DNA of 64,000 nucleotides, from positions 1,736,001 through 1,800,000 of the forward strand of contig NZ_CP045309.1 of the NCBI RefSeq assembly GCF_009671205.1, written 5' to 3'. Below, piece after piece: positions 1-64,000 of this stretch. The DNA comes from Micromonospora terminaliae (GTDB lineage: Bacteria; Actinomycetota; Actinomycetes; Mycobacteriales; Micromonosporaceae). How positions within the stretch are numbered: position 1 is the stretch's first letter; every line of letters begins with the position of its first letter. Both the position numbers and the translations under genes were made by a program. A model generated the notes under the pieces. The model saw only the letters and a list, made by a program, of their open reading frames with translations. It was not told where the DNA came from and did no database searches.

Positions 1-155
1 ACCAGCTCGCCGCGATGAACGAGCAGCTCGGCATGCAGACCGTCTGGTTGCCGGCCCGTCCGCAGCTGGCCGCCACATCGTCCACGGTCGCACGGGCCTA
101 CCGCTCGGCACAGTCGGCCCGGCCTTCCCCGGCCGGAACATACGACCATGTTTGA
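1..155 (+). CDS. 3' end of an unidentified gene (partial)
   Basis: An open frame enters from the left edge in reading phase 3 and stops with TGA at 153-155. The visible ~50 residues are Ala/Gln/Arg-rich and end in TYDHV, and I recognise no domain. The next gene starts at 148 inside the last codons (8-base overlap), so the two are probably co-transcribed and translationally coupled. The function cannot be named from this fragment. It could also be a chance open frame, but the overlap with a plausible zinc-ribbon gene argues for a real CDS. Confidence 0.5.
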   Translation, partial: QLAAMNEQLGMQTVWLPARPQLAATSSTVARAYRSAQSARPSPAGTYDHV

Positions 156-423
156 TCATCGCTGCCCACAGTGTGGTCGACGAGGGTCGGTCAACAAGCA
201 GGAACGCCGCGACGAGCTGTGCTGGGCCTGCAGCGCGGCGGCAGCCTGGGATTCGCTCGACCCGGACGTGCAGTCCGCGATCGATACCGCGATCCGCCGC
301 GGACCGATCCCCGGGCTGATCGCGATGCGCGACGCCACACCGCCGATCCGGCTGCCCCATGCTGCCGATCTGCTCCACTACCGGCTCGGTTCAGGGGTGG
401 GTTTCGAGGCGGTTGACCGGTAG
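148..423 (+). CDS. small zinc-ribbon protein, function unknown
   Basis: A 91-residue protein. Two Cys pairs near the N-terminus (CPQCG at about residues 6-10, CWAC at about 25-28) are spaced as in a zinc ribbon, so it probably binds one Zn. The rest is a short helical segment without recognisable motifs. The ATG overlaps the stop of the upstream frame, suggesting an operon with the gene that enters from the left. Small Zn-ribbon proteins of this kind often sit next to replication, phage or regulatory genes, but nothing here fixes a role. Confidence 0.6.
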   Translation: MFDHRCPQCGRRGSVNKQERRDELCWACSAAAAWDSLDPDVQSAIDTAIRRGPIPGLIAMRDATPPIRLPHAADLLHYRLGSGVGFEAVDR

Positions 424-446
424 CCGGTCGCGCGCCTCCCGGCCGT

Positions 447-896
447 TCAGGGCGCCGCGTCGAGCAACTGCTCCACGATGTCGGCCAGCTCGCCGACTGG
501 GCGCTGGCCGTCGAGTTCCCGCGTGGCGCCACGCCGGAGCAACGGCTCCACCTCGCGCACGTAGCGCGCGATCTCGGCGCGCTGCTCGGCTGTCTTCCCG
601 TACGGATTGGTCGACCGCGCCGTGACCCGATCGAGCAGGACGCCCAGTGGTGCACTCAGCAGGACCACGTGGTCAAAACGATCGTAGAAGTGACCCTGGT
701 TCGCCACCGTCCCCGACACGACGACCACGGGCCGGTCCGTGAGCAGAGCCGCCATCCGTGGCTCGTCCCAGTCGCCGTCCGGCAACGTCCAACCGTCACT
801 GTCGGTGTCGATGGTGTCGTAGCCGCGACGGGACAGCTCGGTCAGCAGGGTGGTCTTACCCGCCCCCGACATGCCCGTCACCAGCACTCGTGCCAT
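447..896 (-). CDS. P-loop nucleotide kinase-like ATPase
   Basis: A 149-residue protein beginning MARVLVTGMSGAGKTT. The glycine-rich Walker A loop (GMSGAGKT, residues 8-15) is placed as in adenylate/shikimate-kinase-like small-molecule kinases. A Walker-B-like hydrophobic strand (VVVVSG) follows at about residue 58, and an R-rich lid-like stretch (DRVTARSTNPYGKT) at about 89-102. Length and architecture fit a single-domain AAA_18-type kinase. The substrate cannot be told. The gene is convergent with the zinc-ribbon gene, only 23 bases away, and has no obvious link to the secondary-metabolite genes. Confidence 0.8.
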   Translation of the reverse strand: MARVLVTGMSGAGKTTLLTELSRRGYDTIDTDSDGWTLPDGDWDEPRMAALLTDRPVVVVSGTVANQGHFYDRFDHVVLLSAPLGVLLDRVTARSTNPYGKTAEQRAEIARYVREVEPLLRRGATRELDGQRPVGELADIVEQLLDAAP

Positions 897-1456
897 CCAT
901 CGACCCTACGCAGAGGCCCGTACCAGCCTGAGCGTTCGCCTGTGCGTCGACGCCGGGCGGGTGCACGCACCGCATCCCGCAACGGCGAAGGTGGAAACCC
1001 GCGACGGCGCCCGCGAGGCTGTCACGAGGACGCCGACCGTCTCCTCTGATCTTGCATTACTTCGGAGGCTGGGCGGATCAAGACCTGTCACGATGGAGGT
1101 TGAGCCCTTATGATGGGGATCTTCGCGGCCGGCACCCTGCAATCCGAAGGATGCGACGTAATCGGCGATTCGAATGACACCGACCCCTGCGTTGTTTCAG
1201 TGGTGTCGCACAACTGCCCTTTATCGCGATGCCCGAAGCGCAGTTGTTCGGTATTCGGACCAGGATTCCAAGAATTCGTCGTTCGCGTCGCACCGGAACG
1301 CCTTCGCTCGCCCGCGTTGCGGGGCGACGTCGCCGTCCCGATGTCCTCCGCCTGCAGCGGAATGCCGGCCATCGTCCCCCCATCCGGGGGATTCAGGATC
1401 GAGGACATCCTCGGCGGGCCGTCGATTCCGGCCCGTAGACGACGACGGAGGCAGGT
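897..1456. other. 560-base non-coding stretch
   Basis: No open frame here has a credible protein or ribosome-binding site. It separates the divergent kinase gene (start at 896, minus strand) from the FAD-protein gene (start at 1457), so it should hold both promoters. The only clear signal is the ribosome-binding site CGGAGG at about 1447-1452 ahead of the FAD gene. I saw no convincing hairpin or repeat. Confidence 0.5.
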
Positions 1457-3313
1457 ATGCGTCGCCCACGGATTCTCGTCATCGGCGCCGGCTTGGCCGG
1501 TACCGCCACGGCTCTCCGGCTTCTCCAGTTCGCCCGCATGCCGCTTGAAATAGTGCTGCTCGAGCGCCGTGCCGAATACCGGTACGCGGGCGTGGCCTAC
1601 CACCGGGACGGCAATCCGTGGGGCCATGTCTTCAACATCCAGGCGGGCCGCATGTCGGCGTTCCGGGAGGACGTCGATGACTTCGTTCACTGGGCAAACA
1701 ACGAGGCCGACCGTCGACAGTGGCCGGAGCCGTGGACCGACTTCGAGTTCGTCGAACACGGACCGGCCCCCCGCAGGATCTACCACGACTACCTCGCCGA
1801 CCGGATGACGGAGGCGCGCCGCGAGGCGTATCCGGACGTCGACCTTGTTGAGGCCGAGGGTGAAGCGATCGATCTCACCGTCAGCGACCACCACGTCGAG
1901 GTGACGATCCGGGACGCCAACGGGACTGACGCCGAGCGCACCTCGACGCTGATCACGGATCACGTCGTTCTCGCGACGGGACTGGAACCCAAGTGGCCGG
2001 CGTTCGCCGTCGACGTGCTCGCACATGAGGCCTTCATCCAGCATCCGTACTCGACGGAGGGCGTCCACAGACTCCTGACCGTGCCACCGCAGGCGAACGT
2101 GGTGATCGTCGGGACGGTGCTCAGCGCGTACGACTCCGCGGCCCTGCTGCTGCGCCAGGGCCACACCGGCACCATCCATCTGGTCTCCAGGTCCGGCACC
2201 ACACCCCGGGCCTACCCCGAGCATCACCAGCACGGCGTGGTCCAACTACCCGTTCCGGCACGTCTGCTCGAGCCGTACCGGAACCGGGACGACTTCCTCG
2301 CCCGGCTCCGCACGGAGTGGGAGGCGGCCTGCGCTACGGTGCGCGCGGACCACCCGGAGATCGACCCGATGGTCGTCTCGGAACGGGTGGCCAAGGCATG
2401 GGAACCGCACCTACCGATGATCATCGACCGGATTCCGACGGACGAGCTGCGCCGCCTGCTCGACGACTACAGCACGCGCATCGCCGCATTCCGCGTCGGC
2501 GCCGTGCGGTACACGACAGCGATCGTCGAGCAGGTGATGGCCGCGGAGAACGGGCCCGTGGAGATCGTCATCGGCAGGGTCGAGCGGGTGGAACCGGCCG
2601 GCTCGGAGCGGCTGGCCGTCACTGTCGCGGCGCCCACCACCACGCGCGTCATCACGGCCGACCTCGTGGTGTGCAACTTCGGCAGGGAGACCGACTACAC
2701 GCAGGTCGACTCGCCGCTGTGGAAGAACCTCCTGGCCAAAGACCTGGTCACGCCACATCGCCGTACGGGGCGGGGCATCGAGGTCGACGACCGGGGCACA
2801 CCGCTGAGGCCCGACGGTGAGCCGGTCACCTTGCTCTCCGCCATCGGCGTGATGCGGGAAGGCGACGAGATCGTGCGCAACGGACGCGCCGGCGCTTTCG
2901 CCTTCAATCTCGCCGCCATCAAGAATCACTCGATCGTGGTCGCCGCTCACCTTCTCGCACGACTCGAACTGGACAGTGACGACGCCGCGCGCCGCGCCGT
3001 GGCCGAGCGCCGTCGTGCGCTCGCCGCCGACGCGTCGACCCGACCGGAGTTGGAGGAGGCCGTCTCCCTCGAAGTCAGGCGTCTGGCGACACGGTCCCGG
3101 GACGAGCGCAGGCGCCTCGACGAGCGCCTGGAGGCCCACCTGCTCTCCATGGACAGCCGTCGCGCCAGCCGTCCGGACGGCACACACGGCCGCCTGACCC
3201 GAGCCGCGGTGAACCAGGCGGCGGTGGAGCGCCTCACGGACATCTCGGTCACACCGCGTCAGTTGCGCCGACGACTGCGAATAGTCACCGATGAAGATGC
3301 GGAGATCTCGTGA
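1457..3313 (+). CDS. FAD/NAD(P)-binding oxidoreductase with C-terminal extension
   Basis: A 618-residue protein. The N-terminus has the dinucleotide fold (RILVIGAGLAGTATAL, residues 4-19) followed by an acidic strand end (LLERR). A second Rossmann-like segment (VVIVGTVLSAYDSAALLL, about 216-233) fits the NAD_binding_9 / HI0933-like group of FAD/NAD(P) proteins. Residues beyond ~490 are Arg/Glu-rich helices not needed for the fold. The ATG at 1457 has CGGAGG 5 bases upstream. The stop overlaps the GTG of the next gene (GTGA), so the pair is translationally coupled with the PEP-enzyme-like protein. The substrate is unknown. It is a distant relative of the truncated gene at the right end of the window. 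Confidence 0.8.
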   Translation: MRRPRILVIGAGLAGTATALRLLQFARMPLEIVLLERRAEYRYAGVAYHRDGNPWGHVFNIQAGRMSAFREDVDDFVHWANNEADRRQWPEPWTDFEFVEHGPAPRRIYHDYLADRMTEARREAYPDVDLVEAEGEAIDLTVSDHHVEVTIRDANGTDAERTSTLITDHVVLATGLEPKWPAFAVDVLAHEAFIQHPYSTEGVHRLLTVPPQANVVIVGTVLSAYDSAALLLRQGHTGTIHLVSRSGTTPRAYPEHHQHGVVQLPVPARLLEPYRNRDDFLARLRTEWEAACATVRADHPEIDPMVVSERVAKAWEPHLPMIIDRIPTDELRRLLDDYSTRIAAFRVGAVRYTTAIVEQVMAAENGPVEIVIGRVERVEPAGSERLAVTVAAPTTTRVITADLVVCNFGRETDYTQVDSPLWKNLLAKDLVTPHRRTGRGIEVDDRGTPLRPDGEPVTLLSAIGVMREGDEIVRNGRAGAFAFNLAAIKNHSIVVAAHLLARLELDSDDAARRAVAERRRALAADASTRPELEEAVSLEVRRLATRSRDERRRLDERLEAHLLSMDSRRASRPDGTHGRLTRAAVNQAAVERLTDISVTPRQLRRRLRIVTDEDAEIS

Positions 3314-4539
3314 TCGAACGACGGATCCGAGGCGTCCTGCTCACCCCCGGTACCACGCCGGTGGTGAGCGGACCCTGCAATCGCACCGCACGGCCGGTCG
3401 AGGGTTCGATCCTCGTCGTCCCCGCTCTCAGCCCGAGGCTGTACGACGCGATCATGGTCGCCCGCGCCGTCGTCTGCAGCTCGGGCGGATCGACGGCCCA
3501 CATGCAGTCGATCTGCCGCGCCAAGGGCATCCCGGTTCTGCGCGTCGACCCCACCGACCTCGACATGCTCTCCGGTGAGGTGACGCTCGACCTGCAAACC
3601 CAGTCGATCCTCGTCGGCTCGGCCGGCAACCGCGCGGCGGAGCCGACGAGGACGAGTATGCCGTCGCCGGACGATCTCGGCTCGATCTGTGCGGTGATCG
3701 CGGACTCCCGGGACATCCGCACCATCAACACCAGCGACCCGGGCGTGACGCGAGTCGAGTCGTTCTTCCTGCGCGAGGAGTTCCTGTGCCTGGCTGCGGC
3801 CCTCAGCCCGATCGACGCGCTGCATAGCGGGACGGCCAGTGTCGTCGCCTACGGGCGGGCCATCGCGGACCAACTGGAGACCTACGTCAAGCTGCTCCTG
3901 CCGGGCCAGCGGCTCGTCCTGCGGATGCTCGATCTACGTTCCGACGATGCTGCCCGCATCACGGCACGGGCCCCCATACATCCCGAGCCGAACCCCGACA
4001 TGGGTCTGCACGGCACACGGTGGCTTCTCCGGTCGGCTTCGTACCCCCAGGCGTTGCACGTCATGTTGGAGACCTTGCGGGTGCGCCTCGGCGCCGAGGC
4101 GGGCCGCGTGAGCCTCTCCGCCCCGTTCCTCAACGACGCCGAGGAGTTCGAAGAGCTCCGCCCCCATCTCGGGCTGCCGGCCGAGGCGCCCCTGTCGGCG
4201 TTCATCGAGACGCCGGCGGCGGTCCATGCGACGTCGGCGATCTGCGCCGCTGGTGCCCATGAACTCTTCATCGGCACCAAGGACCTGGTGCAGTTCTATC
4301 TCGCCGCCGACCGCAACAATCACCTGGTGGCCGAGTCCTATCGCACTCGGCACCCTGCCGTGCTCGACGGCCTGGGCAGGGCCATCGAGGACGCGCGGAA
4401 GACCCGCACGCCGGCCCGGGTGTTCGCGCTCGGCGCGGACCTCAAGTACTACCTCGAACGGCTGCCCACTCCCACTGGCTACATGATGTGCGTCGGCGAA
4501 CTCCAGCGACTGCTCCCGACGCCTCTCCAGACTGTCTAG
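3310..4539 (+). CDS. PEP-utilizing enzyme (PTS enzyme I-like, HPr-binding domain absent)
   Basis: A 409-residue protein. Residues 1-100 resemble the swivelling phosphohistidine domain of PEP-utilizing enzymes: SSGGSTAHMQSICRAKGIPV at 58-76, with H64 in the place of the phospho-His. Residues ~190-400 follow the PEP-binding barrel of PTS enzyme I: LRMLDLRSDD and GLHGTRWLLR carry the Arg pair, IETPA the Mg-binding Glu, and IGTKDLVQF..AADR the Mg-binding Asp. The catalytic Cys of enzyme I (GMCGE) is replaced by a FALGAD-type segment, and there is no N-terminal HPr-binding helical domain. It is therefore unlikely to phosphorylate HPr. A PEP- or phosphohistidine-dependent reaction with the coupled FAD enzyme is an inference. 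Confidence 0.75.
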   Translation: MIERRIRGVLLTPGTTPVVSGPCNRTARPVEGSILVVPALSPRLYDAIMVARAVVCSSGGSTAHMQSICRAKGIPVLRVDPTDLDMLSGEVTLDLQTQSILVGSAGNRAAEPTRTSMPSPDDLGSICAVIADSRDIRTINTSDPGVTRVESFFLREEFLCLAAALSPIDALHSGTASVVAYGRAIADQLETYVKLLLPGQRLVLRMLDLRSDDAARITARAPIHPEPNPDMGLHGTRWLLRSASYPQALHVMLETLRVRLGAEAGRVSLSAPFLNDAEEFEELRPHLGLPAEAPLSAFIETPAAVHATSAICAAGAHELFIGTKDLVQFYLAADRNNHLVAESYRTRHPAVLDGLGRAIEDARKTRTPARVFALGADLKYYLERLPTPTGYMMCVGELQRLLPTPLQTV

Positions 4540-4596
4540 GGTCGCTCCTGCCGATCATGCAGCGGTCGGTCAGCCAACGGTGACCTCACGTACCGG

Positions 4597-5841
4597 TCAG
4601 CCGACGAGCTGGTCGCGGCGCCGCGCGAGGTAGGCCCGCTCCGCCGGGTTGCCGGCGAGATCGATGGCCCGGTCGTACGCCGTCCGCGACTCGCCGCCGC
4701 GCCCGGCTCGCCGCAGCAGGTCGGCGCGCGCGGCGTGAAAGGCGTGGTAGCCGTCGAGGACCTCGGCGAGCCGGTCGACCTCGGCGAGCCCGACCCCGGG
4801 GCCGTCGACCTCGGCGACCGCGACCGCCCGGTTGAGCCGCACGATCGGCGACGGGTCGAGCAGCAGCAGGCGGCCGTAGAGGGCGACGATCGTGGACCAG
4901 TCGGTGTCCCGGGCCGACGGGGCGTCCGTGTGGACCCGGTTGATCGCGGCCAGCAGTTGGTAGCGCCCGGGTGGGTCACCCCCTGCCGCCACCGCCTCGA
5001 GCCGCTCGCGAACCAGGGCTCTGCCCTCGGCGAGGAGGGCGGGCTCCCATGCGTGGCGGTCCTGCTCGGCGAGGGTCACCAGCTCCCCCGTGCGGGACAC
5101 CCGCGCCGGCCGCCGGGCGTCGGTGAGGAGCATCAGGGCGAGCAGGCCGGCCACCTCGCCGTCATCCGGGAGGAGAGTTCGGAGCAGGCGGCCGAGGCGG
5201 ATCGCCTCGGCGGAGAGCTCGACGCGTACCGGCTCGGCCCCCTCGCTCGCGAGGTAGCCCTCGTTGAAGATGAGATAGACGACCGCGAGCACGCCTGCGA
5301 GCCGTTCGCGGATGTCCTCGTCCGAGGGCACCCGGTAGGGGATGTGCGCAGCCTTGATCTTCGCCTTGGCGCGGGTGATCCGCCGCGCCATCGTCGTCTC
5401 CTGCACGAGGAAGGCGCGGGCGATCTCGGCCACGGTGAGGCCGCCGAGCTGCCGCAGGGTGAGCGCCACCCGGGCCTCCATCGCCAGCGCGGGGTGGCAG
5501 CAGGTGAAGACCAGCCGCAGCCGGTCGTCCTCCACCGGGCCGGTCGGCTCAGGAGGGCTGTCGTCGTAGACCATCCGGGCCTCCTGATGCTTGGCGTCGC
5601 GCTGCGACTCGCGACGGAGCCGGTCGATCGCCTTGCGGGTCGCGGTGGTGGCCAGCCAACCGCCGGGATTGGGCGGTACGCCGTCGCGCGGCCACCGCTC
5701 CGCAGCCGTCACGAACGCCTCGGCGGCCGCTTCCTCGGCGACGTCGAGGTCGCCGAAACGGCACGCGAGGCCGGCGACCACCTGCGCCCACTCTTCGCGG
5801 TGGACGCGGGTGATCGCCTCCTCGACGTTCGGACCAGTCAC
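4597..5841 (-). CDS. ECF RNA polymerase sigma factor, ECF42-like (with DUF6596 region)
   Basis: About 414 residues from the GTG at 5841, which lies 14 bases after the upstream YCII stop with GGGAG before it. Sigma region 2 is at the N-terminus (AEEAAAEAFVTAAERWP) and sigma-4 at about residues 105-165 (ALTLRQLGGLTVAEIARAFL, then the recognition helix). A long helical C-terminal extension of ~230 residues is typical of the SigJ/ECF42-type factors that are encoded beside YCII/DGPF proteins. Both such proteins lie directly upstream in the same operon. There is no anti-sigma gene, as is usual for this group, where the C-terminal extension is thought to control activity. Its target is unknown; there is no sign that it drives the biosynthetic genes. 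Confidence 0.9.
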   Translation of the reverse strand: MTGPNVEEAITRVHREEWAQVVAGLACRFGDLDVAEEAAAEAFVTAAERWPRDGVPPNPGGWLATTATRKAIDRLRRESQRDAKHQEARMVYDDSPPEPTGPVEDDRLRLVFTCCHPALAMEARVALTLRQLGGLTVAEIARAFLVQETTMARRITRAKAKIKAAHIPYRVPSDEDIRERLAGVLAVVYLIFNEGYLASEGAEPVRVELSAEAIRLGRLLRTLLPDDGEVAGLLALMLLTDARRPARVSRTGELVTLAEQDRHAWEPALLAEGRALVRERLEAVAAGGDPPGRYQLLAAINRVHTDAPSARDTDWSTIVALYGRLLLLDPSPIVRLNRAVAVAEVDGPGVGLAEVDRLAEVLDGYHAFHAARADLLRRAGRGGESRTAYDRAIDLAGNPAERAYLARRRDQLVG

Positions 5842-5855
5842 AGCTCCCGTAGCGC

Positions 5856-6224
5856 TCAGACGGATCCCCCGGATCGAAAGGGGCGCACCTCGACCGTGCC
5901 GTGGCACGCTCTCGACCCCTCCGCGGCAAGGGCCAGGGCCACGTCGAGGTCGGCCGCCTCGATGACCCAGAAGCCGTCCAGGTGCTCCTTCGTCTCCAGG
6001 TAGGGCCCGTCGGTGAAGACCGGCTTCCCGCCTCGCCCGTCAACGGTGGTGGCGGTCGTCGGGGCCTCCAGGCCGTCGGCGAAGACGAGGTGCCCGTCCG
6101 TCCTGAGCCTTTCGTTGAAGGCGCCGGTGTCGGCGAACGCCCGCAGCATGGCCTCCTGGCTGGGGTGGGCGCCGAACTCGGCGCGCTCGGCCGGCCCGTA
6201 GACGGACAGCAGGTACCTGGGCAC
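5856..6224 (-). CDS. YCII-related (DGPF) protein
   Basis: A 122-residue single-domain protein of the YCII/DGPF superfamily. It begins with the usual MPRYLLSVYGP strand and carries the signature FTDGPYLETKEHLDGFWVIE at about residues 69-88. Family members have a ferredoxin-like fold and are found in operons with ECF42 sigma factors; their biochemical role is not established. It sits between a second YCII gene (5 bases upstream) and the sigma gene (14 bases downstream), so the three are probably one transcript. Confidence 0.9.
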   Translation of the reverse strand: MPRYLLSVYGPAERAEFGAHPSQEAMLRAFADTGAFNERLRTDGHLVFADGLEAPTTATTVDGRGGKPVFTDGPYLETKEHLDGFWVIEAADLDVALALAAEGSRACHGTVEVRPFRSGGSV

Positions 6225-6229
6225 CGCGC

Positions 6230-6610
6230 TCAGTTCTTCCCGGAGCCGCTACGCCGGACCTGGCTGGGGCCCGGGAACCGGTGCACCTCCTGCGGCCATT
6301 CGAGCGCGGTCGCGAGCCTGCCGGCCCAGTAGCGCGCCGCTTCCTCGTCGGGCACGTCCACGACGACGAGGCCGCCGAGGTGCTCCTTGGTCTCGACGTA
6401 CGGGCCGTCGCTGAAGGCGAGCTTGCCGTCAACCGCTTCGACACTGCACACCACGTCGGACGGGTCGAGCCCGCCGTTGGTGAAGACCAGGACATCCTTG
6501 TCCTGCATCTCCTCGATCACGGCCCGGACGGCCGTGCCCTTCGCGCCCATCTCTTCCGCCGTGTGGACGGGCACCCATTCATCGTTGAAGCTGATCAGGT
6601 ACTCGGTCAT
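6230..6610 (-). CDS. YCII-related (DGPF) protein, first gene of the sigma operon
   Basis: A 126-residue YCII/DGPF-family protein. It starts MTEYLISFNDEWVP and has the family signature FSDGPYVETKEHLGGLVVVD at about residues 68-87. It heads the three-gene operon with the second YCII gene and the ECF42-like sigma factor. The ATG at 6610 is preceded on the minus strand by GAGAGGAGACGACC, a good ribosome-binding site. It is a paralogue of its neighbour, and two YCII copies per sigma factor is a common arrangement. Confidence 0.9.
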   Translation of the reverse strand: MTEYLISFNDEWVPVHTAEEMGAKGTAVRAVIEEMQDKDVLVFTNGGLDPSDVVCSVEAVDGKLAFSDGPYVETKEHLGGLVVVDVPDEEAARYWAGRLATALEWPQEVHRFPGPSQVRRSGSGKN

Positions 6611-6787
6611 GGTCGTCTCCTCTCGATCCTGGGACGAGGGTCTACCCGACTCGTCGTGTCCGGCGGCGCTGATGGCCGCCGCACACTAGTTCCACGAACG
6701 GCAGCGCCGTAATACGACACCATGCGGGAATCTTCTTTTCAAGCAGGCAACCCTGGAGTGGCGACCGAGGGGGAGGAGGGCTGGACG

Positions 6788-7861
6788 TCACACGGCGCGG
6801 TGACCGCCGGGGTGGTCTCCGAGCTCCTGACCTGCCGCGATGTGACGGGCCGCAGTCATGCTCGCCCACGACGTGATCTCGATCAGCGCCGCGTCGTCCG
6901 CGCCGGTCGTCCGTACGCCGGCGATGACCGCATCGGTGACCCGGAATGACGCGACGGCGGCGAGCAGGGCGAGGCGGGTAGCCGGGCGGTCACGGGCCGG
7001 CAACGTGTCGAGCCGCTCCTGGAGCCACGGCGCCGAGCCGGCATGGGGACCGGGCTCCCGCAGGGCGGCCCGGACGAGGCCGCGTGCCTCCTCCGTGAGC
7101 CGCCGCTCGCCGCCCTCGTCGATGGCCCCGGCGGCGCGGGCCAGGGCGTTGGCGACGGCGGGGCGACCCGCCGCCCAGCTCAGGTCGCCGGGCACGGGCG
7201 CGGCGGGGAGGAGGTCGTCGGTGTCGAGCCCGGGTAGGGGCGTGGCGGACGCCAACCGCCGCATCACCCGGGCGGCTCCGCGCCGCACCATGTCCCGCGC
7301 GAGACCCTGGACCGGCGGCAGGGGCGACTCCTGCAGGAAGACGTTGACCATGCGGTTGATGTAGTGGAAGGTCAGGACCGTGCCGATCAGTTCCGGCGCC
7401 TGAGCCGGGGCGAAGGGGGCCGGGCCGGGAGCGTCGGCGGAGGCGACCGCCCAGCCGGCGAGCGCGCGCAGCCGCTGGTCGGTCACCTTCTCGATGCGGC
7501 CCGCGGCGATCGCCTCAGGATCCTTACCGCGCACCAGCCCTCGGAGCGTCGTGCCGTGCACCTCGGCGCAGTACGGGCAGTTGTTCGCGAGCGAGACCGC
7601 CGCCGCCACCGCCTCCTTCTCCGCCCGGGGGACCAAGCCGGGGACCACCATCACCTCACGCAGGATCGACCAGCTGGCCGCCAGCACGGCCGGCGCGGGG
7701 GAGTGCAGGGCGAGGGGAGGGGCGAGCATCCCGAACTCCGCCTCGATCCGCCGGTACACGGTGCCCACGAGACCGGTGGCCGCGGCGAACGGCACCGGAC
7801 GCACGTACCGGAAATGCGAGCGGCCGGCGCGTCGCGTCGCGCGTGCGAACAGTGTGGTCAT
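6788..7861 (-). CDS. carboxymuconolactone decarboxylase / AhpD-like protein
   Basis: A 357-residue, mostly helical protein. The motif NNCPYCAEVHG at about residues 92-102 carries the CxxC-x3-H redox signature of AhpD/CMD-type peroxidase-like proteins. The length suggests two CMD repeats, with the second half lacking the Cys pair. It likely acts in the cytosol on peroxides or as a related thiol-dependent enzyme; the substrate is unknown. It is divergent from the DinB-like gene at 8208 and is not obviously part of the biosynthetic cluster. Confidence 0.75.
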   Translation of the reverse strand: MTTLFARATRRAGRSHFRYVRPVPFAAATGLVGTVYRRIEAEFGMLAPPLALHSPAPAVLAASWSILREVMVVPGLVPRAEKEAVAAAVSLANNCPYCAEVHGTTLRGLVRGKDPEAIAAGRIEKVTDQRLRALAGWAVASADAPGPAPFAPAQAPELIGTVLTFHYINRMVNVFLQESPLPPVQGLARDMVRRGAARVMRRLASATPLPGLDTDDLLPAAPVPGDLSWAAGRPAVANALARAAGAIDEGGERRLTEEARGLVRAALREPGPHAGSAPWLQERLDTLPARDRPATRLALLAAVASFRVTDAVIAGVRTTGADDAALIEITSWASMTAARHIAAGQELGDHPGGHRAV

Positions 7862-8207
7862 GCCGATCCCGTCTGTGCATCAGCCGGTGGGAGGTCGCTG
7901 CCGGTGGGAAGCACCGCCGCCACACCGGCTCGTCCGGCGCAGCGGCGGCGCTGCTTCAGGCCATCGCCGCGGGATCCCCGCCGGCGACGGTGCCGACCGT
8001 GAGTGCCGGTACCCACCCTCGCTTCCCGGCCTCGGCGTCGAACTCGGTCATGCGGCGAGCCTCGCATCGCCCGCGGAGGCGATCACCTCGTGGGTTGCCG
8101 GACGGAACGGATCTCCGCCAGGAGTCCGGGTGGTCGCGTTCCACGGATGCCGAAACGGAGCACAGTGGAGGGTCGGCTACCGCCCGATCCGGTGTGAGAG
8201 TGGTGCC
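7862..8207. other. 346-base divergent intergenic region
   Basis: It lies between the start of the CMD-like gene (minus strand, 7861) and the GTG of the DinB-like gene (8208), and so should carry two opposed promoters. The several open frames that cross it are overprinting frames without ribosome-binding sites. I see no clear hairpin, repeat or riboswitch-like element. Confidence 0.4.
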
Positions 8208-9065
8208 GTGACGAAGAACGCCCGCGACCGCTGGCCCGATGCACGAGCCGCCGTGCACCACGCCACCCAACGGTTCACCGCACTGATCAGGTCATGCCCG
8301 GCGCCGACACGCGCCATGGCCACCAGGGCATGGACCGTGTCGGACACCACCGCGCACGTGTTGTCCATCGCGTCGCTCTACGTCTCGCTGGTCGACGCCC
8401 AGGCCGACCCGCCGCCGGTGCCCGGGCTCGACGCTGCGCTGGCACGAACGACGGTGGACACGGTGTCGTCGCTCAACGTGCTCGTGCTCCGCCATCTGAC
8501 CGAGCGTGACGCCGAGGTGTTGTGCCGGGACCTGTCCGACGCGGTGGACCACCTGCTCCGGGCCACGGCGCACGCCGATCCGGGCCGCGTGGTCCGCTGG
8601 CTCGGAGGAGCGTCGGTCACGATCGCGGGTCTCCTGGCCCATCTGACGAACGAGCTCCTCATCCACGGCTGGGACATCGCCCGGGCGACGGGCCGGCCGT
8701 GGCCCATGCCGGAAGCCGATGCCGCGTTGTTCTTCGACCTCTTCTTCCTCGACATGGTGCGCCACGACCACGGTGTCCTCATCGACACCGGCGTGCGCCA
8801 GCCCGCGCGTCACATCGCGGTGGCGTTCCAGTCGGCGTACACCGCACCGACGACGACCGTCCTGGCCGACGGCCGCTTGACCGTTGCTCCGCCCGGCACC
8901 GCGGCGGACGTCCGCATCACCTATCGTCCGGCGCGTTTCAACCTCATGCTGTTCGGGCGCATCGGAATGCTCTCGGCCGCGTTGCGTCGCGACGTGGTCA
9001 TCGGTGGTCCCCGGCCGTGGCTGCTGCCCGGATTCCTCCGGGTCGTGCACATGCCGAACGCATAG
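8208..9065 (+). CDS. DinB-like / maleylpyruvate isomerase-type metal-dependent protein
   Basis: About 285 residues from the GTG at 8208. The N-terminal four-helix region (WTVSDTTAHVLSIASLYVSL) and the later GLLAHLTNELLIHGWDIARATG segment resemble the mycothiol-dependent maleylpyruvate isomerase N-terminal / DinB-like family, in which His residues bind a metal. The C-terminal ~100 residues resemble an SCP2-type lipid-binding fold. The longer open frame starting upstream lacks a supported start and runs over the divergent neighbour. The function could be mycothiol-dependent isomerisation or transfer. A second member of the broad family lies at 26528. Confidence 0.7.
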   Translation: MTKNARDRWPDARAAVHHATQRFTALIRSCPAPTRAMATRAWTVSDTTAHVLSIASLYVSLVDAQADPPPVPGLDAALARTTVDTVSSLNVLVLRHLTERDAEVLCRDLSDAVDHLLRATAHADPGRVVRWLGGASVTIAGLLAHLTNELLIHGWDIARATGRPWPMPEADAALFFDLFFLDMVRHDHGVLIDTGVRQPARHIAVAFQSAYTAPTTTVLADGRLTVAPPGTAADVRITYRPARFNLMLFGRIGMLSAALRRDVVIGGPRPWLLPGFLRVVHMPNA

Positions 9066-9126
9066 TCCGCTCCGCTGGATGGCCGGCGGGCGGTGACCTG
9101 ATTCCCGCCGGCTCCGGGTCCCCTTT

Positions 9127-10071
9127 TCAGCGGTTGTACGGCATCGTGGGGAACCATCCGTGTCCGAACATCGCGGGCAGCCGGACGTCCCAGTAGACGA
9201 AGGTGAAGACGCCCAGGGCGATCAGCAGCGCCCCCGTCACCGCGACGGTACGGCCCGGGTTGCTCGACAGCCAGCCGATGACGCGCCCCCGGCTGAGCAC
9301 CACGATTAGGCTGAACAGGGCCGCCACGATGACGATGTTGCCGAGGGACTGAAGGATGAAGGCCCCGGCGCCGTACAGCGGGTTGCCGCTGTCGACGGCC
9401 CAGTGGAACAGCTTGTTGAACAACGGGTACGGCCTCCCGATGAGGAAGGCGCCGACGAGCGCGCCGAGGGTGACCACGCGGGCGACCGGGCGCCGGGCGA
9501 ACGGATCGGGCAGCAGGCCGAGTGCGGCGAGCCCGAGATAGACGAAAGCCAGCCCCACCAGGCCGAAGACCACCATCGACTGCCAGAGGCGTACGGGGAT
9601 GCCGCCGGATGTCGCGGTCGACAGCTGAGCCAGCCGGTCGCCGATGAGCACTCCGACGAACCCGTAGAGCCCGGAGACCGTCACCATGCCGAGGGTCAGC
9701 CACCCGACCGGCTTCAGCATGCTGCGCAGGCCGCTGCGGGCGGAGGAGCCGGCACTGGCCTGACTCATCGGGCCGATGGACGCCGCCATCGCGATGTTGC
9801 ACGCGGTGAACGTGCCGGCTAGGCCGGAGACGAAAGCGAAGGCCAGGCCGGCCACGGTGCCGCCGATGGCAGTGGCCTTGGCGTCGCGGCCGAGCAGGGT
9901 GTTGGCGACGTTGTCGCCGATGACGTGGTCGACCAGTTCGAACGACCAGAGGATGGCCAGCAGCACGCCGGCCACCATGCTGCCGACGATGATCCGGCCC
10001 CGGTGAACGGGCCTGCTGCTCGGCGGCGTGGTGATTATCTGTCTGCGGTCGTAGAGAGTCATGCGTGTCAT
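9127..10071 (-). CDS. polytopic membrane protein (DsbD/CcdA-like topology), function unknown
   Basis: A 314-residue protein with about seven hydrophobic spans. An N-terminal span (GSMVAGVLLAILWSF) is followed by a Gly-rich segment holding a lone Cys (FTACNIAMAASIGPM). The overall look is of a DsbD/CcdA-like transporter domain, but the second Cys of that family is not evident. The C-terminus ends in a short Trp/Tyr-rich tail. It is divergent from the membrane genes at 10323 and 10889, one of which has a CopC domain, so the three may form a metal- or redox-related membrane set at the left edge of the enediyne genes. Confidence 0.6.
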   Translation of the reverse strand: MTRMTLYDRRQIITTPPSSRPVHRGRIIVGSMVAGVLLAILWSFELVDHVIGDNVANTLLGRDAKATAIGGTVAGLAFAFVSGLAGTFTACNIAMAASIGPMSQASAGSSARSGLRSMLKPVGWLTLGMVTVSGLYGFVGVLIGDRLAQLSTATSGGIPVRLWQSMVVFGLVGLAFVYLGLAALGLLPDPFARRPVARVVTLGALVGAFLIGRPYPLFNKLFHWAVDSGNPLYGAGAFILQSLGNIVIVAALFSLIVVLSRGRVIGWLSSNPGRTVAVTGALLIALGVFTFVYWDVRLPAMFGHGWFPTMPYNR

Positions 10072-10322
10072 TGTCGGGGCGGATCCGACCGCCTGGTTGT
10101 CCCGGATTGCTCTTGCTGTTTACCGCACGGCAACCCGTGAGAAACGCGCGCCGTCGCGCGTGTGCAAGGTGGTGTACGACGGCCCGGATTGACTCATAGC
10201 GGACAATGCATTTGTGTTATCCCCCGGCCCGTTGCAGCAATGTACGAGATGGGCCGGGGCCGATACGATCCCATCGTTGATTCGGCACCGCCGGGTGCCG
10301 TCACAATGGTGCGGAGGGGCTA

Positions 10323-10883
10323 GTGGCCACGATCGCGAGAAACAACCAGCGCTCTCTCAGCTGGATCAACGGCGCCGGACATCGACTTGTTCTCGGGCTG
10401 TTCATGTTCATTGTGCTCGCCCATTGGGCCGAGCACCTGGTGCAGGCCGCGCAGATCTGGATCCTTCACCAGCCACGACCGCAGGCGCGGGGCGTTCTCG
10501 GCCAGTTCTACCCGTGGCTGGTCTCGTCCGAGATCCTGCACTACGGATACGCGATCGTCATGCTGATCGGCCTCTTCGCGCTGCGCAACGGGTTCGCCGG
10601 CCGCGCCAGGACGTGGTGGACCGTGGCGCTGGTCATCCAGTTCTGGCATCACATCGAGCACCTGCTGCTGCTGATCCAGGCCCAGACTCACCACTTTCTG
10701 TTCGGCGCCACGGTGCCGACCAGCATCCTGCAGTACTTCTACCCCCGGGTGGAGCTGCACCTGTTCTACAACACCGTCGTCTTCATCCCGATGGTGGTCG
10801 CCATGTACTTCCACCTGCGTCCCAAGGACGCCGAGCGAGAGCTGACCGCCTGCACGTGTGCCCGCGAACTGGTCAGGGTCTGA
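10323..10883 (+). CDS. His-rich integral membrane protein, function unknown
   Basis: A 186-residue protein starting at the GTG at 10323, with GGAGGGG about 5 bases upstream. It has about four hydrophobic spans with many His residues in or near them (LAHWAEHLVQ, FWHHIEHLLLL, THHFLFG, VELHLFYN), a pattern expected of a haem- or metal-binding membrane protein. I do not recognise the family. The stop is followed 5 bases later by the CopC-domain gene, so the two are an operon. Position just upstream of E3 suggests, but does not prove, membership of the enediyne cluster. Confidence 0.65.
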   Translation: MATIARNNQRSLSWINGAGHRLVLGLFMFIVLAHWAEHLVQAAQIWILHQPRPQARGVLGQFYPWLVSSEILHYGYAIVMLIGLFALRNGFAGRARTWWTVALVIQFWHHIEHLLLLIQAQTHHFLFGATVPTSILQYFYPRVELHLFYNTVVFIPMVVAMYFHLRPKDAERELTACTCARELVRV

Positions 10884-10888
10884 CGGCC

Positions 10889-11434
10889 ATGACCCGATCC
10901 ACCCGGTGGGGACGGCTCGTCGCGGCGGCCGGAGCGCTCGTCGTCGTCGCGATCGGCGTGCTGATGTTCGCCGGGAGCGGGGACGTCGCCCTCGGGCCGG
11001 TCTACCCGGCCGACGGCGCGGCCCTGCGCGAGCCGCCCCACCAGGTGTCGCTCACCTTCGACGCCCCGGTGCGGCCTGAACAGATCCACATCGGGGTCTC
11101 TGACGGTCGGGGGAGGCTGGTGCCGTCCGGTGCGCCGGCGGTGGAGGGCACGGCGATCAAGACGCCGGTGACGATCCAGGCCGACGGCGACTACGTTCTG
11201 GCCTATCACGTTGTCCTGGCCGGCGGCCGCACCTTCACCGGCACCAACCGTTTCCGGGTGTCCTCGTCGCTCGCGTCCGCGGCGGCACCCGCCGACGCGG
11301 CGCAGCCGGCCGCCGGCGGGCACGATCACTTCGGTAGCGACCCGCTCAGCGTCGGCCTCACCGTCGTCGCCGCGGGATCTGTCATCGCTCTGTTGGTCAT
11401 GCTCATCCACCGGCCTCAGCCCCGCCGGTCCTAG
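10889..11434 (+). CDS. CopC-domain membrane-anchored protein
   Basis: 181 residues from the ATG at 10889. The N-terminus is a signal peptide or anchor (RLVAAAGALVVVAIGVLMFAG). Residues ~38-130 form a CopC-type beta-sandwich (VYPADGAALREPPHQVSLTFDAPV, then a strand series ending TNRFRV). An Ala/Pro linker with HDH follows, and a C-terminal membrane span (GLTVVAAGSVIALLVML) ends the protein. CopC/YcnJ-like proteins bind copper outside the membrane. The paired His-rich membrane protein upstream fits a metal-handling role; a link to enediyne chemistry is speculative. Confidence 0.75.
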   Translation: MTRSTRWGRLVAAAGALVVVAIGVLMFAGSGDVALGPVYPADGAALREPPHQVSLTFDAPVRPEQIHIGVSDGRGRLVPSGAPAVEGTAIKTPVTIQADGDYVLAYHVVLAGGRTFTGTNRFRVSSSLASAAAPADAAQPAAGGHDHFGSDPLSVGLTVVAAGSVIALLVMLIHRPQPRRS

Positions 11435-11690
11435 GGCGTGTGTCGAGTTCCCCCAGTTGGCCGCAGCGGCCCCGATGACGGCCGGTCGCCTGGCGAAATC
11501 GGCCCGGACGCAACGCCGCATCCGGGCCAATTCGCTTTCCGGGCTGGAGTCTGAATCCATCTGACGGGTTCGACGAGCCGTGGGCAACACCAAAGAAGAC
11601 ACGTCACCGACGCCTTGCCAGGCTCAGGGAGATGGCGAGGCGGCACAGCGCTTCCCAATGTCGGACGAGCGGCCCAGGAGTAGCCCACCG

Positions 11691-12683
11691 ATGAATGCTC
11701 TTCGAGTGATTCGCCGCAAGATAATGACACCCAACCGATCCGCCACAAGGATGGATGTCCGCGGATTCCACGTCAAGAGCCCCGAGGCGCGCGCGCTGCT
11801 GGAAACCGTCGGTGGCGCCTTCCTTGACGGCTTTGGAATCGCCGCCGAGGCCCGGACACCAGCTGCGGCCAAGATGCCGTTGGCGGCCGTACCCACCCGC
11901 TTCCGCGGTTTCGCCCACGAGGGCGCCGCCATGGCCTTCGCCATCCGCGACGGCCTGCGCCCCGGTGGACGCAACGTCGCACGCTTCCTGGCCGGCGCCG
12001 GTGCCGACCACATCTACATGGCGTACGTCGGTGTCGGATGGGCCATGGCGCGACTGCCCCGGATCCGGTGGTCGACGCTGCACTCACCCGATCCGCTGCT
12101 GCGGTGGCTGGTGCTCGACGGCTACGGGTTCCACCAGGCCTACTTCCGCACCGAGCGCTACGTCTACGACCTGTACGAGGACAGCTCGCTTCCGTGGCGT
12201 GACGTGACCGCGCCGGAATACGCGTCACGCGCCATCGACCAGGGCATCGGCCGGGCGCTGTGGTTCATCGGCGGCACCGACGTCGAAGTCGTGGCCGGCC
12301 TGGTCGAACGCTATCCGCGCCCTCGGTGGGCCGACCTATACAGCGGGATCGGGCTCGCCGCCACCTATGCCGGCGGCGCCACGAAGGCCGAGCTGACCGC
12401 GCTGTGGGATCACGCAAAGGACTACCGGCCGCAGCTGGCCCAGGGCGCCGCCTTCGCAGCCGGCGCCCGTGCCAAGGCCAACCTGGTCTGCCCACACAAC
12501 GAGGTCGCCACCCGGATCTTCTGCGGCCAGCCGGTGGCGCTGGCGCAGAAGGTCACCGACGAGGCGATGGTGGACCTTCCGAGTGACGGCCCGGTACCGG
12601 CGTTCGAGGTCTGGCGCCAACGGATTTCCGAGGCCTTTGTTCGTTCCGGACACTACGCACTAACTGCCACGGAGCAAAAATGA
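11691..12683 (+). CDS. enediyne accessory protein E3 (UnbL/DUF1702)
   Basis: 330 residues from the ATG at 11691, with AGGAG at 11675-11679; two earlier in-frame starts lack such a site. The protein matches the DUF1702 / UnbL group (E3) found in the conserved enediyne cassette: the FAHEGAAMAFAIRDGL segment, then FLAGAGADHIYMAYVGVGWAMARL, and a CPHNEVATRIFCG motif near the end. E3 is required for enediyne formation but has no assigned reaction. The stop overlaps the PKS start (ATGA), so E3 and the PKS are translationally coupled, as in other enediyne loci. Confidence 0.92.
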   Translation: MNALRVIRRKIMTPNRSATRMDVRGFHVKSPEARALLETVGGAFLDGFGIAAEARTPAAAKMPLAAVPTRFRGFAHEGAAMAFAIRDGLRPGGRNVARFLAGAGADHIYMAYVGVGWAMARLPRIRWSTLHSPDPLLRWLVLDGYGFHQAYFRTERYVYDLYEDSSLPWRDVTAPEYASRAIDQGIGRALWFIGGTDVEVVAGLVERYPRPRWADLYSGIGLAATYAGGATKAELTALWDHAKDYRPQLAQGAAFAAGARAKANLVCPHNEVATRIFCGQPVALAQKVTDEAMVDLPSDGPVPAFEVWRQRISEAFVRSGHYALTATEQK

Positions 12684-15600
12684 CCCGGATCGCTATTGTC
12701 GGCATGGCCTGCCGTTACCCCGATGCCAACAGCCCACGCGAGTTGTGGGAGAACGCGGTCGCCGGTCGGCGCGCGTTCCGGCAACTGCCGTCGGAGCGGA
12801 TGAATCTCGACGACTACTGGTCACCAGACCCGGCCGCGCCCGACCGGTTCTACGCCCGCATGGCCGCGGTCATCGAGGGCTACGAGTTCGACCGGCTGGC
12901 CTTCAAGGTCGCGGGCAGCACGTACCGGTCGACCGACCTCACCCACTGGCTCGCTCTGGACGTCGCGGCGCAGGCGCTCGCTGACGCCGGTTTCCCCGGC
13001 GGCGTGGGCCTGCCCCGGCAGCGCACGGCCGCCATCGTCGGCAACAGCCTCACCGGCGAGTTCTCGCGGGCCAGTCAGATGCGGCTGCGATGGCCGTTCG
13101 TCCGGCGCACGGTCGCCGCCGCGCTGCAGCGGGAGGGCTGGGACGACGACCGGCTCGGCGCGTTCCTCGCGAAGCTGGAGGGGGTCTACAAGGCCCCCTT
13201 CGCCGAGGTGGACGAGGACACCCTCGCCGGCGGCCTGTCGAACACGATCGCCGGCCGCATCTGCAACCACTTCGACCTCAACGGCGGCGGCTTCACCGTC
13301 GACGGCGCCTGCTCCTCGTCCCTGCTGGCGGTGGCGACCGCCTGCAACAACCTGGTCGACGGCGTGATCGACGTGGCGGTGGCCGGCGGGGTCGACCTGT
13401 CGATCGACCCGTTCGAATTGATCGGTTTCGCCAAGACCGGGGCGTTGGCCCGCACCGAGATGAAGGTCTACGACCGCGGCGCGAACGGGTTCTGGCCCGG
13501 TGAGGGCTGCGGCATGGTCGTTCTGATGCGCGAGGAGGACGCCCTGCGCAGCAGCCAGCGGGTGATCGCCACCGTGGCCGGCTGGGGCATGTCCTCCGAC
13601 GGCAAGGGTGGCATGACCCGGCCCGAGTTCAGCGGCTACCAACTGGCGATGCAGCGGGCCTACGAGCGCGCCGGCTTCGGGGTGGAGACGGTGAGCCTGT
13701 TCGAGGGCCACGGCACCGGCACCGCGGTCGGCGACGCGACCGAGCTGCGGGCGTTGTCGGAGGCACGGCGGGCCGCTGGGGCCACCGGGACGGCCGTGGT
13801 CGGCTCGGTCAAGGCGATGATCGGCCACACCAAGGCCGCCGCCGGCGTGGCCGGTCTGATCAAGGCGGCGATGGCCGTGCACCACCAGGTCCTGCCGCCC
13901 GCCCTGGGCTGCAGTGAACCCCACGACCTGCTGACCGCCCCGGACGCGACGCTGCGGGTGCTGCGTCAGGCCGAGCCGTGGCCCGCCACCGGCCCGGTCC
14001 GCGCCGGTGTGACCGCCATGGGTTTCGGTGGCATCAACACCCACGTCGTGCTGGAGAACACCAGGCGGCGCAACGGATTCGATGTCCGGACCCGGGCCAT
14101 CGCCACGGCCATCCAGGACCACGAACTGCTGCTGGTCGACGCGGCTTCGTCCGCCGAACTGTCGGATCGGCTGCGGGAACTGGTCGACTTCGTGCCGACG
14201 ATCTCGTACGCCCAGCTCGGCGACCTGGCCGCGAGTCTGCACCAGCGGCTGCGTGACCTGCCCTACCGTGCGGCCGTCGTGGCCAGCTCGCCCGGGGACG
14301 CCGCAGACCGGCTGCGGACCCTGCTGGAGAAGGTCGAGTCCGGCGAGACGACCAGCTTCAGCGCGGACGGACGGAGCCTGCTCGGGCACTTCGCCAAGCG
14401 CGGTCAGATCGGCTTCCTGTTCCCGGGCCAGGGATCCGGTCAGGGAACCAGCGGCGGCGCGATGCGGCGCCGTTTCACCGAAGCGGACGCGGTGTACGCC
14501 AAGGCCGCGCTGCCCACCGGCGGCGACACCGTGGCGACCGAGGTCGCCCAGCCGCGGATCGTCACCGGGTCGGTCGCCGGGCTGCGGGTCCTGGCCTCGC
14601 TCGGAGTGCACGCCACGGTGGCGGTCGGCCACAGCCTCGGCGAGCTCTCGGCCCTGCACTGGGCCGGGGCCATGGACGAGGACGCGCTGCTGCGCCTCGC
14701 CGCCCAGCGGGGTCAGGCCATGAGTGAGCACGGCGCGACCGGCACGATGGCCCGGATCGGCGCTCCGGCGGTGGAGGTCGACCAGATCATCGCCGGTTCG
14801 GACGTCGTCATCGCCGCCTACAACAGCCCGCAGCAGACTGTCATCGCCGGGCGGGTCGAGGCCGTCGAGGCGGCCTGTGTCCGGGCCCGGGAGGCCGGAT
14901 ACGACGCCGGCCGGCTGGCGGTGTCGCACGCGTTCCACTCGCCGTTGGTCGCAAAGGCGGCCGAAGTGTTCGGTGCGGCGCTCGACGACCAAGCCTGGGC
15001 GCCGCTGACGGGCCGGGTGATGTCGTCCGTGACCGGTGAGCTGCTGCCGGCCGACGCGGACCTCACCGGTCTGCTGCGCAACCAGATCACCGACCCGGTG
15101 CTGTTCCAGCAGGCGATCGCCCTGGTGGGCAAGGAGGTCGACCTGTTGATCGAGGTCGGTCCCGGCCGGGTGCTCACGGGTCTGGCCGGGGCGGCCGATC
15201 TGCGGGTGGTGGCCCTGGACACCGATGACGAGTCGCTGACCGGCGTGCTGCGGGCGGTCGGGGCGGCGTTCGTGGTCGGCGCTGCCGAGGTCGACTCGAG
15301 CCTGTTCCATGGCCGGCTGCTCAAGCCGCTGGAGGTCGGGACCCGGCAGTCGTTCTTCGCCAATCCGTGCGAGGCCGCCCCGGCACTCGACATCGATGTT
15401 CCGGCCCAGCCGGCCGGACCGGCGCCGTCGATCCAGGCGCCGGCGGATCCGCCCGCGATCGTCGCCGACGATGCCGGGGCCTCGAGCCTTGAGCTGCTGC
15501 GGCGGCTGGCCGCAGACCGGGCTGAGCTGCCACTGGATCTGGTGCGTCCGGACAGCCGGTTGCTCGACGACCTGCACCTGAGCTCCATCACCGTCGGTCA

Positions 15601-18430
15601 GATCGTCAACCAGGTCGCGACCCAGCTCGGGATTCCGGCCGGGCAGACACCGCCGAACTTCGCCACGTCGACCGTCCGGGAACTTGCCGACGCTTACGAG
15701 GCGCTGGCTCGCAACGCGGGGACGGTCGAGGCGGCCGCACCGGTGGCGCCCACCGGCGCGGCGTCCTGGGTCCGACCGTGGTCGGTCGACCTGGACGTCA
15801 CGCCGATTCCGCCTCGGGCCGCCAGGGACACCGACGGTGAGTGGCAGGTCTTCGCCTCGCCCGGTCACCCGTACGCCCAGGACCTGAGCGCCGCCCTGGC
15901 CAGGGCCGGGGTGGGCGCGGGCGTGCTGGTCTGCCTGCCGCCGGACTGTACCGAGCAGGACCTCGAACTGGCCCTGCGCGGGGCCAAGGTGGTCCTGGCC
16001 GGACCGTCGAACCGGCGGTTCGTCCTGGTCCAGCACGGCCGGGGTGCGGCGGGGCTGGCCAAGACGCTGCATCTGGAGTCGCCGCAGACCCGGGTCACCG
16101 TGGTCCATCTCCCCGACGCCGATCAGGCGGTGGCGCGGGTGACGGCGGAGACCGCCGTGACGGAGTCCTTCACCGAGGTGTTCTACGACGCGGACGGCAC
16201 TCGCCGGACCCCGACGCTCCGGGTGCTGCCCTTCGAGCCGGCCCGGACCGTCCCGGCCCTCGCGGCGCGGGACGTGCTGCTGGTCACCGGCGGTGGCAAG
16301 GGCATCACGGCCGAGTGCGCCCTGGCCATGGCACAGGACAGCGGGGCCAAGCTCGCACTGCTGGGCCGATCCGACCCGGCTCAGGACGCCGAACTGTCGG
16401 CCAATCTCCAGCGGATGGCGCAGGCCGGCATCACCGTCGAGTACGCCCGGGCCGATGTCACCGCCGCCGAGTCGGTCAGCCGTGCGGTGGCCGCGCTGAC
16501 CGCGACGCTCGGCCCGGTCACCGCGGTGCTGCACGGCGCGGGTCGCAACGAACCGGCGTCGCTGGTCACCCTGGAGACGGAAGCCATCGCCCGTACGCTC
16601 GCGCCGAAGACCGGCGGGCTGCGCGCCGTGCTGGCCGCCGTAGACCCGCAACAGGTGCGGCTGCTGGTCACCCTGGGCAGCATCATCGGCCGCGCCGGGC
16701 TGCCCGGCGAGGCCCACTACGCCACTGCGAACGAATGGCTGGACGACGCCACCTCCGAGTTCGGCCGGCGGAACCCGCACTGTCGCACGATCTGCCTCGA
16801 GTGGTCCGTGTGGTCGGGCGTCGGCATGGGCGAACGGCTGGACGTGGTCGAGAAGCTGGACCGCGACGGGGTGAGCGCCATCCCGCCGGAGCAGGGGATC
16901 GCCGTGCTTCGTCGACTGCTGGCTGACCCGGACAGCCCGAACACCGTGGTGATCAGCGGCCGGACCCATGGCATCGACACGATGCGCTACGACGAGCCGG
17001 AGCTGCCCCTGCTGCGCTTCGTCGACCGCCCACTGGTGCGCTACCACGGGGTCGAGCTCATCTGCGAGGTCGAGCTGAGCGCGGGAACCGACCTCTACCT
17101 GGCCGATCACCTGCTCGATGGCAACCAGCTCTTCCCGGCGGTCTTCGGCATGGAGGCCATGGCGCAGGTCGGGGCGGCGGTCACCGGTGCGGCCAACGCT
17201 CCGGTCGTCGACAACGCCGAGTTCCTCCGGCCGATCGTCGTGCCGCCGCACGGCAGCACCCGGATCCGGATCGCGGCCGTGGTCACCGGCCCGGACACGG
17301 TCGAGGTCGCGCTGCGCAGCGAGGAGACCGGGTTCAACGCCGACCACTTCCGGGCCCGGCTGTGCTTCGCGCCGACGCGTCCGGCGGCTGGAGCACCCGA
17401 ACAGGTCGAGCCCGGCCTGCCCGCGGTGCCGCTCGACCCGATGACGGACCTCTACGGCCCGGTCCTGTTCCAGGGCCGCCGGTTCCAGCGCCTGCGGACG
17501 TACCACCTGGCCGCGGCACGCGACGTGGACGCCAGCGTGGCGGCCGACGCCTCGACCGACTGGTTCGCCAGCTACCTACCGTCCACGCTGCTGCTCGGCG
17601 ACCCGGGCGTGCGGGACGCCATGATGCATGGCAACCAGGTCTGCGTGCCGGACGCGACGTTGCTGCCGCAGGGGATCGAGCGGATTGTGCCGGCCGGCGC
17701 GGCCATGTTCGACGCCGACTCGCTCCGGTTCCGTGCCATCGAACGCTCGCGAGACGGGGACACCTACGTGTACGACATCGCGTTGCGCGATGCGACCGGC
17801 ACCGTCGTCGAACGCTGGGAAGGCCTGCGGCTGCGTGCCGTACGCAAGCAGGACGGTTCGGGACCCTGGCATCCGGTCCTGCTCGGCTGCTACCTCGAAC
17901 GGGCGATGCAGGACGTGCTGGGATCCGCGGTCACGGTCGCCGTCGAACCGGCGCCGGCGGGACCGGACCAGTCGACCACCACGATCGCGATCGGCCGGGC
18001 CCTGGGTGCGCCGACCAGGGTCCGCTACACCAAGGACGGCCAACCCCGGGTCGCCGGAGGGCGGAACGTGTCGGCCAGTTCGGCGGCCGGTCTCGCCCTG
18101 TGCGTCGCGGCCGCGGACTCGATCGGCTGTGCGGTCGTTCCGGTGGCGCGCCGGACGGCGCAGGAGTGGGCCGATCGACTCGGGTCGCACGGGGAGCTGG
18201 CACGGCTGGTTGCCCGGGCCGCCGGGGACTCGCTCGACGACGCGGCGACGCGGGTCCAGGCCGCCCTGGAATGCCTGTCCGACGCCCGCGAGTGGCGCCT
18301 GGTCACGACCGAACCGGTCGGTTGGGTCGTGCTCGGGTGCGGTGACCGGAGGGTCGCCACCTTGGTCACCCGGGTGTCCGGCGCGCAGAACAAAGTCGCC
18401 GTGGCCATTCTCGACGGAGGGCGTGAATAG
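12680..18430 (+). CDS. enediyne iterative polyketide synthase (PKSE)
   Basis: A 1916-residue single-module iterative PKS with the order KS-AT-ACP-KR-DH-PPTase, the hallmark of enediyne synthases. It makes a C15-C16 polyene on its ACP that E10 releases. KS: C211 in DGACSSSL, EGHGTGT, GHTKAAAG. AT: S652 in GHSLGE. ACP: DDLHLSSI with S969 as the likely attachment site. KR: GGGKGI at about 1204 and Y1347. DH: H1477 in DHLLDGNQLFP. The C-terminal ~200 residues correspond to the integral PPTase domain, but its metal/catalytic motif GCDVEPV reads GCAVVPV (1816-1822), the conserved His of VSASH reads Ser, and the TRVW..ECLxKA helix reads TRVQ..ECLSDA. The domain therefore looks inactive, and a free PPTase lies six genes downstream. 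Confidence 0.97.
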   Translation: MTRIAIVGMACRYPDANSPRELWENAVAGRRAFRQLPSERMNLDDYWSPDPAAPDRFYARMAAVIEGYEFDRLAFKVAGSTYRSTDLTHWLALDVAAQALADAGFPGGVGLPRQRTAAIVGNSLTGEFSRASQMRLRWPFVRRTVAAALQREGWDDDRLGAFLAKLEGVYKAPFAEVDEDTLAGGLSNTIAGRICNHFDLNGGGFTVDGACSSSLLAVATACNNLVDGVIDVAVAGGVDLSIDPFELIGFAKTGALARTEMKVYDRGANGFWPGEGCGMVVLMREEDALRSSQRVIATVAGWGMSSDGKGGMTRPEFSGYQLAMQRAYERAGFGVETVSLFEGHGTGTAVGDATELRALSEARRAAGATGTAVVGSVKAMIGHTKAAAGVAGLIKAAMAVHHQVLPPALGCSEPHDLLTAPDATLRVLRQAEPWPATGPVRAGVTAMGFGGINTHVVLENTRRRNGFDVRTRAIATAIQDHELLLVDAASSAELSDRLRELVDFVPTISYAQLGDLAASLHQRLRDLPYRAAVVASSPGDAADRLRTLLEKVESGETTSFSADGRSLLGHFAKRGQIGFLFPGQGSGQGTSGGAMRRRFTEADAVYAKAALPTGGDTVATEVAQPRIVTGSVAGLRVLASLGVHATVAVGHSLGELSALHWAGAMDEDALLRLAAQRGQAMSEHGATGTMARIGAPAVEVDQIIAGSDVVIAAYNSPQQTVIAGRVEAVEAACVRAREAGYDAGRLAVSHAFHSPLVAKAAEVFGAALDDQAWAPLTGRVMSSVTGELLPADADLTGLLRNQITDPVLFQQAIALVGKEVDLLIEVGPGRVLTGLAGAADLRVVALDTDDESLTGVLRAVGAAFVVGAAEVDSSLFHGRLLKPLEVGTRQSFFANPCEAAPALDIDVPAQPAGPAPSIQAPADPPAIVADDAGASSLELLRRLAADRAELPLDLVRPDSRLLDDLHLSSITVGQIVNQVATQLGIPAGQTPPNFATSTVRELADAYEALARNAGTVEAAAPVAPTGAASWVRPWSVDLDVTPIPPRAARDTDGEWQVFASPGHPYAQDLSAALARAGVGAGVLVCLPPDCTEQDLELALRGAKVVLAGPSNRRFVLVQHGRGAAGLAKTLHLESPQTRVTVVHLPDADQAVARVTAETAVTESFTEVFYDADGTRRTPTLRVLPFEPARTVPALAARDVLLVTGGGKGITAECALAMAQDSGAKLALLGRSDPAQDAELSANLQRMAQAGITVEYARADVTAAESVSRAVAALTATLGPVTAVLHGAGRNEPASLVTLETEAIARTLAPKTGGLRAVLAAVDPQQVRLLVTLGSIIGRAGLPGEAHYATANEWLDDATSEFGRRNPHCRTICLEWSVWSGVGMGERLDVVEKLDRDGVSAIPPEQGIAVLRRLLADPDSPNTVVISGRTHGIDTMRYDEPELPLLRFVDRPLVRYHGVELICEVELSAGTDLYLADHLLDGNQLFPAVFGMEAMAQVGAAVTGAANAPVVDNAEFLRPIVVPPHGSTRIRIAAVVTGPDTVEVALRSEETGFNADHFRARLCFAPTRPAAGAPEQVEPGLPAVPLDPMTDLYGPVLFQGRRFQRLRTYHLAAARDVDASVAADASTDWFASYLPSTLLLGDPGVRDAMMHGNQVCVPDATLLPQGIERIVPAGAAMFDADSLRFRAIERSRDGDTYVYDIALRDATGTVVERWEGLRLRAVRKQDGSGPWHPVLLGCYLERAMQDVLGSAVTVAVEPAPAGPDQSTTTIAIGRALGAPTRVRYTKDGQPRVAGGRNVSASSAAGLALCVAAADSIGCAVVPVARRTAQEWADRLGSHGELARLVARAAGDSLDDAATRVQAALECLSDAREWRLVTTEPVGWVVLGCGDRRVATLVTRVSGAQNKVAVAILDGGRE

Positions 18431-18433
18431 GCA

Positions 18434-18856
18434 GTGGAGAAATACTACGAGTACCGCCACACCGTGGGGTTCGAGGAAACCAACATGGTCGGCAACGTCT
18501 ACTACGTCAACTATCTGCGGTGGCAGGGCCGGTGTCGGGAGATGTTCCTCAAGGACCGGGCACCATCGGTCCTCGAAGATCTCCGGCAGGACCTGAAGCT
18601 GTTCACCCTCAAGGTCGACTGCGAATTCTTCGCCGAGCTCGCTGCCTTCGACGAGCTGAGCATCCGCATGCGATTGACCGAGCTGGCACAGACCCAGGTG
18701 CAGTTCGGCTTCGACTACGTGCGGCTGGACGGGAGCGGGGAGACGCTCGTCGCCCGCGGCAGTCAACGGGTCGCCTGCATGCGGGGACCCAACACCCGGA
18801 CGACTCCGGCTCGCGTGCCGGAGGCGTTGGCCAAGGCTCTGCAGCCCTATGCCTAG
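18434..18856 (+). CDS. enediyne thioesterase E10 (hot-dog fold)
   Basis: A 140-residue single hot-dog-fold protein. The N-terminus YYEYRHTVGFEETNMVGNVY and the NYLRWQGRCREMFL helix are diagnostic of the enediyne E10 group (CalE7/SgcE10-type), related to 4-hydroxybenzoyl-CoA thioesterases. It hydrolyses the polyene from the PKS ACP; in known systems release with decarboxylation gives heptaene-type products. The GTG start lies 3 bases after the PKS stop, so it is tightly coupled to the synthase. Length and context are standard. Confidence 0.95.
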   Translation: MEKYYEYRHTVGFEETNMVGNVYYVNYLRWQGRCREMFLKDRAPSVLEDLRQDLKLFTLKVDCEFFAELAAFDELSIRMRLTELAQTQVQFGFDYVRLDGSGETLVARGSQRVACMRGPNTRTTPARVPEALAKALQPYA

Positions 18857-18875
18857 ACGGCCCCCGGAGGCGAAT

Positions 18876-19436
18876 ATGGAAAGGCTTCAGCCGGCTCAGG
18901 ATGTGATCCACGAGAAGGGGGCACTGCGCCGGGTGTTCGGCGCCTTCGCCACCGGCGTCACCGTGGTGACCGTGGGTGGCGAGATCGCGCACGGTATGAC
19001 CGCCAACTCCTTCACCGCGGTCTCCCTCGACCCGCCGCTTGTCCTGGTCTGCGTCGGGCGGGACGCTCTCATGCACGACGTCCTGGAGCAGGATCCGGCA
19101 TTCGCGGTGTCGATCCTGGCCGCTGATCAGACCGAGCTGGCGCGGTACTTCGCCGACAAGCGACGGCCGGTCGGCCGGGATCAGTTCAACGCGGTGTCGT
19201 GGTCCCCGGGGCCGTACAGCGCCGCTCCCCTCATCGACGGCGCGCTGGCCCATCTCGAATGTGAACTCGAGCAACGGCACGAGGCGGGCGACCACACGAT
19301 CTACGTCGGTCGGGTGCGATCACTGTGGCGTCGACCCGGCGACGACGCACTGCTGTTCCTCAACGGCCAGTTCCTGCGCACCGACCCGTCGCCGAAGCCG
19401 GTGCCGGCCCAGCCGGGAGCAACGGGCACCGCGTAG
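18876..19436 (+). CDS. flavin reductase, E6-type
   Basis: 186 residues from the ATG at 18876, chosen because GGAGG lies at 18866-18870; the in-frame ATG at 18849 lies inside E10 and lacks a site. It is a flavin reductase-like FMN-binding protein: LRRVFGAFATGVTVVTVGG at the N-terminus, then GMTANSFTAVSLDPPLVLVC and ARYFADKRRPVG. It should supply reduced FMN/FAD to two-component monooxygenases. In enediyne loci this gene (E6) sits with the core cassette. Here candidate clients are the two ACAD-fold flavoenzymes at 45865 and 55863 and possibly core-maturing enzymes. Confidence 0.92.
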   Translation: MERLQPAQDVIHEKGALRRVFGAFATGVTVVTVGGEIAHGMTANSFTAVSLDPPLVLVCVGRDALMHDVLEQDPAFAVSILAADQTELARYFADKRRPVGRDQFNAVSWSPGPYSAAPLIDGALAHLECELEQRHEAGDHTIYVGRVRSLWRRPGDDALLFLNGQFLRTDPSPKPVPAQPGATGTA

Positions 19437-19673
19437 GACGGACCTCTTCGTCGGAGCGTCCCGCCCTGTTCGCAAAAACTTTGTCGCCTACGGACCGCGC
19501 GGACCCGGTTCGGCCATTCCGGTGGCCTGCCGGGCCGCCGGCGTTTTTTCCCCGAACCGTTGAGCACCGCGCGAGAAGACGCGCTGCCGCCCACAATTCA
19601 CGCTTTCCCCGGCAGGATCTGCTGCCGCCGTCCGGCGTCCGGTGACGCCTTCCCGTCGAGATGAGAGGATCCA

Positions 19674-21635
19674 ATGCGATCGAGCCCAGTCGCGGTGGTC
19701 CGCAGACTCGCCCCAGCACTATTCGTCCTCGTCCTGGCCACCACCTTGTTCGTGGTGGCTCAGCGACCCGCGATCTCCGCAGCCGACGAGGCCGCACTGG
19801 CGTCGCGGTTCCGGTTCACGGAAATGCCGATCGCGCTGCCGGAAAACCTCCCGCAGAAGTCGGTGCGGGTGGTCAACCCGAGGTATGAGCACATCCGGTC
19901 GTGGATCTCGTCAGTCGGCGCCGCCATCTCCGTCAACGACCTGGACGGTCGCGGTGTGGCCAACGACCTGTGCCTCGTCGACACGCGATCCGACGCGGCC
20001 ATCGTCACCCCGGCCCCGGCCGGCGGCGACAACTACCAGCCATTCGTGCTGAACCCGGCACCCCTGCCGATGAGCGACGTCATCGCGCCGATGGGCTGCG
20101 TGCCGGGTGACTACAACGGTGACGGCTGGAACGACCTCCTCGTGTACTACTGGGGGCGTACCCCCGTGGTGTTCCTGCACCGCGGCCAGCAGGGCCCGCT
20201 GACCCTGGCCAGCTACCAGCCCACCGAACTGATCGCGCCGTCCACCGGGCCCGGCGGTACGTACCAGGGCAAGCAGTGGAACACCAACGCCGTGGCAGTC
20301 GCCGACTTCGACGGCGACGGGCATCCCGACCTCGGGGTGTTCAACTACTTCCCGGAAAGCGGCGTGCTGGATCCCCACGGGCAGCCCAACGTCCAGATGA
20401 ACCATTCCATGTCCCGGGCCACCAACGCGGGTGGCGCGCACATCCTGCGCTGGACCGGGGCGACCGCCACGTCGGTCTCCTTCGAGGAGGAGCCGGCCAT
20501 CAACCCGCGCTTCGCCACCGGCTGGACCCTGGGTGCCAGTTCGGCGGACCTGGATGGCGACCTGTTGCCCGAGCTCTACCTGGCCAACGACTTCGGCCAG
20601 GACCGGATGTTCCACAACCGGTCCACCCCGGGCGACATCAAGTTCGAACTGGTGGAGGGCGAGCGGGACGCGCTCACGCCCAAGTCCCTCGTCGTCGGAC
20701 ACGACTCGTTCAAGGGCATGTCCATCGAGTTCGGTGACCTGAACGGCAATGGCCAGTTCGACGCCTTCGTCAGCAACATCACCACCCCGTGGGGTCTGGA
20801 GGAGAGCAACCTCGTGTGGATCAACACCGAGGGCAGCGCGGCGGGGGCCAAAGCGAAGCTGGAGAAGGGCATCGCGCCGTTCCGCAACGAGGCCGGCGAC
20901 CTCGACATGGCCTGGACCGGCTGGGGCTGGGACGCCAAGATGGCCGATTTCACCAACAGCGGCCACCTGGCCGTCGTGCAGGCCTGCGGATTCGTCAAGG
21001 GCACCATCAACAGGTTCAACTGGCTGCAGGAACTGGCCATGAGCAACGACGTGCTGCTGGAGAACCCGGACATGTGGCCCAAGGCCGAGCCGGGCGACGA
21101 CATCGCCGGGCACGAACCCATGGCCTTCTGGGTACCCGACGGCAACGGCCGTTACGTGAACCTCAGCGCCAAGCTCGGCCTGGACGTACCGATCCCGACC
21201 CGCGGTGTGGCGGTTGCCGACACCGACGGCGACGGCGGGCAGGAGTTCGCCATCGCCCGTCAGTGGGGCGCGCCGGCCTTCTACCGCAACACCAGCCCGG
21301 AGCGGGGTGCCTTCCTGGGTCTGCGCCTGCACCGGCCCGCGTCGGCCGGCGCGGCGGGCGGACCGGTCGGTACCCCCGCCTACGGCGCCAAGGTCCTGGT
21401 GACCACGGCCGACGGTCACCGGCAGGTCGCCCAGCTCGACGGTGGTGGCGGCCACTCCGGCAAGCGGAGCTTCGACGTGTTCTTCGGCCTGGGTGACCAG
21501 GGCTCGCAGCCGGTGTCGGCCGAGATCAGCTGGCGGGACCTTCAAGGGACCGCTCATGTGCAGACGGTTGACCTGGCTGCCGGCTGGCACGACCTGATGC
21601 TGACCGACCAGGTCAAGGAGGTAGCAGCGAAATGA
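19674..21635 (+). CDS. enediyne accessory protein E4 (UnbV, FG-GAP/CRTAC1-like, exported)
   Basis: A 653-residue protein. It begins with a signal/anchor (ALFVLVLATTLFVVAQ), so it is probably extracytoplasmic. It has repeated Ca-binding FG-GAP/VCBS-type loops: NDLDGRG, GDYNGDGWND, ADFDGDGHPD, ADLDGDLLPE, GDLNGNGQFD, ADTDGDGGQE. The C-terminus carries an ASPIC/UnbV-type segment (LDGGGGHSGKRSFDVFFGLG). This is the E4 member of the conserved enediyne set, with unknown reaction. The ATG at 19674 has GAGAGGA upstream. Its stop overlaps the start of E5 (ATGA), so E4 and E5 are likely made together as a membrane-associated pair. Confidence 0.92.
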   Translation: MRSSPVAVVRRLAPALFVLVLATTLFVVAQRPAISAADEAALASRFRFTEMPIALPENLPQKSVRVVNPRYEHIRSWISSVGAAISVNDLDGRGVANDLCLVDTRSDAAIVTPAPAGGDNYQPFVLNPAPLPMSDVIAPMGCVPGDYNGDGWNDLLVYYWGRTPVVFLHRGQQGPLTLASYQPTELIAPSTGPGGTYQGKQWNTNAVAVADFDGDGHPDLGVFNYFPESGVLDPHGQPNVQMNHSMSRATNAGGAHILRWTGATATSVSFEEEPAINPRFATGWTLGASSADLDGDLLPELYLANDFGQDRMFHNRSTPGDIKFELVEGERDALTPKSLVVGHDSFKGMSIEFGDLNGNGQFDAFVSNITTPWGLEESNLVWINTEGSAAGAKAKLEKGIAPFRNEAGDLDMAWTGWGWDAKMADFTNSGHLAVVQACGFVKGTINRFNWLQELAMSNDVLLENPDMWPKAEPGDDIAGHEPMAFWVPDGNGRYVNLSAKLGLDVPIPTRGVAVADTDGDGGQEFAIARQWGAPAFYRNTSPERGAFLGLRLHRPASAGAAGGPVGTPAYGAKVLVTTADGHRQVAQLDGGGGHSGKRSFDVFFGLGDQGSQPVSAEISWRDLQGTAHVQTVDLAAGWHDLMLTDQVKEVAAK

Positions 21636-22678
21636 CGGCGACGGACAGCGTCTCGACTGGTGACGGGCGTGCCCAGAATCACCTTTCCAGCACCATCACC
21701 CTCCCGCCGCCGGCCAGGGACGTGCCGGTGCCGCCGGCGCTGAAGGCCGCGGCGGACCGACGAGCCGCCCGGCCACCGCGCGTGGACAGCCGGGACCCGC
21801 GTTACCTGGCGCTGCGCAACTTCGCCATCTCGATGAGCATCTTCAACATCCTGGGCTACACGGTTCTCGGGTTCGAGCAGCCCTGGGCCTGGCCCTTCTT
21901 CGCCCTGGCCATCGGCCTGGGCCTGGAGATCGTGATCGCGCTGATCGCGGCTTGGGCGACCCGGAGCAGGCCTGCCTTCACCGGACACGGAGCGTGGGGG
22001 TTGTTCACCTTCCTCCTACCGGCCTACATCACCACGCTCGCGTGCAACATGCTGCTGTACGCGAACGACCGGTTCTGGCCGATCGCCCTCGCCGTGGTGA
22101 TCGGTGTGGGCCAGAAGGCGGTGCTCGTCGCGCCGATCAAGGGTCGCTGGCGGCACTTCATGAACCCGTCCAACTTCGGGATCACCATGACCCTCGTGCT
22201 GTTCTCCTGGGTCAACATCGCTCCGCCGTACCACTTCACCGAACACGTGCCGGACGTGTTCCGGATCATGATCCCAATCATCCTGCTGACCGCCGGTACG
22301 GTGCTGAACGCCGTACTGACCAAGAAGGTGCCGCTGATCCTGGGCTGGGTCGGTACGTTCGTCATCCAGGCCCTGGTGCGGCACTGGGTCTGGGACGTCT
22401 CCCTGTGGGCCGCGCTGGTGCCGATGACCGGTGTGGCGTTCCTGCTCTACACCAACTACATGGTGACCGACCCCGGTACCACGCCGAGCAAGCCGCTCCA
22501 CCAGTTCATGTTCGGCATGAGCGTGGGTCTGGTGTACGGCGTGCTCATGCAGTTCAACATCGTGTACACCCTGTTCTTCGCGACGACCCTCGTCTGCCTG
22601 GGCCGGGGCGCGATGTGGTGGCTGAAGTGGTTGCGGGAACGCCGGCGGCCGGCGGTCGCCGCGGCGCCCGCGAGCTGA
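21632..22678 (+). CDS. enediyne accessory protein E5 (UnbU, RnfD/NqrB-like membrane protein)
   Basis: A 348-residue polytopic membrane protein. After a Pro/Ala-rich cytoplasmic N-terminus of ~60 residues there are about nine hydrophobic spans. The SNFGITMTLVLFSWVN segment and the GTVLNAVLTKKVPLILGW loop are characteristic of UnbU, a distant relative of RnfD/NqrB electron-transport subunits. That relation suggests a redox role at the membrane, but the reaction in enediyne biosynthesis is unknown. It is coupled to E4 by a 4-base overlap and followed by the PPTase gene within 10 bases. Confidence 0.92.
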   Translation: MTATDSVSTGDGRAQNHLSSTITLPPPARDVPVPPALKAAADRRAARPPRVDSRDPRYLALRNFAISMSIFNILGYTVLGFEQPWAWPFFALAIGLGLEIVIALIAAWATRSRPAFTGHGAWGLFTFLLPAYITTLACNMLLYANDRFWPIALAVVIGVGQKAVLVAPIKGRWRHFMNPSNFGITMTLVLFSWVNIAPPYHFTEHVPDVFRIMIPIILLTAGTVLNAVLTKKVPLILGWVGTFVIQALVRHWVWDVSLWAALVPMTGVAFLLYTNYMVTDPGTTPSKPLHQFMFGMSVGLVYGVLMQFNIVYTLFFATTLVCLGRGAMWWLKWLRERRRPAVAAAPAS

Positions 22679-22687
22679 CGGTTGATC

Positions 22688-23476
22688 ATGGGTGTCTCGG
22701 GCGTCGACACCGGCGCGGCGGTGGAAGCGACGGACTGCCGGGTGTGGTGCGTCGATCCGACAGATGCCCCCGACTGGTGCGAGGAACTGCTCAGCGAGCC
22801 GGAACGGGCCCGGGCCGAGTCGTTCCACACCGTCGTGGCGCGACGACAGTTCGCGGCGGCCACCGCGTTGCTCAAGGTCGCGGTGGCCGGGTGGAGCGGT
22901 GGTGATCCCTTCGATGTCGAGCTCCGGCGGGAGTGCCCGGACTGCCGACGGCTGCACGGGCGCCCCGAGGTCGCGGGAGGCGGGCCGCACGTCTCGCTGT
23001 CGCACTCCGGCGACCTCGTGGCGGTCGCGCTGTGCGCGCACGGACCCGTCGGGGTGGACGTGGAGCAGGTGAACCCGGACGTCGACGTGGACGGCATGCT
23101 GGAATTCGTGTTCGGCGAGTCCGAGCGCCGGGTCTTCAGCGAGATTCCCGACCGGCGGGCCCGGCGCCGGGCGTTCTTCCAGTGCTGGACCCGCAAGGAG
23201 TCAGTGCTGAAGGCGACCGGTGACGGGCTGCGGATCCCGATGTCGAACGTGACCCTGGAGGCACCGGACGGACAGGTGCGGCTGACCGGCTTCACCAACC
23301 ATCCGGAGCTGGTCGGCACGGCACAGATCGTCGATCTGCGAGCCGGACCGGGATACGCCGGGGCGGTCACGGTGTTGTCAGACCGGCCAGTACGGGTCTG
23401 GGAGCTGGCCGGGGCGGACGCGTTCGCCGCCGCGGCCGAGCTCGTCCGCGACCGGTCACGCATCGCGGTGCGATAG
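22688..23476 (+). CDS. stand-alone Sfp-type 4'-phosphopantetheinyl transferase
   Basis: About 262 residues from the ATG at 22688; a TTG at 22682 is an alternative. It transfers phosphopantetheine from CoA to carrier-protein serines. Diagnostic motifs are complete: VSLSHSGDLVAVAL (the His of motif 1), GVDVEQVNPD (Mg-binding Asp/Glu) and FQCWTRKESVLKATGDGL (WxxKExxxKA). It directly follows E5 in the core operon and is closed by a hairpin at 23503-23534. It is the obvious candidate to prime the PKSE ACP, whose own PPTase domain has lost these residues, and to prime the five NRPS carrier domains that keep their serine. Confidence 0.95.
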   Translation: MGVSGVDTGAAVEATDCRVWCVDPTDAPDWCEELLSEPERARAESFHTVVARRQFAAATALLKVAVAGWSGGDPFDVELRRECPDCRRLHGRPEVAGGGPHVSLSHSGDLVAVALCAHGPVGVDVEQVNPDVDVDGMLEFVFGESERRVFSEIPDRRARRRAFFQCWTRKESVLKATGDGLRIPMSNVTLEAPDGQVRLTGFTNHPELVGTAQIVDLRAGPGYAGAVTVLSDRPVRVWELAGADAFAAAAELVRDRSRIAVR

Positions 23477-23813
23477 GGCGACATTGCCTGTGAACCGAGA
23501 GACGAGTGCCGGACGCCCAGGCGTCCGGCACTCGCGTTCGTTGCGACGGAACCCGGGCCGTGACCGCCGGCCGCGCAGCGACTGGTCGCCGGTCGGGTGT
23601 CGGGGTGCGCGGGCGAACGGCACGGTGGGAGAGGGCCGATCGAGGCCGGCGGTGCCATGGTCAAGGGCAACCGCCTCGGCCCACCGACGCCGATGACAAA
23701 CGGTGGAGTCCGTGGCGCGCATCGATCTGGGAGCCGATGCCGCGATGACGCAGCCGGATCGTCGCGACCAGCTACGGCGTGCCTGAACCCGTTACCTGAC
23801 AGGAGATCGACGG
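23477..23813. other. intergenic region with terminator, 337 bases
   Basis: It begins with the perfect hairpin at 23503-23534 that closes the core operon. The rest should hold the promoter for the SCP2-DUF5987-GMC-TIGR03084 genes. The open frames across it are shadows. The SCP2 ribosome-binding site CAGGAG lies about 10 bases before the ATG at 23814. Confidence 0.5.
23503..23534. terminator. hairpin terminator after the PPTase gene
   Basis: A perfect 14-base-pair inverted repeat (CGAGTGCCGGACGC at 23503-23516 pairing with 23521-23534) with the 4-base loop CCAG, 26 bases after the PPTase stop. There is no strong T-run, as is normal in high-GC actinomycetes. It marks the end of the E3-to-PPTase transcript. 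Confidence 0.8.
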
Positions 23814-24260
23814 ATGAGCCCAGTCGACACCAGCCCCCTTCACGACCGGCTCGCGTTTGCCCGACAGGTCAAGGCCGCCTCCAACGGCGAGCTGCTGGCC
23901 CTGATGACGTCACCGCGCCGTGCGTCGATCGTGCACGACATCGTCGAGGACCTGCCGGCGGTCTTCCGGGCCGACCGGGCCGGCGACCTCGACGCGGTGG
24001 TGCACTGGAAGGTGACCGGGCGGCCCGACGGCGGCACCGACACGCTGGAGCTGGTCATCACGCGGGGAACGCTGACGGCGTCGCTGGAGCCGACCCGCGC
24101 GGCCCGTCTGACCCTGACCCTCGGGCCGGTCGACTTCCTGAGGATGGTCACCGGCAACGCCAATCCCAAGATCCTGTTCCTGCGGGGCCGCATGAAGGCC
24201 CGCGGCGACCTCGGCCTCACCACCCGATTTCCCAGCCTGTTCGACACGCCCCGGCCGTAA
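23814..24260 (+). CDS. SCP2 sterol-carrier-domain protein
   Basis: A 148-residue single-domain protein. Residues ~35-135 follow the SCP2 fold (AVVHWKVTGRPDG, ELVITRGTLTAS, LTLTLGPVDFLRMVTGNANP, FLRGRMKARGDLGL), ending with the typical hydrophobic C-terminal helix region. SCP2 proteins bind hydrophobic ligands, so it may shuttle or shield a lipophilic biosynthetic intermediate. It heads a tight set with a DUF5987 protein and a GMC oxidoreductase. No enzymatic residues are seen. Confidence 0.85.
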   Translation: MSPVDTSPLHDRLAFARQVKAASNGELLALMTSPRRASIVHDIVEDLPAVFRADRAGDLDAVVHWKVTGRPDGGTDTLELVITRGTLTASLEPTRAARLTLTLGPVDFLRMVTGNANPKILFLRGRMKARGDLGLTTRFPSLFDTPRP

Positions 24261-24270
24261 AGGAAGGTAC

Positions 24271-24837
24271 GTGGAAGACTTCGATGGCCTGACCGCCGAC
24301 CAGGTGATGACCCTGGAGGCGTACGCCGACACCATCATTCCCGGTGAGAAGCGTGATCCGACCGACCGGGCGGTCGCCGGCGCGGTGAGCGGCGGAGGCG
24401 CGGTCGCCTCCGGCGCCGTGGAGCTGATGCTCTCACCCGAGGGTGGCCTGGCCGGCACCCTGGACAGCCTGGCGGAGGGGCTCAACGAGCACGCGCGTGA
24501 CTACGGCGCCCGGCTCGGCCTCGACCTCGATCCCGCCGTGCCGCCATTCGTGGCGCTGGCCTTCACCGACCGGATCACCCTCGCCCAGGAGCTGCTGGCA
24601 CCCGGTCACCCCGAGCAGGAGCTGTGGGTCGCGCTGGCCATGTTCACCACCATGGCCTGGGACACCGGCGCCCACATGAGTACGACCGACGCCCTGGCGT
24701 CGGGCCATCCGGGCCTGACCACGATGGGGTTCATGCCGCCCGAGCCGGACGGCTCGTGGCGCTTTCCCAGGTTTTCCTATGGCCGTGCCCTCGCCGCGAC
24801 CCATCCGCGGACGACCCCGAGAGGAGATCCGCAGTGA
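24271..24837 (+). CDS. DUF5987-family protein
   Basis: A 188-residue protein starting at GTG 24271 with AAAGGAAGG upstream. It begins DGLTADQVMTLEAYADTIIPG, a pattern like the small third subunit of membrane gluconate/GMC dehydrogenases, and ends in a Pro-rich tail. I assign it to DUF5987, known from enediyne and related clusters beside GMC oxidoreductases. The stop overlaps the GTG of the GMC gene, suggesting a two-subunit complex. The DTIIPG and DTGAHMSTTDAL segments are conserved-looking. It has no cofactor motif of its own. Confidence 0.75.
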   Translation: MEDFDGLTADQVMTLEAYADTIIPGEKRDPTDRAVAGAVSGGGAVASGAVELMLSPEGGLAGTLDSLAEGLNEHARDYGARLGLDLDPAVPPFVALAFTDRITLAQELLAPGHPEQELWVALAMFTTMAWDTGAHMSTTDALASGHPGLTTMGFMPPEPDGSWRFPRFSYGRALAATHPRTTPRGDPQ

Positions 24838-26507
24838 CAGCCCACGAACGGACCGATGTCCTGGTCATCGGCAGCGGCTTCGGCGGAGCGATTCCCGCAT
24901 ACCACCTGGCGGCCGGCGGCGCCTCGGTCGTCGTCCTCGAACGGGGCCCGTGGCTGAGCGCCGACGAGTTCGACCATGACTTCAAGTTCGGGTCCTCGTC
25001 GACCCGGGCCTTCGAGTTCACCATGGGCGAGGGGATGAACGTCCTGGGCGGCAACTGCGTCGGCGGCGGCAGCGTCGTCTACTTCGCGGCCATGCCCCGC
25101 GCCCCGCGATTCGTGTTCGAGCGCCAGGGCAGCCTCGGCCGGCGGATGTGGCCGAAGTCCATCACACGGGAGGCGCTGGATCCCTGGTACGACCGGGTCG
25201 CCCAGGCCCTGCCCATCACTCAGAGCACCTGGGACGACGTCACGTACTCCGGCGGCGTCTTCGCCGCCGCCTGCGACCACGCCGGCCGCACGGCCAACCC
25301 GGTCGCGGCCGCGATCGACACCGATCTGTGCACCAACTGCAACTGGATGATGTCCGGCTGCAAGTTCGACGCGAAGCGGTCGTTGCTGCTCAACTACCTC
25401 CCGGCGGCGGTCGACCACGGCGCGCAGATCCGGCCGCTGCACGAGGTGCAGCGCATCGAGCGGTCCTCCGAGGGCGCCTACCTGGTCCACTACACCGTCG
25501 TCGACCCGGTCGACTACCGGGTGCAGGTCGACGTCGGCGTCATCGAGGCGAAGATCGTGGTGGTCGCGGCCGGCGCGGCAGCGACGCCGGTGATCCTGCA
25601 ACGGTCCGAGGAGACCCTCGGGGCGATGCCGCCCGCGGTCGGGCGCTACTTCTCCGGCAACGGTGAACGGCTCAACACGGCCATCCTCAACGAGGACCGG
25701 GTCCGCGACGTTCTGGGCCTGGACCGGGGCGACGGCCTGGCCTACGCGGCCAACCAGATCGGCCGGGGACCGTCAGCCGCCAGCTGGGACCGGCTCGACG
25801 GTTCGCTGCCCGAGTTCAGCCGCTACTCCCTGGAGCAGCTGTACTTCCCGCCGGGGTTCGGCACGATCCTCGCGCAGGCGCCCGACGCCGACGGACCGAG
25901 CTGGTTCGGACCCGACAAGAAGGAGATCCTGCGGCGCTGGCAGTCGTGGCTGACCATCTTCATCATGTCCGAGGACGACAACGAAGGCGTCTTCGGTCCT
26001 CCTCCGGAGACCGGCAACGCCGATCGCATCTCCATGCAGATGCTCAGCCGGGGCAACTTGCGGTACGAACCGACCGCCAACACGCGGCACGGCTGGGCCC
26101 TGGCCGACGCGGACATCCGCGACATCATGGAGCGCGACGGCCTGTCCCGGGTGCTGCCCTGGACCAACGAGGTCATCGGGGCGTACACCGTGCATCCGCT
26201 GGCATCGTGCCGGATGGGCGACGACCCCGAGACCTCCGCCCTCGACGACACCAACGAGCTGCGGGACCACCCGGGGATCTTCGTGACCGACGGCTCGGCC
26301 GTGCCGGGGGCGTTGACGGTCAACCCGGCGTTCACCATTGCCGCGATCGCCGAGCGCGCCGTGCCGAACATCGTCCGGGCCGCCCAGGCCCGTGGCGTCG
26401 ACGTGCGGTATCGCGGGTCGCTGCCGCCACCGGCGCGGATCAGTCGCAAGGCACCGGTCCCGTTGACCGGCCGTGACGGCCAGCCCGTGACAGTCCCCTC
26501 GGTATAG
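24834..26507 (+). CDS. GMC-family FAD oxidoreductase (E9-like)
   Basis: 557 residues from the GTG at 24834, which overlaps the DUF5987 stop (GTGA) and has GAGGAG at about 24821-24826; the longer open frame upstream is spurious. The FAD-binding N-terminus is VLVIGSGFGGAIPAYHLAAGG. The GMC signature region is GGNCVGGGSVVYFAAMP. A Cys cluster (CTNCNWMMSGC) follows. The C-terminal active-site pair is H in VHPLASCRMG and N in VNPAFTIAAIAE. It oxidises alcohols or related groups, probably with the DUF5987 protein as partner. Enediyne loci carry an E9 oxidoreductase of this class, so a role in core maturation is likely; the substrate is unknown. Confidence 0.9.
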   Translation: MTAHERTDVLVIGSGFGGAIPAYHLAAGGASVVVLERGPWLSADEFDHDFKFGSSSTRAFEFTMGEGMNVLGGNCVGGGSVVYFAAMPRAPRFVFERQGSLGRRMWPKSITREALDPWYDRVAQALPITQSTWDDVTYSGGVFAAACDHAGRTANPVAAAIDTDLCTNCNWMMSGCKFDAKRSLLLNYLPAAVDHGAQIRPLHEVQRIERSSEGAYLVHYTVVDPVDYRVQVDVGVIEAKIVVVAAGAAATPVILQRSEETLGAMPPAVGRYFSGNGERLNTAILNEDRVRDVLGLDRGDGLAYAANQIGRGPSAASWDRLDGSLPEFSRYSLEQLYFPPGFGTILAQAPDADGPSWFGPDKKEILRRWQSWLTIFIMSEDDNEGVFGPPPETGNADRISMQMLSRGNLRYEPTANTRHGWALADADIRDIMERDGLSRVLPWTNEVIGAYTVHPLASCRMGDDPETSALDDTNELRDHPGIFVTDGSAVPGALTVNPAFTIAAIAERAVPNIVRAAQARGVDVRYRGSLPPPARISRKAPVPLTGRDGQPVTVPSV

Positions 26508-26527
26508 GCGAATCATCAGGAGGAAAC

Positions 26528-27325
26528 GTGTCGAATCAGACGAGCGTCTACGACGACCTGATCGCTGACGGCGACGACATCGAGGCGTTGGTGACCGGGT
26601 TGAGCCCGGCTCAGTGGTCCACCGCCACCCCGGCCCCGGGCTGGACCGTCAAGCACCAGATCGCGCACCTGGCATTCGTGTCCCACCTGGCCGCCCTGTC
26701 GGCCACCGAGCCGGACGCCTTCGCCGAGCATGTGGCCGACGCCAAGCGTGACTTCCAGGCGGCGGTCGACAAGGCCCTGGCCGCGTACCTGGAGCTGCCC
26801 ACCGGTGCGCTGGTGGACAGGTGGCGGCAGGAGCGCAACACCGCGGCCAAGGCGCTGGCTGCCGTCGAGCCGACAGCCACCGTTCCCTGGCTGGTCACCC
26901 CGTTGCCGCCGTCGGTGCTGGCCGCGGCCGGCATGATGGAGTTGTTCGGCCACGGTCAGGACATCGCCGACGCGCTCGGGCGCACGCGCGAGCTGACCGA
27001 CCGGATCGGCCACCTGGCCTGGTTCGGCTTCCGTACCCGCGACTTCGGCTACCACGCGCACGGGCTGACCCCGCCGACCGAGGAGTTCCGGGTCGAGCTG
27101 ACCGGTCCTTCCGGCGTGGTCTGGGAGTTCGGGCCGGCCGACGCGACCCAGCGGGTGACCGGACCCGCCGTGGACTTCGCTCTGCTGGTCAGCCGCCGCC
27201 GACACCGCGACGACCTGTCCCTGACCGCGCAGGGCGAGGAAGCCGACCGCTGGCTCGACATCGCTCAGGCCTACCGCGGGCCGGCCGGCGCCGGTCGCCG
27301 CCCCGGCCAGTTCGCCAAGCGGTAA
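26528..27325 (+). CDS. TIGR03084-like metal-binding protein (DinB-like)
   Basis: A 265-residue protein starting at GTG 26528 with AGGAGGAAAC upstream, 20 bases after the GMC stop. The N-terminus WTVKHQIAHLAFVSHLAAL and the later ELFGHGQDIADALGR helix carry the spaced His residues of the mycothiol-dependent maleylpyruvate isomerase / TIGR03084 family. The C-terminal domain includes DFALLVSRRRHRDDLSL. Members act as metal-dependent thiol transferases or isomerases, or have unknown roles. It closes the four-gene SCP2 operon, which ends with a hairpin at 27336. Confidence 0.85.
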   Translation: MSNQTSVYDDLIADGDDIEALVTGLSPAQWSTATPAPGWTVKHQIAHLAFVSHLAALSATEPDAFAEHVADAKRDFQAAVDKALAAYLELPTGALVDRWRQERNTAAKALAAVEPTATVPWLVTPLPPSVLAAAGMMELFGHGQDIADALGRTRELTDRIGHLAWFGFRTRDFGYHAHGLTPPTEEFRVELTGPSGVVWEFGPADATQRVTGPAVDFALLVSRRRHRDDLSLTAQGEEADRWLDIAQAYRGPAGAGRRPGQFAKR

Positions 27326-27335
27326 TCACCCCGGA

Positions 27336-27378
27336 GTCCGCCTCCGCGAGCGTCCGTGAGGACCTCGCGGAGGCGGAC
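27336..27378. terminator. bidirectional hairpin terminator
   Basis: A perfect 15-base-pair inverted repeat (GTCCGCCTCCGCGAG at 27336-27350 with 27364-27378) around a 13-base loop, followed by TTCTCT. It lies between the convergent TIGR03084 gene and the araC gene and probably stops transcripts from both sides. Confidence 0.8.
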
Positions 27379-27472
27379 TTCTCTGTGCGCACGGCGCACG
27401 CGACCAACGGATCGCAGGAGCGCGAACCCAGCAGGTGCGAGGGGCGTCCTGCGCGGGTCCGCGCCCGCGTCG

Positions 27473-28270
27473 CTACCTGCCCTGGGACGCCAGCTCTGCG
27501 GTCTGGCCCGGCGCGGACTGCCCGGCACGACCCGCGCAGTGAGTTTCCAGGTTGGGGATCGCGTAGAGGATGGGCAGGTCCGTCATCCGCTTCGGCCGCA
27601 ACGCGATGCCGACCACGCTGGTTGACCTGTCCGTCACCGTGACCGGATCGACGTCACCGAGGAGCAGCGAGCGCCGGGTCCACGGTTCCGGGTCCACGCT
27701 GTCGGCCGTTGCCACGGCCCTGACGTACCACTGCCCGGGGGAGACGGCGGGCAGGCAGTAGCGGGCCTTCACGCCGGCTTCCGCCTCGACGACGGTCCAG
27801 GACGCTGGTTGACGCTGGATGATCGGGGTGTCGAAGGCGCCGATGTAGACGCGGGCCCTGGCGTACCCCGGCGGTAGGGTGACCGTGCCGGTCACGGTGC
27901 CAGACTCGGGCAGTGACCGGTTCTCGGGCTGCGGTGTCGCACGCATGCCCTCGGCCCACATCCGTCGGAACCGGCTGGGCGACGTGCCCACGCTGTCGGT
28001 GAAGTGATTCGTGAACGAGCCCAGACTGTTGAAGCCGACCGCCAGGGAAATGTCCGTGACGCTCAGCGTGGTCGTGGCAAGCAGACGTTTGGCCTGGTAG
28101 ATGCGAACGGCCGAGAGATACCTGCCGGGGGAGACCCGGGTCGCGGCGCGGAACACCCGGGAGAAGTGGAACCGGCTCAGGATTGCGCTCTTCGCGATGT
28201 CGTCGAGCGACAACGGCTCGCTGTAGCTCGCCCAGATGCGCGCTATGGCCGACTTGATAGCACTGTTCAT
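27473..28270 (-). CDS. AraC-family transcriptional regulator
   Basis: 265 residues from the ATG at 28270, chosen for the GGAGG directly upstream. The DNA-binding AraC domain is at the N-terminus (residues ~1-105): two helix-turn-helix units, LSLDDIAKSAILSRFHFSRVF and LSVTDISLAVGFNSLGSFTNHF, followed by GTSPSRFRR. The C-terminal ~150 residues form a beta-rich domain that may sense a ligand. It is divergent from the MFS exporter at 28621, the usual arrangement for a local regulator, and a 16-base palindrome lies between them. It may control export in response to product or intermediate. Confidence 0.9.
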   Translation of the reverse strand: MNSAIKSAIARIWASYSEPLSLDDIAKSAILSRFHFSRVFRAATRVSPGRYLSAVRIYQAKRLLATTTLSVTDISLAVGFNSLGSFTNHFTDSVGTSPSRFRRMWAEGMRATPQPENRSLPESGTVTGTVTLPPGYARARVYIGAFDTPIIQRQPASWTVVEAEAGVKARYCLPAVSPGQWYVRAVATADSVDPEPWTRRSLLLGDVDPVTVTDRSTSVVGIALRPKRMTDLPILYAIPNLETHCAGRAGQSAPGQTAELASQGR

Positions 28271-28620
28271 GTGGGGCCTCCGTGAGCGGAGCAACACGAT
28301 CCGTTAGAACTCTGCACCGGGGACCTCGAGAGCCGGTGGGGCCCGGATGGGGCCTCGGTCGAGACCGCCTCGAGGCGGTGTGGAATCGGATGACACCGCC
28401 CTGGGCCGGACGTGACCGGCGCCCGCCGGCCGCCTCGAAGCAGACGGTCCACGCCGCGGCGCCGGACTTCATCGAGCTTTGCGCGTTCGCCAGCCGGTTC
28501 TCGATCACTTGCGCGTCGCACGCACGTCTCCGTACAGCCAGGCAATCCCGAAGATGTTGCCGGGAGGCCGGATTCGAGATCGTGCTGCCAGCGACCGACA
28601 CAGAGATCGGAGGCGGAGCC
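28271..28620. other. 350-base divergent regulatory region
   Basis: Intergenic region between araC (minus) and the MFS gene (plus). It carries the perfect palindrome at 28364-28379 and the MFS ribosome-binding site GGAGGCGGAG just before 28621. The open frames across it are shadows of either gene. Confidence 0.5.
28364..28379. promoter_or_regulatory. 16-bp perfect palindrome, candidate operator
   Basis: ACCGCCTCGAGGCGGT is its own reverse complement and lies in the araC-MFS intergenic region, about 94 bases upstream of araC and 241 bases upstream of the MFS ATG. It could be an operator for the AraC-family protein or for another regulator. AraC proteins often prefer direct repeats, so the assignment is tentative. 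Confidence 0.4.
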
Positions 28621-29889
28621 ATGCCGCGATGGAACCCAGTTCGCGTCGTCAGGTCCTTATTCCCCAGCGAGCCGGGCCCGAAGCGCCTGTACGTGGTGGC
28701 CACGCTCATCAACACATTCGGAAGCGGGCTGCTGATCGGAAGCCTGCCGTTGTACTTCACCCGCGTCGTCGGCCTGTCCGCGGCCCGGGTCGGCCTGGGC
28801 CTGACCATCGCGGCCTCGGTCGCGCTGGCGATGGCTCTCCCGCTCGGCGAACTGGCCGACCGGCGCGGCCCAGCCCAGGTGATCAGGGCCCTGCTGCTGG
28901 TGGAGGCCGCGGCGATGCTGGCCTTCCTCTTCATCGGCGACTTCGTCACCTTCCTCGTCGCCGCGTCCGTGCACCTGGTGGCGTCGAATGCGCTCGGGAC
29001 GGTCGAGGGAGCCCTGTTGCGACGGGTGGCCGGCGACGACGCGCCCGCCTTCCGATCCTCGATCTACGCGGTCACGAACCTGGGCCTGTCGGTCGGCCTC
29101 ATTCCCTCCGGCATCGCGATCCAGCTCGGCACCCCGGCCGCATATCGCGTGCTCATCATCGTCAATCTGCTCAGCTTCGTGGTCACCTGGGCGGTTCTCA
29201 GCAGACTGCCGCGTTACAAGCCACTGCCGAAGCCGGCCACCGGGCCGCGCTGGATCGCGGTGCGTGACAAGCCGTACGTCGTGTTCGCGCTTCTGAAGGC
29301 CTCGATCCACCCCCAGTTCTATGTACTCACCCTGCTGCTTCCGCTGTGGGTGGTCGACAAGACGAACGCTCCGCGTTGGGCCATCCCGGTGTCCCTGGCG
29401 ATCAACACGATCATGATCATCCTGCTCCAGGTCCGCCTCGGTGGTCAGGTGCAGACGATCCGGCAGGGCGGGCTCGCGTGGCGGCGGGCCGGACTGGCCT
29501 TCCTCCTCAGCTGCTGCGTGCTGGCCTTTGCGGCCGGGCTGCCCAGCTGGGCGGCGCTGGCGGTGGTGATCACGGCCGTCGCCCTGCACAGCTACGGCGA
29601 GATCATGCACACGGCCGGCATCTTCTCCATCGCCCTGAACCTGCCTCCGGCCCACGCGCAGGCGCAGTACGACGGCTTCAGCGGGATCTTCGCCGGCACC
29701 GGCAACGCGGCGGCTCCGGCCCTGCTCCTCGGGGTGGTCCTGAGCCTCGGCGTGCCTGGCCTGATCGGACTCGGCCTGTTCTTCTTCCTGCCGAGCCTGC
29801 TGATGCCGGCCGTGACGCGGTGGGGTGAGCGGACCAGGCCGGCGGTGTCGGAATCCCTCGACCTGCAGGCTGTCGATGCGGTGAAGTGA
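28621..29889 (+). CDS. MFS transporter
   Basis: 422 residues from the ATG at 28621 (GGAGGCGGAG upstream); the longer open frame is unsupported. It is a 12-span major facilitator with the loop 2-3 motif GELADRRGPAQVIRAL at about residues 77-92. Hydrophobic spans are regular to the end, followed by a short charged tail. It probably exports the product or a toxic intermediate and so contributes to self-resistance, as other enediyne loci carry MFS exporters. It is divergent from araC and followed by a strong hairpin. Confidence 0.9.
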   Translation: MPRWNPVRVVRSLFPSEPGPKRLYVVATLINTFGSGLLIGSLPLYFTRVVGLSAARVGLGLTIAASVALAMALPLGELADRRGPAQVIRALLLVEAAAMLAFLFIGDFVTFLVAASVHLVASNALGTVEGALLRRVAGDDAPAFRSSIYAVTNLGLSVGLIPSGIAIQLGTPAAYRVLIIVNLLSFVVTWAVLSRLPRYKPLPKPATGPRWIAVRDKPYVVFALLKASIHPQFYVLTLLLPLWVVDKTNAPRWAIPVSLAINTIMIILLQVRLGGQVQTIRQGGLAWRRAGLAFLLSCCVLAFAAGLPSWAALAVVITAVALHSYGEIMHTAGIFSIALNLPPAHAQAQYDGFSGIFAGTGNAAAPALLLGVVLSLGVPGLIGLGLFFFLPSLLMPAVTRWGERTRPAVSESLDLQAVDAVK

Positions 29890-30418
29890 TCCGGGCAAGC
29901 CCTGGCCGGCGCTATCCGACCCCGCCGGTCAGGGCCCGAGAACCAAAGCAGGGCCGGCTGGGCCGACGGATCGGCCCAGCCGGCCCTGCCATCGACGAGG
30001 TGGGCGCGACAGTCGGCCTGGACGCCGAGGCGTACGAGATCGGCGCCTGCCGCCGACGTTCGAGGCGGGTGGTGCCGGTCGCGTTCCGGCCGCCGCCGAT
30101 TTCCGCGCTCGTTCGTGATGCCTGGTGACCATCGACCAGCCGGGTGACCAGCGGCTGCCTACGTCAAGCGGCAGCCGGGCCGCCGTGTGTCAGGCGAAAG
30201 CGGCTGACGCGAAGCGCGCGCATCGGTCAGGAGACCCCGCGGCCGGGCATGCGGGCGCCGTCCCGGACGGGCCCGTCACCTGTACCTCCGCAGAATGCCC
30301 CGGCCTTCAGGCCGGGGAGGATTTCGGGCTCCGTCAGGAGCGGCCCGGCGAAGCCGGGGCGGTTCGAGAACGGAGTCCTCTGACGCGCAACCCGCCTTCT
30401 TACACAGGAGGGCAGATC
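29890..30418. other. 529-base non-coding region with terminator and left end of the IS element
   Basis: It contains the hairpin at 29949-29988 and, from about 30296, the left end of the TnpB element. The stretch 29990-30295 shows no gene or clear signal. Confidence 0.5.
29949..29988. terminator. hairpin terminator after the MFS gene
   Basis: A perfect 18-base-pair inverted repeat (arms 29949-29966 and 29971-29988) with the loop CGGA, 59 bases after the MFS stop. It is one of the strongest hairpins in the window. Confidence 0.85.
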
Positions 30419-31700
30419 ATGCCCGTCAGTCCTATGAGGACGGTGTACAAATGTCGGGCCTACCCGACACCCGAGCAGGCGGCCGTGTTCAGCCGAACGT
30501 TCGGGTGTGTGCGCCTTGTCTGGAACCGGACCCTCGCCGAACGCCACGCCGCCCACCACCAGCGGGGCGAGCGGACCTCGTACAGGCGGACCGACGCCGT
30601 CCTCACCGGATGGAAGAGGACCGCGGGGTTGGCGTTCCTGTCCGAGGTGTCGTCGGTGCCGCTGCAACAGACCCTGCGGCACCAGCACACCGCGTTCGCG
30701 AGCTTCTTCGCCGGTCGCGCCCGGTACCCGCGCTTCAAGAGCCGCAACGCTCGCCAGTCGGCGCATTACACCCGCTCGGCGTTTCGGATGAAGGACGGCG
30801 CGCTGCACGTGGCGAAGACGAACGGGCCGTTGCCGTTCGCGTGGTCGTTCGGCGGTGTCGACATCGCCACCCTCAATCCGACCATGGTCGTGATCTCCCG
30901 ACGACCCGGACGGCCGCTGGTACGTGACGTTCGCGGTCGACACCGACTTGCCCGAACCGCTTGACGCGACCGGGCACGAGATCGGCATCGACCTTGGCGT
31001 CAAGGACTTCGCGGTGACCAGCGATGGGCAGCGGATCGCCAACCCCCGGCACCTGGACCGTCGGGCCCGTAACCTTGCTCGCTACCAGCGGCGCATGGCC
31101 CGGTGTCAGCGCGGCAGCGCGAACCGGCGCAAGGCCAAGGCGAAGGTCGCCCGCGCGCACCGCAAGGTCCGTAACGCTCGCGTGGACTTCCTGCACCGCA
31201 CCAGCACCAACCTGGTTCGGGCCGCCGACACGATCGTGATCGAAGACCTCGCGGTCAAGAACATGCTCCGCAACCGCAGCCTCGCGAAAGCGATCTCCGA
31301 TTGCGGTTGGGGCGAGTTCCGCCGCCAGCTGGAGTACAAGGCCGAGCGTGCTGGCCGCACCCTCGTGGTGATCGACCGCTGGTACCCCAGCTCCAAAACC
31401 TGCTCGGCGTGCGGGCATCTGCTCGCCGTTCTGAGTCTTTCCACCCGGCACTGGACGTGCCCCACCTGCCGCACCCGCCATGATCGGGACGTGAACGCGG
31501 CGAAGAACATCCTTGCGGCTGGTCGAGCCGTAGCCGAGGGCAACCGCGGTGATGCCTGTGGAGCTGACGTGAGACGGCAAAGGCCCTCCCTTCCGCGGTC
31601 GGCCGTGAAACAGGAACCCCCCGCCGTGAGGCGCCCGGCGTAAGCCGGATCGGCCGTAAGGCCGGTGGGAATCCCCCTCCTTCAGGAGGGGGAGGAAGTC
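30296..31700 (+). mobile_element. IS605/IS1341-type element with tnpB only
   Basis: The two ends carry matching hairpins: CCCCGGCC-TTCA-GGCCGGGG at 30298-30317 on the left and CCCCCTCC-TTCA-GGAGGGGG at 31673-31692 on the right. Both have the same TTCA loop and both are followed by AGGA. Sub-terminal hairpins of this sort are what single-strand IS605-family transposases recognise. Only tnpB is inside; no tnpA is present, so the element would need a transposase in trans. The end coordinates are approximate. The 3' part of tnpB plus the right end is where an omega/re-RNA would be encoded. The right end touches the stop codon of the neighbouring hydrolase gene. Confidence 0.75.
30419..31643 (+). 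pseudogene. tnpB: tnpB (RNA-guided nuclease, IS605 OrfB), frameshifted
   Basis: The ATG at 30419 has CAGGAGGG upstream. The N-terminal part (YKCRAYPTPEQAAVFSRTFG) runs open to about 30899, where the frame shifts. The second frame then reads DDPDGRWYVTFAVD and continues to the stop at 31643. Adding one base near 30899-30901 restores a full-length TnpB. All catalytic parts are present downstream: RuvC Asp in GIDLGVKDF, Glu in VIEDLAVKNM, the zinc ribbon CSACGH...CPTC, and Asp in HDRDVNAAKNI. Without correction the product is split between the N-terminal domain and RuvC, so it is probably inactive. A sequencing error or programmed frameshift cannot be excluded. Confidence 0.8.
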
Positions 31701-32502
31701 AAGCCGTCCTGAGGTTCGGTGCGATGTTCGTGGCGACGATCTCGGCCAGCTCGGGCGTGACCGTGCCGACCGGTTGCGCCGGCATCTCCCGTACCAGGTA
31801 GGCATCCTCGTCCCGGCCCGGCACTCGGACGGTCGCGGGGGAGTCCGACAGGACCGTCACCGCCGCTCGTCCGGCGGCGAGCCCGATCTGCGTGTCGTTC
31901 CGGCCGGCCAACAGGAAGGCCAGCCACGCGCGGTACCACACGATCAGGTCCGAGAAGGCCCCCGCCGAGCCGCTGAGGCCCCTGCTGGCTGCCAGGGCGG
32001 TCACCTTGTCGAGAAGGATCCCCTCCATCCTCGACATGTCGAGGTCGGGGTCCGCGGTCAGCTCCGGGGGAGCGTGCGTGGCCGGCCCGAACTTGCCGAG
32101 GAACTCGGTGAACTTCAGCGCCACGTCGTCGTCGACGGGCCACATGGGATTCACCAGAACCGCCGTGACCGAGCGGCTGGACGCCAGCAGCCCCGCGACG
32201 CGCAGCGCCAACGGCGAGGCGCTGCAGTGGCCGACGACGTGGACGTGGCCGTGGTCCGCGCCTGAGCCCAGGAACTCGCTCACGCAGGCTGCGGCCAGCT
32301 CCGGCAGCGGAACGTACCGGCGGTCCTCGGACAGCACGCCGATGGGATCGATCTGGAAGACGGCGCGGCCCGGAATCCGTTCGCTGAGCATCTCGCTCAT
32401 GCGCGGGGACATGGACATCGCCTGGAAGTCGGCTACCAGGATCGGATCGGTGTCGCCGGGGCTCAGCCGCCGGAGGATCCGCTCGTCGCCCGAATGCGTC
32501 AT
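31699..32502 (-). CDS. alpha/beta-hydrolase or thioesterase-like protein with Cys at the nucleophile elbow
   Basis: A 267-residue protein starting at ATG 32502 after GAGGGAGCGGC. The layout is like a type II thioesterase/alpha-beta hydrolase: a first strand (PILVADFQAM), a DPIG turn, and a nucleophile elbow VHVVGHCSASPLALRVAGLL at about residue 92. The usual G-x-S-x-G reads G-H-C-S-A, so the nucleophile would be Cys. A helical lid region follows. I do not recognise a named family, and a catalytic His is not certain near the C-terminus. It could be an editing thioesterase, an acyltransferase or a non-catalytic member. Its 3' end abuts the IS right end, and its last codon is adjacent to IS sequence. 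Confidence 0.6.
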   Translation of the reverse strand: MTHSGDERILRRLSPGDTDPILVADFQAMSMSPRMSEMLSERIPGRAVFQIDPIGVLSEDRRYVPLPELAAACVSEFLGSGADHGHVHVVGHCSASPLALRVAGLLASSRSVTAVLVNPMWPVDDDVALKFTEFLGKFGPATHAPPELTADPDLDMSRMEGILLDKVTALAASRGLSGSAGAFSDLIVWYRAWLAFLLAGRNDTQIGLAAGRAAVTVLSDSPATVRVPGRDEDAYLVREMPAQPVGTVTPELAEIVATNIAPNLRTA

Positions 32503-32872
32503 GCCGCTCCCTCACGTACTAGCGCCGCCGATGCAGCCGGCGGCCTCGCCGTCCGAGGGCTGACCGCCACCCGGGAGTGGTAGCGACGGTCGTCGCCAGC
32601 TCATGATCGACTGACTGACCGTCGTCCATGACCATCGTTCGCACGAGTGCGCGCCGGTTCTTGTCCGGTGGTGCTCGATCGGTCCAGCCCACCCAGCGGT
32701 GCCGGGGCCGTAGCCGTAGCACAGCGGAAGGTGCCCGAGCGCGCCGCCGTCGTCGATTCTGGCTCTGGCTCTGCCGTGGTCATGAGGCGAAAAAGTATTC
32801 GCCCGCCTGGCGCGACGGCTACCGGTACGCGAGGGCGCAGGCTCTCGGCCCACAAGGGAGGACGAGATCGCA
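32503..32872. other. 370-base divergent intergenic region
   Basis: It lies between the hydrolase start (minus) and the epoxidase-like gene (plus) and should contain both promoters. A weak inverted repeat (CGACGGTC near 32584 and GACCGTCG near 32617) is the only structure noted. The small open frames here have no ribosome-binding sites. The epoxidase gene is preceded by GGGAGGA at about 32857. Confidence 0.4.
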
Positions 32873-34246
32873 ATGCCTGATCAGCTCGGTAACCGGGCAG
32901 TGGTACTTGGCGGTAGCCTGGCCGGTCTGCTCGCCGCCGACGTGCTGGCCGAGGTCTACCCGGAAGTAGTCGTGGTGGATCGCGACGAGCTGGCCGGAGT
33001 GGCGGGTCCCCGGCGCGGTGTCCCGCACGGCCGCCACGCCCACGGTCTGGTCGCCCGCGGCCAGCAGATCCTGGAGAAGCGCTTCCCCGGCCTCATGACG
33101 GACATGGAAGCCGCCGGCGTCCGGCCAGGTGACTTCAGCGGCGACATCCGCTGGTATTTCAACGGCATGCTCCTGCGCCCGGCACAGACCGGGCTTCTCT
33201 CGGTCCCGTGCACCCGGCCCGTCATCGAGCGGCTGGTGCGCAGCAGGGTGCAGGAGGTCCGCAATGTGCGGTTCCTCGAGCAGTACGACATCGTCGGGCT
33301 CGAGACGACCCCCGACGCGGGCCGGGTCACCGGTGTGCGCGTGCAGCCGCGCGACGGGAGTTCGGGCCTGGAGGTCCTGGGCGCCGATCTGGTCGTCGAC
33401 ACCACTGGCCGGGGCTCACGGACGCCGGCGTGGCTGGAGGAGCTCGGCTATTCCCGGCCGGTGGAGGACCGGGTGAAGGTCGACCTGGCCTACACCACGC
33501 GCCACTACCGGGTGTCCCGCGATCCGTTCGGCAGCGACATCGCCATCATCGCCGCGGCGACCCCCTCACATCCGCGCGGCGCCTTCTACTACCGGCTCCC
33601 CGGCGACGACGGCCGGGTCGAGCTGTCGCTCACCGGCGTGCTCGGCGACCATCCGCCGACGGACCCCGACGGCTTCCTCGAGTTCGTCCGCTCCCTGCCG
33701 GTGCCGGAGATCTACGAGTCGGTCCGCGAGGCCGAGCCCATCGACGACCCGGTGATGTTCCGCTTCCCGGCGAGCGTCCGCCGCCGATACGAGCGGCTGT
33801 CCCGGTTCCCGGAAGGCCTGCTGGTGATGGGCGACGCGGTGTGCAGCTTCAACCCGGTCTACGCGCAGGGCATGGCGGTTGCCGCCATCGAGTCCCGGGT
33901 GCTGGCCGATCAGCTCAGGAAGGCTCCCGTGCCACCGGCGCGTGACTTCTTCCAGGCGATCTCCCGCCAGATCGATTCACCCTGGGACTTCGCCGCGACC
34001 GCCGACCTCGGCTACCCCGGGGTGGAGGGCCGCCGGACGGCCAAGGTCCGCATGATCAACGGGTACGTCGCCCGGCTCCAGCGGGCAGCGGTATACGACG
34101 AGAGCCTCACCAACGCCCTCATGAGAGTTGCCGGCCTCGTCGACGAACCGACGGCTCTTCTTCGTCCCGGCCGGATTCTCCGGACGTTGCGGCACTCCGG
34201 TCGCCGGACGCCGGCGCCGGCACCGCTCGCAGTGGCCCGTGACTAG
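32873..34246 (+). CDS. FAD-dependent epoxidase/hydroxylase-like monooxygenase
   Basis: A 457-residue protein. The FAD Rossmann motif is VVLGGSLAGLLAADVLAE (residues 9-26), with VVVDRDEL at the end of the second strand. The RRGVPHGRHAHGL segment is typical of squalene-epoxidase-like and LasC/FAD-dependent polyketide epoxidases. The second FAD motif is LLVMGDAVCSFNPVYAQGMAVA at about 317-338 (GD motif). A role in epoxidising an enediyne core olefin is suggested by the epoxide hydrolase gene 12 bases downstream, but is inferred. In nine-membered enediynes a vicinal epoxide-to-diol route is known. Confidence 0.85.
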   Translation: MPDQLGNRAVVLGGSLAGLLAADVLAEVYPEVVVVDRDELAGVAGPRRGVPHGRHAHGLVARGQQILEKRFPGLMTDMEAAGVRPGDFSGDIRWYFNGMLLRPAQTGLLSVPCTRPVIERLVRSRVQEVRNVRFLEQYDIVGLETTPDAGRVTGVRVQPRDGSSGLEVLGADLVVDTTGRGSRTPAWLEELGYSRPVEDRVKVDLAYTTRHYRVSRDPFGSDIAIIAAATPSHPRGAFYYRLPGDDGRVELSLTGVLGDHPPTDPDGFLEFVRSLPVPEIYESVREAEPIDDPVMFRFPASVRRRYERLSRFPEGLLVMGDAVCSFNPVYAQGMAVAAIESRVLADQLRKAPVPPARDFFQAISRQIDSPWDFAATADLGYPGVEGRRTAKVRMINGYVARLQRAAVYDESLTNALMRVAGLVDEPTALLRPGRILRTLRHSGRRTPAPAPLAVARD

Positions 34247-34261
34247 TTCTGGAGGTGCATG

Positions 34262-35422
34262 ATGCGTTCGTTCCGTATCGAGGTTCCGCAGTCGGATCTC
34301 GACGATCTGAAGCAGCGGATCGCCAACACCCGCTGGCCGGACGAGATGCCCGGCGTCGGCTGGGACCGAGGTGTGCCGCTGGGATACCTCAAGGAGCTGG
34401 CCGAGTACTGGCGCACCGGTTACGACTGGCGGGCGGCCGAGGCGCGCCTGAACGAGTTCCCGCAGTTCGTTACCGAGATCGACGGCGTGAACGTGCACTT
34501 CATGCACATCCGGTCACCGGAGGCCGGCGCGCTACCGCTCATCATGACGCACGGCTGGCCCGGCACCGTGGCGGAGTTCCTGGAGGTCATCGAGCCGTTG
34601 ACCGACCCGGTACGGCACGGCGGTGACTCGGCCGACGCGTTCCACCTGGTCATCCCGTCCATTCCCGGGTACGCGTTCTCGGGCCCGACCGGCCAGGTCG
34701 GCTGGGACACCGGCCGGGTGGCCGGCGCCTGGAAGGAACTGATGCGCCGCCTCGGCTACGACCGGTACGCCGTTCAGGGCGGCGACTGGGGAACGCCGAT
34801 CTCGCTGCGGCTCGGCTTGGCCGACCCCGAGCACGTCGTGGGCGTCCACCTCAACATGTGCGTGGCGTTCCCACCGCCGGACCCGGCGGCCATGGCCGGC
34901 CTGGACCAGCCCGACCTGGACCGGCTGGAGTTCACCGGCCGCTTCATGCAGGACGGAACGGGGTGGCAGCGGATCCAGTCCACGCGTCCGCAGACGCTGT
35001 CCTACGCCCTGACGGACTCGCCGGTGGGGCAACTCGCCTGGATCGCTGAGAAGTACAAGGAATGGACCGACTCGGCGAAGGTGCCCGAGGACGCGGTGAG
35101 CCGTGACCACATCCTCACCGCAGTCTCGATCTACTGGCTGACGGCGACGGCCGGATCCAGCGCCCAGCTGTACTACGAGTCCAGCCACATGGACGCCGAC
35201 TTCGTCAGGACCTGGGGTGGACCCTGGCCGCTGGCGATGCCGGTGGGGGTCGCGTCCTTCCCCAAGGACGCGGTACGCCCGGTCCGCCGGTTCGCCGAAC
35301 AGATCATGCCGACCCTCACCCACTGGTCGGAGTTCGACCGAGGCGGGCATTTCGCGGCACTGGAGCAGCCGGAGCTTCTGGTCGGCGACATCCGGACCTT
35401 CTCCCGATCCCTCCCCCGCTGA
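34262..35422 (+). CDS. enediyne epoxide hydrolase, SgcF-type
   Basis: About 386 residues from the ATG at 34262 (GGAGG at 34251-34255; the ATG at 34259 is only 3 bases from it). It is an EHN-type alpha/beta-hydrolase epoxide hydrolase. The N-terminal domain is [23 protein letters not shown], the oxyanion motif HGWPGT, the nucleophile Asp is in GGDWGTP (D175), and the catalytic His is in [11 protein letters not shown] near the end. It opens an epoxide to a vicinal diol. SgcF/NcsF/KedF relatives do this on the nine-membered enediyne core, and this gene together with SgcJ/EcaC is the best sign that the core here is nine-membered. Confidence 0.9.
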
Positions 35423-35509
35423 CCGGGGCGCGGCTCAACTCCCGAGCCGCGGCACCCCGCGCCCGTCCGTACCAACGCGTCCTACCCGCTCCACGAAAGC
35501 GAGACGATC

Positions 35510-35935
35510 ATGCCGACGAACTCCTCTCCGGCCGCCGCGCCGACCGGGCCCGGCGCCGAACAGGCCGAGATCGCCGCCGTACCCGGGCGGATGGTTGCGG
35601 CGTGGGCCGCGCACGACGCCGACGCCTTCGCCGACCTGTTCACCGAGAACGGAACGCTGATCCTTCCCGGCGTGTACAAGAAGGGCCGTGACGAGATCCG
35701 GGAGTTCATGGCGACCCAGTACGCCGGGCCCTACAAGGGCACGCGGGTCACCGGCACCCCCATCGACCTCAAGCCGCTCGCGGAGGGCGCCGTGGCGCTG
35801 CTGACCACGGGCGGTGTCATCGCGTCCGGCGAGACCGAACTGGCGGACCGGGACGCCATCCGGGCGTCCTGGATCCTGGTCCGGCGCGACGGCCGGTGGC
35901 AGCTGGCGGTCTACCAGAACTGTCCGCGCGACTGA
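35510..35935 (+). CDS. SgcJ/EcaC-family protein (NTF2-like)
   Basis: A 141-residue NTF2/SnoaL-like protein. After a Pro/Ala-rich N-terminus, the core reads AAWAAHDADAFADLFTENGTLILPG, then KGRDEIREFMATQYAGPYKGT and SWILVRRDGRWQLAVYQN. It belongs to the SgcJ/EcaC group; SgcJ in C-1027 acts with the PKS and E10 on the nascent polyene, influencing which polyene forms. It follows the epoxide hydrolase by 87 bases and ends before an 18-bp hairpin, so it closes the epoxidase operon. Confidence 0.88.
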   Translation: MPTNSSPAAAPTGPGAEQAEIAAVPGRMVAAWAAHDADAFADLFTENGTLILPGVYKKGRDEIREFMATQYAGPYKGTRVTGTPIDLKPLAEGAVALLTTGGVIASGETELADRDAIRASWILVRRDGRWQLAVYQNCPRD

Positions 35936-35952
35936 GCTGTTCGACCGAACGT

Positions 35953-35992
35953 GACGGGCGACCGGTGCTCATCAGAGCACCGGTCGCCCGTC
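35953..35992. terminator. hairpin terminator after the sgcJ-like gene
   Basis: A perfect 18-base-pair inverted repeat (arms 35953-35970 and 35975-35992) with the loop ATCA, 17 bases after the stop. It forms a pair with the hairpin at 36167-36209 at the seam between the enediyne and Dpg halves. Confidence 0.85.
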
Positions 35993-36166
35993 GTGTGACC
36001 GGGATCGGTCCGCGGGCCGGGCGGCGCTCGCCTTCGACCAGGGCCGGCGGGTGGCCGGCGTCCGCCCCTCGCTGCTGAAGCAGGTCGCCGGCCGCCCCTT
36101 GGCGGCCGGCGGTTGTGGTGTCCTGACGCGCACGGCGAGCGGGTCGACGCGCGGCTCCTCCGAACA

Positions 36167-36209
36167 GGGAGTGGGGCCGTGACCGTCGGCGGGTCACGGC
36201 CCCACTCCC
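36167..36209. terminator. hairpin terminator downstream of dpgB
   Basis: A perfect 18-base-pair inverted repeat (arms 36167-36184 and 36192-36209) around a 7-base loop, 26 bases beyond the dpgB stop on the minus strand. It insulates the convergent dpgA-dpgB transcript from the enediyne side. Confidence 0.85.
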
Positions 36210-36234
36210 GCGGGAACGCGGTGCGGGGGAACGG

Positions 36235-36948
36235 CTATGGCGTCCTGGTGGTGGCCGACCGCCGAAGGGCTCTGTCGCAGGCCGCGAGGTGGCGGCCCAG
36301 GGCATCCTCGAAGCTGGTGGTCGTGGCATCGAACATCAGTTGCCGACGGATGGCCAGTTCTCTGCCGGACAGACCGCCCACCATCTCGGCGGTGGCGGTC
36401 AGGGCCGTGGCCAGGTCGTCGGTCACCTCGTCGACGAGGCCGAGGTCGAGACTGTCCTGCGCGTCCAGAGGGGCACCGAACAGAATCGCGCGGCGCAGCC
36501 GGTTCCCGCCGGACTGCTGTGCGAGCCGGAAGACCGCCATGCCCGGCCAGGTGGCGTCCCCGTCGACGTGCAGCGACAGCCGGACATCGGGGGTGGCGAT
36601 GCGGTAGTCCGTCGCCAGCAGGACGTCGAGGGCGAGGCCCCCGCAGTCGCCCGAGGCGACCGCGACGGTCGTGACGCCGAGGCGTTCGAGCCGGCGCAGT
36701 GCCCGCTCCCACTTGCTGACCAGCGCCACCTCCAGGCCGTAGGTCCAGTCTTTGCCGGGTGTACCGGTCACCTGCACCGCAAGCATGGTCGTGGACGTGT
36801 CCGACTCGGCAGCCGAGCATGCGGCTTCCACCGCGGCGACGGACTCCGTCGTCAGGGGTTTCGAGCCGTCGATGCGAAGGACGACGTCGCCTCGCGTGCC
36901 GTTGGCGGCGTAGTGCTCGCCCCGGCCGACGGTTTCCGCGCTCACCAC
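36235..36948 (-). CDS. dpgB: DpgB, enoyl-CoA hydratase-like partner of the type III PKS
   Basis: A 237-residue crotonase-fold protein. SKWERALRRLERLGVTTVAVASGDCGGLALD and LLATDYRIATPDVRLSL form the oxyanion-hole region and are typical of DpgB. In glycopeptide antibiotic pathways DpgB, with DpgD, raises DpgA turnover and helps cyclise/aromatise to 3,5-dihydroxyphenylacetyl-CoA. GTG starts at 36948 and 36945 overlap the dpgA stop, so the two are translationally coupled. A DpgD gene is not seen in the window. Confidence 0.9.
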   Translation of the reverse strand: MVSAETVGRGEHYAANGTRGDVVLRIDGSKPLTTESVAAVEAACSAAESDTSTTMLAVQVTGTPGKDWTYGLEVALVSKWERALRRLERLGVTTVAVASGDCGGLALDVLLATDYRIATPDVRLSLHVDGDATWPGMAVFRLAQQSGGNRLRRAILFGAPLDAQDSLDLGLVDEVTDDLATALTATAEMVGGLSGRELAIRRQLMFDATTTSFEDALGRHLAACDRALRRSATTRTP

Positions 36949-38105
36949 TGGATCAGCGCCGTCTCGATGGTGGAACCAGGACCCATGGTCATCAGCACTC
37001 CATAATCGCCCGGTACGGTAACTCTCTCCTGCTGGAGGCGTTCGTACGAGAAAATGAACGATCCGCTTGACACGTTGCCGTAGTCACGGAGGACGCCGGT
37101 GGTGTGCCGGACGTCGTGACGGTTCAGTCCAAGATTGACCGCGACCGCGTCGATCACCTTCTTTCCACCGGAATGCACGAGCCAGTGCGCGATATCGCTT
37201 CGATGCAGGCCGGTGTTCGCCAGCAGACGATCCGCGACGATTTCCGCGTGAGCGCCGACAACGTATGGGATCTGCGGGTCGAGGAAGAAGCTGAACCGGT
37301 TCTGGGTACTGTCCCAGTCGTAGCGCATGGCGTCGATCGCGTCGGGGATGATGCAGCTCGCGAACTTGAGGATGCGGGGACCACCAGGGGCGCCCACGGA
37401 GTCGCCGGCGGGACGGCCGACCACGGCCAGCGCAGCGGCGCCGTCGCCGAACAGACTGTTCACGACCGCGGTGCGCATGGTTGAGTCCAGGACGTAGGCG
37501 GCGGAACAGGCCTCGGTGCACAACACCACGGCCAGCTCGCCCGGGTTGGCCACGGACCAGCTCGACACCACGTTCAGGGCGTTGAGCCCCGCGTTGCATC
37601 CCATCCCCACGATGTCGGTCCGGCTGCAGTGCCGGTCGATGCCCAGCTCACGGATGAGCAGGGCACTGAGCCCCGGCGTGAGGAATCCGGTGGATGTCAC
37701 GCAGCATAGGTGGCGGATGTCGGCGATCGTCGCGCCGACGTCGTCCAGGCACGCCTGCAGGGCGCGCCTGCCCATGTCCACGGCGAGCCTCTTGTGCCGA
37801 TCGAGCAGGTCCGCCTGCGTCTCGAGAGCCGGGGTGCCGTCGGGCGCCGGGAGTGGAAGCTCCAGGAAGCGCCGGCGGATCGCGCTGTTGAGGAAGACGG
37901 AGCGGATCTTCGGGTCGGAGATCGCGAAGGTGTCCAGCAGGTCCTGCTGTGAGAAGGACGTGGCGGACGAGGCCGTGCCCACCCCGACAATTGTGGAGGC
38001 GTAGGGTGTGGGTGGGAGGATGGGAAACTCTGCTGCCAGGGTCCGATCGTATGGACTCTGGGTGTTCGCGATGTCAACGGTCACGCGCAGGTCGTCCTTC
38101 CGCAT
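36942..38105 (-). CDS. dpgA: DpgA, 3,5-dihydroxyphenylacetyl-CoA synthase (type III PKS)
   Basis: 387 residues from the ATG at 38105 (GAGGTGG upstream; a GTG at 38114 is an alternative). It is a chalcone-synthase-fold enzyme that condenses four malonyl-CoA units into dihydroxyphenylacetyl-CoA. The nucleophilic Cys is in IVGMGCNAGLNAL (C170). The catalytic His is in HWLVHSGGKKVIDA and the Asn in GNVSSGSFIF. Length and motifs match DpgA rather than plant-type synthases. It forms a two-gene operon with dpgB; dpgC and the aminotransferase are 14 kb away in another operon. Confidence 0.93.
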   Translation of the reverse strand: MRKDDLRVTVDIANTQSPYDRTLAAEFPILPPTPYASTIVGVGTASSATSFSQQDLLDTFAISDPKIRSVFLNSAIRRRFLELPLPAPDGTPALETQADLLDRHKRLAVDMGRRALQACLDDVGATIADIRHLCCVTSTGFLTPGLSALLIRELGIDRHCSRTDIVGMGCNAGLNALNVVSSWSVANPGELAVVLCTEACSAAYVLDSTMRTAVVNSLFGDGAAALAVVGRPAGDSVGAPGGPRILKFASCIIPDAIDAMRYDWDSTQNRFSFFLDPQIPYVVGAHAEIVADRLLANTGLHRSDIAHWLVHSGGKKVIDAVAVNLGLNRHDVRHTTGVLRDYGNVSSGSFIFSYERLQQERVTVPGDYGVLMTMGPGSTIETALIQW

Positions 38106-38659
38106 TTCAGCCACCTCGGCGTGCTTGACCGAAGCCGCATTGTGCTCGTTCTACGAGAATGCTGCCGGGGCCGCGGACGCTGCATCTTGGAGGTTGCCGG
38201 CGCGTCCGGTGGACCCGCAATCAGCGCAACGAAATGGCGAAGGAACACGACGGCAGCGCGTTCGTAAGATAGCGACAGGACCGTTCCAGGCGAGTCCGAG
38301 TAGTTGTCGGGATCGGCCACACCGCGTCGCGCACCGGGACGAGCTGAAACGCCACCTCAAACCGGCGAGGGTCTGCCCGCCGGATCCTGGCTGACGGTCG
38401 CCAGCAGGTGTGCCACTCCACCGCGTGCTGGGCGATCTTCGGGGCGAAGCCTGCGGCGGGTGCAACAGGCCGATGATCTGGTCGTGCAGCTGTGGGCCGA
38501 CCGCACGGGGCAGCAGCGCGGCCGCCAGCTCGTTGCGGCGTACGGCACCAGCGTGGTCAGCGACCTGGACGCGGTCCGGTGGCTCGAGCGTGGCGCCGTG
38601 ACCGGGGGCATGCGCTACGGAGTCACGTAACGGTCACCGGGCCGCGTCGGCGGCGCTGC
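38106..38659. other. 554-base stretch without a convincing gene
   Basis: Upstream region of dpgA. A plus-strand frame (38304-38630) ends in a protein-like stretch (QADDLVVQLWADRTGQQRGR), but it has no start site or known family. It could be a decayed gene. The region should also hold the dpgA promoter. No hairpin or repeat was found. Confidence 0.4.
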
Positions 38660-39169
38660 TCAGAGGCGGTAGTTGGTCTGGCTGAACGGGTCGCCCTTGG
38701 CGTGAGCGAACGCCTTGCTCGGGGTCACCTCGAAGACCACGATGTCCGTGTCGGGCATGTCGGAGACGACGGCGCCGTCCTTGATCTCGAGCTCCCATCG
38801 GCCGTCCCAGCGACCGCGGTAGAGCTCAGCGAGCTTCCGCAACAGAGCGTCGTCGGTGACCGGCGCGACGGTCCCCTCGACGGCCACGTCCAGCCCTCGC
38901 TCCCAGGCGGTGTCACCGGCGAGCACGAGCACGTGGGGATTGGCCTGGATGTTGGCGTACTTCACCTCGGTGCTGCCGGTGTGGAAGTAGACCTTGCTGT
39001 CATGGAACACCGGCACCATCGGCGTCGCGTGCGGACGGCCGTCCGGTCGCACGGTCACCACCCAGGCGAGCTCGGCAACGGCCAGCCTCGCCTCGGCCTC
39101 GGTCCACGGGACGGCCTGGCCGGCCTCGTCGCTGTAGCGCCGGTCGATGCGTTCGCTCGTCGGCCTCAT
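38660..39169 (-). CDS. PPOX-class (FMN/F420-binding) split-barrel protein
   Basis: 169 residues from the ATG at 39169 with GGAGGG upstream; the longer frame is unsupported. It is a pyridoxamine-phosphate-oxidase-like split barrel: LAWVVTVRPDGRPHATPMVPVFHDSKVYFH near the N-terminus, then GSTEVKYANIQANPHVLVL and KAFAHAKGDPFSQTNYRL at the end. Such proteins bind FMN or F420 and reduce small molecules. An F420/FMN-type LLM oxidoreductase lies 1.6 kb away on the same strand, consistent with local F420 chemistry. The substrate is unknown and it may not belong to the cluster. Confidence 0.8.
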   Translation of the reverse strand: MRPTSERIDRRYSDEAGQAVPWTEAEARLAVAELAWVVTVRPDGRPHATPMVPVFHDSKVYFHTGSTEVKYANIQANPHVLVLAGDTAWERGLDVAVEGTVAPVTDDALLRKLAELYRGRWDGRWELEIKDGAVVSDMPDTDIVVFEVTPSKAFAHAKGDPFSQTNYRL

Positions 39170-39318
39170 CAACCCTCCGCAAGTGATCGCCGTACGACGG
39201 TGGTTGAGAGACGTTAACACGATCGATGGGACAGCACCGTCGGCGTCGATGGCTGACACGCCGGACCCGGCCCGCCGGTCGGCCGGTTCGCTGGACCGGG
39301 GCGTCGCCGATCGCCGGC

Positions 39319-40533
39319 TCAGTCGTCGATCGCCTGGTAGACGGCCGTCCACATGTCGTTCCACAGCGGCAGCGTCTGATCACCCATGTGTGCCCGCTGC
39401 ATGATGACGACCGACGCCATGTCCTCAGCGGGATCGTTGTACCAGGCGGTGCCATAGAAGCCGGACCATCCGTAGCTGCCGACCGATGGGCCCAGGCGCG
39501 TGCGCCGGGTGATGACCGCCATCCCGAGACCCCAGCCGAAATTGTCGAAGTACCCGGGCCGGAATCCCGAGACGGCCTTCTGCGCGGGGGTCAGATGGTC
39601 GGTTGCCATCAGGCTCACCGACGACCGCGAGAGCACCCGCTCGCCGTGGTAGGTGCCGCCGGCGAGCAGGGCCGAGGCGAAGGCGAGGTAGTCGTCGGCG
39701 GTCGAGACGAGCCCACCGCCCGCGCCCTCGAACGTCGGGGGCCGGCTGAATCGTCCGTCGGGGGAGTCCTCGACGATGGCCTCGCCGGCGGGGCCGTTGT
39801 CCCGTTCGTACGCCGTCGCGAGCCGGCCGAGGCTTCCGCCTTCCACGCTGAACCCGGTGTCCTTCATCCCCAGCGGTTCGCAGATCCGCTCGCGCACGGC
39901 CTCCCCGAGAGACCTGCCGGTGGCCCGGGCGATGAGCGCACCTGTCGCGTCGGCGGCGGTGTCGTACATCCAGCGCTCACCCGGCTGATGGACCAGGGGT
40001 AGCGCGCCCAGGTCACGCAACCACGAGTCCAGGTCGGGCCTGGCGACAGCCTCCAGCGCGTCGGCGATCGGAACCGTTCCCGGTGCGGCGATCACCGTGC
40101 CGGTGCCGAGTGTGAAGGTCAGCAGATCCCGCAGCGTGATCGGGCGGCTAGCCGGGACCGTGTCGTGCAGCGGCCCGTCCGGATCGGCGAGCACCCTCAT
40201 GTCCGCCAGCTCCGGCAGCAGGTCGTCCACCGGGTCGTCCAGACGCAGCAAGCACTCCTCGACCAGCGTCATCGCGCACGCCGCGACGACCGGCTTCGTC
40301 ATCGATCCCATCCGCACGATCGTGTCGCCCGCCATCGGGATCGCCGCCCCCGCGCCCTGGAACGCCAGGGTTCCCGTGGCTTCGACATGCACCTCGCCAT
40401 GGCGGGCGAGGGCCACCAGCGCGCCAGGAACGAAACCGGAGTCGACGAGACGCTCGAGCAGGCGCCGCACCCGAACCAGCCGCTTCGCCGAAAACCCGCC
40501 AGCCGACACCCGCCGCCCCCTCAGCTCGCTCAT
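39319..40533 (-). CDS. serine hydrolase, class C beta-lactamase/esterase family
   Basis: A 404-residue protein of the beta-lactamase-like serine hydrolase group (EstB/PBP4-like). The nucleophile motif is S-x-x-K in GSMTKPVVA (S77, K80), and the second motif is Y-x-T-type in MYDTAADATG. A GWSGFYGTAW segment near the end takes the place of the K-T-G loop. There is no signal peptide, so it is probably cytosolic. It could be an esterase, a D-amino-acid or lactam hydrolase or, in biosynthetic clusters, a transesterase. Its role here is open. Confidence 0.85.
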   Translation of the reverse strand: MSELRGRRVSAGGFSAKRLVRVRRLLERLVDSGFVPGALVALARHGEVHVEATGTLAFQGAGAAIPMAGDTIVRMGSMTKPVVAACAMTLVEECLLRLDDPVDDLLPELADMRVLADPDGPLHDTVPASRPITLRDLLTFTLGTGTVIAAPGTVPIADALEAVARPDLDSWLRDLGALPLVHQPGERWMYDTAADATGALIARATGRSLGEAVRERICEPLGMKDTGFSVEGGSLGRLATAYERDNGPAGEAIVEDSPDGRFSRPPTFEGAGGGLVSTADDYLAFASALLAGGTYHGERVLSRSSVSLMATDHLTPAQKAVSGFRPGYFDNFGWGLGMAVITRRTRLGPSVGSYGWSGFYGTAWYNDPAEDMASVVIMQRAHMGDQTLPLWNDMWTAVYQAIDD

Positions 40534-40795
40534 TCGAAGACTCGGCTCGCCCGTTCGAGCGCGCGGTCCGCCTCGGCGACGAGGCCAGAGCAGCTATCGA
40601 TGGTAGCCGTTGCGGCGAGGTTTTTCCGTGCGCGCGGATCGGTTCGTGGGCGCCTGCGGTCGTCCCGGCCCGGCCGACGGCGGCAGGGATGCACCCGCGC
40701 AGACCGACGGGCGCGACCGAACCGGCAGCGCCGCGTCGGTGCCGCGGCGCTGCCGGTTCATCGGGGCCTGCTCGCGTCGTTGTTCCACCCGTGAG

Positions 40796-41800
40796 TTATC
40801 GGGACAGCTCTGGTATCACCTTGTTGGTGAAGAGGTCGATGCTCGTCCGGTCGTAGGCCGCGTCGATGAATCGGGCGATCACGTAGCCGACGCCCATCCG
40901 GCCGGCCTCGGTGAGCTGCTCCACGATCTGTTCCGGCGTGCCGATCAGGCCCTCTGTCCAGTAGCCCAGGAGCGGCTCGAGCCTCTCGGGCGGCAGGAGC
41001 GGCTCGTAGTGGGCCCGGACCCAGGCCACCCGGTCGGCGACATCCTTCTCGGTCTCACCGATGGCCACGTTGAGCAGGACCGACCGGGTGATCGCGTCGA
41101 AGTCGGTGCCCACATCCCTGCAGTGCGCGGCCAGGACCCGGGACTTGTGTTCGAACCCGTCCAGTGACGCCCCGAAGTTGGTGTACTGCGCGTACTTCGC
41201 CGCGGTCCGCAGGGTCTTCTTCTCGCCGGAGCCCCCGATCCACAGCGGGATCCCGCCGTCCTGCAAGGGCAGCGGCCGGCTGATCGCGCCGTCGACCTGG
41301 TAGTGCTTGCCCATCAGGGTGGCCGACCCGGTCGTCCACATCTGTCGCATGATCTGGACGCCCTCGTCGAGCATGCCCAGCCGGTCGCTGACGCTGGGGA
41401 AGCCGTAGCCGTAGCTGCGCCATTCGTGCTCGTACCAGCCGGCGCCGATGCCCACCTCCAGCCGGCCGCCGGACATGACGTCGATGCAGGCCGCCATCTT
41501 GGCCAGGTAAGCCGGATTGCGGTAGCCCATGCACGTGCAGAGCTGCCCCAGCCGCACCCGTGAGGTGCACGCGGCGAAGGCCGCCATCATCGACCATGCC
41601 TCGAACGTCGGCTCATCGGATGGCGGATCGGTGATGAAGTGGTCGAAGACCCAGATCGACTCGAACGGCCCGGCGTCGGCGTCCTGGGCGAGATCACGTA
41701 TCACGTCCCACTGCTTGGTGACCGGTACGCCCCGGAGCTCGAAATCACCGCCTTGAGGGATGAACATACCGAACCGCATGTCTTGCAGCTTGTTCGTCAC
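40796..41800 (-). CDS. LLM-class flavin (probably F420)-dependent oxidoreductase
   Basis: About 334 residues from the GTG at 41800 (an AGAGGA site upstream; the ATG at 41779 is an alternative). It is a luciferase-like monooxygenase fold (TIM barrel): MRFGMFIPQGG, WVFDHFI, RLGQLCTCMGYRNPAYLAKMAACIDVMSGGRLEVGIGAGW, then IPLWIGGSGEKKTLR. This pattern is typical of F420-dependent LLM proteins. It follows the free condensation-enzyme gene by 97 bases on the same strand and may be co-transcribed with the PCP-C pair. It may carry out a reduction or oxidation on a biosynthetic intermediate. Confidence 0.85.
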   Translation of the reverse strand: MTNKLQDMRFGMFIPQGGDFELRGVPVTKQWDVIRDLAQDADAGPFESIWVFDHFITDPPSDEPTFEAWSMMAAFAACTSRVRLGQLCTCMGYRNPAYLAKMAACIDVMSGGRLEVGIGAGWYEHEWRSYGYGFPSVSDRLGMLDEGVQIMRQMWTTGSATLMGKHYQVDGAISRPLPLQDGGIPLWIGGSGEKKTLRTAAKYAQYTNFGASLDGFEHKSRVLAAHCRDVGTDFDAITRSVLLNVAIGETEKDVADRVAWVRAHYEPLLPPERLEPLLGYWTEGLIGTPEQIVEQLTEAGRMGVGYVIARFIDAAYDRTSIDLFTNKVIPELSR

Positions 41801-41897
41801 GAGGCACGTCCTCTTCTCGCGTCGCGCCGGATCGCCGTGCACGAAGCTGTCGTTGTCCTGAGCGAGGAAGACCCGGCCGCGGTGTCCGGACCGGGCG

Positions 41898-43253
41898 TCA
41901 TGCCAGGCCCGGTGAAGCATCCGGGGACGAGCTGAAGGCGCGGGCGATCTCGACGAATTCCGCGGCCATGGAGACGATGGTGTCCTCGCGGAAGAGGTTC
42001 CGCTTGTAGGCGACGGCGCCGATGGCATCGCCCGACGGGTCCATGTTCACGTCCCACAGCGCGCCGTCCGGGATCGCGGACGCCAGCTTCTGCGGCTTCA
42101 GCAGCCGGGTGATCTGCACGAATCTCAGGTCACCGGGCGCGTCCACGACCGGGTTCGTGGGCACGCTCTGGAACACCGTCGCGGCCGCGTTGTCGGCCAT
42201 TGCCGGGGCCATCAGCTCCGGCGCCTCGGCGAAGATCTGAATGGTCGGGATGTCGTGGGCGAAGGCCTCGAGACACGTGCGCCGGGTTCGCTTGAGCACA
42301 TCCCCGTATGACATGCATCCGGTGAGGTCCGTGCGCAGCGGTACGAAGTTGTAGAGCGAACCGACGGTCTCGTCGAAGAGCCCGCCGGCGCGGCCCGGCG
42401 TGAACGTCGCGGTCACCACATCCTTGGCGCCGGTCAGCCGATGCATGAGCAGCTGGTAGACCGCGGCGACGGCGATGAAGCGGGTGGCTCGGTTCGCCCT
42501 GGCCACGCGGTCCATGGCCGTCATCACGTCACGCGGGATCAGAAAGCGGTGCCGGGCTGTCGACTCAGCGAGGCCCATCGAGCGCGGCATGTCCGTCGGG
42601 ACCGCCGTGAACTGGGCGCCGTCCAGCCGGCGGCGCCAGTACTCGCGCGCTGTGGCCGACTCGGCAGCCGTACGCTCCCAGGTGCCGTACTCGCGGTACT
42701 GCCGGGTCGTCGGCAGGTCCGGAACGCGATGTCCGGTCCGGGCGGCGTAGCGGTTGGCCAGGTCCCGAATGATCACGTCCAGGGACTGTCCGTCGACGCT
42801 GATGTGATGTGCCATCAGGACCAGCACCGCGTCCCGGTCATCGAACCTGGCCAGTACGGCGCGCAGGAACGGCGACTCGTACGCGCTCATCGTCCCGGTC
42901 TCGACTTCGTGGATCAGCGCCTCGGCCGCATCCGCGCGGGCGTCCTCGGGAACGGCCGGGAAGTCCCGGACCTCGAGCCGGACCGGGCTCGGCGGCAGGA
43001 TCTCCTGGTACCGGTCGTCGGGCGGCCCGGCGACGCGCGTCCGGAGTGCCTCGTGCCGGGTCACGACGTCGAGGAGGGCGTCGCGCAGTACCTCACTGTC
43101 GACCGGCCCACCGGTGACGCGCCACGCGGTGACCGCGTGGTTGCGGCAGCCGAACGGACCGTCGTCGCCACCCCCGTCGAAGAGGCTGTTGAACGTCTGG
43201 TTCAGCGACAAGGGGGCCACTGCGGCCCGGCCCTCGGCGTCGGTTGTGGTCAC
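41898..43253 (-). CDS. stand-alone NRPS condensation enzyme
   Basis: 451 residues from the GTG at 43253, which overlaps the PCP stop (GTGA). It is a full condensation domain without A or T domains. The active-site motif HHxxxDG is intact (LMAHHISVDGQSLDV), preceded by PFLRAVLARFD and followed later by VGSLYNFVPLRTDL. Free condensation enzymes such as SgcC5 in C-1027 join a PCP-bound beta-amino acyl group to the enediyne core through an ester. By analogy this protein could attach an acyl group carried by the coupled PCP to the enediyne. That is inference from context; an amide-forming role is equally possible. Confidence 0.9.
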   Translation of the reverse strand: MTTTDAEGRAAVAPLSLNQTFNSLFDGGGDDGPFGCRNHAVTAWRVTGGPVDSEVLRDALLDVVTRHEALRTRVAGPPDDRYQEILPPSPVRLEVRDFPAVPEDARADAAEALIHEVETGTMSAYESPFLRAVLARFDDRDAVLVLMAHHISVDGQSLDVIIRDLANRYAARTGHRVPDLPTTRQYREYGTWERTAAESATAREYWRRRLDGAQFTAVPTDMPRSMGLAESTARHRFLIPRDVMTAMDRVARANRATRFIAVAAVYQLLMHRLTGAKDVVTATFTPGRAGGLFDETVGSLYNFVPLRTDLTGCMSYGDVLKRTRRTCLEAFAHDIPTIQIFAEAPELMAPAMADNAAATVFQSVPTNPVVDAPGDLRFVQITRLLKPQKLASAIPDGALWDVNMDPSGDAIGAVAYKRNLFREDTIVSMAAEFVEIARAFSSSPDASPGLA

Positions 43254-43621
43254 GCCTGCCTCCTGCTGGTCGCGGTGTGCTGCTGAGGGGGAGTCCGGTC
43301 CGGATCGGCCCCGAGATGCTGATCCAGTTCGGCGACGGTCGGGAAGTCGAACAACTGGTCGATCGACAGCTCCGACCCGAGCGCCTTGTTGATCAGGTTG
43401 ACCAGCCGCACGCCGTTGAGGGACTGGCCGCCGAGGTCGAAGAAGCTGTCGTCCAATCCCACCCTGGTCACGCCGAGGGCCTCCGCGAACAGCGTGCAGA
43501 GCGTCTCCTGCCGGGGCGTGCCGGGCGCCCGGTAGGCCGACGGATTGGCGAATACTGGTTCGGGCAGCTCCCCGGACGGCGCATGCGCGGCGAGCTGTTC
43601 CCGGGCGGAGCTGGAACCCAT
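43250..43621 (-). CDS. stand-alone peptidyl carrier protein
   Basis: 123 residues from the ATG at 43621. The carrier domain occupies residues ~35-110, with the phosphopantetheine site S67 in FFDLGGQSLNGVRL. It is preceded by a low-complexity N-terminus and followed by a short basic tail. It is translationally coupled to the free condensation enzyme, so it is probably that enzyme's donor carrier, comparable to SgcC2. Adenylation must come in trans, from the free A enzyme at 60534 or the A domain of the 47238 NRPS. Its divergent neighbour starts at 43852. Confidence 0.9.
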   Translation of the reverse strand: MGSSSAREQLAAHAPSGELPEPVFANPSAYRAPGTPRQETLCTLFAEALGVTRVGLDDSFFDLGGQSLNGVRLVNLINKALGSELSIDQLFDFPTVAELDQHLGADPDRTPPQQHTATSRRQA

Positions 43622-43851
43622 GCCTTTTCCCCATTCGCGAGCCCGGAACTGAAGGTCCTTTTGCAGGTCCCAACGTGGCAGGCGGCCCCACCAGGTGCAC
43701 CTCACGGATTGCCCTCGCCTCGGTCGTCGGGCGGGTGCCGCGGGCCGCGGGGCAAGCCCAGAGGTGCCGTGCGGGAGAGGACCGAGCGACCCTCGGCATC
43801 TAGGCAATCGTGGTTGCCGGCCGTTCCCGTCCCCTCCGAGGAGGAGTGGAA

Positions 43852-45504
43852 ATGACGCAGCAAGAAGCCCTGGAGACCTCCGGTACCGCTCGATGGTCCG
43901 GCGTCGTCGGGGAGGAGCGCCCACACGGCGATACGGAGGTCCTGGTCGAGCGCCTCTTCGCCGAGATGCTCGATGTTCCTGGCTTGCCGCGCACGGCCTC
44001 CGTGTTCGATCTCGGACTGGACTCGGTGTGGGTGACAGTCGCCTGCGCCCGCCTGGAGCAGATGACCGGGGTGCGGGTCAGGTTCACCCAGATCTTCCGG
44101 ACTCCCACCGTCGCTGAGCTCGCGGCATGGATCGATGCCAACCGCGACAAGGCGAGCAACGACGCGGGCGTACCCGCCGAGCCGTCGGCCGGCGAAGGCG
44201 ACGAGCTCGTGGCGATCAGTCCGATCCAGGCGGAGTCGGTGCCGCAGGAGATCGTGGTGGAGATCGCCTGGTGGTTCGACAGCGAGATCGACGCGACGGC
44301 TCTGGAGAGTGCCGCGACTGATGTTCACCGCCGTCATCAGGCGCTGCACGCCCGGTATCTCAGCGGGCCGGATCTTGGCCTGGCGGAGGTGCCGGCCGAC
44401 CCGGGACGGGTGGAGTTCCACCGGCTGGGCGATGAGGACACCGATCAGGCGGCGATCGAAGCGCTCAGGCGGACACTGCGGACGCCGCTGAGGGTCGACG
44501 AGGGGAAGGTGTGGCGGTGCGTGCTCGTGCGCAGCGGGCAGAGCGGACGCACCCTGTTCGGGCTGGCCGTGGACCACTCGGGCTTCGACGGCCGGTCGTG
44601 GGACATCGTGACGGCGGAGCTGCCGGTGGCCTACGCGGCGCGGGTGGCCGGGCGGACGCCGCGGTGGCCGGGCCGAACCGCCTCGCTCGCTGAGATGGCC
44701 TGCGACTTCCGCCGCCAGCTCACGTCGCCGGACATCGAGGCGCAGCGTCAGTACTGGCGCGACGAGCTCCGTGACCTCCCGGTCTGCCAGTTTCCCCGGC
44801 TCCGCAACGAGGCGGCGCAGACCCCGCCGAAGGCCGACGGCTCCCGGTACACGGCCCTGGGACCGGCCGTGTTGCGCAGCTTCCTCGTGCCGGAGTCGCA
44901 CCTGCGGCATTGGAACGACTACGCGCGGAACAACGGCATGCCGTCATCCGTGGCGGTGGCGGCGGTGTACGTGGAGTCCCTGGTCCGGGCGGGTGCGCTG
45001 CCGGACTTCGCGATGATGGTCCCGATCGCGAACAACTCCGGGGAAGTGATCGACCGGACGGTCACCAACCGGGTGGGCACCATCCTGCTGCGCCCGAACG
45101 GTCCGTCCCGCTCCGGCCCGCACCTCCTCGCGCGGATGCGCGAGTCGTATCAGCAGGCAATGGCGGCACGGGACGCTCTCCTCGCACCGAAGGACCTGGC
45201 CGACGTGCTCAGCGGCGCCGAGGGGACGATCCCGCTCGACCGGATGGTGGCGCTGAACTACAACTCGACGCCGAGCCTCAGCCTCAGTGGCGTCGACGGG
45301 ACCCTCGTGACCGAGGGCACCGCATTCGCCACGAAGACCTTCTTCGTCGTGATGCTCCTGGTGACGCCGTCCCCGGAGGGCCTCCACATCGGCTTGCAGG
45401 TGCGGACCGACCTGCACGACGCCGGCCTTGTCGATCAGATCAAGCAGCACTTCCTCGAGATCATCGAGGCTGGGCCGGAGCGGCTCGAATCGGGAGGCGC
45501 GTGA
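43852..45504 (+). CDS. NRPS carrier-condensation didomain
   Basis: 550 residues from the ATG at 43852, with GAGGAGGAG upstream. Residues ~25-100 are a carrier domain with S58 in VFDLGLDSVWV. Residues ~120-540 are a condensation domain. Its active site reads VDHSGFDG instead of HHxxxDG: the first His is Asp, but the second, catalytic His and the DG are kept. A later AMMVPIANNSGEVIDRTVTNRVG segment matches the C-domain bridge region. There is no A domain, so the T domain must be loaded in trans. It is divergent from the free PCP, with 230 bases between. Confidence 0.88.
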   Translation: MTQQEALETSGTARWSGVVGEERPHGDTEVLVERLFAEMLDVPGLPRTASVFDLGLDSVWVTVACARLEQMTGVRVRFTQIFRTPTVAELAAWIDANRDKASNDAGVPAEPSAGEGDELVAISPIQAESVPQEIVVEIAWWFDSEIDATALESAATDVHRRHQALHARYLSGPDLGLAEVPADPGRVEFHRLGDEDTDQAAIEALRRTLRTPLRVDEGKVWRCVLVRSGQSGRTLFGLAVDHSGFDGRSWDIVTAELPVAYAARVAGRTPRWPGRTASLAEMACDFRRQLTSPDIEAQRQYWRDELRDLPVCQFPRLRNEAAQTPPKADGSRYTALGPAVLRSFLVPESHLRHWNDYARNNGMPSSVAVAAVYVESLVRAGALPDFAMMVPIANNSGEVIDRTVTNRVGTILLRPNGPSRSGPHLLARMRESYQQAMAARDALLAPKDLADVLSGAEGTIPLDRMVALNYNSTPSLSLSGVDGTLVTEGTAFATKTFFVVMLLVTPSPEGLHIGLQVRTDLHDAGLVDQIKQHFLEIIEAGPERLESGGA

Positions 45505-45652
45505 CCCGACGATCGAGGCCGTCGCAGCTGTGACGGCCGGTTGAGATCCTGAGTCGGATACCGGAGGTCGAAACCGACCGCGCTCCGACCGTGAATGGGC
45601 GGCACCGCCAGGTTCTGGGAACTCCCCGCCGGGCGGTGCTGACCCATGTGCG

Positions 45653-45680
45653 CGAAGGACGGTCACCCGGCCGTCCTTCG
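45653..45680. terminator. hairpin terminator for the T-C gene
   Basis: A 10-base-pair inverted repeat (CGAAGGACGG at 45653-45662 with 45671-45680) and an 8-base loop, followed by CCCCTTTT, so close to a classical intrinsic terminator on the plus strand. Confidence 0.7.
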
Positions 45681-45831
45681 CCCCTTTTCCACGCCGGCGG
45701 CGTCCCGGTCGGCCTGCGGCGGCATCGTCGCGGCGATCCGGCGTCGGCACGGGCCGCGGCGGTCGGCCTCGGATGTGTACGCCTGATCGACCGAGGCCGG
45801 TCCCCGCGGGTCCGCGGCGGCCGGCACCGAA

Positions 45832-45859
45832 GCGGGGCGGTCGTCAGACCGCCCCGCTG
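45832..45859. terminator. hairpin terminator for the minus-strand operon
   Basis: A 12-base-pair inverted repeat (arms 45832-45843 and 45848-45859) with the loop GTCA, 6 bases beyond the stop of the flavoenzyme gene at 45865 on the minus strand. Confidence 0.75.
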
Positions 45860-45864
45860 CCGCC

Positions 45865-47100
45865 CTAACGCGCCAGGCTCTGGGCGAGTTCGCGCAAGGC
45901 GATCGTGCGCAGCAGGACCGAGAAGCCCGCGTGGGTACGCAGCGTGGACATGTCCCGCCACACCCTCTCGAGGCGCTCACCGTGCCGTATCGCACTCGAA
46001 CCCGCCGTGGGAAGGATGTAGTTCCCCATCGCCTCCCAGCACAGGTTGGCGGCCTGCAGGCAGATGGCCGAGAGGCGCAGGTCCGATTCCCTGGTCACCG
46101 CGGCCGGGCCCAGGGCGGCCGTGTGGCGCCACTGCTGGGCCGCGTTCAGCAGGGCGGCCTCGGCGGCGCCGATCATCCCGAAGGCGTCGCTGTACCACAG
46201 TTGGTAGTCCCGGTCCTGATAGCGGGGCACCACCGGCGGCACCATGGTCGTCCGGTCGCGCAGCAGGTCCTCGTACGCGTCGAGCGCACCCCGGGCCATG
46301 CCCACCGCCATGGAGCAGTTGAGCAGACTGATGAAGGCATGCAGGGCGCCACCGTATTCGGGGTTGCCGTGCAGCGTGCGTCCAGGCGTGCCCGACGTCG
46401 CGTCGTAATCGACGATCACCACCCCGGGTCGAGCCAGGTGATCGGGAACATGGCAGTTCGTCATCCTGACGCTGTGCGAACCGCTGCCTCGCAGGCCCAG
46501 TTGCTGTCCCCAGTCGTCCAGTCGCACCCACTGGCTCCGCGGTGCGACGAAGAGCAGCGGCGTCGGCGGTTGGCCACCCTCGGCGGGCATCAGCGTGTGT
46601 CCCATGAAGTGGGTGCCGTACGGCGCTCCGGAGCTGTACGGCCAGGTGCCGTTGACGGTCCAGCCGCCGTCGGCGGCGGGTACGGCGGTTCCGTTGGGTA
46701 CCGCGGTGCTGGGACAGATGAAGTCGCCGCAGCTGAAGAGCTCCGCCTGGGCCTGTTCGTCGAACACCGTGGCGGCCATGAGCGCGTGCGAGGCCCCGAG
46801 GCTGTACATCCAGCCGGTCGAGGAACAACCGCGGACCAGGGTCATGGCGACGCGCAGGAAGGCCTCGACCCCGAATTCGTACCCGCCGTAACGGCGGGGC
46901 ACCAGGATCCGGTAGAAGCCGTTCCTAGCGAAGCGCTCGTGGATGTCCTCGGCATAGAAGCCGCGCTCCTCCACCTCGGCCTGGCGTTCGACGAGCTCGG
47001 GAATCATCGCCTCCGCTCTCGCGATCACCTGCTCCGGGGTGAGGCCCGGTTCGGGCGGCGCGGGGAGGTCGAGTGCGGCGGTGTTCATGTTCGCGGTCAT
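45865..47100 (-). CDS. ACAD-fold flavin-dependent monooxygenase/dehydrogenase
   Basis: 411 residues from the ATG at 47100. It has an acyl-CoA-dehydrogenase fold: the N-terminal helical domain, then RILVPRRYGGYEFGVEAFLRVAMTLVRG, a beta domain (ADGGWTVNGTWPYSSGA) and RGSGSHSVRMTNCHVP, then C-terminal helices. The typical catalytic Glu of acyl-CoA dehydrogenases is not obvious, and the sequence looks more like the HsaA/group D flavin hydroxylases that use reduced flavin from a reductase. The E6-type flavin reductase could serve it. It is the last gene of the minus-strand operon with dpgC and an NRPS, so hydroxylation of a carrier-bound aryl or amino-acyl group is plausible. Confidence 0.8.
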   Translation of the reverse strand: MTANMNTAALDLPAPPEPGLTPEQVIARAEAMIPELVERQAEVEERGFYAEDIHERFARNGFYRILVPRRYGGYEFGVEAFLRVAMTLVRGCSSTGWMYSLGASHALMAATVFDEQAQAELFSCGDFICPSTAVPNGTAVPAADGGWTVNGTWPYSSGAPYGTHFMGHTLMPAEGGQPPTPLLFVAPRSQWVRLDDWGQQLGLRGSGSHSVRMTNCHVPDHLARPGVVIVDYDATSGTPGRTLHGNPEYGGALHAFISLLNCSMAVGMARGALDAYEDLLRDRTTMVPPVVPRYQDRDYQLWYSDAFGMIGAAEAALLNAAQQWRHTAALGPAAVTRESDLRLSAICLQAANLCWEAMGNYILPTAGSSAIRHGERLERVWRDMSTLRTHAGFSVLLRTIALRELAQSLAR

Positions 47101-47237
47101 TGACCATCCATTTCTACCGGGCACGATGCCGCGTGGTTCCTCGCGGGGCGACCGTTCGTCGTCACGGCTCCACCGTCGCCCGCCGTACCGATTTCGACCA
47201 CTTCGCGATTGCCGGCTCCCGCGCCGAGGGCCGGCGG

Positions 47238-50200
47238 TCAACGCATCCCGGCGACGACGGACGCCAGCAGCGACCAGTCCGTGGCTGCATCGTGTCCCAG
47301 CGCCAACAGCACGAGATCGGCGTCCTCTGCTGTCGCCCGCCAGGTGCGGAGCAGCCCGCGGTCGTGGCTCACCACCCACTGCGGAGCGTGCTCCGGCGGA
47401 TGCGAACCGCTCGGCGCGGGCGGTTCGACCGCCAGCACCTTCGGCCCGACGCCGATCCGCTCGCGCATCGTGTGGCTCAACTCGGCCGCCGTGGTCACGA
47501 GCTCACCGCACGCCGCCAGAACGGCGGCGCCCGGAGCATCAATCGTGGCCAGCCGCGCCGGGACGTCCTGCGGGCGCCCGTCGGAGATGTCGAGGATCGC
47601 CACCCTGAACCAGCGCTCGAACTCCGCCACCGCCTGCGCCGGCCAGGCCGCGTCCCCCTGAAGGAGCACCAGCGCGGATCGATCCGGACGACCGGACCAG
47701 CGAAGTGGCGGTGCGCCGGCGGCGAGCCGGGCCTGTCGGATCCGCTGTGCCTGATCGGCGGCCGTGGACGCGGCCACGATGTCGTCCAGACGAAGTTGAA
47801 CGCCCAACTCGCGCCGGACGAGGGCGCGAAGCTTCCAGGCGAGTCGCAGGTCTCCCGGCAGCTCGGCCCGGTCGTCGTCGCCGGCAACGGCACGCCACGC
47901 CTCGGTCATCCAGCGTGCTTCCGGGTCGCTCTCGGCGCCGTTCGGTCGCGGTGGCCTGATGCGGGCCAAAGCAGCCCGGTCGATCTTGCCCGTGGCGGTC
48001 AGCGGCATCGCGCTCATCAGCGCGTACGAGGACGGCACCATGTACGCCGGTAGCGCCTGGCGGGCATGCGCCGCGACTCGGCTCACCAGGTCCTGACCGA
48101 GACCTGGCTGCCGCGGTTGGAGGAACGCCACGATGCCTCTGCTGTCGCGGTCCTGGCCGGCCACCACGGTGGCGGCGAACGCGACGTCCGGATGGCCGCT
48201 GAGGACGCTCTCGATCTCGTCCGGTTCGATGCGATGCCCGCGTATCTTGACCTGGCGGTCGTTGCGGCCCCGGAGCTCCAACCGGCCGTCGGCCCGCCAC
48301 CGGGCGAGGTCACCCGTGCGGTAGAGCCGCCCGCCGTCGCCGCTCGGATCGGGCACGAAGCGCTCGGCGGTCTGCCCGGGCGCACAGATGTAGCCCCGGG
48401 CCACCCCGACACCGCCGATGTGGAGCTCGCCGACGACACCCGGCGGCACCGGCCGGCCGGCGGCATCGAGGATCCGCAGCCAGACGCCGGGTAACGGGCG
48501 GCCGACCGGGACGATCGGCGGCTGCGGCTGCCGCGGCAGTCGCTCGCACACGCCGTACATCGAGGCCTCGGTGGGCCCGTAGGTGTGCCAGAACTCCTTC
48601 GTGCAGGCGACCAGGCGGCTGGCGAGTTCGGGTGAGACGACGTCGCCGCCACAGGACACGGTCAGCTGCGGATCGCCCGGCCAGCCCGTGGCGAACAGGA
48701 TGCGCCACGTCATCGGCGTCGCCTGCATGACATCAGGCCGATGCCGTGCCAGCACGGCCTGCAGTTCTGCTCCGTTGCGGGCCTGGGCGCTGGTCGCGAG
48801 GATCGTCCGGCCGCCGCTGGTCAGGGCGAGGAAGGTCTCCAGCATCGCGATGTCGAACGAGATCGTGGTGACGGCGAGCAGCGACTGGTCCGGCCGGAAG
48901 TCAAGCAGCTGCCGGGTGGCGACCAGGCAGTTCGCCAGGCCGCGATGGGTCACCGCGACCCCCTTCGGCCGGCCAGTGGATCCAGACGTGTACAGCACGT
49001 AGGCCAGGGAGTCCGGGTGCGGCGGCTGGCCTCCCGCTGCCGGGACGGCCGCCAGCAGGTCGGACAACGGCACCAACGGTACGCCGAGTGCCGTCGCCCG
49101 ATCGGCCCGTAGGGTGCCGTCGATGATCACCCCGCCGCATCCGCTGTCACTGACGATGTACGACAGGCGCTCGGCGGGATGGTCCGGATCCATGGGCACG
49201 GCGGCCAGGCCGGCACGGGCGACTCCGAGCAGGATCGCCGGTAGCTCCACCCGGCGGGCCACGAGGATGCCGATCGGCGACTCGGCCGGGAGTTGGAGCG
49301 CGCGCAGCCCGGCTGCGATCCGGCTCGCCGCGTCGTCCAGGTCCCGGTAGGTGTGGACCACGTCGGCCATCACCACGGCCGGCCGGTCGGGCGTGTCGCG
49401 GATCCAACGATGGACCAGTTCGACCAGTGTGTCCTCGCCGCTCACGCCCGAGGTCGGCGCCTCCCACTCCGCGAGTCGCGCCCGGTCGGTTGGATGGATC
49501 ACGTCGAGCTCGCCGATCGGCCCGGCCGGACCGTGCACGAGTCCATGTAGCAGGGTCGAGTAGCTGCGGCCCATCCGATCGAGGGTCTCCTCGTCGAACA
49601 GCCCGACCGCGCCTCGCCACGCGCCGACGACACGATCCCTCCCGATCGCCACGTCGAACTCGAGCTCGTACGGTGAGTGCGCCACCGGCAGGTCGACCTC
49701 GCGCGTCACCATGCCGGCCCAGGCGGCGGGCGGCTCGGCTGCGGTGTCGCACCGGAAGCCGACCTGGACATCGACCTCGGCACCTCGTTCCGGGCGCAAC
49801 GCCCGCGACAGAAGCGCGTTCAGCGCCCCGGGATGGTCGACCGGCTGCGTCGCACTGACGTGCTCCGCCCGGAGCGTGTCCACCACCGAGGTGTGCTCGT
49901 CGAGGGGGTGGCGAAGGATCCGGATCTCTTCGGGCACGACCTGGAATTCGCCGGCTCGGGTGGGCTTCGGTGCGCCGATCAGGACGTCCGGCTCGCCGGT
50001 CTCGCGGAGGAGGAGGACGCGCAGGGCACACCGCAGGACAGAGGCCAGGGAGACACCGGTCTGGTCGGCGAAGCGTCGCACCAGTGTCGTCTGGCTCTCG
50101 TCCAGCGACCATGGCCTGGTGATCGATCGACCGTGACTGCGGCCGCGGCCACGGTTGGTGGGCCAAGCGACAGCTTGCGGTGCCGCGGGGAGGGCGCCGG

Positions 50201-50774
50201 AGACACCGTCGGGCGCGGGCGCGGCGTCGGTGGTCCGCTCCGCACCGTCCGGCTCGATCGGCGGCGTGCCGTCCGACGCACGTGGCGGGTCGGCGACCGC
50301 GGATCGGTACCGATCGCCCAACTCATCGAGCAGCCGCGCCGCCACGGACCGACCGCCCACCGCGGCGTGGATGGTCAGCGCCACCAGCGTGCTGCCGCCC
50401 TCCACCGGATACACGCCCACCCTGATCGCCGGTCGTCGGCTCAGGTCGAACCGTCGGTTCGCGTCGGCCGCGGCCACCGTGAGCGTGGCGTCCAACGGTT
50501 GGGTCACCCCGGCGACGAGCTCCACCGGCGACCCATCGCTCGGCACCAGCAGCGGTTCTCCGTCGACGTCGCGGAAGTGCCGTCGCAGCATGGCGTGGCG
50601 ACGCTGCAGGTCCGCGCATGCCGTGGCCAGCGCGGCAGGGACCACGTCACCCGCGACCAGGACCGCCTGGCAGTGTTGCAGGCCACCGGCCCAGAGAGTC
50701 GTCTGCTCGGCCAGATACCACGCGACCTGGCTGGCGCTCGGCCGCCATGTGGACGACGAGATGTCGTGGATCAT
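47238..50774 (-). CDS. NRPS: C-A with degenerate carrier and thioesterase-like tail
   Basis: 1178 residues from the ATG at 50774, with GGAGGAG upstream. A condensation-like domain (1 to ~430) has an altered active site, TIHAAVGG in place of HHxxxDG. The adenylation domain (~440-950) is complete: YTSGSTGRPKG, FDIAMLE, YGPTEA, YRTGDLARW, GRNDRQVKIRGHRIE and the A10 Lys in TATGKIDR. The following carrier-like segment reads ELPGDLRLAWKLRALV where GGDSL is expected, so the phosphopantetheine Ser is missing. The last ~150 residues resemble a thioesterase fold, but the GxSxG elbow reads AACGEL. By hand, the A-domain code reads D-I-L-Q-S-G-T-M-Y-K; the substrate is uncertain. It is likely to load a carrier in trans. 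Confidence 0.85.
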   Translation of the reverse strand: MIHDISSSTWRPSASQVAWYLAEQTTLWAGGLQHCQAVLVAGDVVPAALATACADLQRRHAMLRRHFRDVDGEPLLVPSDGSPVELVAGVTQPLDATLTVAAADANRRFDLSRRPAIRVGVYPVEGGSTLVALTIHAAVGGRSVAARLLDELGDRYRSAVADPPRASDGTPPIEPDGAERTTDAAPAPDGVSGALPAAPQAVAWPTNRGRGRSHGRSITRPWSLDESQTTLVRRFADQTGVSLASVLRCALRVLLLRETGEPDVLIGAPKPTRAGEFQVVPEEIRILRHPLDEHTSVVDTLRAEHVSATQPVDHPGALNALLSRALRPERGAEVDVQVGFRCDTAAEPPAAWAGMVTREVDLPVAHSPYELEFDVAIGRDRVVGAWRGAVGLFDEETLDRMGRSYSTLLHGLVHGPAGPIGELDVIHPTDRARLAEWEAPTSGVSGEDTLVELVHRWIRDTPDRPAVVMADVVHTYRDLDDAASRIAAGLRALQLPAESPIGILVARRVELPAILLGVARAGLAAVPMDPDHPAERLSYIVSDSGCGGVIIDGTLRADRATALGVPLVPLSDLLAAVPAAGGQPPHPDSLAYVLYTSGSTGRPKGVAVTHRGLANCLVATRQLLDFRPDQSLLAVTTISFDIAMLETFLALTSGGRTILATSAQARNGAELQAVLARHRPDVMQATPMTWRILFATGWPGDPQLTVSCGGDVVSPELASRLVACTKEFWHTYGPTEASMYGVCERLPRQPQPPIVPVGRPLPGVWLRILDAAGRPVPPGVVGELHIGGVGVARGYICAPGQTAERFVPDPSGDGGRLYRTGDLARWRADGRLELRGRNDRQVKIRGHRIEPDEIESVLSGHPDVAFAATVVAGQDRDSRGIVAFLQPRQPGLGQDLVSRVAAHARQALPAYMVPSSYALMSAMPLTATGKIDRAALARIRPPRPNGAESDPEARWMTEAWRAVAGDDDRAELPGDLRLAWKLRALVRRELGVQLRLDDIVAASTAADQAQRIRQARLAAGAPPLRWSGRPDRSALVLLQGDAAWPAQAVAEFERWFRVAILDISDGRPQDVPARLATIDAPGAAVLAACGELVTTAAELSHTMRERIGVGPKVLAVEPPAPSGSHPPEHAPQWVVSHDRGLLRTWRATAEDADLVLLALGHDAATDWSLLASVVAGMR

Positions 50775-50848
50775 CGCTCCTCCTTCCCCCCGGATGACCG
50801 GAGTGGTTGCACCAGCGGCTTGTCCGCGCAAGGCCGGCTCGGCGTCGC

Positions 50849-52162
50849 CTACAACGCATCGACGAAGTCGGCCAGCCGGGCGGCACCCTCGACGATCTCC
50901 TCATGCTCCAGCGCGGAACACGACAGCCGGATCCGGCGCTCGCCTCCCGGGCCGAGATGGAAGCCACGCATCGGGGTCCAGAGCACACCGAACGCCTCCG
51001 CGGAGTACCGCAGCAGCGCGTCGTCGGCCTCGACCGGAAGCTCGACCTGGACGAAGTAGCCGCCCTCGGGTGCCCACCAGCGAACCCCGGCGCCCGGCTG
51101 ATCGGGCTCGCCGAAGTGGTGGGCCAGCCGATCGAGGAGGACGTCGCGGTTGTCGCGCAGCCGGGCCGCCTTGGGCGCACCCAATGCGGCGATGGAGCCC
51201 CCGTGGCGAAGGAGAAGCCCGCCGATCAATGCCTGGGCCAGTGGAGACGTGTTCAGGGTGACCGCGTTCTTGGCGGCAGCGATCATGGCGGCCAGTCGCA
51301 CCGGCGGGCCAGGGCGCCGCTCGACCCACTGGTCCGCCACCACGTAACCCACCCGGGCGCCCGGCACCGCGACCTTCGCGAAGGTGCCGGTGTGTACCAC
51401 CCGGCCGTCTCGATCGAGTGCCTTGAGACTGGGCAGCCGGTCGTCCGAAGCGGCCGTGAAAGCGTACGGGTTGTCCTCGATCAGAATGAGGTCGAGGGCC
51501 GACGCCGTCGCCAGCAGGCGCTGGCGGGCGGCGAGCGTGAGCCGGTTACCCGTCGGGTTGGCGAAATCGGGGGACACGTACAGCGCCCGGAGGCGACGAC
51601 CCGCCGCCCTCTCCCGCTCCGAGGCCCTGCGCAGGGCGGCCAGGTCCGGGCCGGTGCCGTCGTCCGGCACCGGGTGGACCGCGATGTCCAGCGAGTCCGC
51701 CGCGGCGAGCACGCCCACGTAGGACGGATCGGTAACCGCCAGGCTGGCGCCCGGCGGATGGAGGACTCGCAGGGTGAGGAACAGCGCCTCCTGGCACCCG
51801 ACCGTCATGACGATCGCGTCGGGCGGGACATCGATGGCCTCGTCGACGCGCAGAGCGGCGGCAACCAGGTCGTTGATGATCCCTCTGCTGGGGCCATACT
51901 GGAACAGGTGCCGGCGCACCTCGTCCTCGCTGAGGCCGGCGGCGCGTCGCGCCTCGACGAAGGTGTCCAGCAGCGGACCGACCGTGATGTCCGCGAAGAA
52001 CGGCTCGTAGGGGGCGCCTGGTGCGAACGAGATCGCGTCGGGGAACTCGGCCACGATCTCGTTGAGGAAGGTCATGGCGGCGACCTGCCGGCTCGACACG
52101 CTGCGATGCAGGTCCTCGGCGTGCAGGTGCGCGGACGGGATCAAGGTTGCCGGCGCATCCAC
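50849..52162 (-). CDS. hpgT: PLP aminotransferase, HpgT/DpgT-like
   Basis: 437 residues from the GTG at 52162, which overlaps the end of dpgC by 22 bases; longer readings run back through dpgC. It is a fold-type I (class I/II, MocR-like) aminotransferase: DAISFAPGAPYEPFF, VGCQEALFLTLRVL, YVSPDFANPTGNRL, IEDNPYAF, and the PLP-Lys in HTGTFAKVAVPGARVGY. With dpgA, dpgB and dpgC in the window, it most likely transaminates 3,5-dihydroxyphenylglyoxylate to (S)-Dpg. It could also accept 4-hydroxyphenylglyoxylate, but no Hmo/HmaS genes for that route are seen. Confidence 0.88.
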   Translation of the reverse strand: MDAPATLIPSAHLHAEDLHRSVSSRQVAAMTFLNEIVAEFPDAISFAPGAPYEPFFADITVGPLLDTFVEARRAAGLSEDEVRRHLFQYGPSRGIINDLVAAALRVDEAIDVPPDAIVMTVGCQEALFLTLRVLHPPGASLAVTDPSYVGVLAAADSLDIAVHPVPDDGTGPDLAALRRASERERAAGRRLRALYVSPDFANPTGNRLTLAARQRLLATASALDLILIEDNPYAFTAASDDRLPSLKALDRDGRVVHTGTFAKVAVPGARVGYVVADQWVERRPGPPVRLAAMIAAAKNAVTLNTSPLAQALIGGLLLRHGGSIAALGAPKAARLRDNRDVLLDRLAHHFGEPDQPGAGVRWWAPEGGYFVQVELPVEADDALLRYSAEAFGVLWTPMRGFHLGPGGERRIRLSCSALEHEEIVEGAARLADFVDAL

Positions 52163-53445
52163 TGCTGCTCCAACCGATGTAGGACGTCCTGGCTGTAAAG
52201 CCGCTGTACCTGAACTTCCGCGAACTCGGCGAGGTAGCTCCGGAACTGGTCCTCGGTCTCCTCGAAGGCGGTGAGCATGTGCCGGTTGGCCACCACGGCG
52301 GCGTTGTCCATGGCTTGGACCGCCTGGCCGAGCGCGTCGTCGACCGCGTCCTCGGCCACCACGGCGTCGCACAGCAGCGCGGCGACCGGCTCCCGGGCCG
52401 CTATCCGCCTACCGCCAAGGAGGACCTGCCGAGCCAGCCTCGGGCCGAGGATGCGGCCGAGCCTGAGGTTGGCCGCACCGGGCACGATGCCCTCTCGTGC
52501 CGCCGGCAGCGTGAAGTAGGCCGTGTCCAGGCTGATCACGTAATCGAAGGTCAGCATCAGCTGCATGCCACCGCCGATGGCGAATCCGTCGACCACCGCG
52601 ATCCATGGCTTCCCGCCGCGGGACGCCGGGTCGGCCTCCTGCCGCGGATCCCACAGGCCACGCTGGATCTTGCTCAGATAGCCGATCTCCCGCTGCATGA
52701 CGAAGCCAAGGAAAGGGATCTGCCCGGCGCACAGGAGTGTGAGGTTGATTCCGGAGCTGAAGACCCGGCGACCGGCGTACCTCGGGTGCTCCATCACGGC
52801 GCCCCGCACCACGCCCACCCGGACGTCCGGATCCAGCAGGGCCAGGTCGACGGCGACCTCCAGCTGCTGTCCGAGGGGCTCGTCCTCCGCGTTGAGGTAG
52901 CGCTGGTTGGCGACGGTTATCTCGGCCACCCCGTCCGTACGCCGCACCGACACCACGGGCATCTCGACGACACCGGTCCGCTGGAACTCCGGCAGCCGCG
53001 ATCGGGCCTCGTCCGTCGGCAGCCGCTGTGAGCGCACGAGGTCGCCGCCCGCACCGGAGCCCAGCAGAGCGGAGTACGCGATGCCCTGGTCGATCTCGAG
53101 CCCCTCCTTGGCGCTCTGGCGGCGGGCACGTTCGACCTCCATCTGGGCGCGGTTGGGCGTCAGGCCCGGAACGATGTCGGCCAGGTGGTACGACAGCTCG
53201 GTCAACGAGAGCCGTTGGGGGCGCTCGCCGACGGCTTCGCGACAGAGCCGGTCCGATTGGGCGCTCAGCAGCCGGCGCCTCGCGGCTCGCGCGCGTCCAT
53301 GTGCCGCGGCGGCTCGGGCCCGCTGGTCGGGGTTGCGATCGGCGGGAGCGGGCAACGTCGACAACAGGTCGGCCACGCGAGCCGCGGCGGCCGTCACCTC
53401 GGCCCGTAGGCGGTCCCGCACCAGGGGTTTCGTTGATGGAGTCAC
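52141..53445 (-). CDS. dpgC: DpgC, cofactor-free dioxygenase of dihydroxyphenylacetyl-CoA
   Basis: A 434-residue protein with an extended helical N-terminus (~200 residues) and a crotonase-fold C-terminal half, the DpgC layout. Motifs: AVMEHPRYAGRRVFSSGINLTLL, WIAVVDGFAIGGGMQLMLTFDYVI (oxyanion hole) and TLPAAREGIVPGAANLRLGR. DpgC converts 3,5-dihydroxyphenylacetyl-CoA and O2 to 3,5-dihydroxyphenylglyoxylate without metal or flavin. The ATG at 53445 overlaps the P450 stop (ATGA), and its end overlaps the aminotransferase start, so P450-dpgC-hpgT are tightly coupled. Confidence 0.93.
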   Translation of the reverse strand: MTPSTKPLVRDRLRAEVTAAAARVADLLSTLPAPADRNPDQRARAAAAHGRARAARRRLLSAQSDRLCREAVGERPQRLSLTELSYHLADIVPGLTPNRAQMEVERARRQSAKEGLEIDQGIAYSALLGSGAGGDLVRSQRLPTDEARSRLPEFQRTGVVEMPVVSVRRTDGVAEITVANQRYLNAEDEPLGQQLEVAVDLALLDPDVRVGVVRGAVMEHPRYAGRRVFSSGINLTLLCAGQIPFLGFVMQREIGYLSKIQRGLWDPRQEADPASRGGKPWIAVVDGFAIGGGMQLMLTFDYVISLDTAYFTLPAAREGIVPGAANLRLGRILGPRLARQVLLGGRRIAAREPVAALLCDAVVAEDAVDDALGQAVQAMDNAAVVANRHMLTAFEETEDQFRSYLAEFAEVQVQRLYSQDVLHRLEQQWMRRQP

Positions 53446-54686
53446 GCTGACTCGGCAAGGGGTGCGGAGAGCAGGACCGGCAGCTCGCTACGACCGTTCA
53501 TGATGAACCCGCTCTGCGGCGCGATCTCCGACGCCGGTACCGCGAGAGCCAGGTCGGGGAAACGCGCGAACAGCGCGGGGACCGCGATCTCGGCCTCCAG
53601 CCGCCCGAGGGCCTTACCGATGCAGCTGTAACCGCCGTGACCGAAGGACAGATGGTCCTTGCGCGACCGGGTGATGTCGAAGGAGTCGGCGCTCTCGCCA
53701 TGAACGGCGGGGTCGCGTCCGATCGCGGCGAAGTTCATGAGAACCGGATCGCCCGCACGTATCGTCACCTCGCCGAGCTGGACGTCCTCGGTGGGAAACC
53801 GGAACGGCAGATGTGCCACCGGAGCCTCGACCCGGAAGGTTTCCTCGATCGCGTCCTGACACGAGGCCTGTCCGGAGCTGATCAGCCGCCGCTGGTCGGG
53901 ATGGGTGAGCAGGGCGTGTATCGAGTTGATCACCAGATTCGTCACGGTCTCGGTGCCGGTCCCCAGCAGGAACGACAACGTGCCGACGATCTCGGCGTCG
54001 CGCAGCCCGGAGCCGTCCGCTTCCTGGGCGGTGATCAGGTCACTCATGAGGTCGTCCGCCCGGTTCCCGCGCTTCGCCTCGACCAGCGCGGCCATCTCCA
54101 TGAGTCCCTGCTCGACGCTCGCCGCGATCTCTTCGCCGGTCTTGGTCGTGTCGACCTGCGCCTCGCCGTCGCCGAGAATGGTGTCCCGGGCCGCGCCGGC
54201 GATACCGAGGACATCGAAGATGACGTGAGCGGCCAGCGGATAGGCGTACCTCGCCTTGAGGTCCACGACCGTACCGGCGGGACTGGCGGCGAGGTCGGCC
54301 AGGAGGCTGGACACGATCTTGTCGATCGTCGGCCGCATCGCCTCGACCCGTCTCGGCGTGAATCGCTTCGCCACCAGTGCGCGCATGCGGCTGTGCGCGC
54401 TTCCGTAGGTGGTGTTCATGTTGTCCATGAGCGCCCAGTCGATGAGTGGGAAGGTCGGGTCGACCTCGCCGTCGGTGAACGCGGTCCAGTGCTGACGCCC
54501 GTCCTTGGACATCCGCTGGTCGCTCAGGGCCTGCTTGCCGGCCTCGTAGCCGGTGATCGACCACGCTCGCACGCCGTTCGGGAGCTCGACCTCGGCGACT
54601 GGCCCACGCTCGCGAATTCGCGCGTTCTCCGCATGGATGTCGGCACCGGAGGTATCGATGACAACCGGAGGGGTTTTTTCTTGCAT
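53442..54686 (-). CDS. cytochrome P450
   Basis: 414 residues from the ATG at 54686; the longer frame overlaps the ADH gene. It is a bacterial class I P450: the I-helix segment FLLGTGTETVTNLV, the ExxR-type EETFRVEAP, and the haem-binding loop FGHGGYSCIGKALGRLE with C355. The ATG is preceded by a GAGGACGG site. It sits between a zinc dehydrogenase and dpgC in the operon, so it may hydroxylate or crosslink an amino-acyl intermediate or modify the enediyne core. Redox partners are not encoded nearby. Confidence 0.93.
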   Translation of the reverse strand: MQEKTPPVVIDTSGADIHAENARIRERGPVAEVELPNGVRAWSITGYEAGKQALSDQRMSKDGRQHWTAFTDGEVDPTFPLIDWALMDNMNTTYGSAHSRMRALVAKRFTPRRVEAMRPTIDKIVSSLLADLAASPAGTVVDLKARYAYPLAAHVIFDVLGIAGAARDTILGDGEAQVDTTKTGEEIAASVEQGLMEMAALVEAKRGNRADDLMSDLITAQEADGSGLRDAEIVGTLSFLLGTGTETVTNLVINSIHALLTHPDQRRLISSGQASCQDAIEETFRVEAPVAHLPFRFPTEDVQLGEVTIRAGDPVLMNFAAIGRDPAVHGESADSFDITRSRKDHLSFGHGGYSCIGKALGRLEAEIAVPALFARFPDLALAVPASEIAPQSGFIMNGRSELPVLLSAPLAESA

Positions 54687-54760
54687 GACGCCGTCCTCGC
54701 TGCTCAGTGGGACCAGCTTTGTACGTGGAATGGCCGACCTGCGTCGGTGCGGCTTCCGGG

Positions 54761-55777
54761 TCAGTAGGTGACGACGGCGCGGAAGCGGACCTCGCCGGCG
54801 GCCACGCGGTCGACCGCCTCGGCGATCTTCTCCTTGGGGAAGACCTCGACCAGGGGAGTGACGGCGCCGCGGGCGGCCAGGTCGAGGGCCTCGACGAGGT
54901 AGGGCAGGCCGTTGTGGGTGGCACCGAGGACCGACTGGCCCTTGGCGAAGAACTGTCGCGACGGGTCGATGGTGAAGGAACCCGACGGGTCGATGGTCGC
55001 GAGCACCATGCGGCCGTCGACCCGGAGGCCCGCAAGGCATTCGGCGGCGGACTCGTACGAGGTGCCGGTGACGACGACGACGTCGGCGCCACCGATCCTC
55101 GCGAGGTCCTGCCCGTCGGAGACCACATGGTCGGCGCCGAGTTCTCGGGCGACCTCGTGCTTGTCCGGATCGCGGGTCACCGCCACGGTCTCGAAGCCGC
55201 AGGCCTTGCTGAACTGCACGGCCAGGTGGCCGAGGCCGCCGATGCCGAGCACGGCGACCCGTTCGTGCGGCTGCGGATTCGCGGCCCGCAGCGCCGACCA
55301 CGAGGTGTACCCGGCGCACAGCAGCGGCGCGGCCAGTTCGTAGGGCAGTTGGTCGGGCAGCAGCACCGTGGAGGACGCGGGTACCACCAGGTATTCGGCG
55401 TGGCCGCCGGACCTGGTCAGCCCGGTCATCGCGGGGTTGACGCAGTTCATGCCGGTGATGCCGGTGACCGGGAGGTTGAGCCGGCAGTGATCGCAGCGGC
55501 CGCAGCCGCCCTGGATCCAGGTGGCGCCGACCCGGTCACCGACCTTGCGCGCGGTCACCCCGGCGCCGACCTCGGCGACCTCACCGGCCGGCTCGTGCCC
55601 GACGATCGTCGGATCGATCGGCGGATACGGGTACGTGCCGTCGGTGAGCCACACGTCATTGCGGCACAGACCGCTCGCGTGCACGCGGATGAGCACCTCG
55701 CCCGGACCCGGCGCCGGCTTCGGAACCTCGCGCAACTCCCAGGGCTTACCGGCTGCGGGACACACTGATGCCAGCAT
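54761..55777 (-). CDS. zinc-dependent alcohol dehydrogenase
   Basis: 338 residues from the ATG at 55777 with GGAAAGG upstream. It is a medium-chain dehydrogenase: GLCRNDVW and GHEPAGEV bind the catalytic Zn, CGRCDHC...NC the structural Zn, and VLGIGGLGHLAVQ the NAD(P). It has the usual length for an AdhP-like enzyme. It lies 74 bases upstream of the P450 on the same strand and could oxidise an alcohol made by the P450 or an ACAD-fold hydroxylase. The substrate is unknown. Confidence 0.92.
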   Translation of the reverse strand: MLASVCPAAGKPWELREVPKPAPGPGEVLIRVHASGLCRNDVWLTDGTYPYPPIDPTIVGHEPAGEVAEVGAGVTARKVGDRVGATWIQGGCGRCDHCRLNLPVTGITGMNCVNPAMTGLTRSGGHAEYLVVPASSTVLLPDQLPYELAAPLLCAGYTSWSALRAANPQPHERVAVLGIGGLGHLAVQFSKACGFETVAVTRDPDKHEVARELGADHVVSDGQDLARIGGADVVVVTGTSYESAAECLAGLRVDGRMVLATIDPSGSFTIDPSRQFFAKGQSVLGATHNGLPYLVEALDLAARGAVTPLVEVFPKEKIAEAVDRVAAGEVRFRAVVTY

Positions 55778-55862
55778 CACGACGACGCCTTTCCGACTAC
55801 GACCGGCCGGATGAGCCGGCCGTTCCTGACAGATGAATGCGGCCCACTGATGAACACGCGGA

Positions 55863-57044
55863 TCAGACGAAGGGCGTGTTGCTGTCCAGGCCGCACACGA
55901 TCCGGCCGTACAGCTCCAGGTTGGTCTTGGGGTGCAGGATGGCGTGCAGGTTGAGCGCCTGCACGTCGCGCTGGATGCGCTGGATCGGCACGTCCTGGTG
56001 GATGGAGGAGCCGCCGCTCGCACCATGCAGGATGTCGACCGCCTCCTTGGCCCGCTGGCACGCGGCGCCCAGGTCGAGGCGCACGCGGGCCCGTTCCTCC
56101 AGCGTCCACGGCTCGCCCGCCTGACCCTTGGTGTCGATCATGTTCGCCGCGCGGCGGGCGTGGAAGCCGACCTCGTCGATGTTGGTGATTGCCTCGGCGA
56201 TCTCCAGGTGGGTGACGGGTGCCTCGGCCTGGTTCTCGTAGCTGGTGTACGTGATCTTCCGCCCGGGCAGTCGCTCGAGGAAGGCGTCCTTCGCCGCCCT
56301 GGCCAGGCCGAGGGCCGGCGCGCTGATGGTTGCGCACGCGGTCGGCATGAACGGCGCCTTGAAGATCGTCGCGTCGGCGTTCAGCCGGGACTGGTGCTGC
56401 CCCTGCAGCACCGGCCCCATCTGCAGCACCCGCTCTGCCGGGATGAAGACGTCCTTGGCGATCGTGGTGATGCTGCCGGAGCCACGCAGCCCCGACGTGT
56501 GCCAGTCGTCGACGATCTCCAGGTCGGCGATCGGAATCGCTGCCATGATCGGAGCGAAGCCGCCGTCCCCGGTCGGCGTGACCGCGGCGTTCGTGTTCCA
56601 CGTGCTCTGCTGGGCCCCGGTGTTGAACGACCATCTGCCGTTGATGATGAAACCGCCGTCGGTCGGGACGGCCACCGCGCCGGGGCTGAGGATTCCGCTG
56701 ATGCGGACGCCCGGAGTCCCGAACACCTCGTCCTGCACCTCGTCGGGGAACAGGCCCATCATCCAGGTGCTGATCGACCACACCGCGACCGTCCATGCGG
56801 TCGAGCCGTCGCCGCGCCCGAGCTCCGCCAGGACATCCACGACCGTTCCCATGTCCGACTCGTAGCCGCCGTAGCGGACCGGGACCCGCATCTTCAGGAT
56901 GCCGGCGTCGGTGATCGCGTCGATGACATCGTCGTGGATCCGCCGGTTCTCCTCCATCCACAGGGCCTTCTCCCGCAGCAGCGGGACAAGCTCAGAGGCG
57001 CGACGGACCAGCTCGTCCTTGGGCGGCGCTTGCGTAATCTCCAT
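55863..57044 (-). CDS. ACAD-fold flavin-dependent monooxygenase/dehydrogenase, first gene of the operon
   Basis: A 393-residue protein with the same fold as the 45865 gene: LKMRVPVRYGGYESDMGTVVDVLAELGRGDGSTAW, PTDGGFIINGRWSFNTGA, LRGSGSITTIAKDVFIP, then C-terminal helices ending HPKTNLELYGRI. It resembles the HsaA/ActVA-ORF5-type two-component hydroxylases. It heads the seven-gene minus-strand operon and starts 277 bases from the divergent NRPS gene. With the E6-type flavin reductase as supplier, it may hydroxylate a carrier-bound aryl amino acid, as SgcC (of another fold) does in C-1027. Being a true acyl-CoA dehydrogenase is a weaker alternative. Confidence 0.82.
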   Translation of the reverse strand: MEITQAPPKDELVRRASELVPLLREKALWMEENRRIHDDVIDAITDAGILKMRVPVRYGGYESDMGTVVDVLAELGRGDGSTAWTVAVWSISTWMMGLFPDEVQDEVFGTPGVRISGILSPGAVAVPTDGGFIINGRWSFNTGAQQSTWNTNAAVTPTGDGGFAPIMAAIPIADLEIVDDWHTSGLRGSGSITTIAKDVFIPAERVLQMGPVLQGQHQSRLNADATIFKAPFMPTACATISAPALGLARAAKDAFLERLPGRKITYTSYENQAEAPVTHLEIAEAITNIDEVGFHARRAANMIDTKGQAGEPWTLEERARVRLDLGAACQRAKEAVDILHGASGGSSIHQDVPIQRIQRDVQALNLHAILHPKTNLELYGRIVCGLDSNTPFV

Positions 57045-57321
57045 CGTGTTCTCCTTGGCAGGCGTCCCGCTGCGGCATAGGGCCCGATATCGGAATCAGC
57101 GGCCATGCAGACGTTTCCAGGTCGTACTGCCCGCCGCGCCTTCGCGCTTGCTGCCCGGCCACGACGGCCGGCTCAGCGCGCCGTCGAGCAAGATCCGAGA
57201 TGGCCGTCGGTAGTGCGGCTGTGACGCTCCCAGAGAGTTGTGCGTGGCGAGCAGCCAGCTGATTCCACCCTGTGGCGTGGCCGGCGCGGCTCGATTCGTT
57301 CCAGCCAGGATGGGGATGACC

Positions 57322-60300
57322 ATGGCGAATCGCTTCGACGCCGGTGGCGTGCTGGGGGACCTGACCACCGCGCGGGAAGAGATCCTGTGCGAGCTGTTCG
57401 CGCAGGTGCTGGGCGTCGACCGAGTGGGAGTCGAGGACAGCTTCTTCAATCTGGGCGGCCAGTCCCTGCGGGCGATCCGGCTGATCAGCCGCATCCGCTC
57501 GGTGCTCGGCGTGGAGGTCGCGGTCCGTACGCTGTTCTCGAATCCGACCGTGGCGCAGCTGGCCAAAGCCCTAGATGAGGCCGGCGACTCCCGGCCGCGG
57601 CTGGTGGCCGCGGCGCGACCGGACCGGTTGCCGCTGTCGTTCGCCCAGCGGCGGCTGTGGTTCCTGGACCAGCTCAACGGGCCGAGTGCGGTCTACAACA
57701 TGCCGTTCGCCTGGCGGCTTCGCGGCTCGCCGGACGTGGGTGCGCTGGAGTCGGCGCTGCGGGACGTGGTCAGGCGGCACGAGTCGCTGCGGACGATCTT
57801 CCCGGTGGTGGGTGGTCAGCCGTACCAGCAGATCGTGGACGCCGCCGAGGCGGCACCGGACCTGACGGTGGTGGAGGCGGACCCGGGGACCCTGCCCGGC
57901 CTTCTGGAGCAGGCGACGCGACACGTGTTCGACCTGGCGACCCAGCTGCCGATCCGGGCCTGGTTGTTCCGGTTGGCGCCGCAGGAGCACGTGCTGCTGT
58001 TGATGACCCATCACACCGCCTGTGACGGATGGTCGATGGGCATCCTGGTGCGCGATCTGGCCGAGGCGTACCGGGCCCGGACCGGCGGCGACGCGCCGGG
58101 GTGGCCCGAGCTGCCGGTGCAGTACGCCGACCACACCCTGTGGGAGCGCCGCCTGCTCGGCGAGGGCGCCGAGGTGAGCAGCCTCCTGGCCAAGCAGGTG
58201 GACTACTGGACGTCGGCGCTGCGGGACCTGCCCGACGAGCTGGACCTGCCGTACGACCGGCCGCGGCCGCTCGAGCCGACCGACCGCGGCGGCATGCTGG
58301 CGGTGAACCTGGACGCCGGGCTGCACGGCGCCCTGAGAGCGTTGGCGCGCGGACACAAGACGACGCTGTTCATGGTGCTCCATGCCGGGCTGGCGGCCGT
58401 GCTGTCCCGCTGCGGCGCGGGCACCGACATCCCGATCGGCACCCCGGTGGCCGGCCGCTCCGACGAGGCGGTCCACGATCTGGTCGGGTTCTTCGTCAAC
58501 ACCCTGGTGCTACGAGCCGACCTGAGCGGCGACCCGACCTTCGCCGAGCTGCTGGCCCGTGTCCGCGAGACCGATCTCGCCGCGTACACCAATCAGGACG
58601 TGCCGTTCGAGCGCCTGGTCGAGATCCTCAACCCGGCCCGCTCGGTGTCGCGGCATTCGCTGTTCCAGGTGATGCTGATCTCCGACAACGCGGGCACCGG
58701 CCGCTGGGAGCTGCCCGGCGTGCGGATCGAGCCCATGGCGCTCGGCCATGAGACGACCAAGTTCGACCTGTCTCTCTTCGTCCGCCCGCAGTACCACGCC
58801 GACGGCTCGCCGGCGGGTGTCCGTTGCACCTTCGAGTACGCGCTCGACCTGTTCGACGAGTCGACCGTCCGGGCCCTCGCCGAACGACTCACGCGACTGC
58901 TGCGCCAGGTCGCCGAGGACCCGTCCCGGCCGGTCAGTGACTACGAGGTGCTGGCGGAAGACGAGCGGCAGCGGATCCTGCACGTGTGGAATGACACGGG
59001 CCGGTCGGTGCCCGGGCACACCCTGCCGCAGCTGTTCGAACAGCAGGCGGCCCGGACGCCGGACGCCACGGCGGTCGTCTGCGGCGCGAACCGGCTCTCC
59101 TACGCCGAGCTGGACCACCGGGCCAATCAGCTTGCTCGCCATCTGGCCGGTCTCGGCGCCGGCCCGGAGCGGTCGGTGGCGGTCGCCCTGCCCCACGGTG
59201 AGCTGCTGGTCGTCGCGCTGCTGGGGGTGTTGAAGGCCGGCGCGGCCTTCCTGCCGGTCGATTCGGACCGGCCCGCCGGGGAGGTCGAGTTCCTGCTCGC
59301 TGACGCCCGCCCGGCGGTTCTGATCACCGATGACCCCGCCACCGCCGCCGGGCTGTCCCCCGCGGGAGACGGCCCGCCAGTCATGATCCTGAATGCCGCC
59401 GGCACCCGCGACGCCCTGACGACTGTGCCGGGGACGGCCCTCTCCGACGACGAGCGGACAACCCCGCTGCGCCCCACCCACCCGGCGTACGTGGTCTACA
59501 CCCCGGGCTCGACCAGCACTCCTGCGGGCGTCACCGTCACCCACGGGAGCGTCGTCAACTACAGCGTCTGGGCCCGAGACACCTATCGCGTCGGTGCGGG
59601 CAGCACGGCGCCGGTCCGCACCCGGGTGTCGTCCGGCCCCGCCATCGGTTCGATCCTGGTGCCGTTGCTGGCCGGGGCTACGGTTTCGCTGATCCCCGGG
59701 GGTGCCGGCGCTCAGCCGCTGACCGCCTTCCTGGACGGCGCGGCCGGCCCGGTGGCTCCGGTCAGGCTGAAGCCGTCGGACTTGCGGATGATGGCCGGGC
59801 ATGAGGACCGGGCGGCGGACCGACCGACGGTGCTGGTCGTCAGCGGCGAGACCCTGCCGACGTCGCTGGCGCGCGACTGGTCGCGCGGCGGTGCGGCGGT
59901 CCACCGCGAGTACGGACCGGAGGAGTGCACGGTCGGCAGCGTCGCGCACCTCGTCGGCGACGAGTCCGGTGGTGTCGTGCCGATGGGGCGTCCGATCTGG
60001 AACGCCCGCGTCTTCGTGCTCGACAGCCGGCTGCGGCCGGTTCCGCCGGGCGTCGCCGGGGAGCTGTACGTGGCGGGTGCGGGGCTGGCGCGGGGGTACC
60101 TGGGCCGGCCGGCACTGACGGCGGAACGGTTCGTGGCGTGCCCGTTCGCCGTAGGGGAGCGGATGTACCGGACCGGCGATCTGGTGCGGTGGCGCCCGGA
60201 CGGGATCTTGGAGCTCGCGGGCCAGGTGGCTGAGCAGGCGTCGGTTCCGGACCTGATCGCTCCGGATGGCGACCGGGTGCCGGCGTCTCCGCAGGAGGAG

Positions 60301-60537
60301 GTCCTGTGCGGGTTGTTCGCGCAGATCCTGGGTGTCGACCGGGTGGGAGTCGAGGACAGCTTCTTCGATCTGGGCGGCCATTCCCTGCTGGCGGCGGTTC
60401 TCATCGCGAAGATCACCGAGAGCTTCGGCGTGGAACTTCCCCTCAAGCGCTTCTTCAGCAACCCGTCGGTCAGGGCGGTCAACGAATACCTGGGGGATGT
60501 CTCCACCGGTGCACACTCGACTGAAGGATCCCGATGA
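57322..60537 (+). CDS. NRPS: T-C-(truncated A)-T
   Basis: About 1071 residues from the ATG at 57322 (GGATGGGG upstream; ATGs at 57310 and 57316 are alternatives). T1: S48 in [10 protein letters not shown]: intact HHTACDG at about residue 231. The A-like domain (~560-970) is defective: the P-loop reads [11 protein letters not shown] instead of YTSGSTGRPKG, the A4 Asp region reads SSGPAIGS, and the whole C-terminal subdomain with A8-A10 (GRxDxQVKIRG, the catalytic Lys) is missing, so the chain jumps from WRPDGILEL to T2. T2: S1021 in FFDLGGHSL. Both carriers must be loaded in trans, and the free A gene overlaps its stop (ATGA). Confidence 0.88.
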
Positions 60538-62129
60538 GTGAATTCCCGGAACAGCTCGGCCGCCAGCCGCTGATCCACGCCGCCGTGGCCGGGCAGGCCG
60601 CGCGTGACCCGGACGCGACCGCACTCGTCTGGCGGGACCGGGAGATCAGCTACGGCATGCTCGACACGGCCGCGAACGACTATGCCGCTGACCTGCACGA
60701 TCGCGGCGTCCGGCCGGGGCAGGTCGTACCGATCCTGATGGACCGGTCGCCGGACATGGTGGCGCTCCAGTTGGGCGTGCTCAAGACGGGGGCCGCCTAC
60801 ACGAATCTCGATCCGAACTGGCCGGTGGAACGGCAGCGCCTCATCATCGATCTCATCGCGCCGACGGTGGTCATCACCACGGACGACCGGTGGGACGGCC
60901 GGTTCGACCGCTACCAACCGTCGGACGACGGCATCGACGGTGCGGCCCGGCGGGCGCGACCGTTCGACCCGGTGCAGGTGCCACCGGAGGCGCCGGCGAC
61001 CGTCTTCTTCACCTCCGGCACGACGGGCGTCCCGAAGGGTGTGCTGTCACCGCATCAGGCGGTGACGCGGCTCTTCGGCTCCGCGGGCCTCGACGGTTTC
61101 GGTCCCGGCCATGCGACGCCGCAGGTGGCGGCGCTGGCCTGGGACATGTACGCGTTCGAGCTGTGGGGACAGCTCACCACGGGCGGCGCCGTGGTGCTGA
61201 TTCCGGAGAACTACCTGCTACCGCACACGCTGCGCCAGGTCGTGTCGAAGCACGGCGTTGACACCCTGTGGATCACCACCTCGGTGTTCAACATGTTTGT
61301 CGACGAGGCTCCGGACTGCTTCGGCGGCCTCGCCCGCGTCTACACCGGTGGTGAGAAGGCGTCGCCGGAGCACATGCGCGGCTTCCTGAGCCGCCATCCC
61401 GATCTCCCGCTCTGGAACGCCTACGGGCCGGCCGAGAGCTGCATGATCACGACTCTCCGGCGGTTGGTGCCCGCGGACTGCGACGTGTCGGGGGGAATTC
61501 CGGTCGGCACACCTGTGCAGGGCACGAGCGTGGTGCTGCTCGACAAACGCGATCAGCGCTGCGAACCCGGTCAGGAGGGCGAGATTTGCATTGCCGGCCA
61601 GGGCCTGGCGACCGGTTACCTGGGGCAGCCCGAGTTGACGCGCGAGAAGTTCCCGACCATCGACGTCGACGGGCTTCCGGTGCGGCTCTACCGGACGGGC
61701 GACATGGGGGTGTGGGACGACGACGGCGTTCTGCACTACCGCGGCCGGCGGGATCGCCAGATCAAGATCAGTGGGCTGCGGATCGAACTGGCCGAGATCG
61801 AGTCGGTGGCCGGCTCACTGCCGGGCGTCCGGAACTGCATCGCCTTCCCGATGACCATCCGTGAGGGTCTACCACCGCGGCTGGCACTGGTGTACCAGGT
61901 CGCGAGATCGGACGCGCATCCGTCGGGGCCACCGGACGACGATCCCCTGGACGTGCACGCCCAGCTGCGTCAACTGTTGCCCGCGTACATGGTGCCGCAG
62001 ACCGTCCGCGGCCTGGCGCAGTATCCGGTGACCGCCAACGGCAAGGTCGACCGCGAGGCACTGCACGAGATCGCCCGGCGGTCGCGGACCGCCGGTCGGG
62101 TCCGATCGGGGCGCGGCCATGAGCGCTGA
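60534..62129 (+). CDS. stand-alone NRPS adenylation enzyme
   Basis: A 531-residue free A domain: [12 protein letters not shown] (A3), [12 protein letters not shown] (A4), NAYGPAES (A5), [13 protein letters not shown] (A7), [18 protein letters not shown] (A8) and the Lys of ANGKVDRE (A10). There is no carrier domain. The ATG overlaps the upstream NRPS stop (ATGA), so it very likely substitutes for that protein's defective A domain. My hand-read specificity code is D-M-F-W-Y-G-A-M-I-K, which I cannot match to a substrate. It may also charge the free PCP at 43250 or the T-C didomain. No MbtH gene was found. Confidence 0.9.
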
Positions 62130-62925
62130 ACCGGACGGCAACGCGGCCGCGATGCGTAGCGGCGCGAGGAGGAGCACCGGGCGGACGCGTCCCCGGAACC
62201 CGTGGTTCCCGTTCGGGACCGGAGAGGGCGCCCCGGTCCGCCTGCTGTGCCTGCCACATGCCGGTGCGGGTGCGGCGGTCTACCGAGCCTGGGCCCGCGG
62301 CTTGCCGGGCACGATCGCTGCCTGCCCCGTCGAACCACCGGGCCGGGGGACACGGAGCTCCGAACAACCGCTGACGTCGGCCGTGGAGATAGCCCGGCAG
62401 CTCGCCCCGGAGGTGCTCGCGACGGTGCGACCGCCGTACGCCATCTTCGGCCACAGCACCGGGGCCCTGTGCGCCTTCGAGGTCGTGCGTGAGATCCGTC
62501 GCCTGGGCGCACCGCTGCCGGTCCACCTCTACGTGGCGGGCCGGCGCCCGCCGAGCATGCCGATGATGAGGACCGAGCTTGCCGGGCTGCCGGCGGACGA
62601 ACTGGCGGTCGTGCTGCGGCGGCTGGGCGGGACACCCGAGGAGCTCCTGGCGGACCCGTTCCTGTTGGAGCTGATCCAGCCGCTGCTCGTCGCCGACTTC
62701 CACGTCAACGAGATGTACCGCTACCGGGCCGAGCCTCCCCTGCCGATCCCCATTACGGCCTTCGCCAGCACCGAGGACCATTTCGCGGAGCCCGGCCAGG
62801 TCGCCGGCTGGCAGCGGGAGACAACCGACCGGTACGCGCAGCTCGTGTTCAACGGGGGCCACTTCGCCATCTTCGACAACTCGCCGACGGTGCTCGGGCG
62901 GATAGCCGCCGACCTGGAGCCGTAG
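62119..62925 (+). CDS. type II thioesterase
   Basis: A 268-residue alpha/beta-hydrolase of the external thioesterase (RifR/GrsT) group: LCLPHAGAGAAVYRAWARGL, PGRGTRSSEQPL, the nucleophile elbow FGHSTGALCAFEVVRE, and the catalytic His in FNGGHFAIFDN. It removes misloaded acyl groups from carrier domains. Its start overlaps the A gene end by 11 bases, so NRPS-A-TE form one operon, closed by a hairpin at 62929-62969. An ATG 33 bases downstream is a possible alternative start. Confidence 0.92.
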   Translation: MSAEPDGNAAAMRSGARRSTGRTRPRNPWFPFGTGEGAPVRLLCLPHAGAGAAVYRAWARGLPGTIAACPVEPPGRGTRSSEQPLTSAVEIARQLAPEVLATVRPPYAIFGHSTGALCAFEVVREIRRLGAPLPVHLYVAGRRPPSMPMMRTELAGLPADELAVVLRRLGGTPEELLADPFLLELIQPLLVADFHVNEMYRYRAEPPLPIPITAFASTEDHFAEPGQVAGWQRETTDRYAQLVFNGGHFAIFDNSPTVLGRIAADLEP

Positions 62926-62928
62926 TCC

Positions 62929-62969
62929 CGATTGCGGCCGTCGGTCAGTGGCGTCGACGGCCGCAATCG
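62929..62969. terminator. hairpin terminator after the type II TE
   Basis: A perfect 15-base-pair inverted repeat (CGATTGCGGCCGTCG at 62929-62943 with 62955-62969) and an 11-base loop, starting 3 bases after the stop codon. Confidence 0.8.
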
Positions 62970-63066
62970 TGGAGGTGTGACGCCCGGATGGGCCTGGAAT
63001 CGTCAGCTTGGGCCGCCGATGCGGTTGCGGTCTTTGGCCCATTATCGCTTATCTGGAAGGTCTGTG

Positions 63067-64000
63067 ATGGGTGAGCATTATGCGCCGGAGCAATGGAGAA
63101 AATGCGTCACTGTTGCGATCGTGGGCCTCGGTGTCCGAGGGCTCGGTGTGCTGGAGCGTCTCATCAGTCACGCCTCCCTCGTCGATGAGAAGGTGACCTT
63201 CAACCTGCACCTGGTGGACCCCAACCCGGCCCAGCCGCATCAGTACGACATTCACCAGCCGGACTATCTCCTGCTCAACCACGCGTGCGCGTACGTCTCG
63301 ATGTTTCCTTCGGTGACGTCCGTCGCCCATGCGCCCGCGACGAGCGGCCCGAACCTTTTCGAGTGGGCGCGCGAACGCGGGATGCGAGTGGCGAGCGACG
63401 GGTTCACGGTCGGCGGCGACGGGCGTCAGGTCATGCCGAACGACAACCTGCCGCGGCGGGTCTTCGGAGAATATCTGCTGTGGTTCCACCAGTATCTGCG
63501 GGACAACGCCCCGGACAACGTGCGACTGGTCAGTCATGTGTCCCGGGCAGTGGACCTGCAGCCAAAAGGCGATACGTCGATCCTGTATCTCGACAACGGT
63601 GACCGCGTCGAGGCGGACTACGTCTTCGTGACGGTCGGCCAACTGCCCTCCCGCGCACGCGACGATCAGGACCTCTCCGCCGACGTGCGGATCGGAACGC
63701 CTTACCCGCTGCCCGGGCAACTCGCGTCCGTCCACCCGTCCGAGACCATCGCCATCGCCGGCCTCGGTCTGACGGCAACGGACGCGATCCTCGCGCTGAC
63801 CGTAGGCCGGGGCGGCAGATTCGACCGGTCGGTCGTCCCCGAGCGGTACGTGCCGAGTGGCCGGGAGCCGCGGATCGTCGTGTTCTCCCGCTCCGGCCTG
63901 CCGTACCGCGCGCGGCCTGCGCCGTCGTCGGTCGTCTCGTACGAGCCCGTCGCGTTCACCCGGTCGGCGATCGACCGACTGCGGGCCGGGACGCCGCAAC
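63067..64000 (+). CDS. FAD/NAD(P)-binding protein (truncated by the window end)
   Basis: The ATG at 63067 has GGAAGG upstream, and the frame stays open to the right edge (311 residues visible). The N-terminus TVAIVGLGVRGLGVLERLI is a dinucleotide-binding fold of the NAD_binding_9 / FAD-NAD(P) type, followed by the family-typical LLLNHACAYVSMFP and LFEWARERG. A second nucleotide-binding segment is ETIAIAGLGLTATDAIL. It is related in fold to the gene at 1457. Its function is unknown; it may be an oxidoreductase of the NRPS half. Confidence 0.8.
   Translation, partial: MGEHYAPEQWRKCVTVAIVGLGVRGLGVLERLISHASLVDEKVTFNLHLVDPNPAQPHQYDIHQPDYLLLNHACAYVSMFPSVTSVAHAPATSGPNLFEWARERGMRVASDGFTVGGDGRQVMPNDNLPRRVFGEYLLWFHQYLRDNAPDNVRLVSHVSRAVDLQPKGDTSILYLDNGDRVEADYVFVTVGQLPSRARDDQDLSADVRIGTPYPLPGQLASVHPSETIAIAGLGLTATDAILALTVGRGGRFDRSVVPERYVPSGREPRIVVFSRSGLPYRARPAPSSVVSYEPVAFTRSAIDRLRAGTPQ

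Follow-up and report, generated by a model that had tools for sequence, protein, structure and literature searches.

Enediynes are DNA-cutting antibiotics that serve as drug payloads; the arms of the nine-membered members described so far are of tyrosine, chorismate or naphthoate type. Among the closest relatives of the locus described here is the C-1027 (sgc) cluster, with its SgcC1–SgcC5 branch and SgcF/SgcJ. The locus shares with C-1027 an iterative enediyne polyketide synthase (PKS), an E10 protein, an epoxide hydrolase, SgcJ, an SgcC5-related condensation enzyme and a separate carrier and hydroxylase. It differs in that its aromatic unit would derive from a type III PKS of the 3,5-dihydroxyphenylglycine (Dpg) pathway, whereas that of C-1027 derives from tyrosine, and in that its hydroxylases are HsaA/XiaF-like. 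Dpg is known mainly from vancomycin-type antibiotics, and DpgA and DpgB of that pathway are present here, together with a probable DpgC and an HpgT-like aminotransferase. In contrast to the glycopeptide pathway, dpgAB are split from dpgC–hpgT, DpgD is absent, and neither a glycopeptide-like NRPS nor a set of cross-linking P450s turned up in the genes scanned. An enediyne PKS (PksE), a type III PKS and an NRPS have been tabulated together before, in the orphan cluster pks/nrps-7 of Micromonospora sp. AKA38 (PMC9967187, 2023), whose listed best matches include RP3T, M. inaquosa and M. orduensis; the loci of all three were also studied here. In the sections consulted, that paper tabulates its type III PKS with no mention of DpgA or Dpg, goes no further in its prediction than 'an aromatic moiety' and offers no comparative evidence. 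It was the sole directly relevant report found in the open-access literature on enediynes with dihydroxyphenylglycine, DpgA, phenylglycine or a type III PKS. An initial annotation of this DNA suggested that an enediyne with a Dpg-derived group would be new; given the AKA38 cluster, this holds only with a reservation. The locus points to an enediyne type that, as far as we know, has no described product. We consider it likely that this one cluster makes an enediyne, probably nine-membered, that bears a 3,5-dihydroxyphenyl group.

The window, a stretch of 64,000 nucleotides from Micromonospora terminaliae (NZ_CP045309.1, positions 1,736,001 to 1,800,000), contains the following enediyne genes:

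11580..12683, +, DUF1702 protein adjoining the PKS, presumably UnbL/E3-type (PF08012, 425 bits)
12680..18430, +, iterative enediyne PKS, KS-AT-KR-DH (Pfam domains, full-length relatives)
18434..18856, +, E10-type thioesterase (242 bits to 4i4j, 226 to CalE7, 129 to DynE7)
18849..19436, +, flavin reductase that may serve the flavin hydroxylases (PF01613, 148 bits)
19674..21635, +, enediyne-cassette protein, UnbV/ASPIC type (PF07593, PF13517)
21632..22678, +, conserved enediyne-cassette protein, UnbU-type, which we take to be UnbU (no Pfam match; matches in 86 of 160 genus genomes)
22682..23476, +, phosphopantetheinyl transferase (PF01648, 60 bits)
32873..34246, +, FAD-dependent oxygenase-like protein (PF01494, weak at 20.5 bits)
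34259..35422, +, enediyne-type epoxide hydrolase (553 bits to 5f4z, 477 to 4i19)
35510..35935, +, SgcJ-like protein (TIGR02246, 119 bits; SgcJ structure 4i4k, 168 bits)

Full-length relatives of the PKS include P0009 (83%), which is named enediyne polyketide synthase. An SgcF/NcsF2-type epoxide hydrolase together with SgcJ is typical of nine-membered enediynes, and we found both (553 bits to 5f4z, which like 4i19 we take to be a nine-membered-enediyne enzyme; 168 bits to SgcJ), confirming the enediyne genes that had been reported near the Dpg genes. Excerpts of PMC5181780 define enediyne clusters by the five-gene cassette E3/E4/E5/E/E10, and the PKS, E10, UnbV/ASPIC, UnbU-type and DUF1702 genes all lie at 11.6–22.7 kb. 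The same excerpts define nine-membered enediynes by the presence of E2 and absence of R3; the two DUF1702 proteins of this cluster may represent either, and the ring here is probably nine-membered. They also describe the apoprotein (PF00960) as optional, in 7 of 21 predicted nine-membered clusters. A profile search of this genome (G000) gave no PF00960 match; elsewhere we found a partial match in G080 and, on other contigs, two in G361. The FAD-dependent oxygenase-like gene ends 12 bp before the epoxide hydrolase gene. Beyond the window, enediyne genes continue to about window position 80.6 kb, with DUF1702, P450, second E10-like, response regulator and kinase genes at L005:10521-16620 (~74.5–80.6 kb). 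That further DUF1702 protein (L005:10521-11528) is ~41% identical to the first, a divergence also seen in the core loci checked (including G324). With enediyne genes thus bracketing the Dpg half, at 11.6–35.9 kb (PKS to SgcJ) and at ~74.5–80.6 kb, the evidence points to one cluster.

The Dpg pathway genes are these:

36235..36948, −, dpgB, enoyl-CoA hydratase of the Dpg pathway (NF042431, 326 bits, cut-off 140)
36942..38114, −, dpgA, type III PKS making 3,5-dihydroxyphenylacetyl-CoA (NF042429, 648 bits, cut-off 425)
50849..52372, −, HpgT-like aminotransferase, class I/II, true start uncertain (PF00155, 91 bits)
52141..53445, −, dpgC, probable Dpg-pathway dioxygenase of the cofactor-free kind (NF042432, 483.7 bits, below the cut-off of 530)

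We called dpgA and dpgB with NCBIfam equivalog profiles and their curated cut-offs. The two genes, initially annotated as one operon, overlap and start 0.3 kb from the SgcJ-like gene. We examined eight loci with this dpgA type (dpg loci; seven from Micromonospora, one from Phytohabitans). The best solved relatives of the dpgC product are the DpgC structures 5kag/2np9 (391 bits, against 50 bits for the next kind of protein), and three DpgC motifs are kept in all six loci with the gene, apart from conservative changes. The protein is at most 54% identical to other DpgC found. Further close DpgA/DpgC come from Dactylosporangium and Actinomadura kijaniata. The aminotransferase shares 41–47% identity with those encoded up to 10 kb from dpgA at other Dpg loci, suggesting an HpgT-like enzyme at family level. 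A search of this genome gave no DpgD match over the cut-off, and the same held for G048, G080 and G104. G102 and G144 alone have a DpgD over the cut-off on the contig of the cluster, at distances from dpgA of about 22 and 33 kb respectively; the only one in G070 belongs to a different locus. A partial DpgD-like match lies beside the G104 block.

Genes for coupling and oxidation surround the Dpg genes:

40796..42028, −, luciferase-like flavin monooxygenase (PF00296, 166 bits; 72–85% in 7 other dpg loci)
41898..43664, −, SgcC5-like free-standing condensation enzyme, start uncertain (domain at ~residues 139–583 of this reading)
43810..45504, +, carrier-protein and condensation didomain (PCP-C), candidate carrier of the aromatic unit (PF00550, PF00668)
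45865..47379, −, two-component flavin hydroxylase, HsaA-like (PF08028; 2rfq, 112 bits)
47238..50831, −, NRPS with a C domain that has lost its catalytic motif and an adenylation domain (Pfam)
53442..55319, −, cytochrome P450, ORF too long at the 5' end (PF00067)
54761..56026, −, zinc-type dehydrogenase (PF08240, PF00107)
55863..57044, −, two-component flavin hydroxylase, HsaA/XiaF-like (2rfq, 183 bits; XiaF, 161 bits)
57238..60537, +, NRPS, PCP-C-(degenerate A)-PCP (Pfam)
60534..62129, +, stand-alone adenylation enzyme (PF00501, 236 bits)
62119..62925, +, thioesterase (PF00975, 126 bits; 65% relative also in G094)

The protein at 41898..43664 is a stand-alone condensation domain closest to SgcC5 (404 bits to 4znm/4zxw versus 102 for the next structure). 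HHxxxDG is kept in all eight loci, and identity is 60–80% in the other seven dpg loci versus 34% in G094. Judged by sequence, it is a likely enzyme for joining the dihydroxyphenyl unit to the enediyne. An HHxxxDX14Y motif given in excerpts of PMC10051162 is present by eye, but is non-discriminating, as it also fits the C domain of the 57238–60537 NRPS. The carrier serine of the PCP-C protein is likewise kept in 8/8 loci. In the NRPS at 47238..50831, Pfam found no carrier domain, and HAAVGG or HAVLGG replaces HHxxxDG in all six loci that have the gene. The code of its adenylation domain, DILQVCTMY, is unlike the DPYHITTLC found in the G361 glycopeptide NRPS, in a final module that presumably accepts Dpg. 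Both hydroxylases have the acyl-CoA-dehydrogenase fold; the first is 65–82% identical in the seven other dpg loci, the second 81–95% in six of these and 28% in G070. The P450 is present in two of the seven other dpg loci, the dehydrogenase in G048 alone plus a fragment in G144, and 82–92% relatives of the stand-alone adenylation enzyme occur only in G048, G070 and G324. The A3 motif of the 57238..60537 NRPS is degenerate here, in G048 and in G070, and intact in the 51–52% relatives of G080, G102, G104 and G144. The second operon of the initial annotation does contain dpgC, the HpgT-like gene, P450, dehydrogenase, NRPS and flavoenzymes, but it is not a single uninterrupted group, being broken by the divergent PCP-C gene (43810–45504, +).

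All eight dpg loci contain dpgAB, the SgcC5-like enzyme, the carrier/condensation protein, the HsaA-like hydroxylase, the epoxide hydrolase, SgcJ and the luciferase-like oxygenase. The second flavin hydroxylase is present in seven, and dpgC with hpgT in six, G144 and G324 being without both. Across the eight loci the block occurs in four arrangements, in which dpg and enediyne genes are interleaved: SgcJ lies 14 bp before dpgC in G080 and G102, G104 has a close run SgcJ–dpgC–hpgT–A–hydroxylase–SgcC5-like–luciferase, and in G324 dpgA overlaps the SgcC5-like gene. This interleaving, the SgcC5-like gene within the same gene groups and the inheritance of the block described below support the one-cluster proposal of the initial annotation. 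The loci of M. inaquosa (G048) and M. orduensis (G070) are colinear with this one over ~98 kb, except that three genes between dpgC and the NRPS are absent from G070. We rejected a chance neighbourhood or assembly artefact; besides these colinear loci, the block is found in another genus, Phytohabitans. A comparison of loci across genomes had been proposed as a check, and related enediyne loci do not always lack the dpg half, although G094, with a close core (82% identical), does lack it. In G094 the DUF1702, P450, second E10-like, response regulator and kinase genes sit beside the core. SgcJ by itself does not identify dpg loci, being 74% identical in G094. The nearest core found in G104 lies ~480 kb from the dpg block, the G324 dpgA contains a stop, and the first core of G102 is decayed.

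Phylogenetically, the dpg block follows the epoxide hydrolase and not the core. DpgA of this locus and the seven other enediyne-locus DpgA form one clade (support 98/99, 97 sequences), as do the epoxide hydrolases of the dpg loci (11 sequences, only 2 of them outside the clade). The core PKS, by contrast, is split among three clades; the block thus stays together while cores change. A single clade of core PKS was rejected (p-AU 3.7e-57; quick tree, 42 rows). With P0004 and P0009, which nearly duplicate two of the dpg loci, set aside along with five PKS lacking an assigned dpg status (P0005–P0008, P0010), we counted four changes on the PKS tree, three of them forced by strongly supported branches. 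Identities agree with this pattern: across the seven other dpg loci the epoxide hydrolase is 82–92% identical, versus 55–56% in G094 and G361, and the FAD-dependent oxygenase-like protein 82–92%, versus 55–57%. We lean towards the view that the dpg genes, together with those for the epoxide hydrolase, the SgcC5-like coupling enzyme and the flavin hydroxylases, make up a transferable cassette for the periphery. It would have combined with three different lineages of enediyne core and come in two forms, one providing Dpg and the other 3,5-dihydroxyphenylacetate, giving an enediyne family with a type III PKS-made aromatic arm. Such an arm, if true, would be a new peripheral group on enediynes. 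That the loci share this cassette suggests that the enzymes for coupling and for opening the core move along with the arm, so that the matching of core and arm could be tested in M. inaquosa, M. orduensis and M. profundi.

For the pathway we infer substrates, attachment site, ring size and product from these gene assignments. The core PKS and cassette would build the enediyne core. By family-level assignment, DpgA and DpgB would convert malonyl-CoA to 3,5-dihydroxyphenylacetyl-CoA, DpgC would convert this to the glyoxylate, and the HpgT-like enzyme would yield Dpg. The adenylation protein at 47238–50831, whose own condensation domain and carrier are apparently dead, may activate the amino acid and load it onto a carrier in another protein, probably the PCP-C didomain. 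The HsaA/XiaF-type hydroxylases, with the cluster's flavin reductase, may oxidise the tethered ring. The epoxide hydrolase would open the core epoxide, and the SgcC5-like enzyme would esterify the tethered unit to a hydroxyl of the opened core. The two of eight loci without dpgC and hpgT may use 3,5-dihydroxyphenylacetate instead of Dpg.

A variant of this pathway, which we consider possible but less probable, has another product of the branch as the unit (3,5-dihydroxyphenylacetate, the glyoxylate or a heavily oxidised ring) in place of Dpg itself. It would fit the presence of dpgA and dpgB in all eight loci versus dpgC and hpgT in six, the HsaA-like hydroxylase and luciferase-like oxygenase in all eight and second hydroxylase in seven, and an A-domain code unlike the glycopeptide code. 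Against it, dpgC, the HpgT-like gene and the adenylation gene form one close group in this genome and five others, as expected for an amino acid.

Several points count against the proposed Dpg-type enediyne cluster: no product is known, the genome has no DpgD, the A-domain code is not of glycopeptide type, the G104 core is distant, G144 and G324 are without dpgC and hpgT, SgcJ occurs outside dpg loci as well, and there is the case of Amycolatopsis sp. WAC 01376 (G361). In G361, an enediyne locus lies ~30 kb from dpgABC of a glycopeptide-like cluster. That cluster also encodes P450s, of which two were scanned, a halogenase and a glycosyltransferase, and its larger NRPS genes adjoin one for a C-A-PCP-C-TE protein. 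A glycopeptide cluster beside an enediyne, true of G361, was rejected for this genome, where the genes scanned around dpg included no multi-module heptapeptide NRPS and no cross-linking P450s such as those seen in G361. A general link of dpg with enediynes was also rejected. We kept the best 80 of 236 DpgA relatives, 77 of them outside L007–L009, and took 50 of these, giving 48 genomes; 14 had an UnbU-type protein, but only G361 had one within 100 kb of dpgA on the same contig; further cases could be hidden by contig breaks. None of the 77 had a PKS, E10, UnbU, epoxide hydrolase or SgcJ in the flanking sequence retrieved, which covered 10 kb or less on each side. In the genus, 19 of 160 genomes had 21 DpgA loci over the cut-off, seven of enediyne type; one of the other 14 (G126) has UnbU within 100 kb, ~67 kb away. 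It is unlikely, on this evidence, that an enediyne cluster merely adjoins a separate one whose NRPS genes make a Dpg-containing peptide. G361 is a precedent, the G104 core is remote from its block, and long NRPS/PKS genes run on past the window. However, enediyne tailoring genes share gene groups with dpg genes in the dpg loci, the block contains the SgcC5-like gene, the epoxide hydrolase and FAD enzyme track dpgA rather than the core, and G361 DpgA groups with Amycolatopsis sequences, outside the enediyne-locus clade.

A dpg branch in decay, with an enediyne from this strain that lacks the Dpg-derived unit, is very improbable: the missing DpgD, the partial match beside the G104 block, the stop in G324 dpgA and the decayed G102 core would fit decay, but the checked dpgC motifs are kept in 6/6, and in G000, G048, G070, G080, G102 and G104 dpgA, B, C and hpgT span 90–100% of the query, with dpgA and dpgC stop-free.

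The initial annotation had placed a 3,5-dihydroxyphenylglycine (Dpg) pathway beside or inside an enediyne locus of Micromonospora terminaliae, whose 6.74-Mb genome contains the window at G000:C1:1736001-1800000. Both dpgA (648 bits) and dpgB (326 bits) exceeded the curated NCBIfam cut-offs of 425 and 140, respectively. The dpgC gene scored 483.7 bits, below the NCBIfam cut-off of 530, and the structures most similar to it were those of DpgC; with it lie genes for an HpgT-like aminotransferase, an NRPS, a P450, a zinc dehydrogenase and several flavoenzymes. A profile search of the genome found no DpgD over the cut-off. The enediyne PKS has KS, AT, KR and DH domains. E10 best matched the structure 4i4j (242 bits; CalE7, 226; DynE7, 129), the epoxide hydrolase 5f4z (553 bits) and 4i19 (477 bits), and the SgcJ-like protein matched the SgcJ structure 4i4k (168 bits). 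Judged by gene order, the Dpg half sits inside the enediyne locus rather than beside it, because enediyne genes continue beyond it, past the right end of the window, and their relatives adjoin the core in genome G094:

L005 (fetched locus):10521-16620: DUF1702, P450, second E10-like gene, response regulator and kinase
L005 about 14160-14578, minus strand: second E10-like thioesterase, which shares 63% identity with the first E10

Related loci also carry a second E10-like gene (53–61% to the first E10 of the window). In G094, relatives of these right-end genes adjoin the core, and no dpg genes were found in that genome. The locus is well supported as a real new variant of enediyne cluster, with a putative product. 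L005:2565-9558 and L006:143-18260 hold a carrier protein, two PALP genes and one ornithine-cyclodeaminase-like gene, which we take to be a diaminopropionate-type set, followed by NRPS/PKS genes; these are conserved in M. inaquosa and M. orduensis and in part in Phytohabitans suffuscus. An ORF at 30924-31643 (+) resembles, by motif, an IS200/IS605 TnpB-type protein.

Amycolatopsis sp. WAC 01376, in which an enediyne locus adjoins a glycopeptide-like cluster that carries dpgABC of its own (G361:C25:170001-290000; L210-L215), warns that proximity of dpg and enediyne genes need not mean unity. DpgA over the cut-off occurred in 19 of 160 genus genomes (21 loci), and a UnbU-type protein was matched in 86. 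Seven of the 21 loci are of the present type: those of M. terminaliae, M. inaquosa, M. orduensis, M. profundi, Micromonospora sp. RP3T, Micromonospora sp. M71_S20 and genome G144. A family-wide search (354 genomes) added P. suffuscus (dpgA 84%; E10 22.6 kb off). The nearest named DpgA relatives among the matches listed in the locus search were M. inaquosa (94%), M. orduensis (92%) and RP3T (81%). The UnbU-type gene lies about 14.3, 14.1, 13.4, 17.3 and 19.9 kb from dpgA in M. terminaliae, M. inaquosa, M. orduensis, M. profundi and G144, respectively, and 61 kb away in RP3T, whose first core no longer has this gene but has its PKS beginning about 8 kb from dpgAB; in M71_S20 the UnbU-type gene and PKS are about 490 and 480 kb away. 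Dpg genes of the other type occur in M. orduensis (second dpgA, dpgC and dpgD; G070:C55:15802-19122) and in G126, where such a DpgA (C1:5428950) is about 67 kb from a UnbU-type gene (C1:5496811).

All seven other loci share dpgA, dpgB, a 45865-47379-type hydroxylase, the SgcC5-like and PCP-C genes, a luciferase-like gene, epoxide hydrolase, FAD enzyme, SgcJ and a solute-binding-like gene (L005:8218-9558). The 55863-57044-type hydroxylase is found in six (M. orduensis has only a 28% match), and dpgC, hpgT and the adenylation gene in five; these three were not found in the G144 and P. suffuscus loci. Because dpgC and hpgT are missing there, these two should make 3,5-dihydroxyphenylacetate instead of Dpg. 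G144 has DpgD 33 kb from dpgA. G094 has SgcJ at 74%; its counterparts of the 55863-57044-type hydroxylase, the epoxide hydrolase and the FAD enzyme reach 51–55%, and its match to the SgcC5-like gene only 34%. In M. profundi and RP3T, dpgC follows SgcJ by 14 bp, and M71_S20 has SgcJ, dpgC, hpgT, the adenylation gene, hydroxylase, SgcC5-like and luciferase-like genes in one close run. In P. suffuscus, dpgA is overlapped by the SgcC5-like gene; overlap lengths hinge on start choice, and those above 100 bp are probably overstated. Several genes there (G324:C1:7499048-7590000; L217-L221) are broken over two frames and dpgA has one stop, which may reflect either decay or an assembly with many indels. 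DpgC of this type stands apart as well: among the best 120 of 656 protein-database matches, 16 had at least 77% identity and the remaining 104 at most 54%. Dactylosporangium and Actinomadura kijaniata are among the named hosts of these 16.

In a tree of 97 distinct DpgA sequences, which excluded the second DpgA of M. orduensis and of G086, the eight present-type proteins formed one clade (support 98/99). The dpg-locus epoxide hydrolases also formed one clade, with only two sequences outside it in the tree. By contrast, the core PKS of dpg loci (nine rows, two from RP3T, in a 42-row quick tree) needed four changes (strongly supported branches force three), and a single clade was rejected (p-AU 3.7e-57). 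These cores fell in three places: the M. terminaliae type (with G094), G102b (RP3T) with G144, and G104b (M71_S20). G094 matched at 82% in the core but at 55% in the epoxide hydrolase, and M71_S20 and G144 at 64–65% in the core but at 88% in the hydrolase. By these comparisons the epoxide hydrolase tracks the dpg block rather than the core, which would be expected if it prepares the attachment site of the aromatic arm. RP3T has two enediyne PKS of different lineages 42 kb apart (G102:C96:130793-137500 and 173024 onward; L159, L161, L162), the first core being without UnbV and most of UnbU and E10. M71_S20 retains a core remnant of the M. terminaliae type without PKS, beside PKS-like genes (G104:C1:3010026-3011700; L224), with E10 at 88%, PPTase at 65% and flavin reductase in two pieces.

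The initial annotation had suggested that an enediyne with a Dpg-derived group would be new. The main text of PMC9967187 does not use the term Dpg, and that of PMC5181780 mentions neither phenylglycine nor type III. Co-occurrence of PksE and a type III PKS is already in print, because PMC9967187 tabulates the orphan cluster pks/nrps-7 of Micromonospora sp. AKA38 (NRPS, type III PKS, PksE), with a predicted enediyne peptide product 'with an aromatic moiety' and RP3T, M. inaquosa, M. orduensis, M71_S20 and P. suffuscus as best matches.

The ORF at 41898-43664 matched 4znm/4zxw with 404 bits (runner-up structure, 102). These are structures of SgcC5 from Streptomyces globisporus (PMC11186497), a free-standing condensation enzyme that forms an ester bond in C-1027 biosynthesis (PMC10051162). 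In the adenylation protein, HAAVGG (HAVLGG in M. orduensis) replaces HHxxxDG in all six loci that have the gene, and Pfam found no carrier domain; its carrier-like motif is without serine in M. terminaliae, M. inaquosa and M. orduensis, has a serine nearby in M71_S20 and is unaligned in M. profundi and RP3T. The carrier serine of the PCP-C protein is kept in all eight loci. Because the adenylation protein has neither HHxxxDG nor a carrier domain recognised by Pfam, and the PCP-C serine is kept, loading of the PCP-C carrier in trans by the adenylation protein would be the likeliest route. With DILQVCTMY as its adenylation code, the protein departs from the DPYHITTLC read in the last module of the WAC 01376 glycopeptide NRPS, a mismatch that speaks against simple Dpg activation; a diverged code, or oxidised Dpg as the substrate, is possible.
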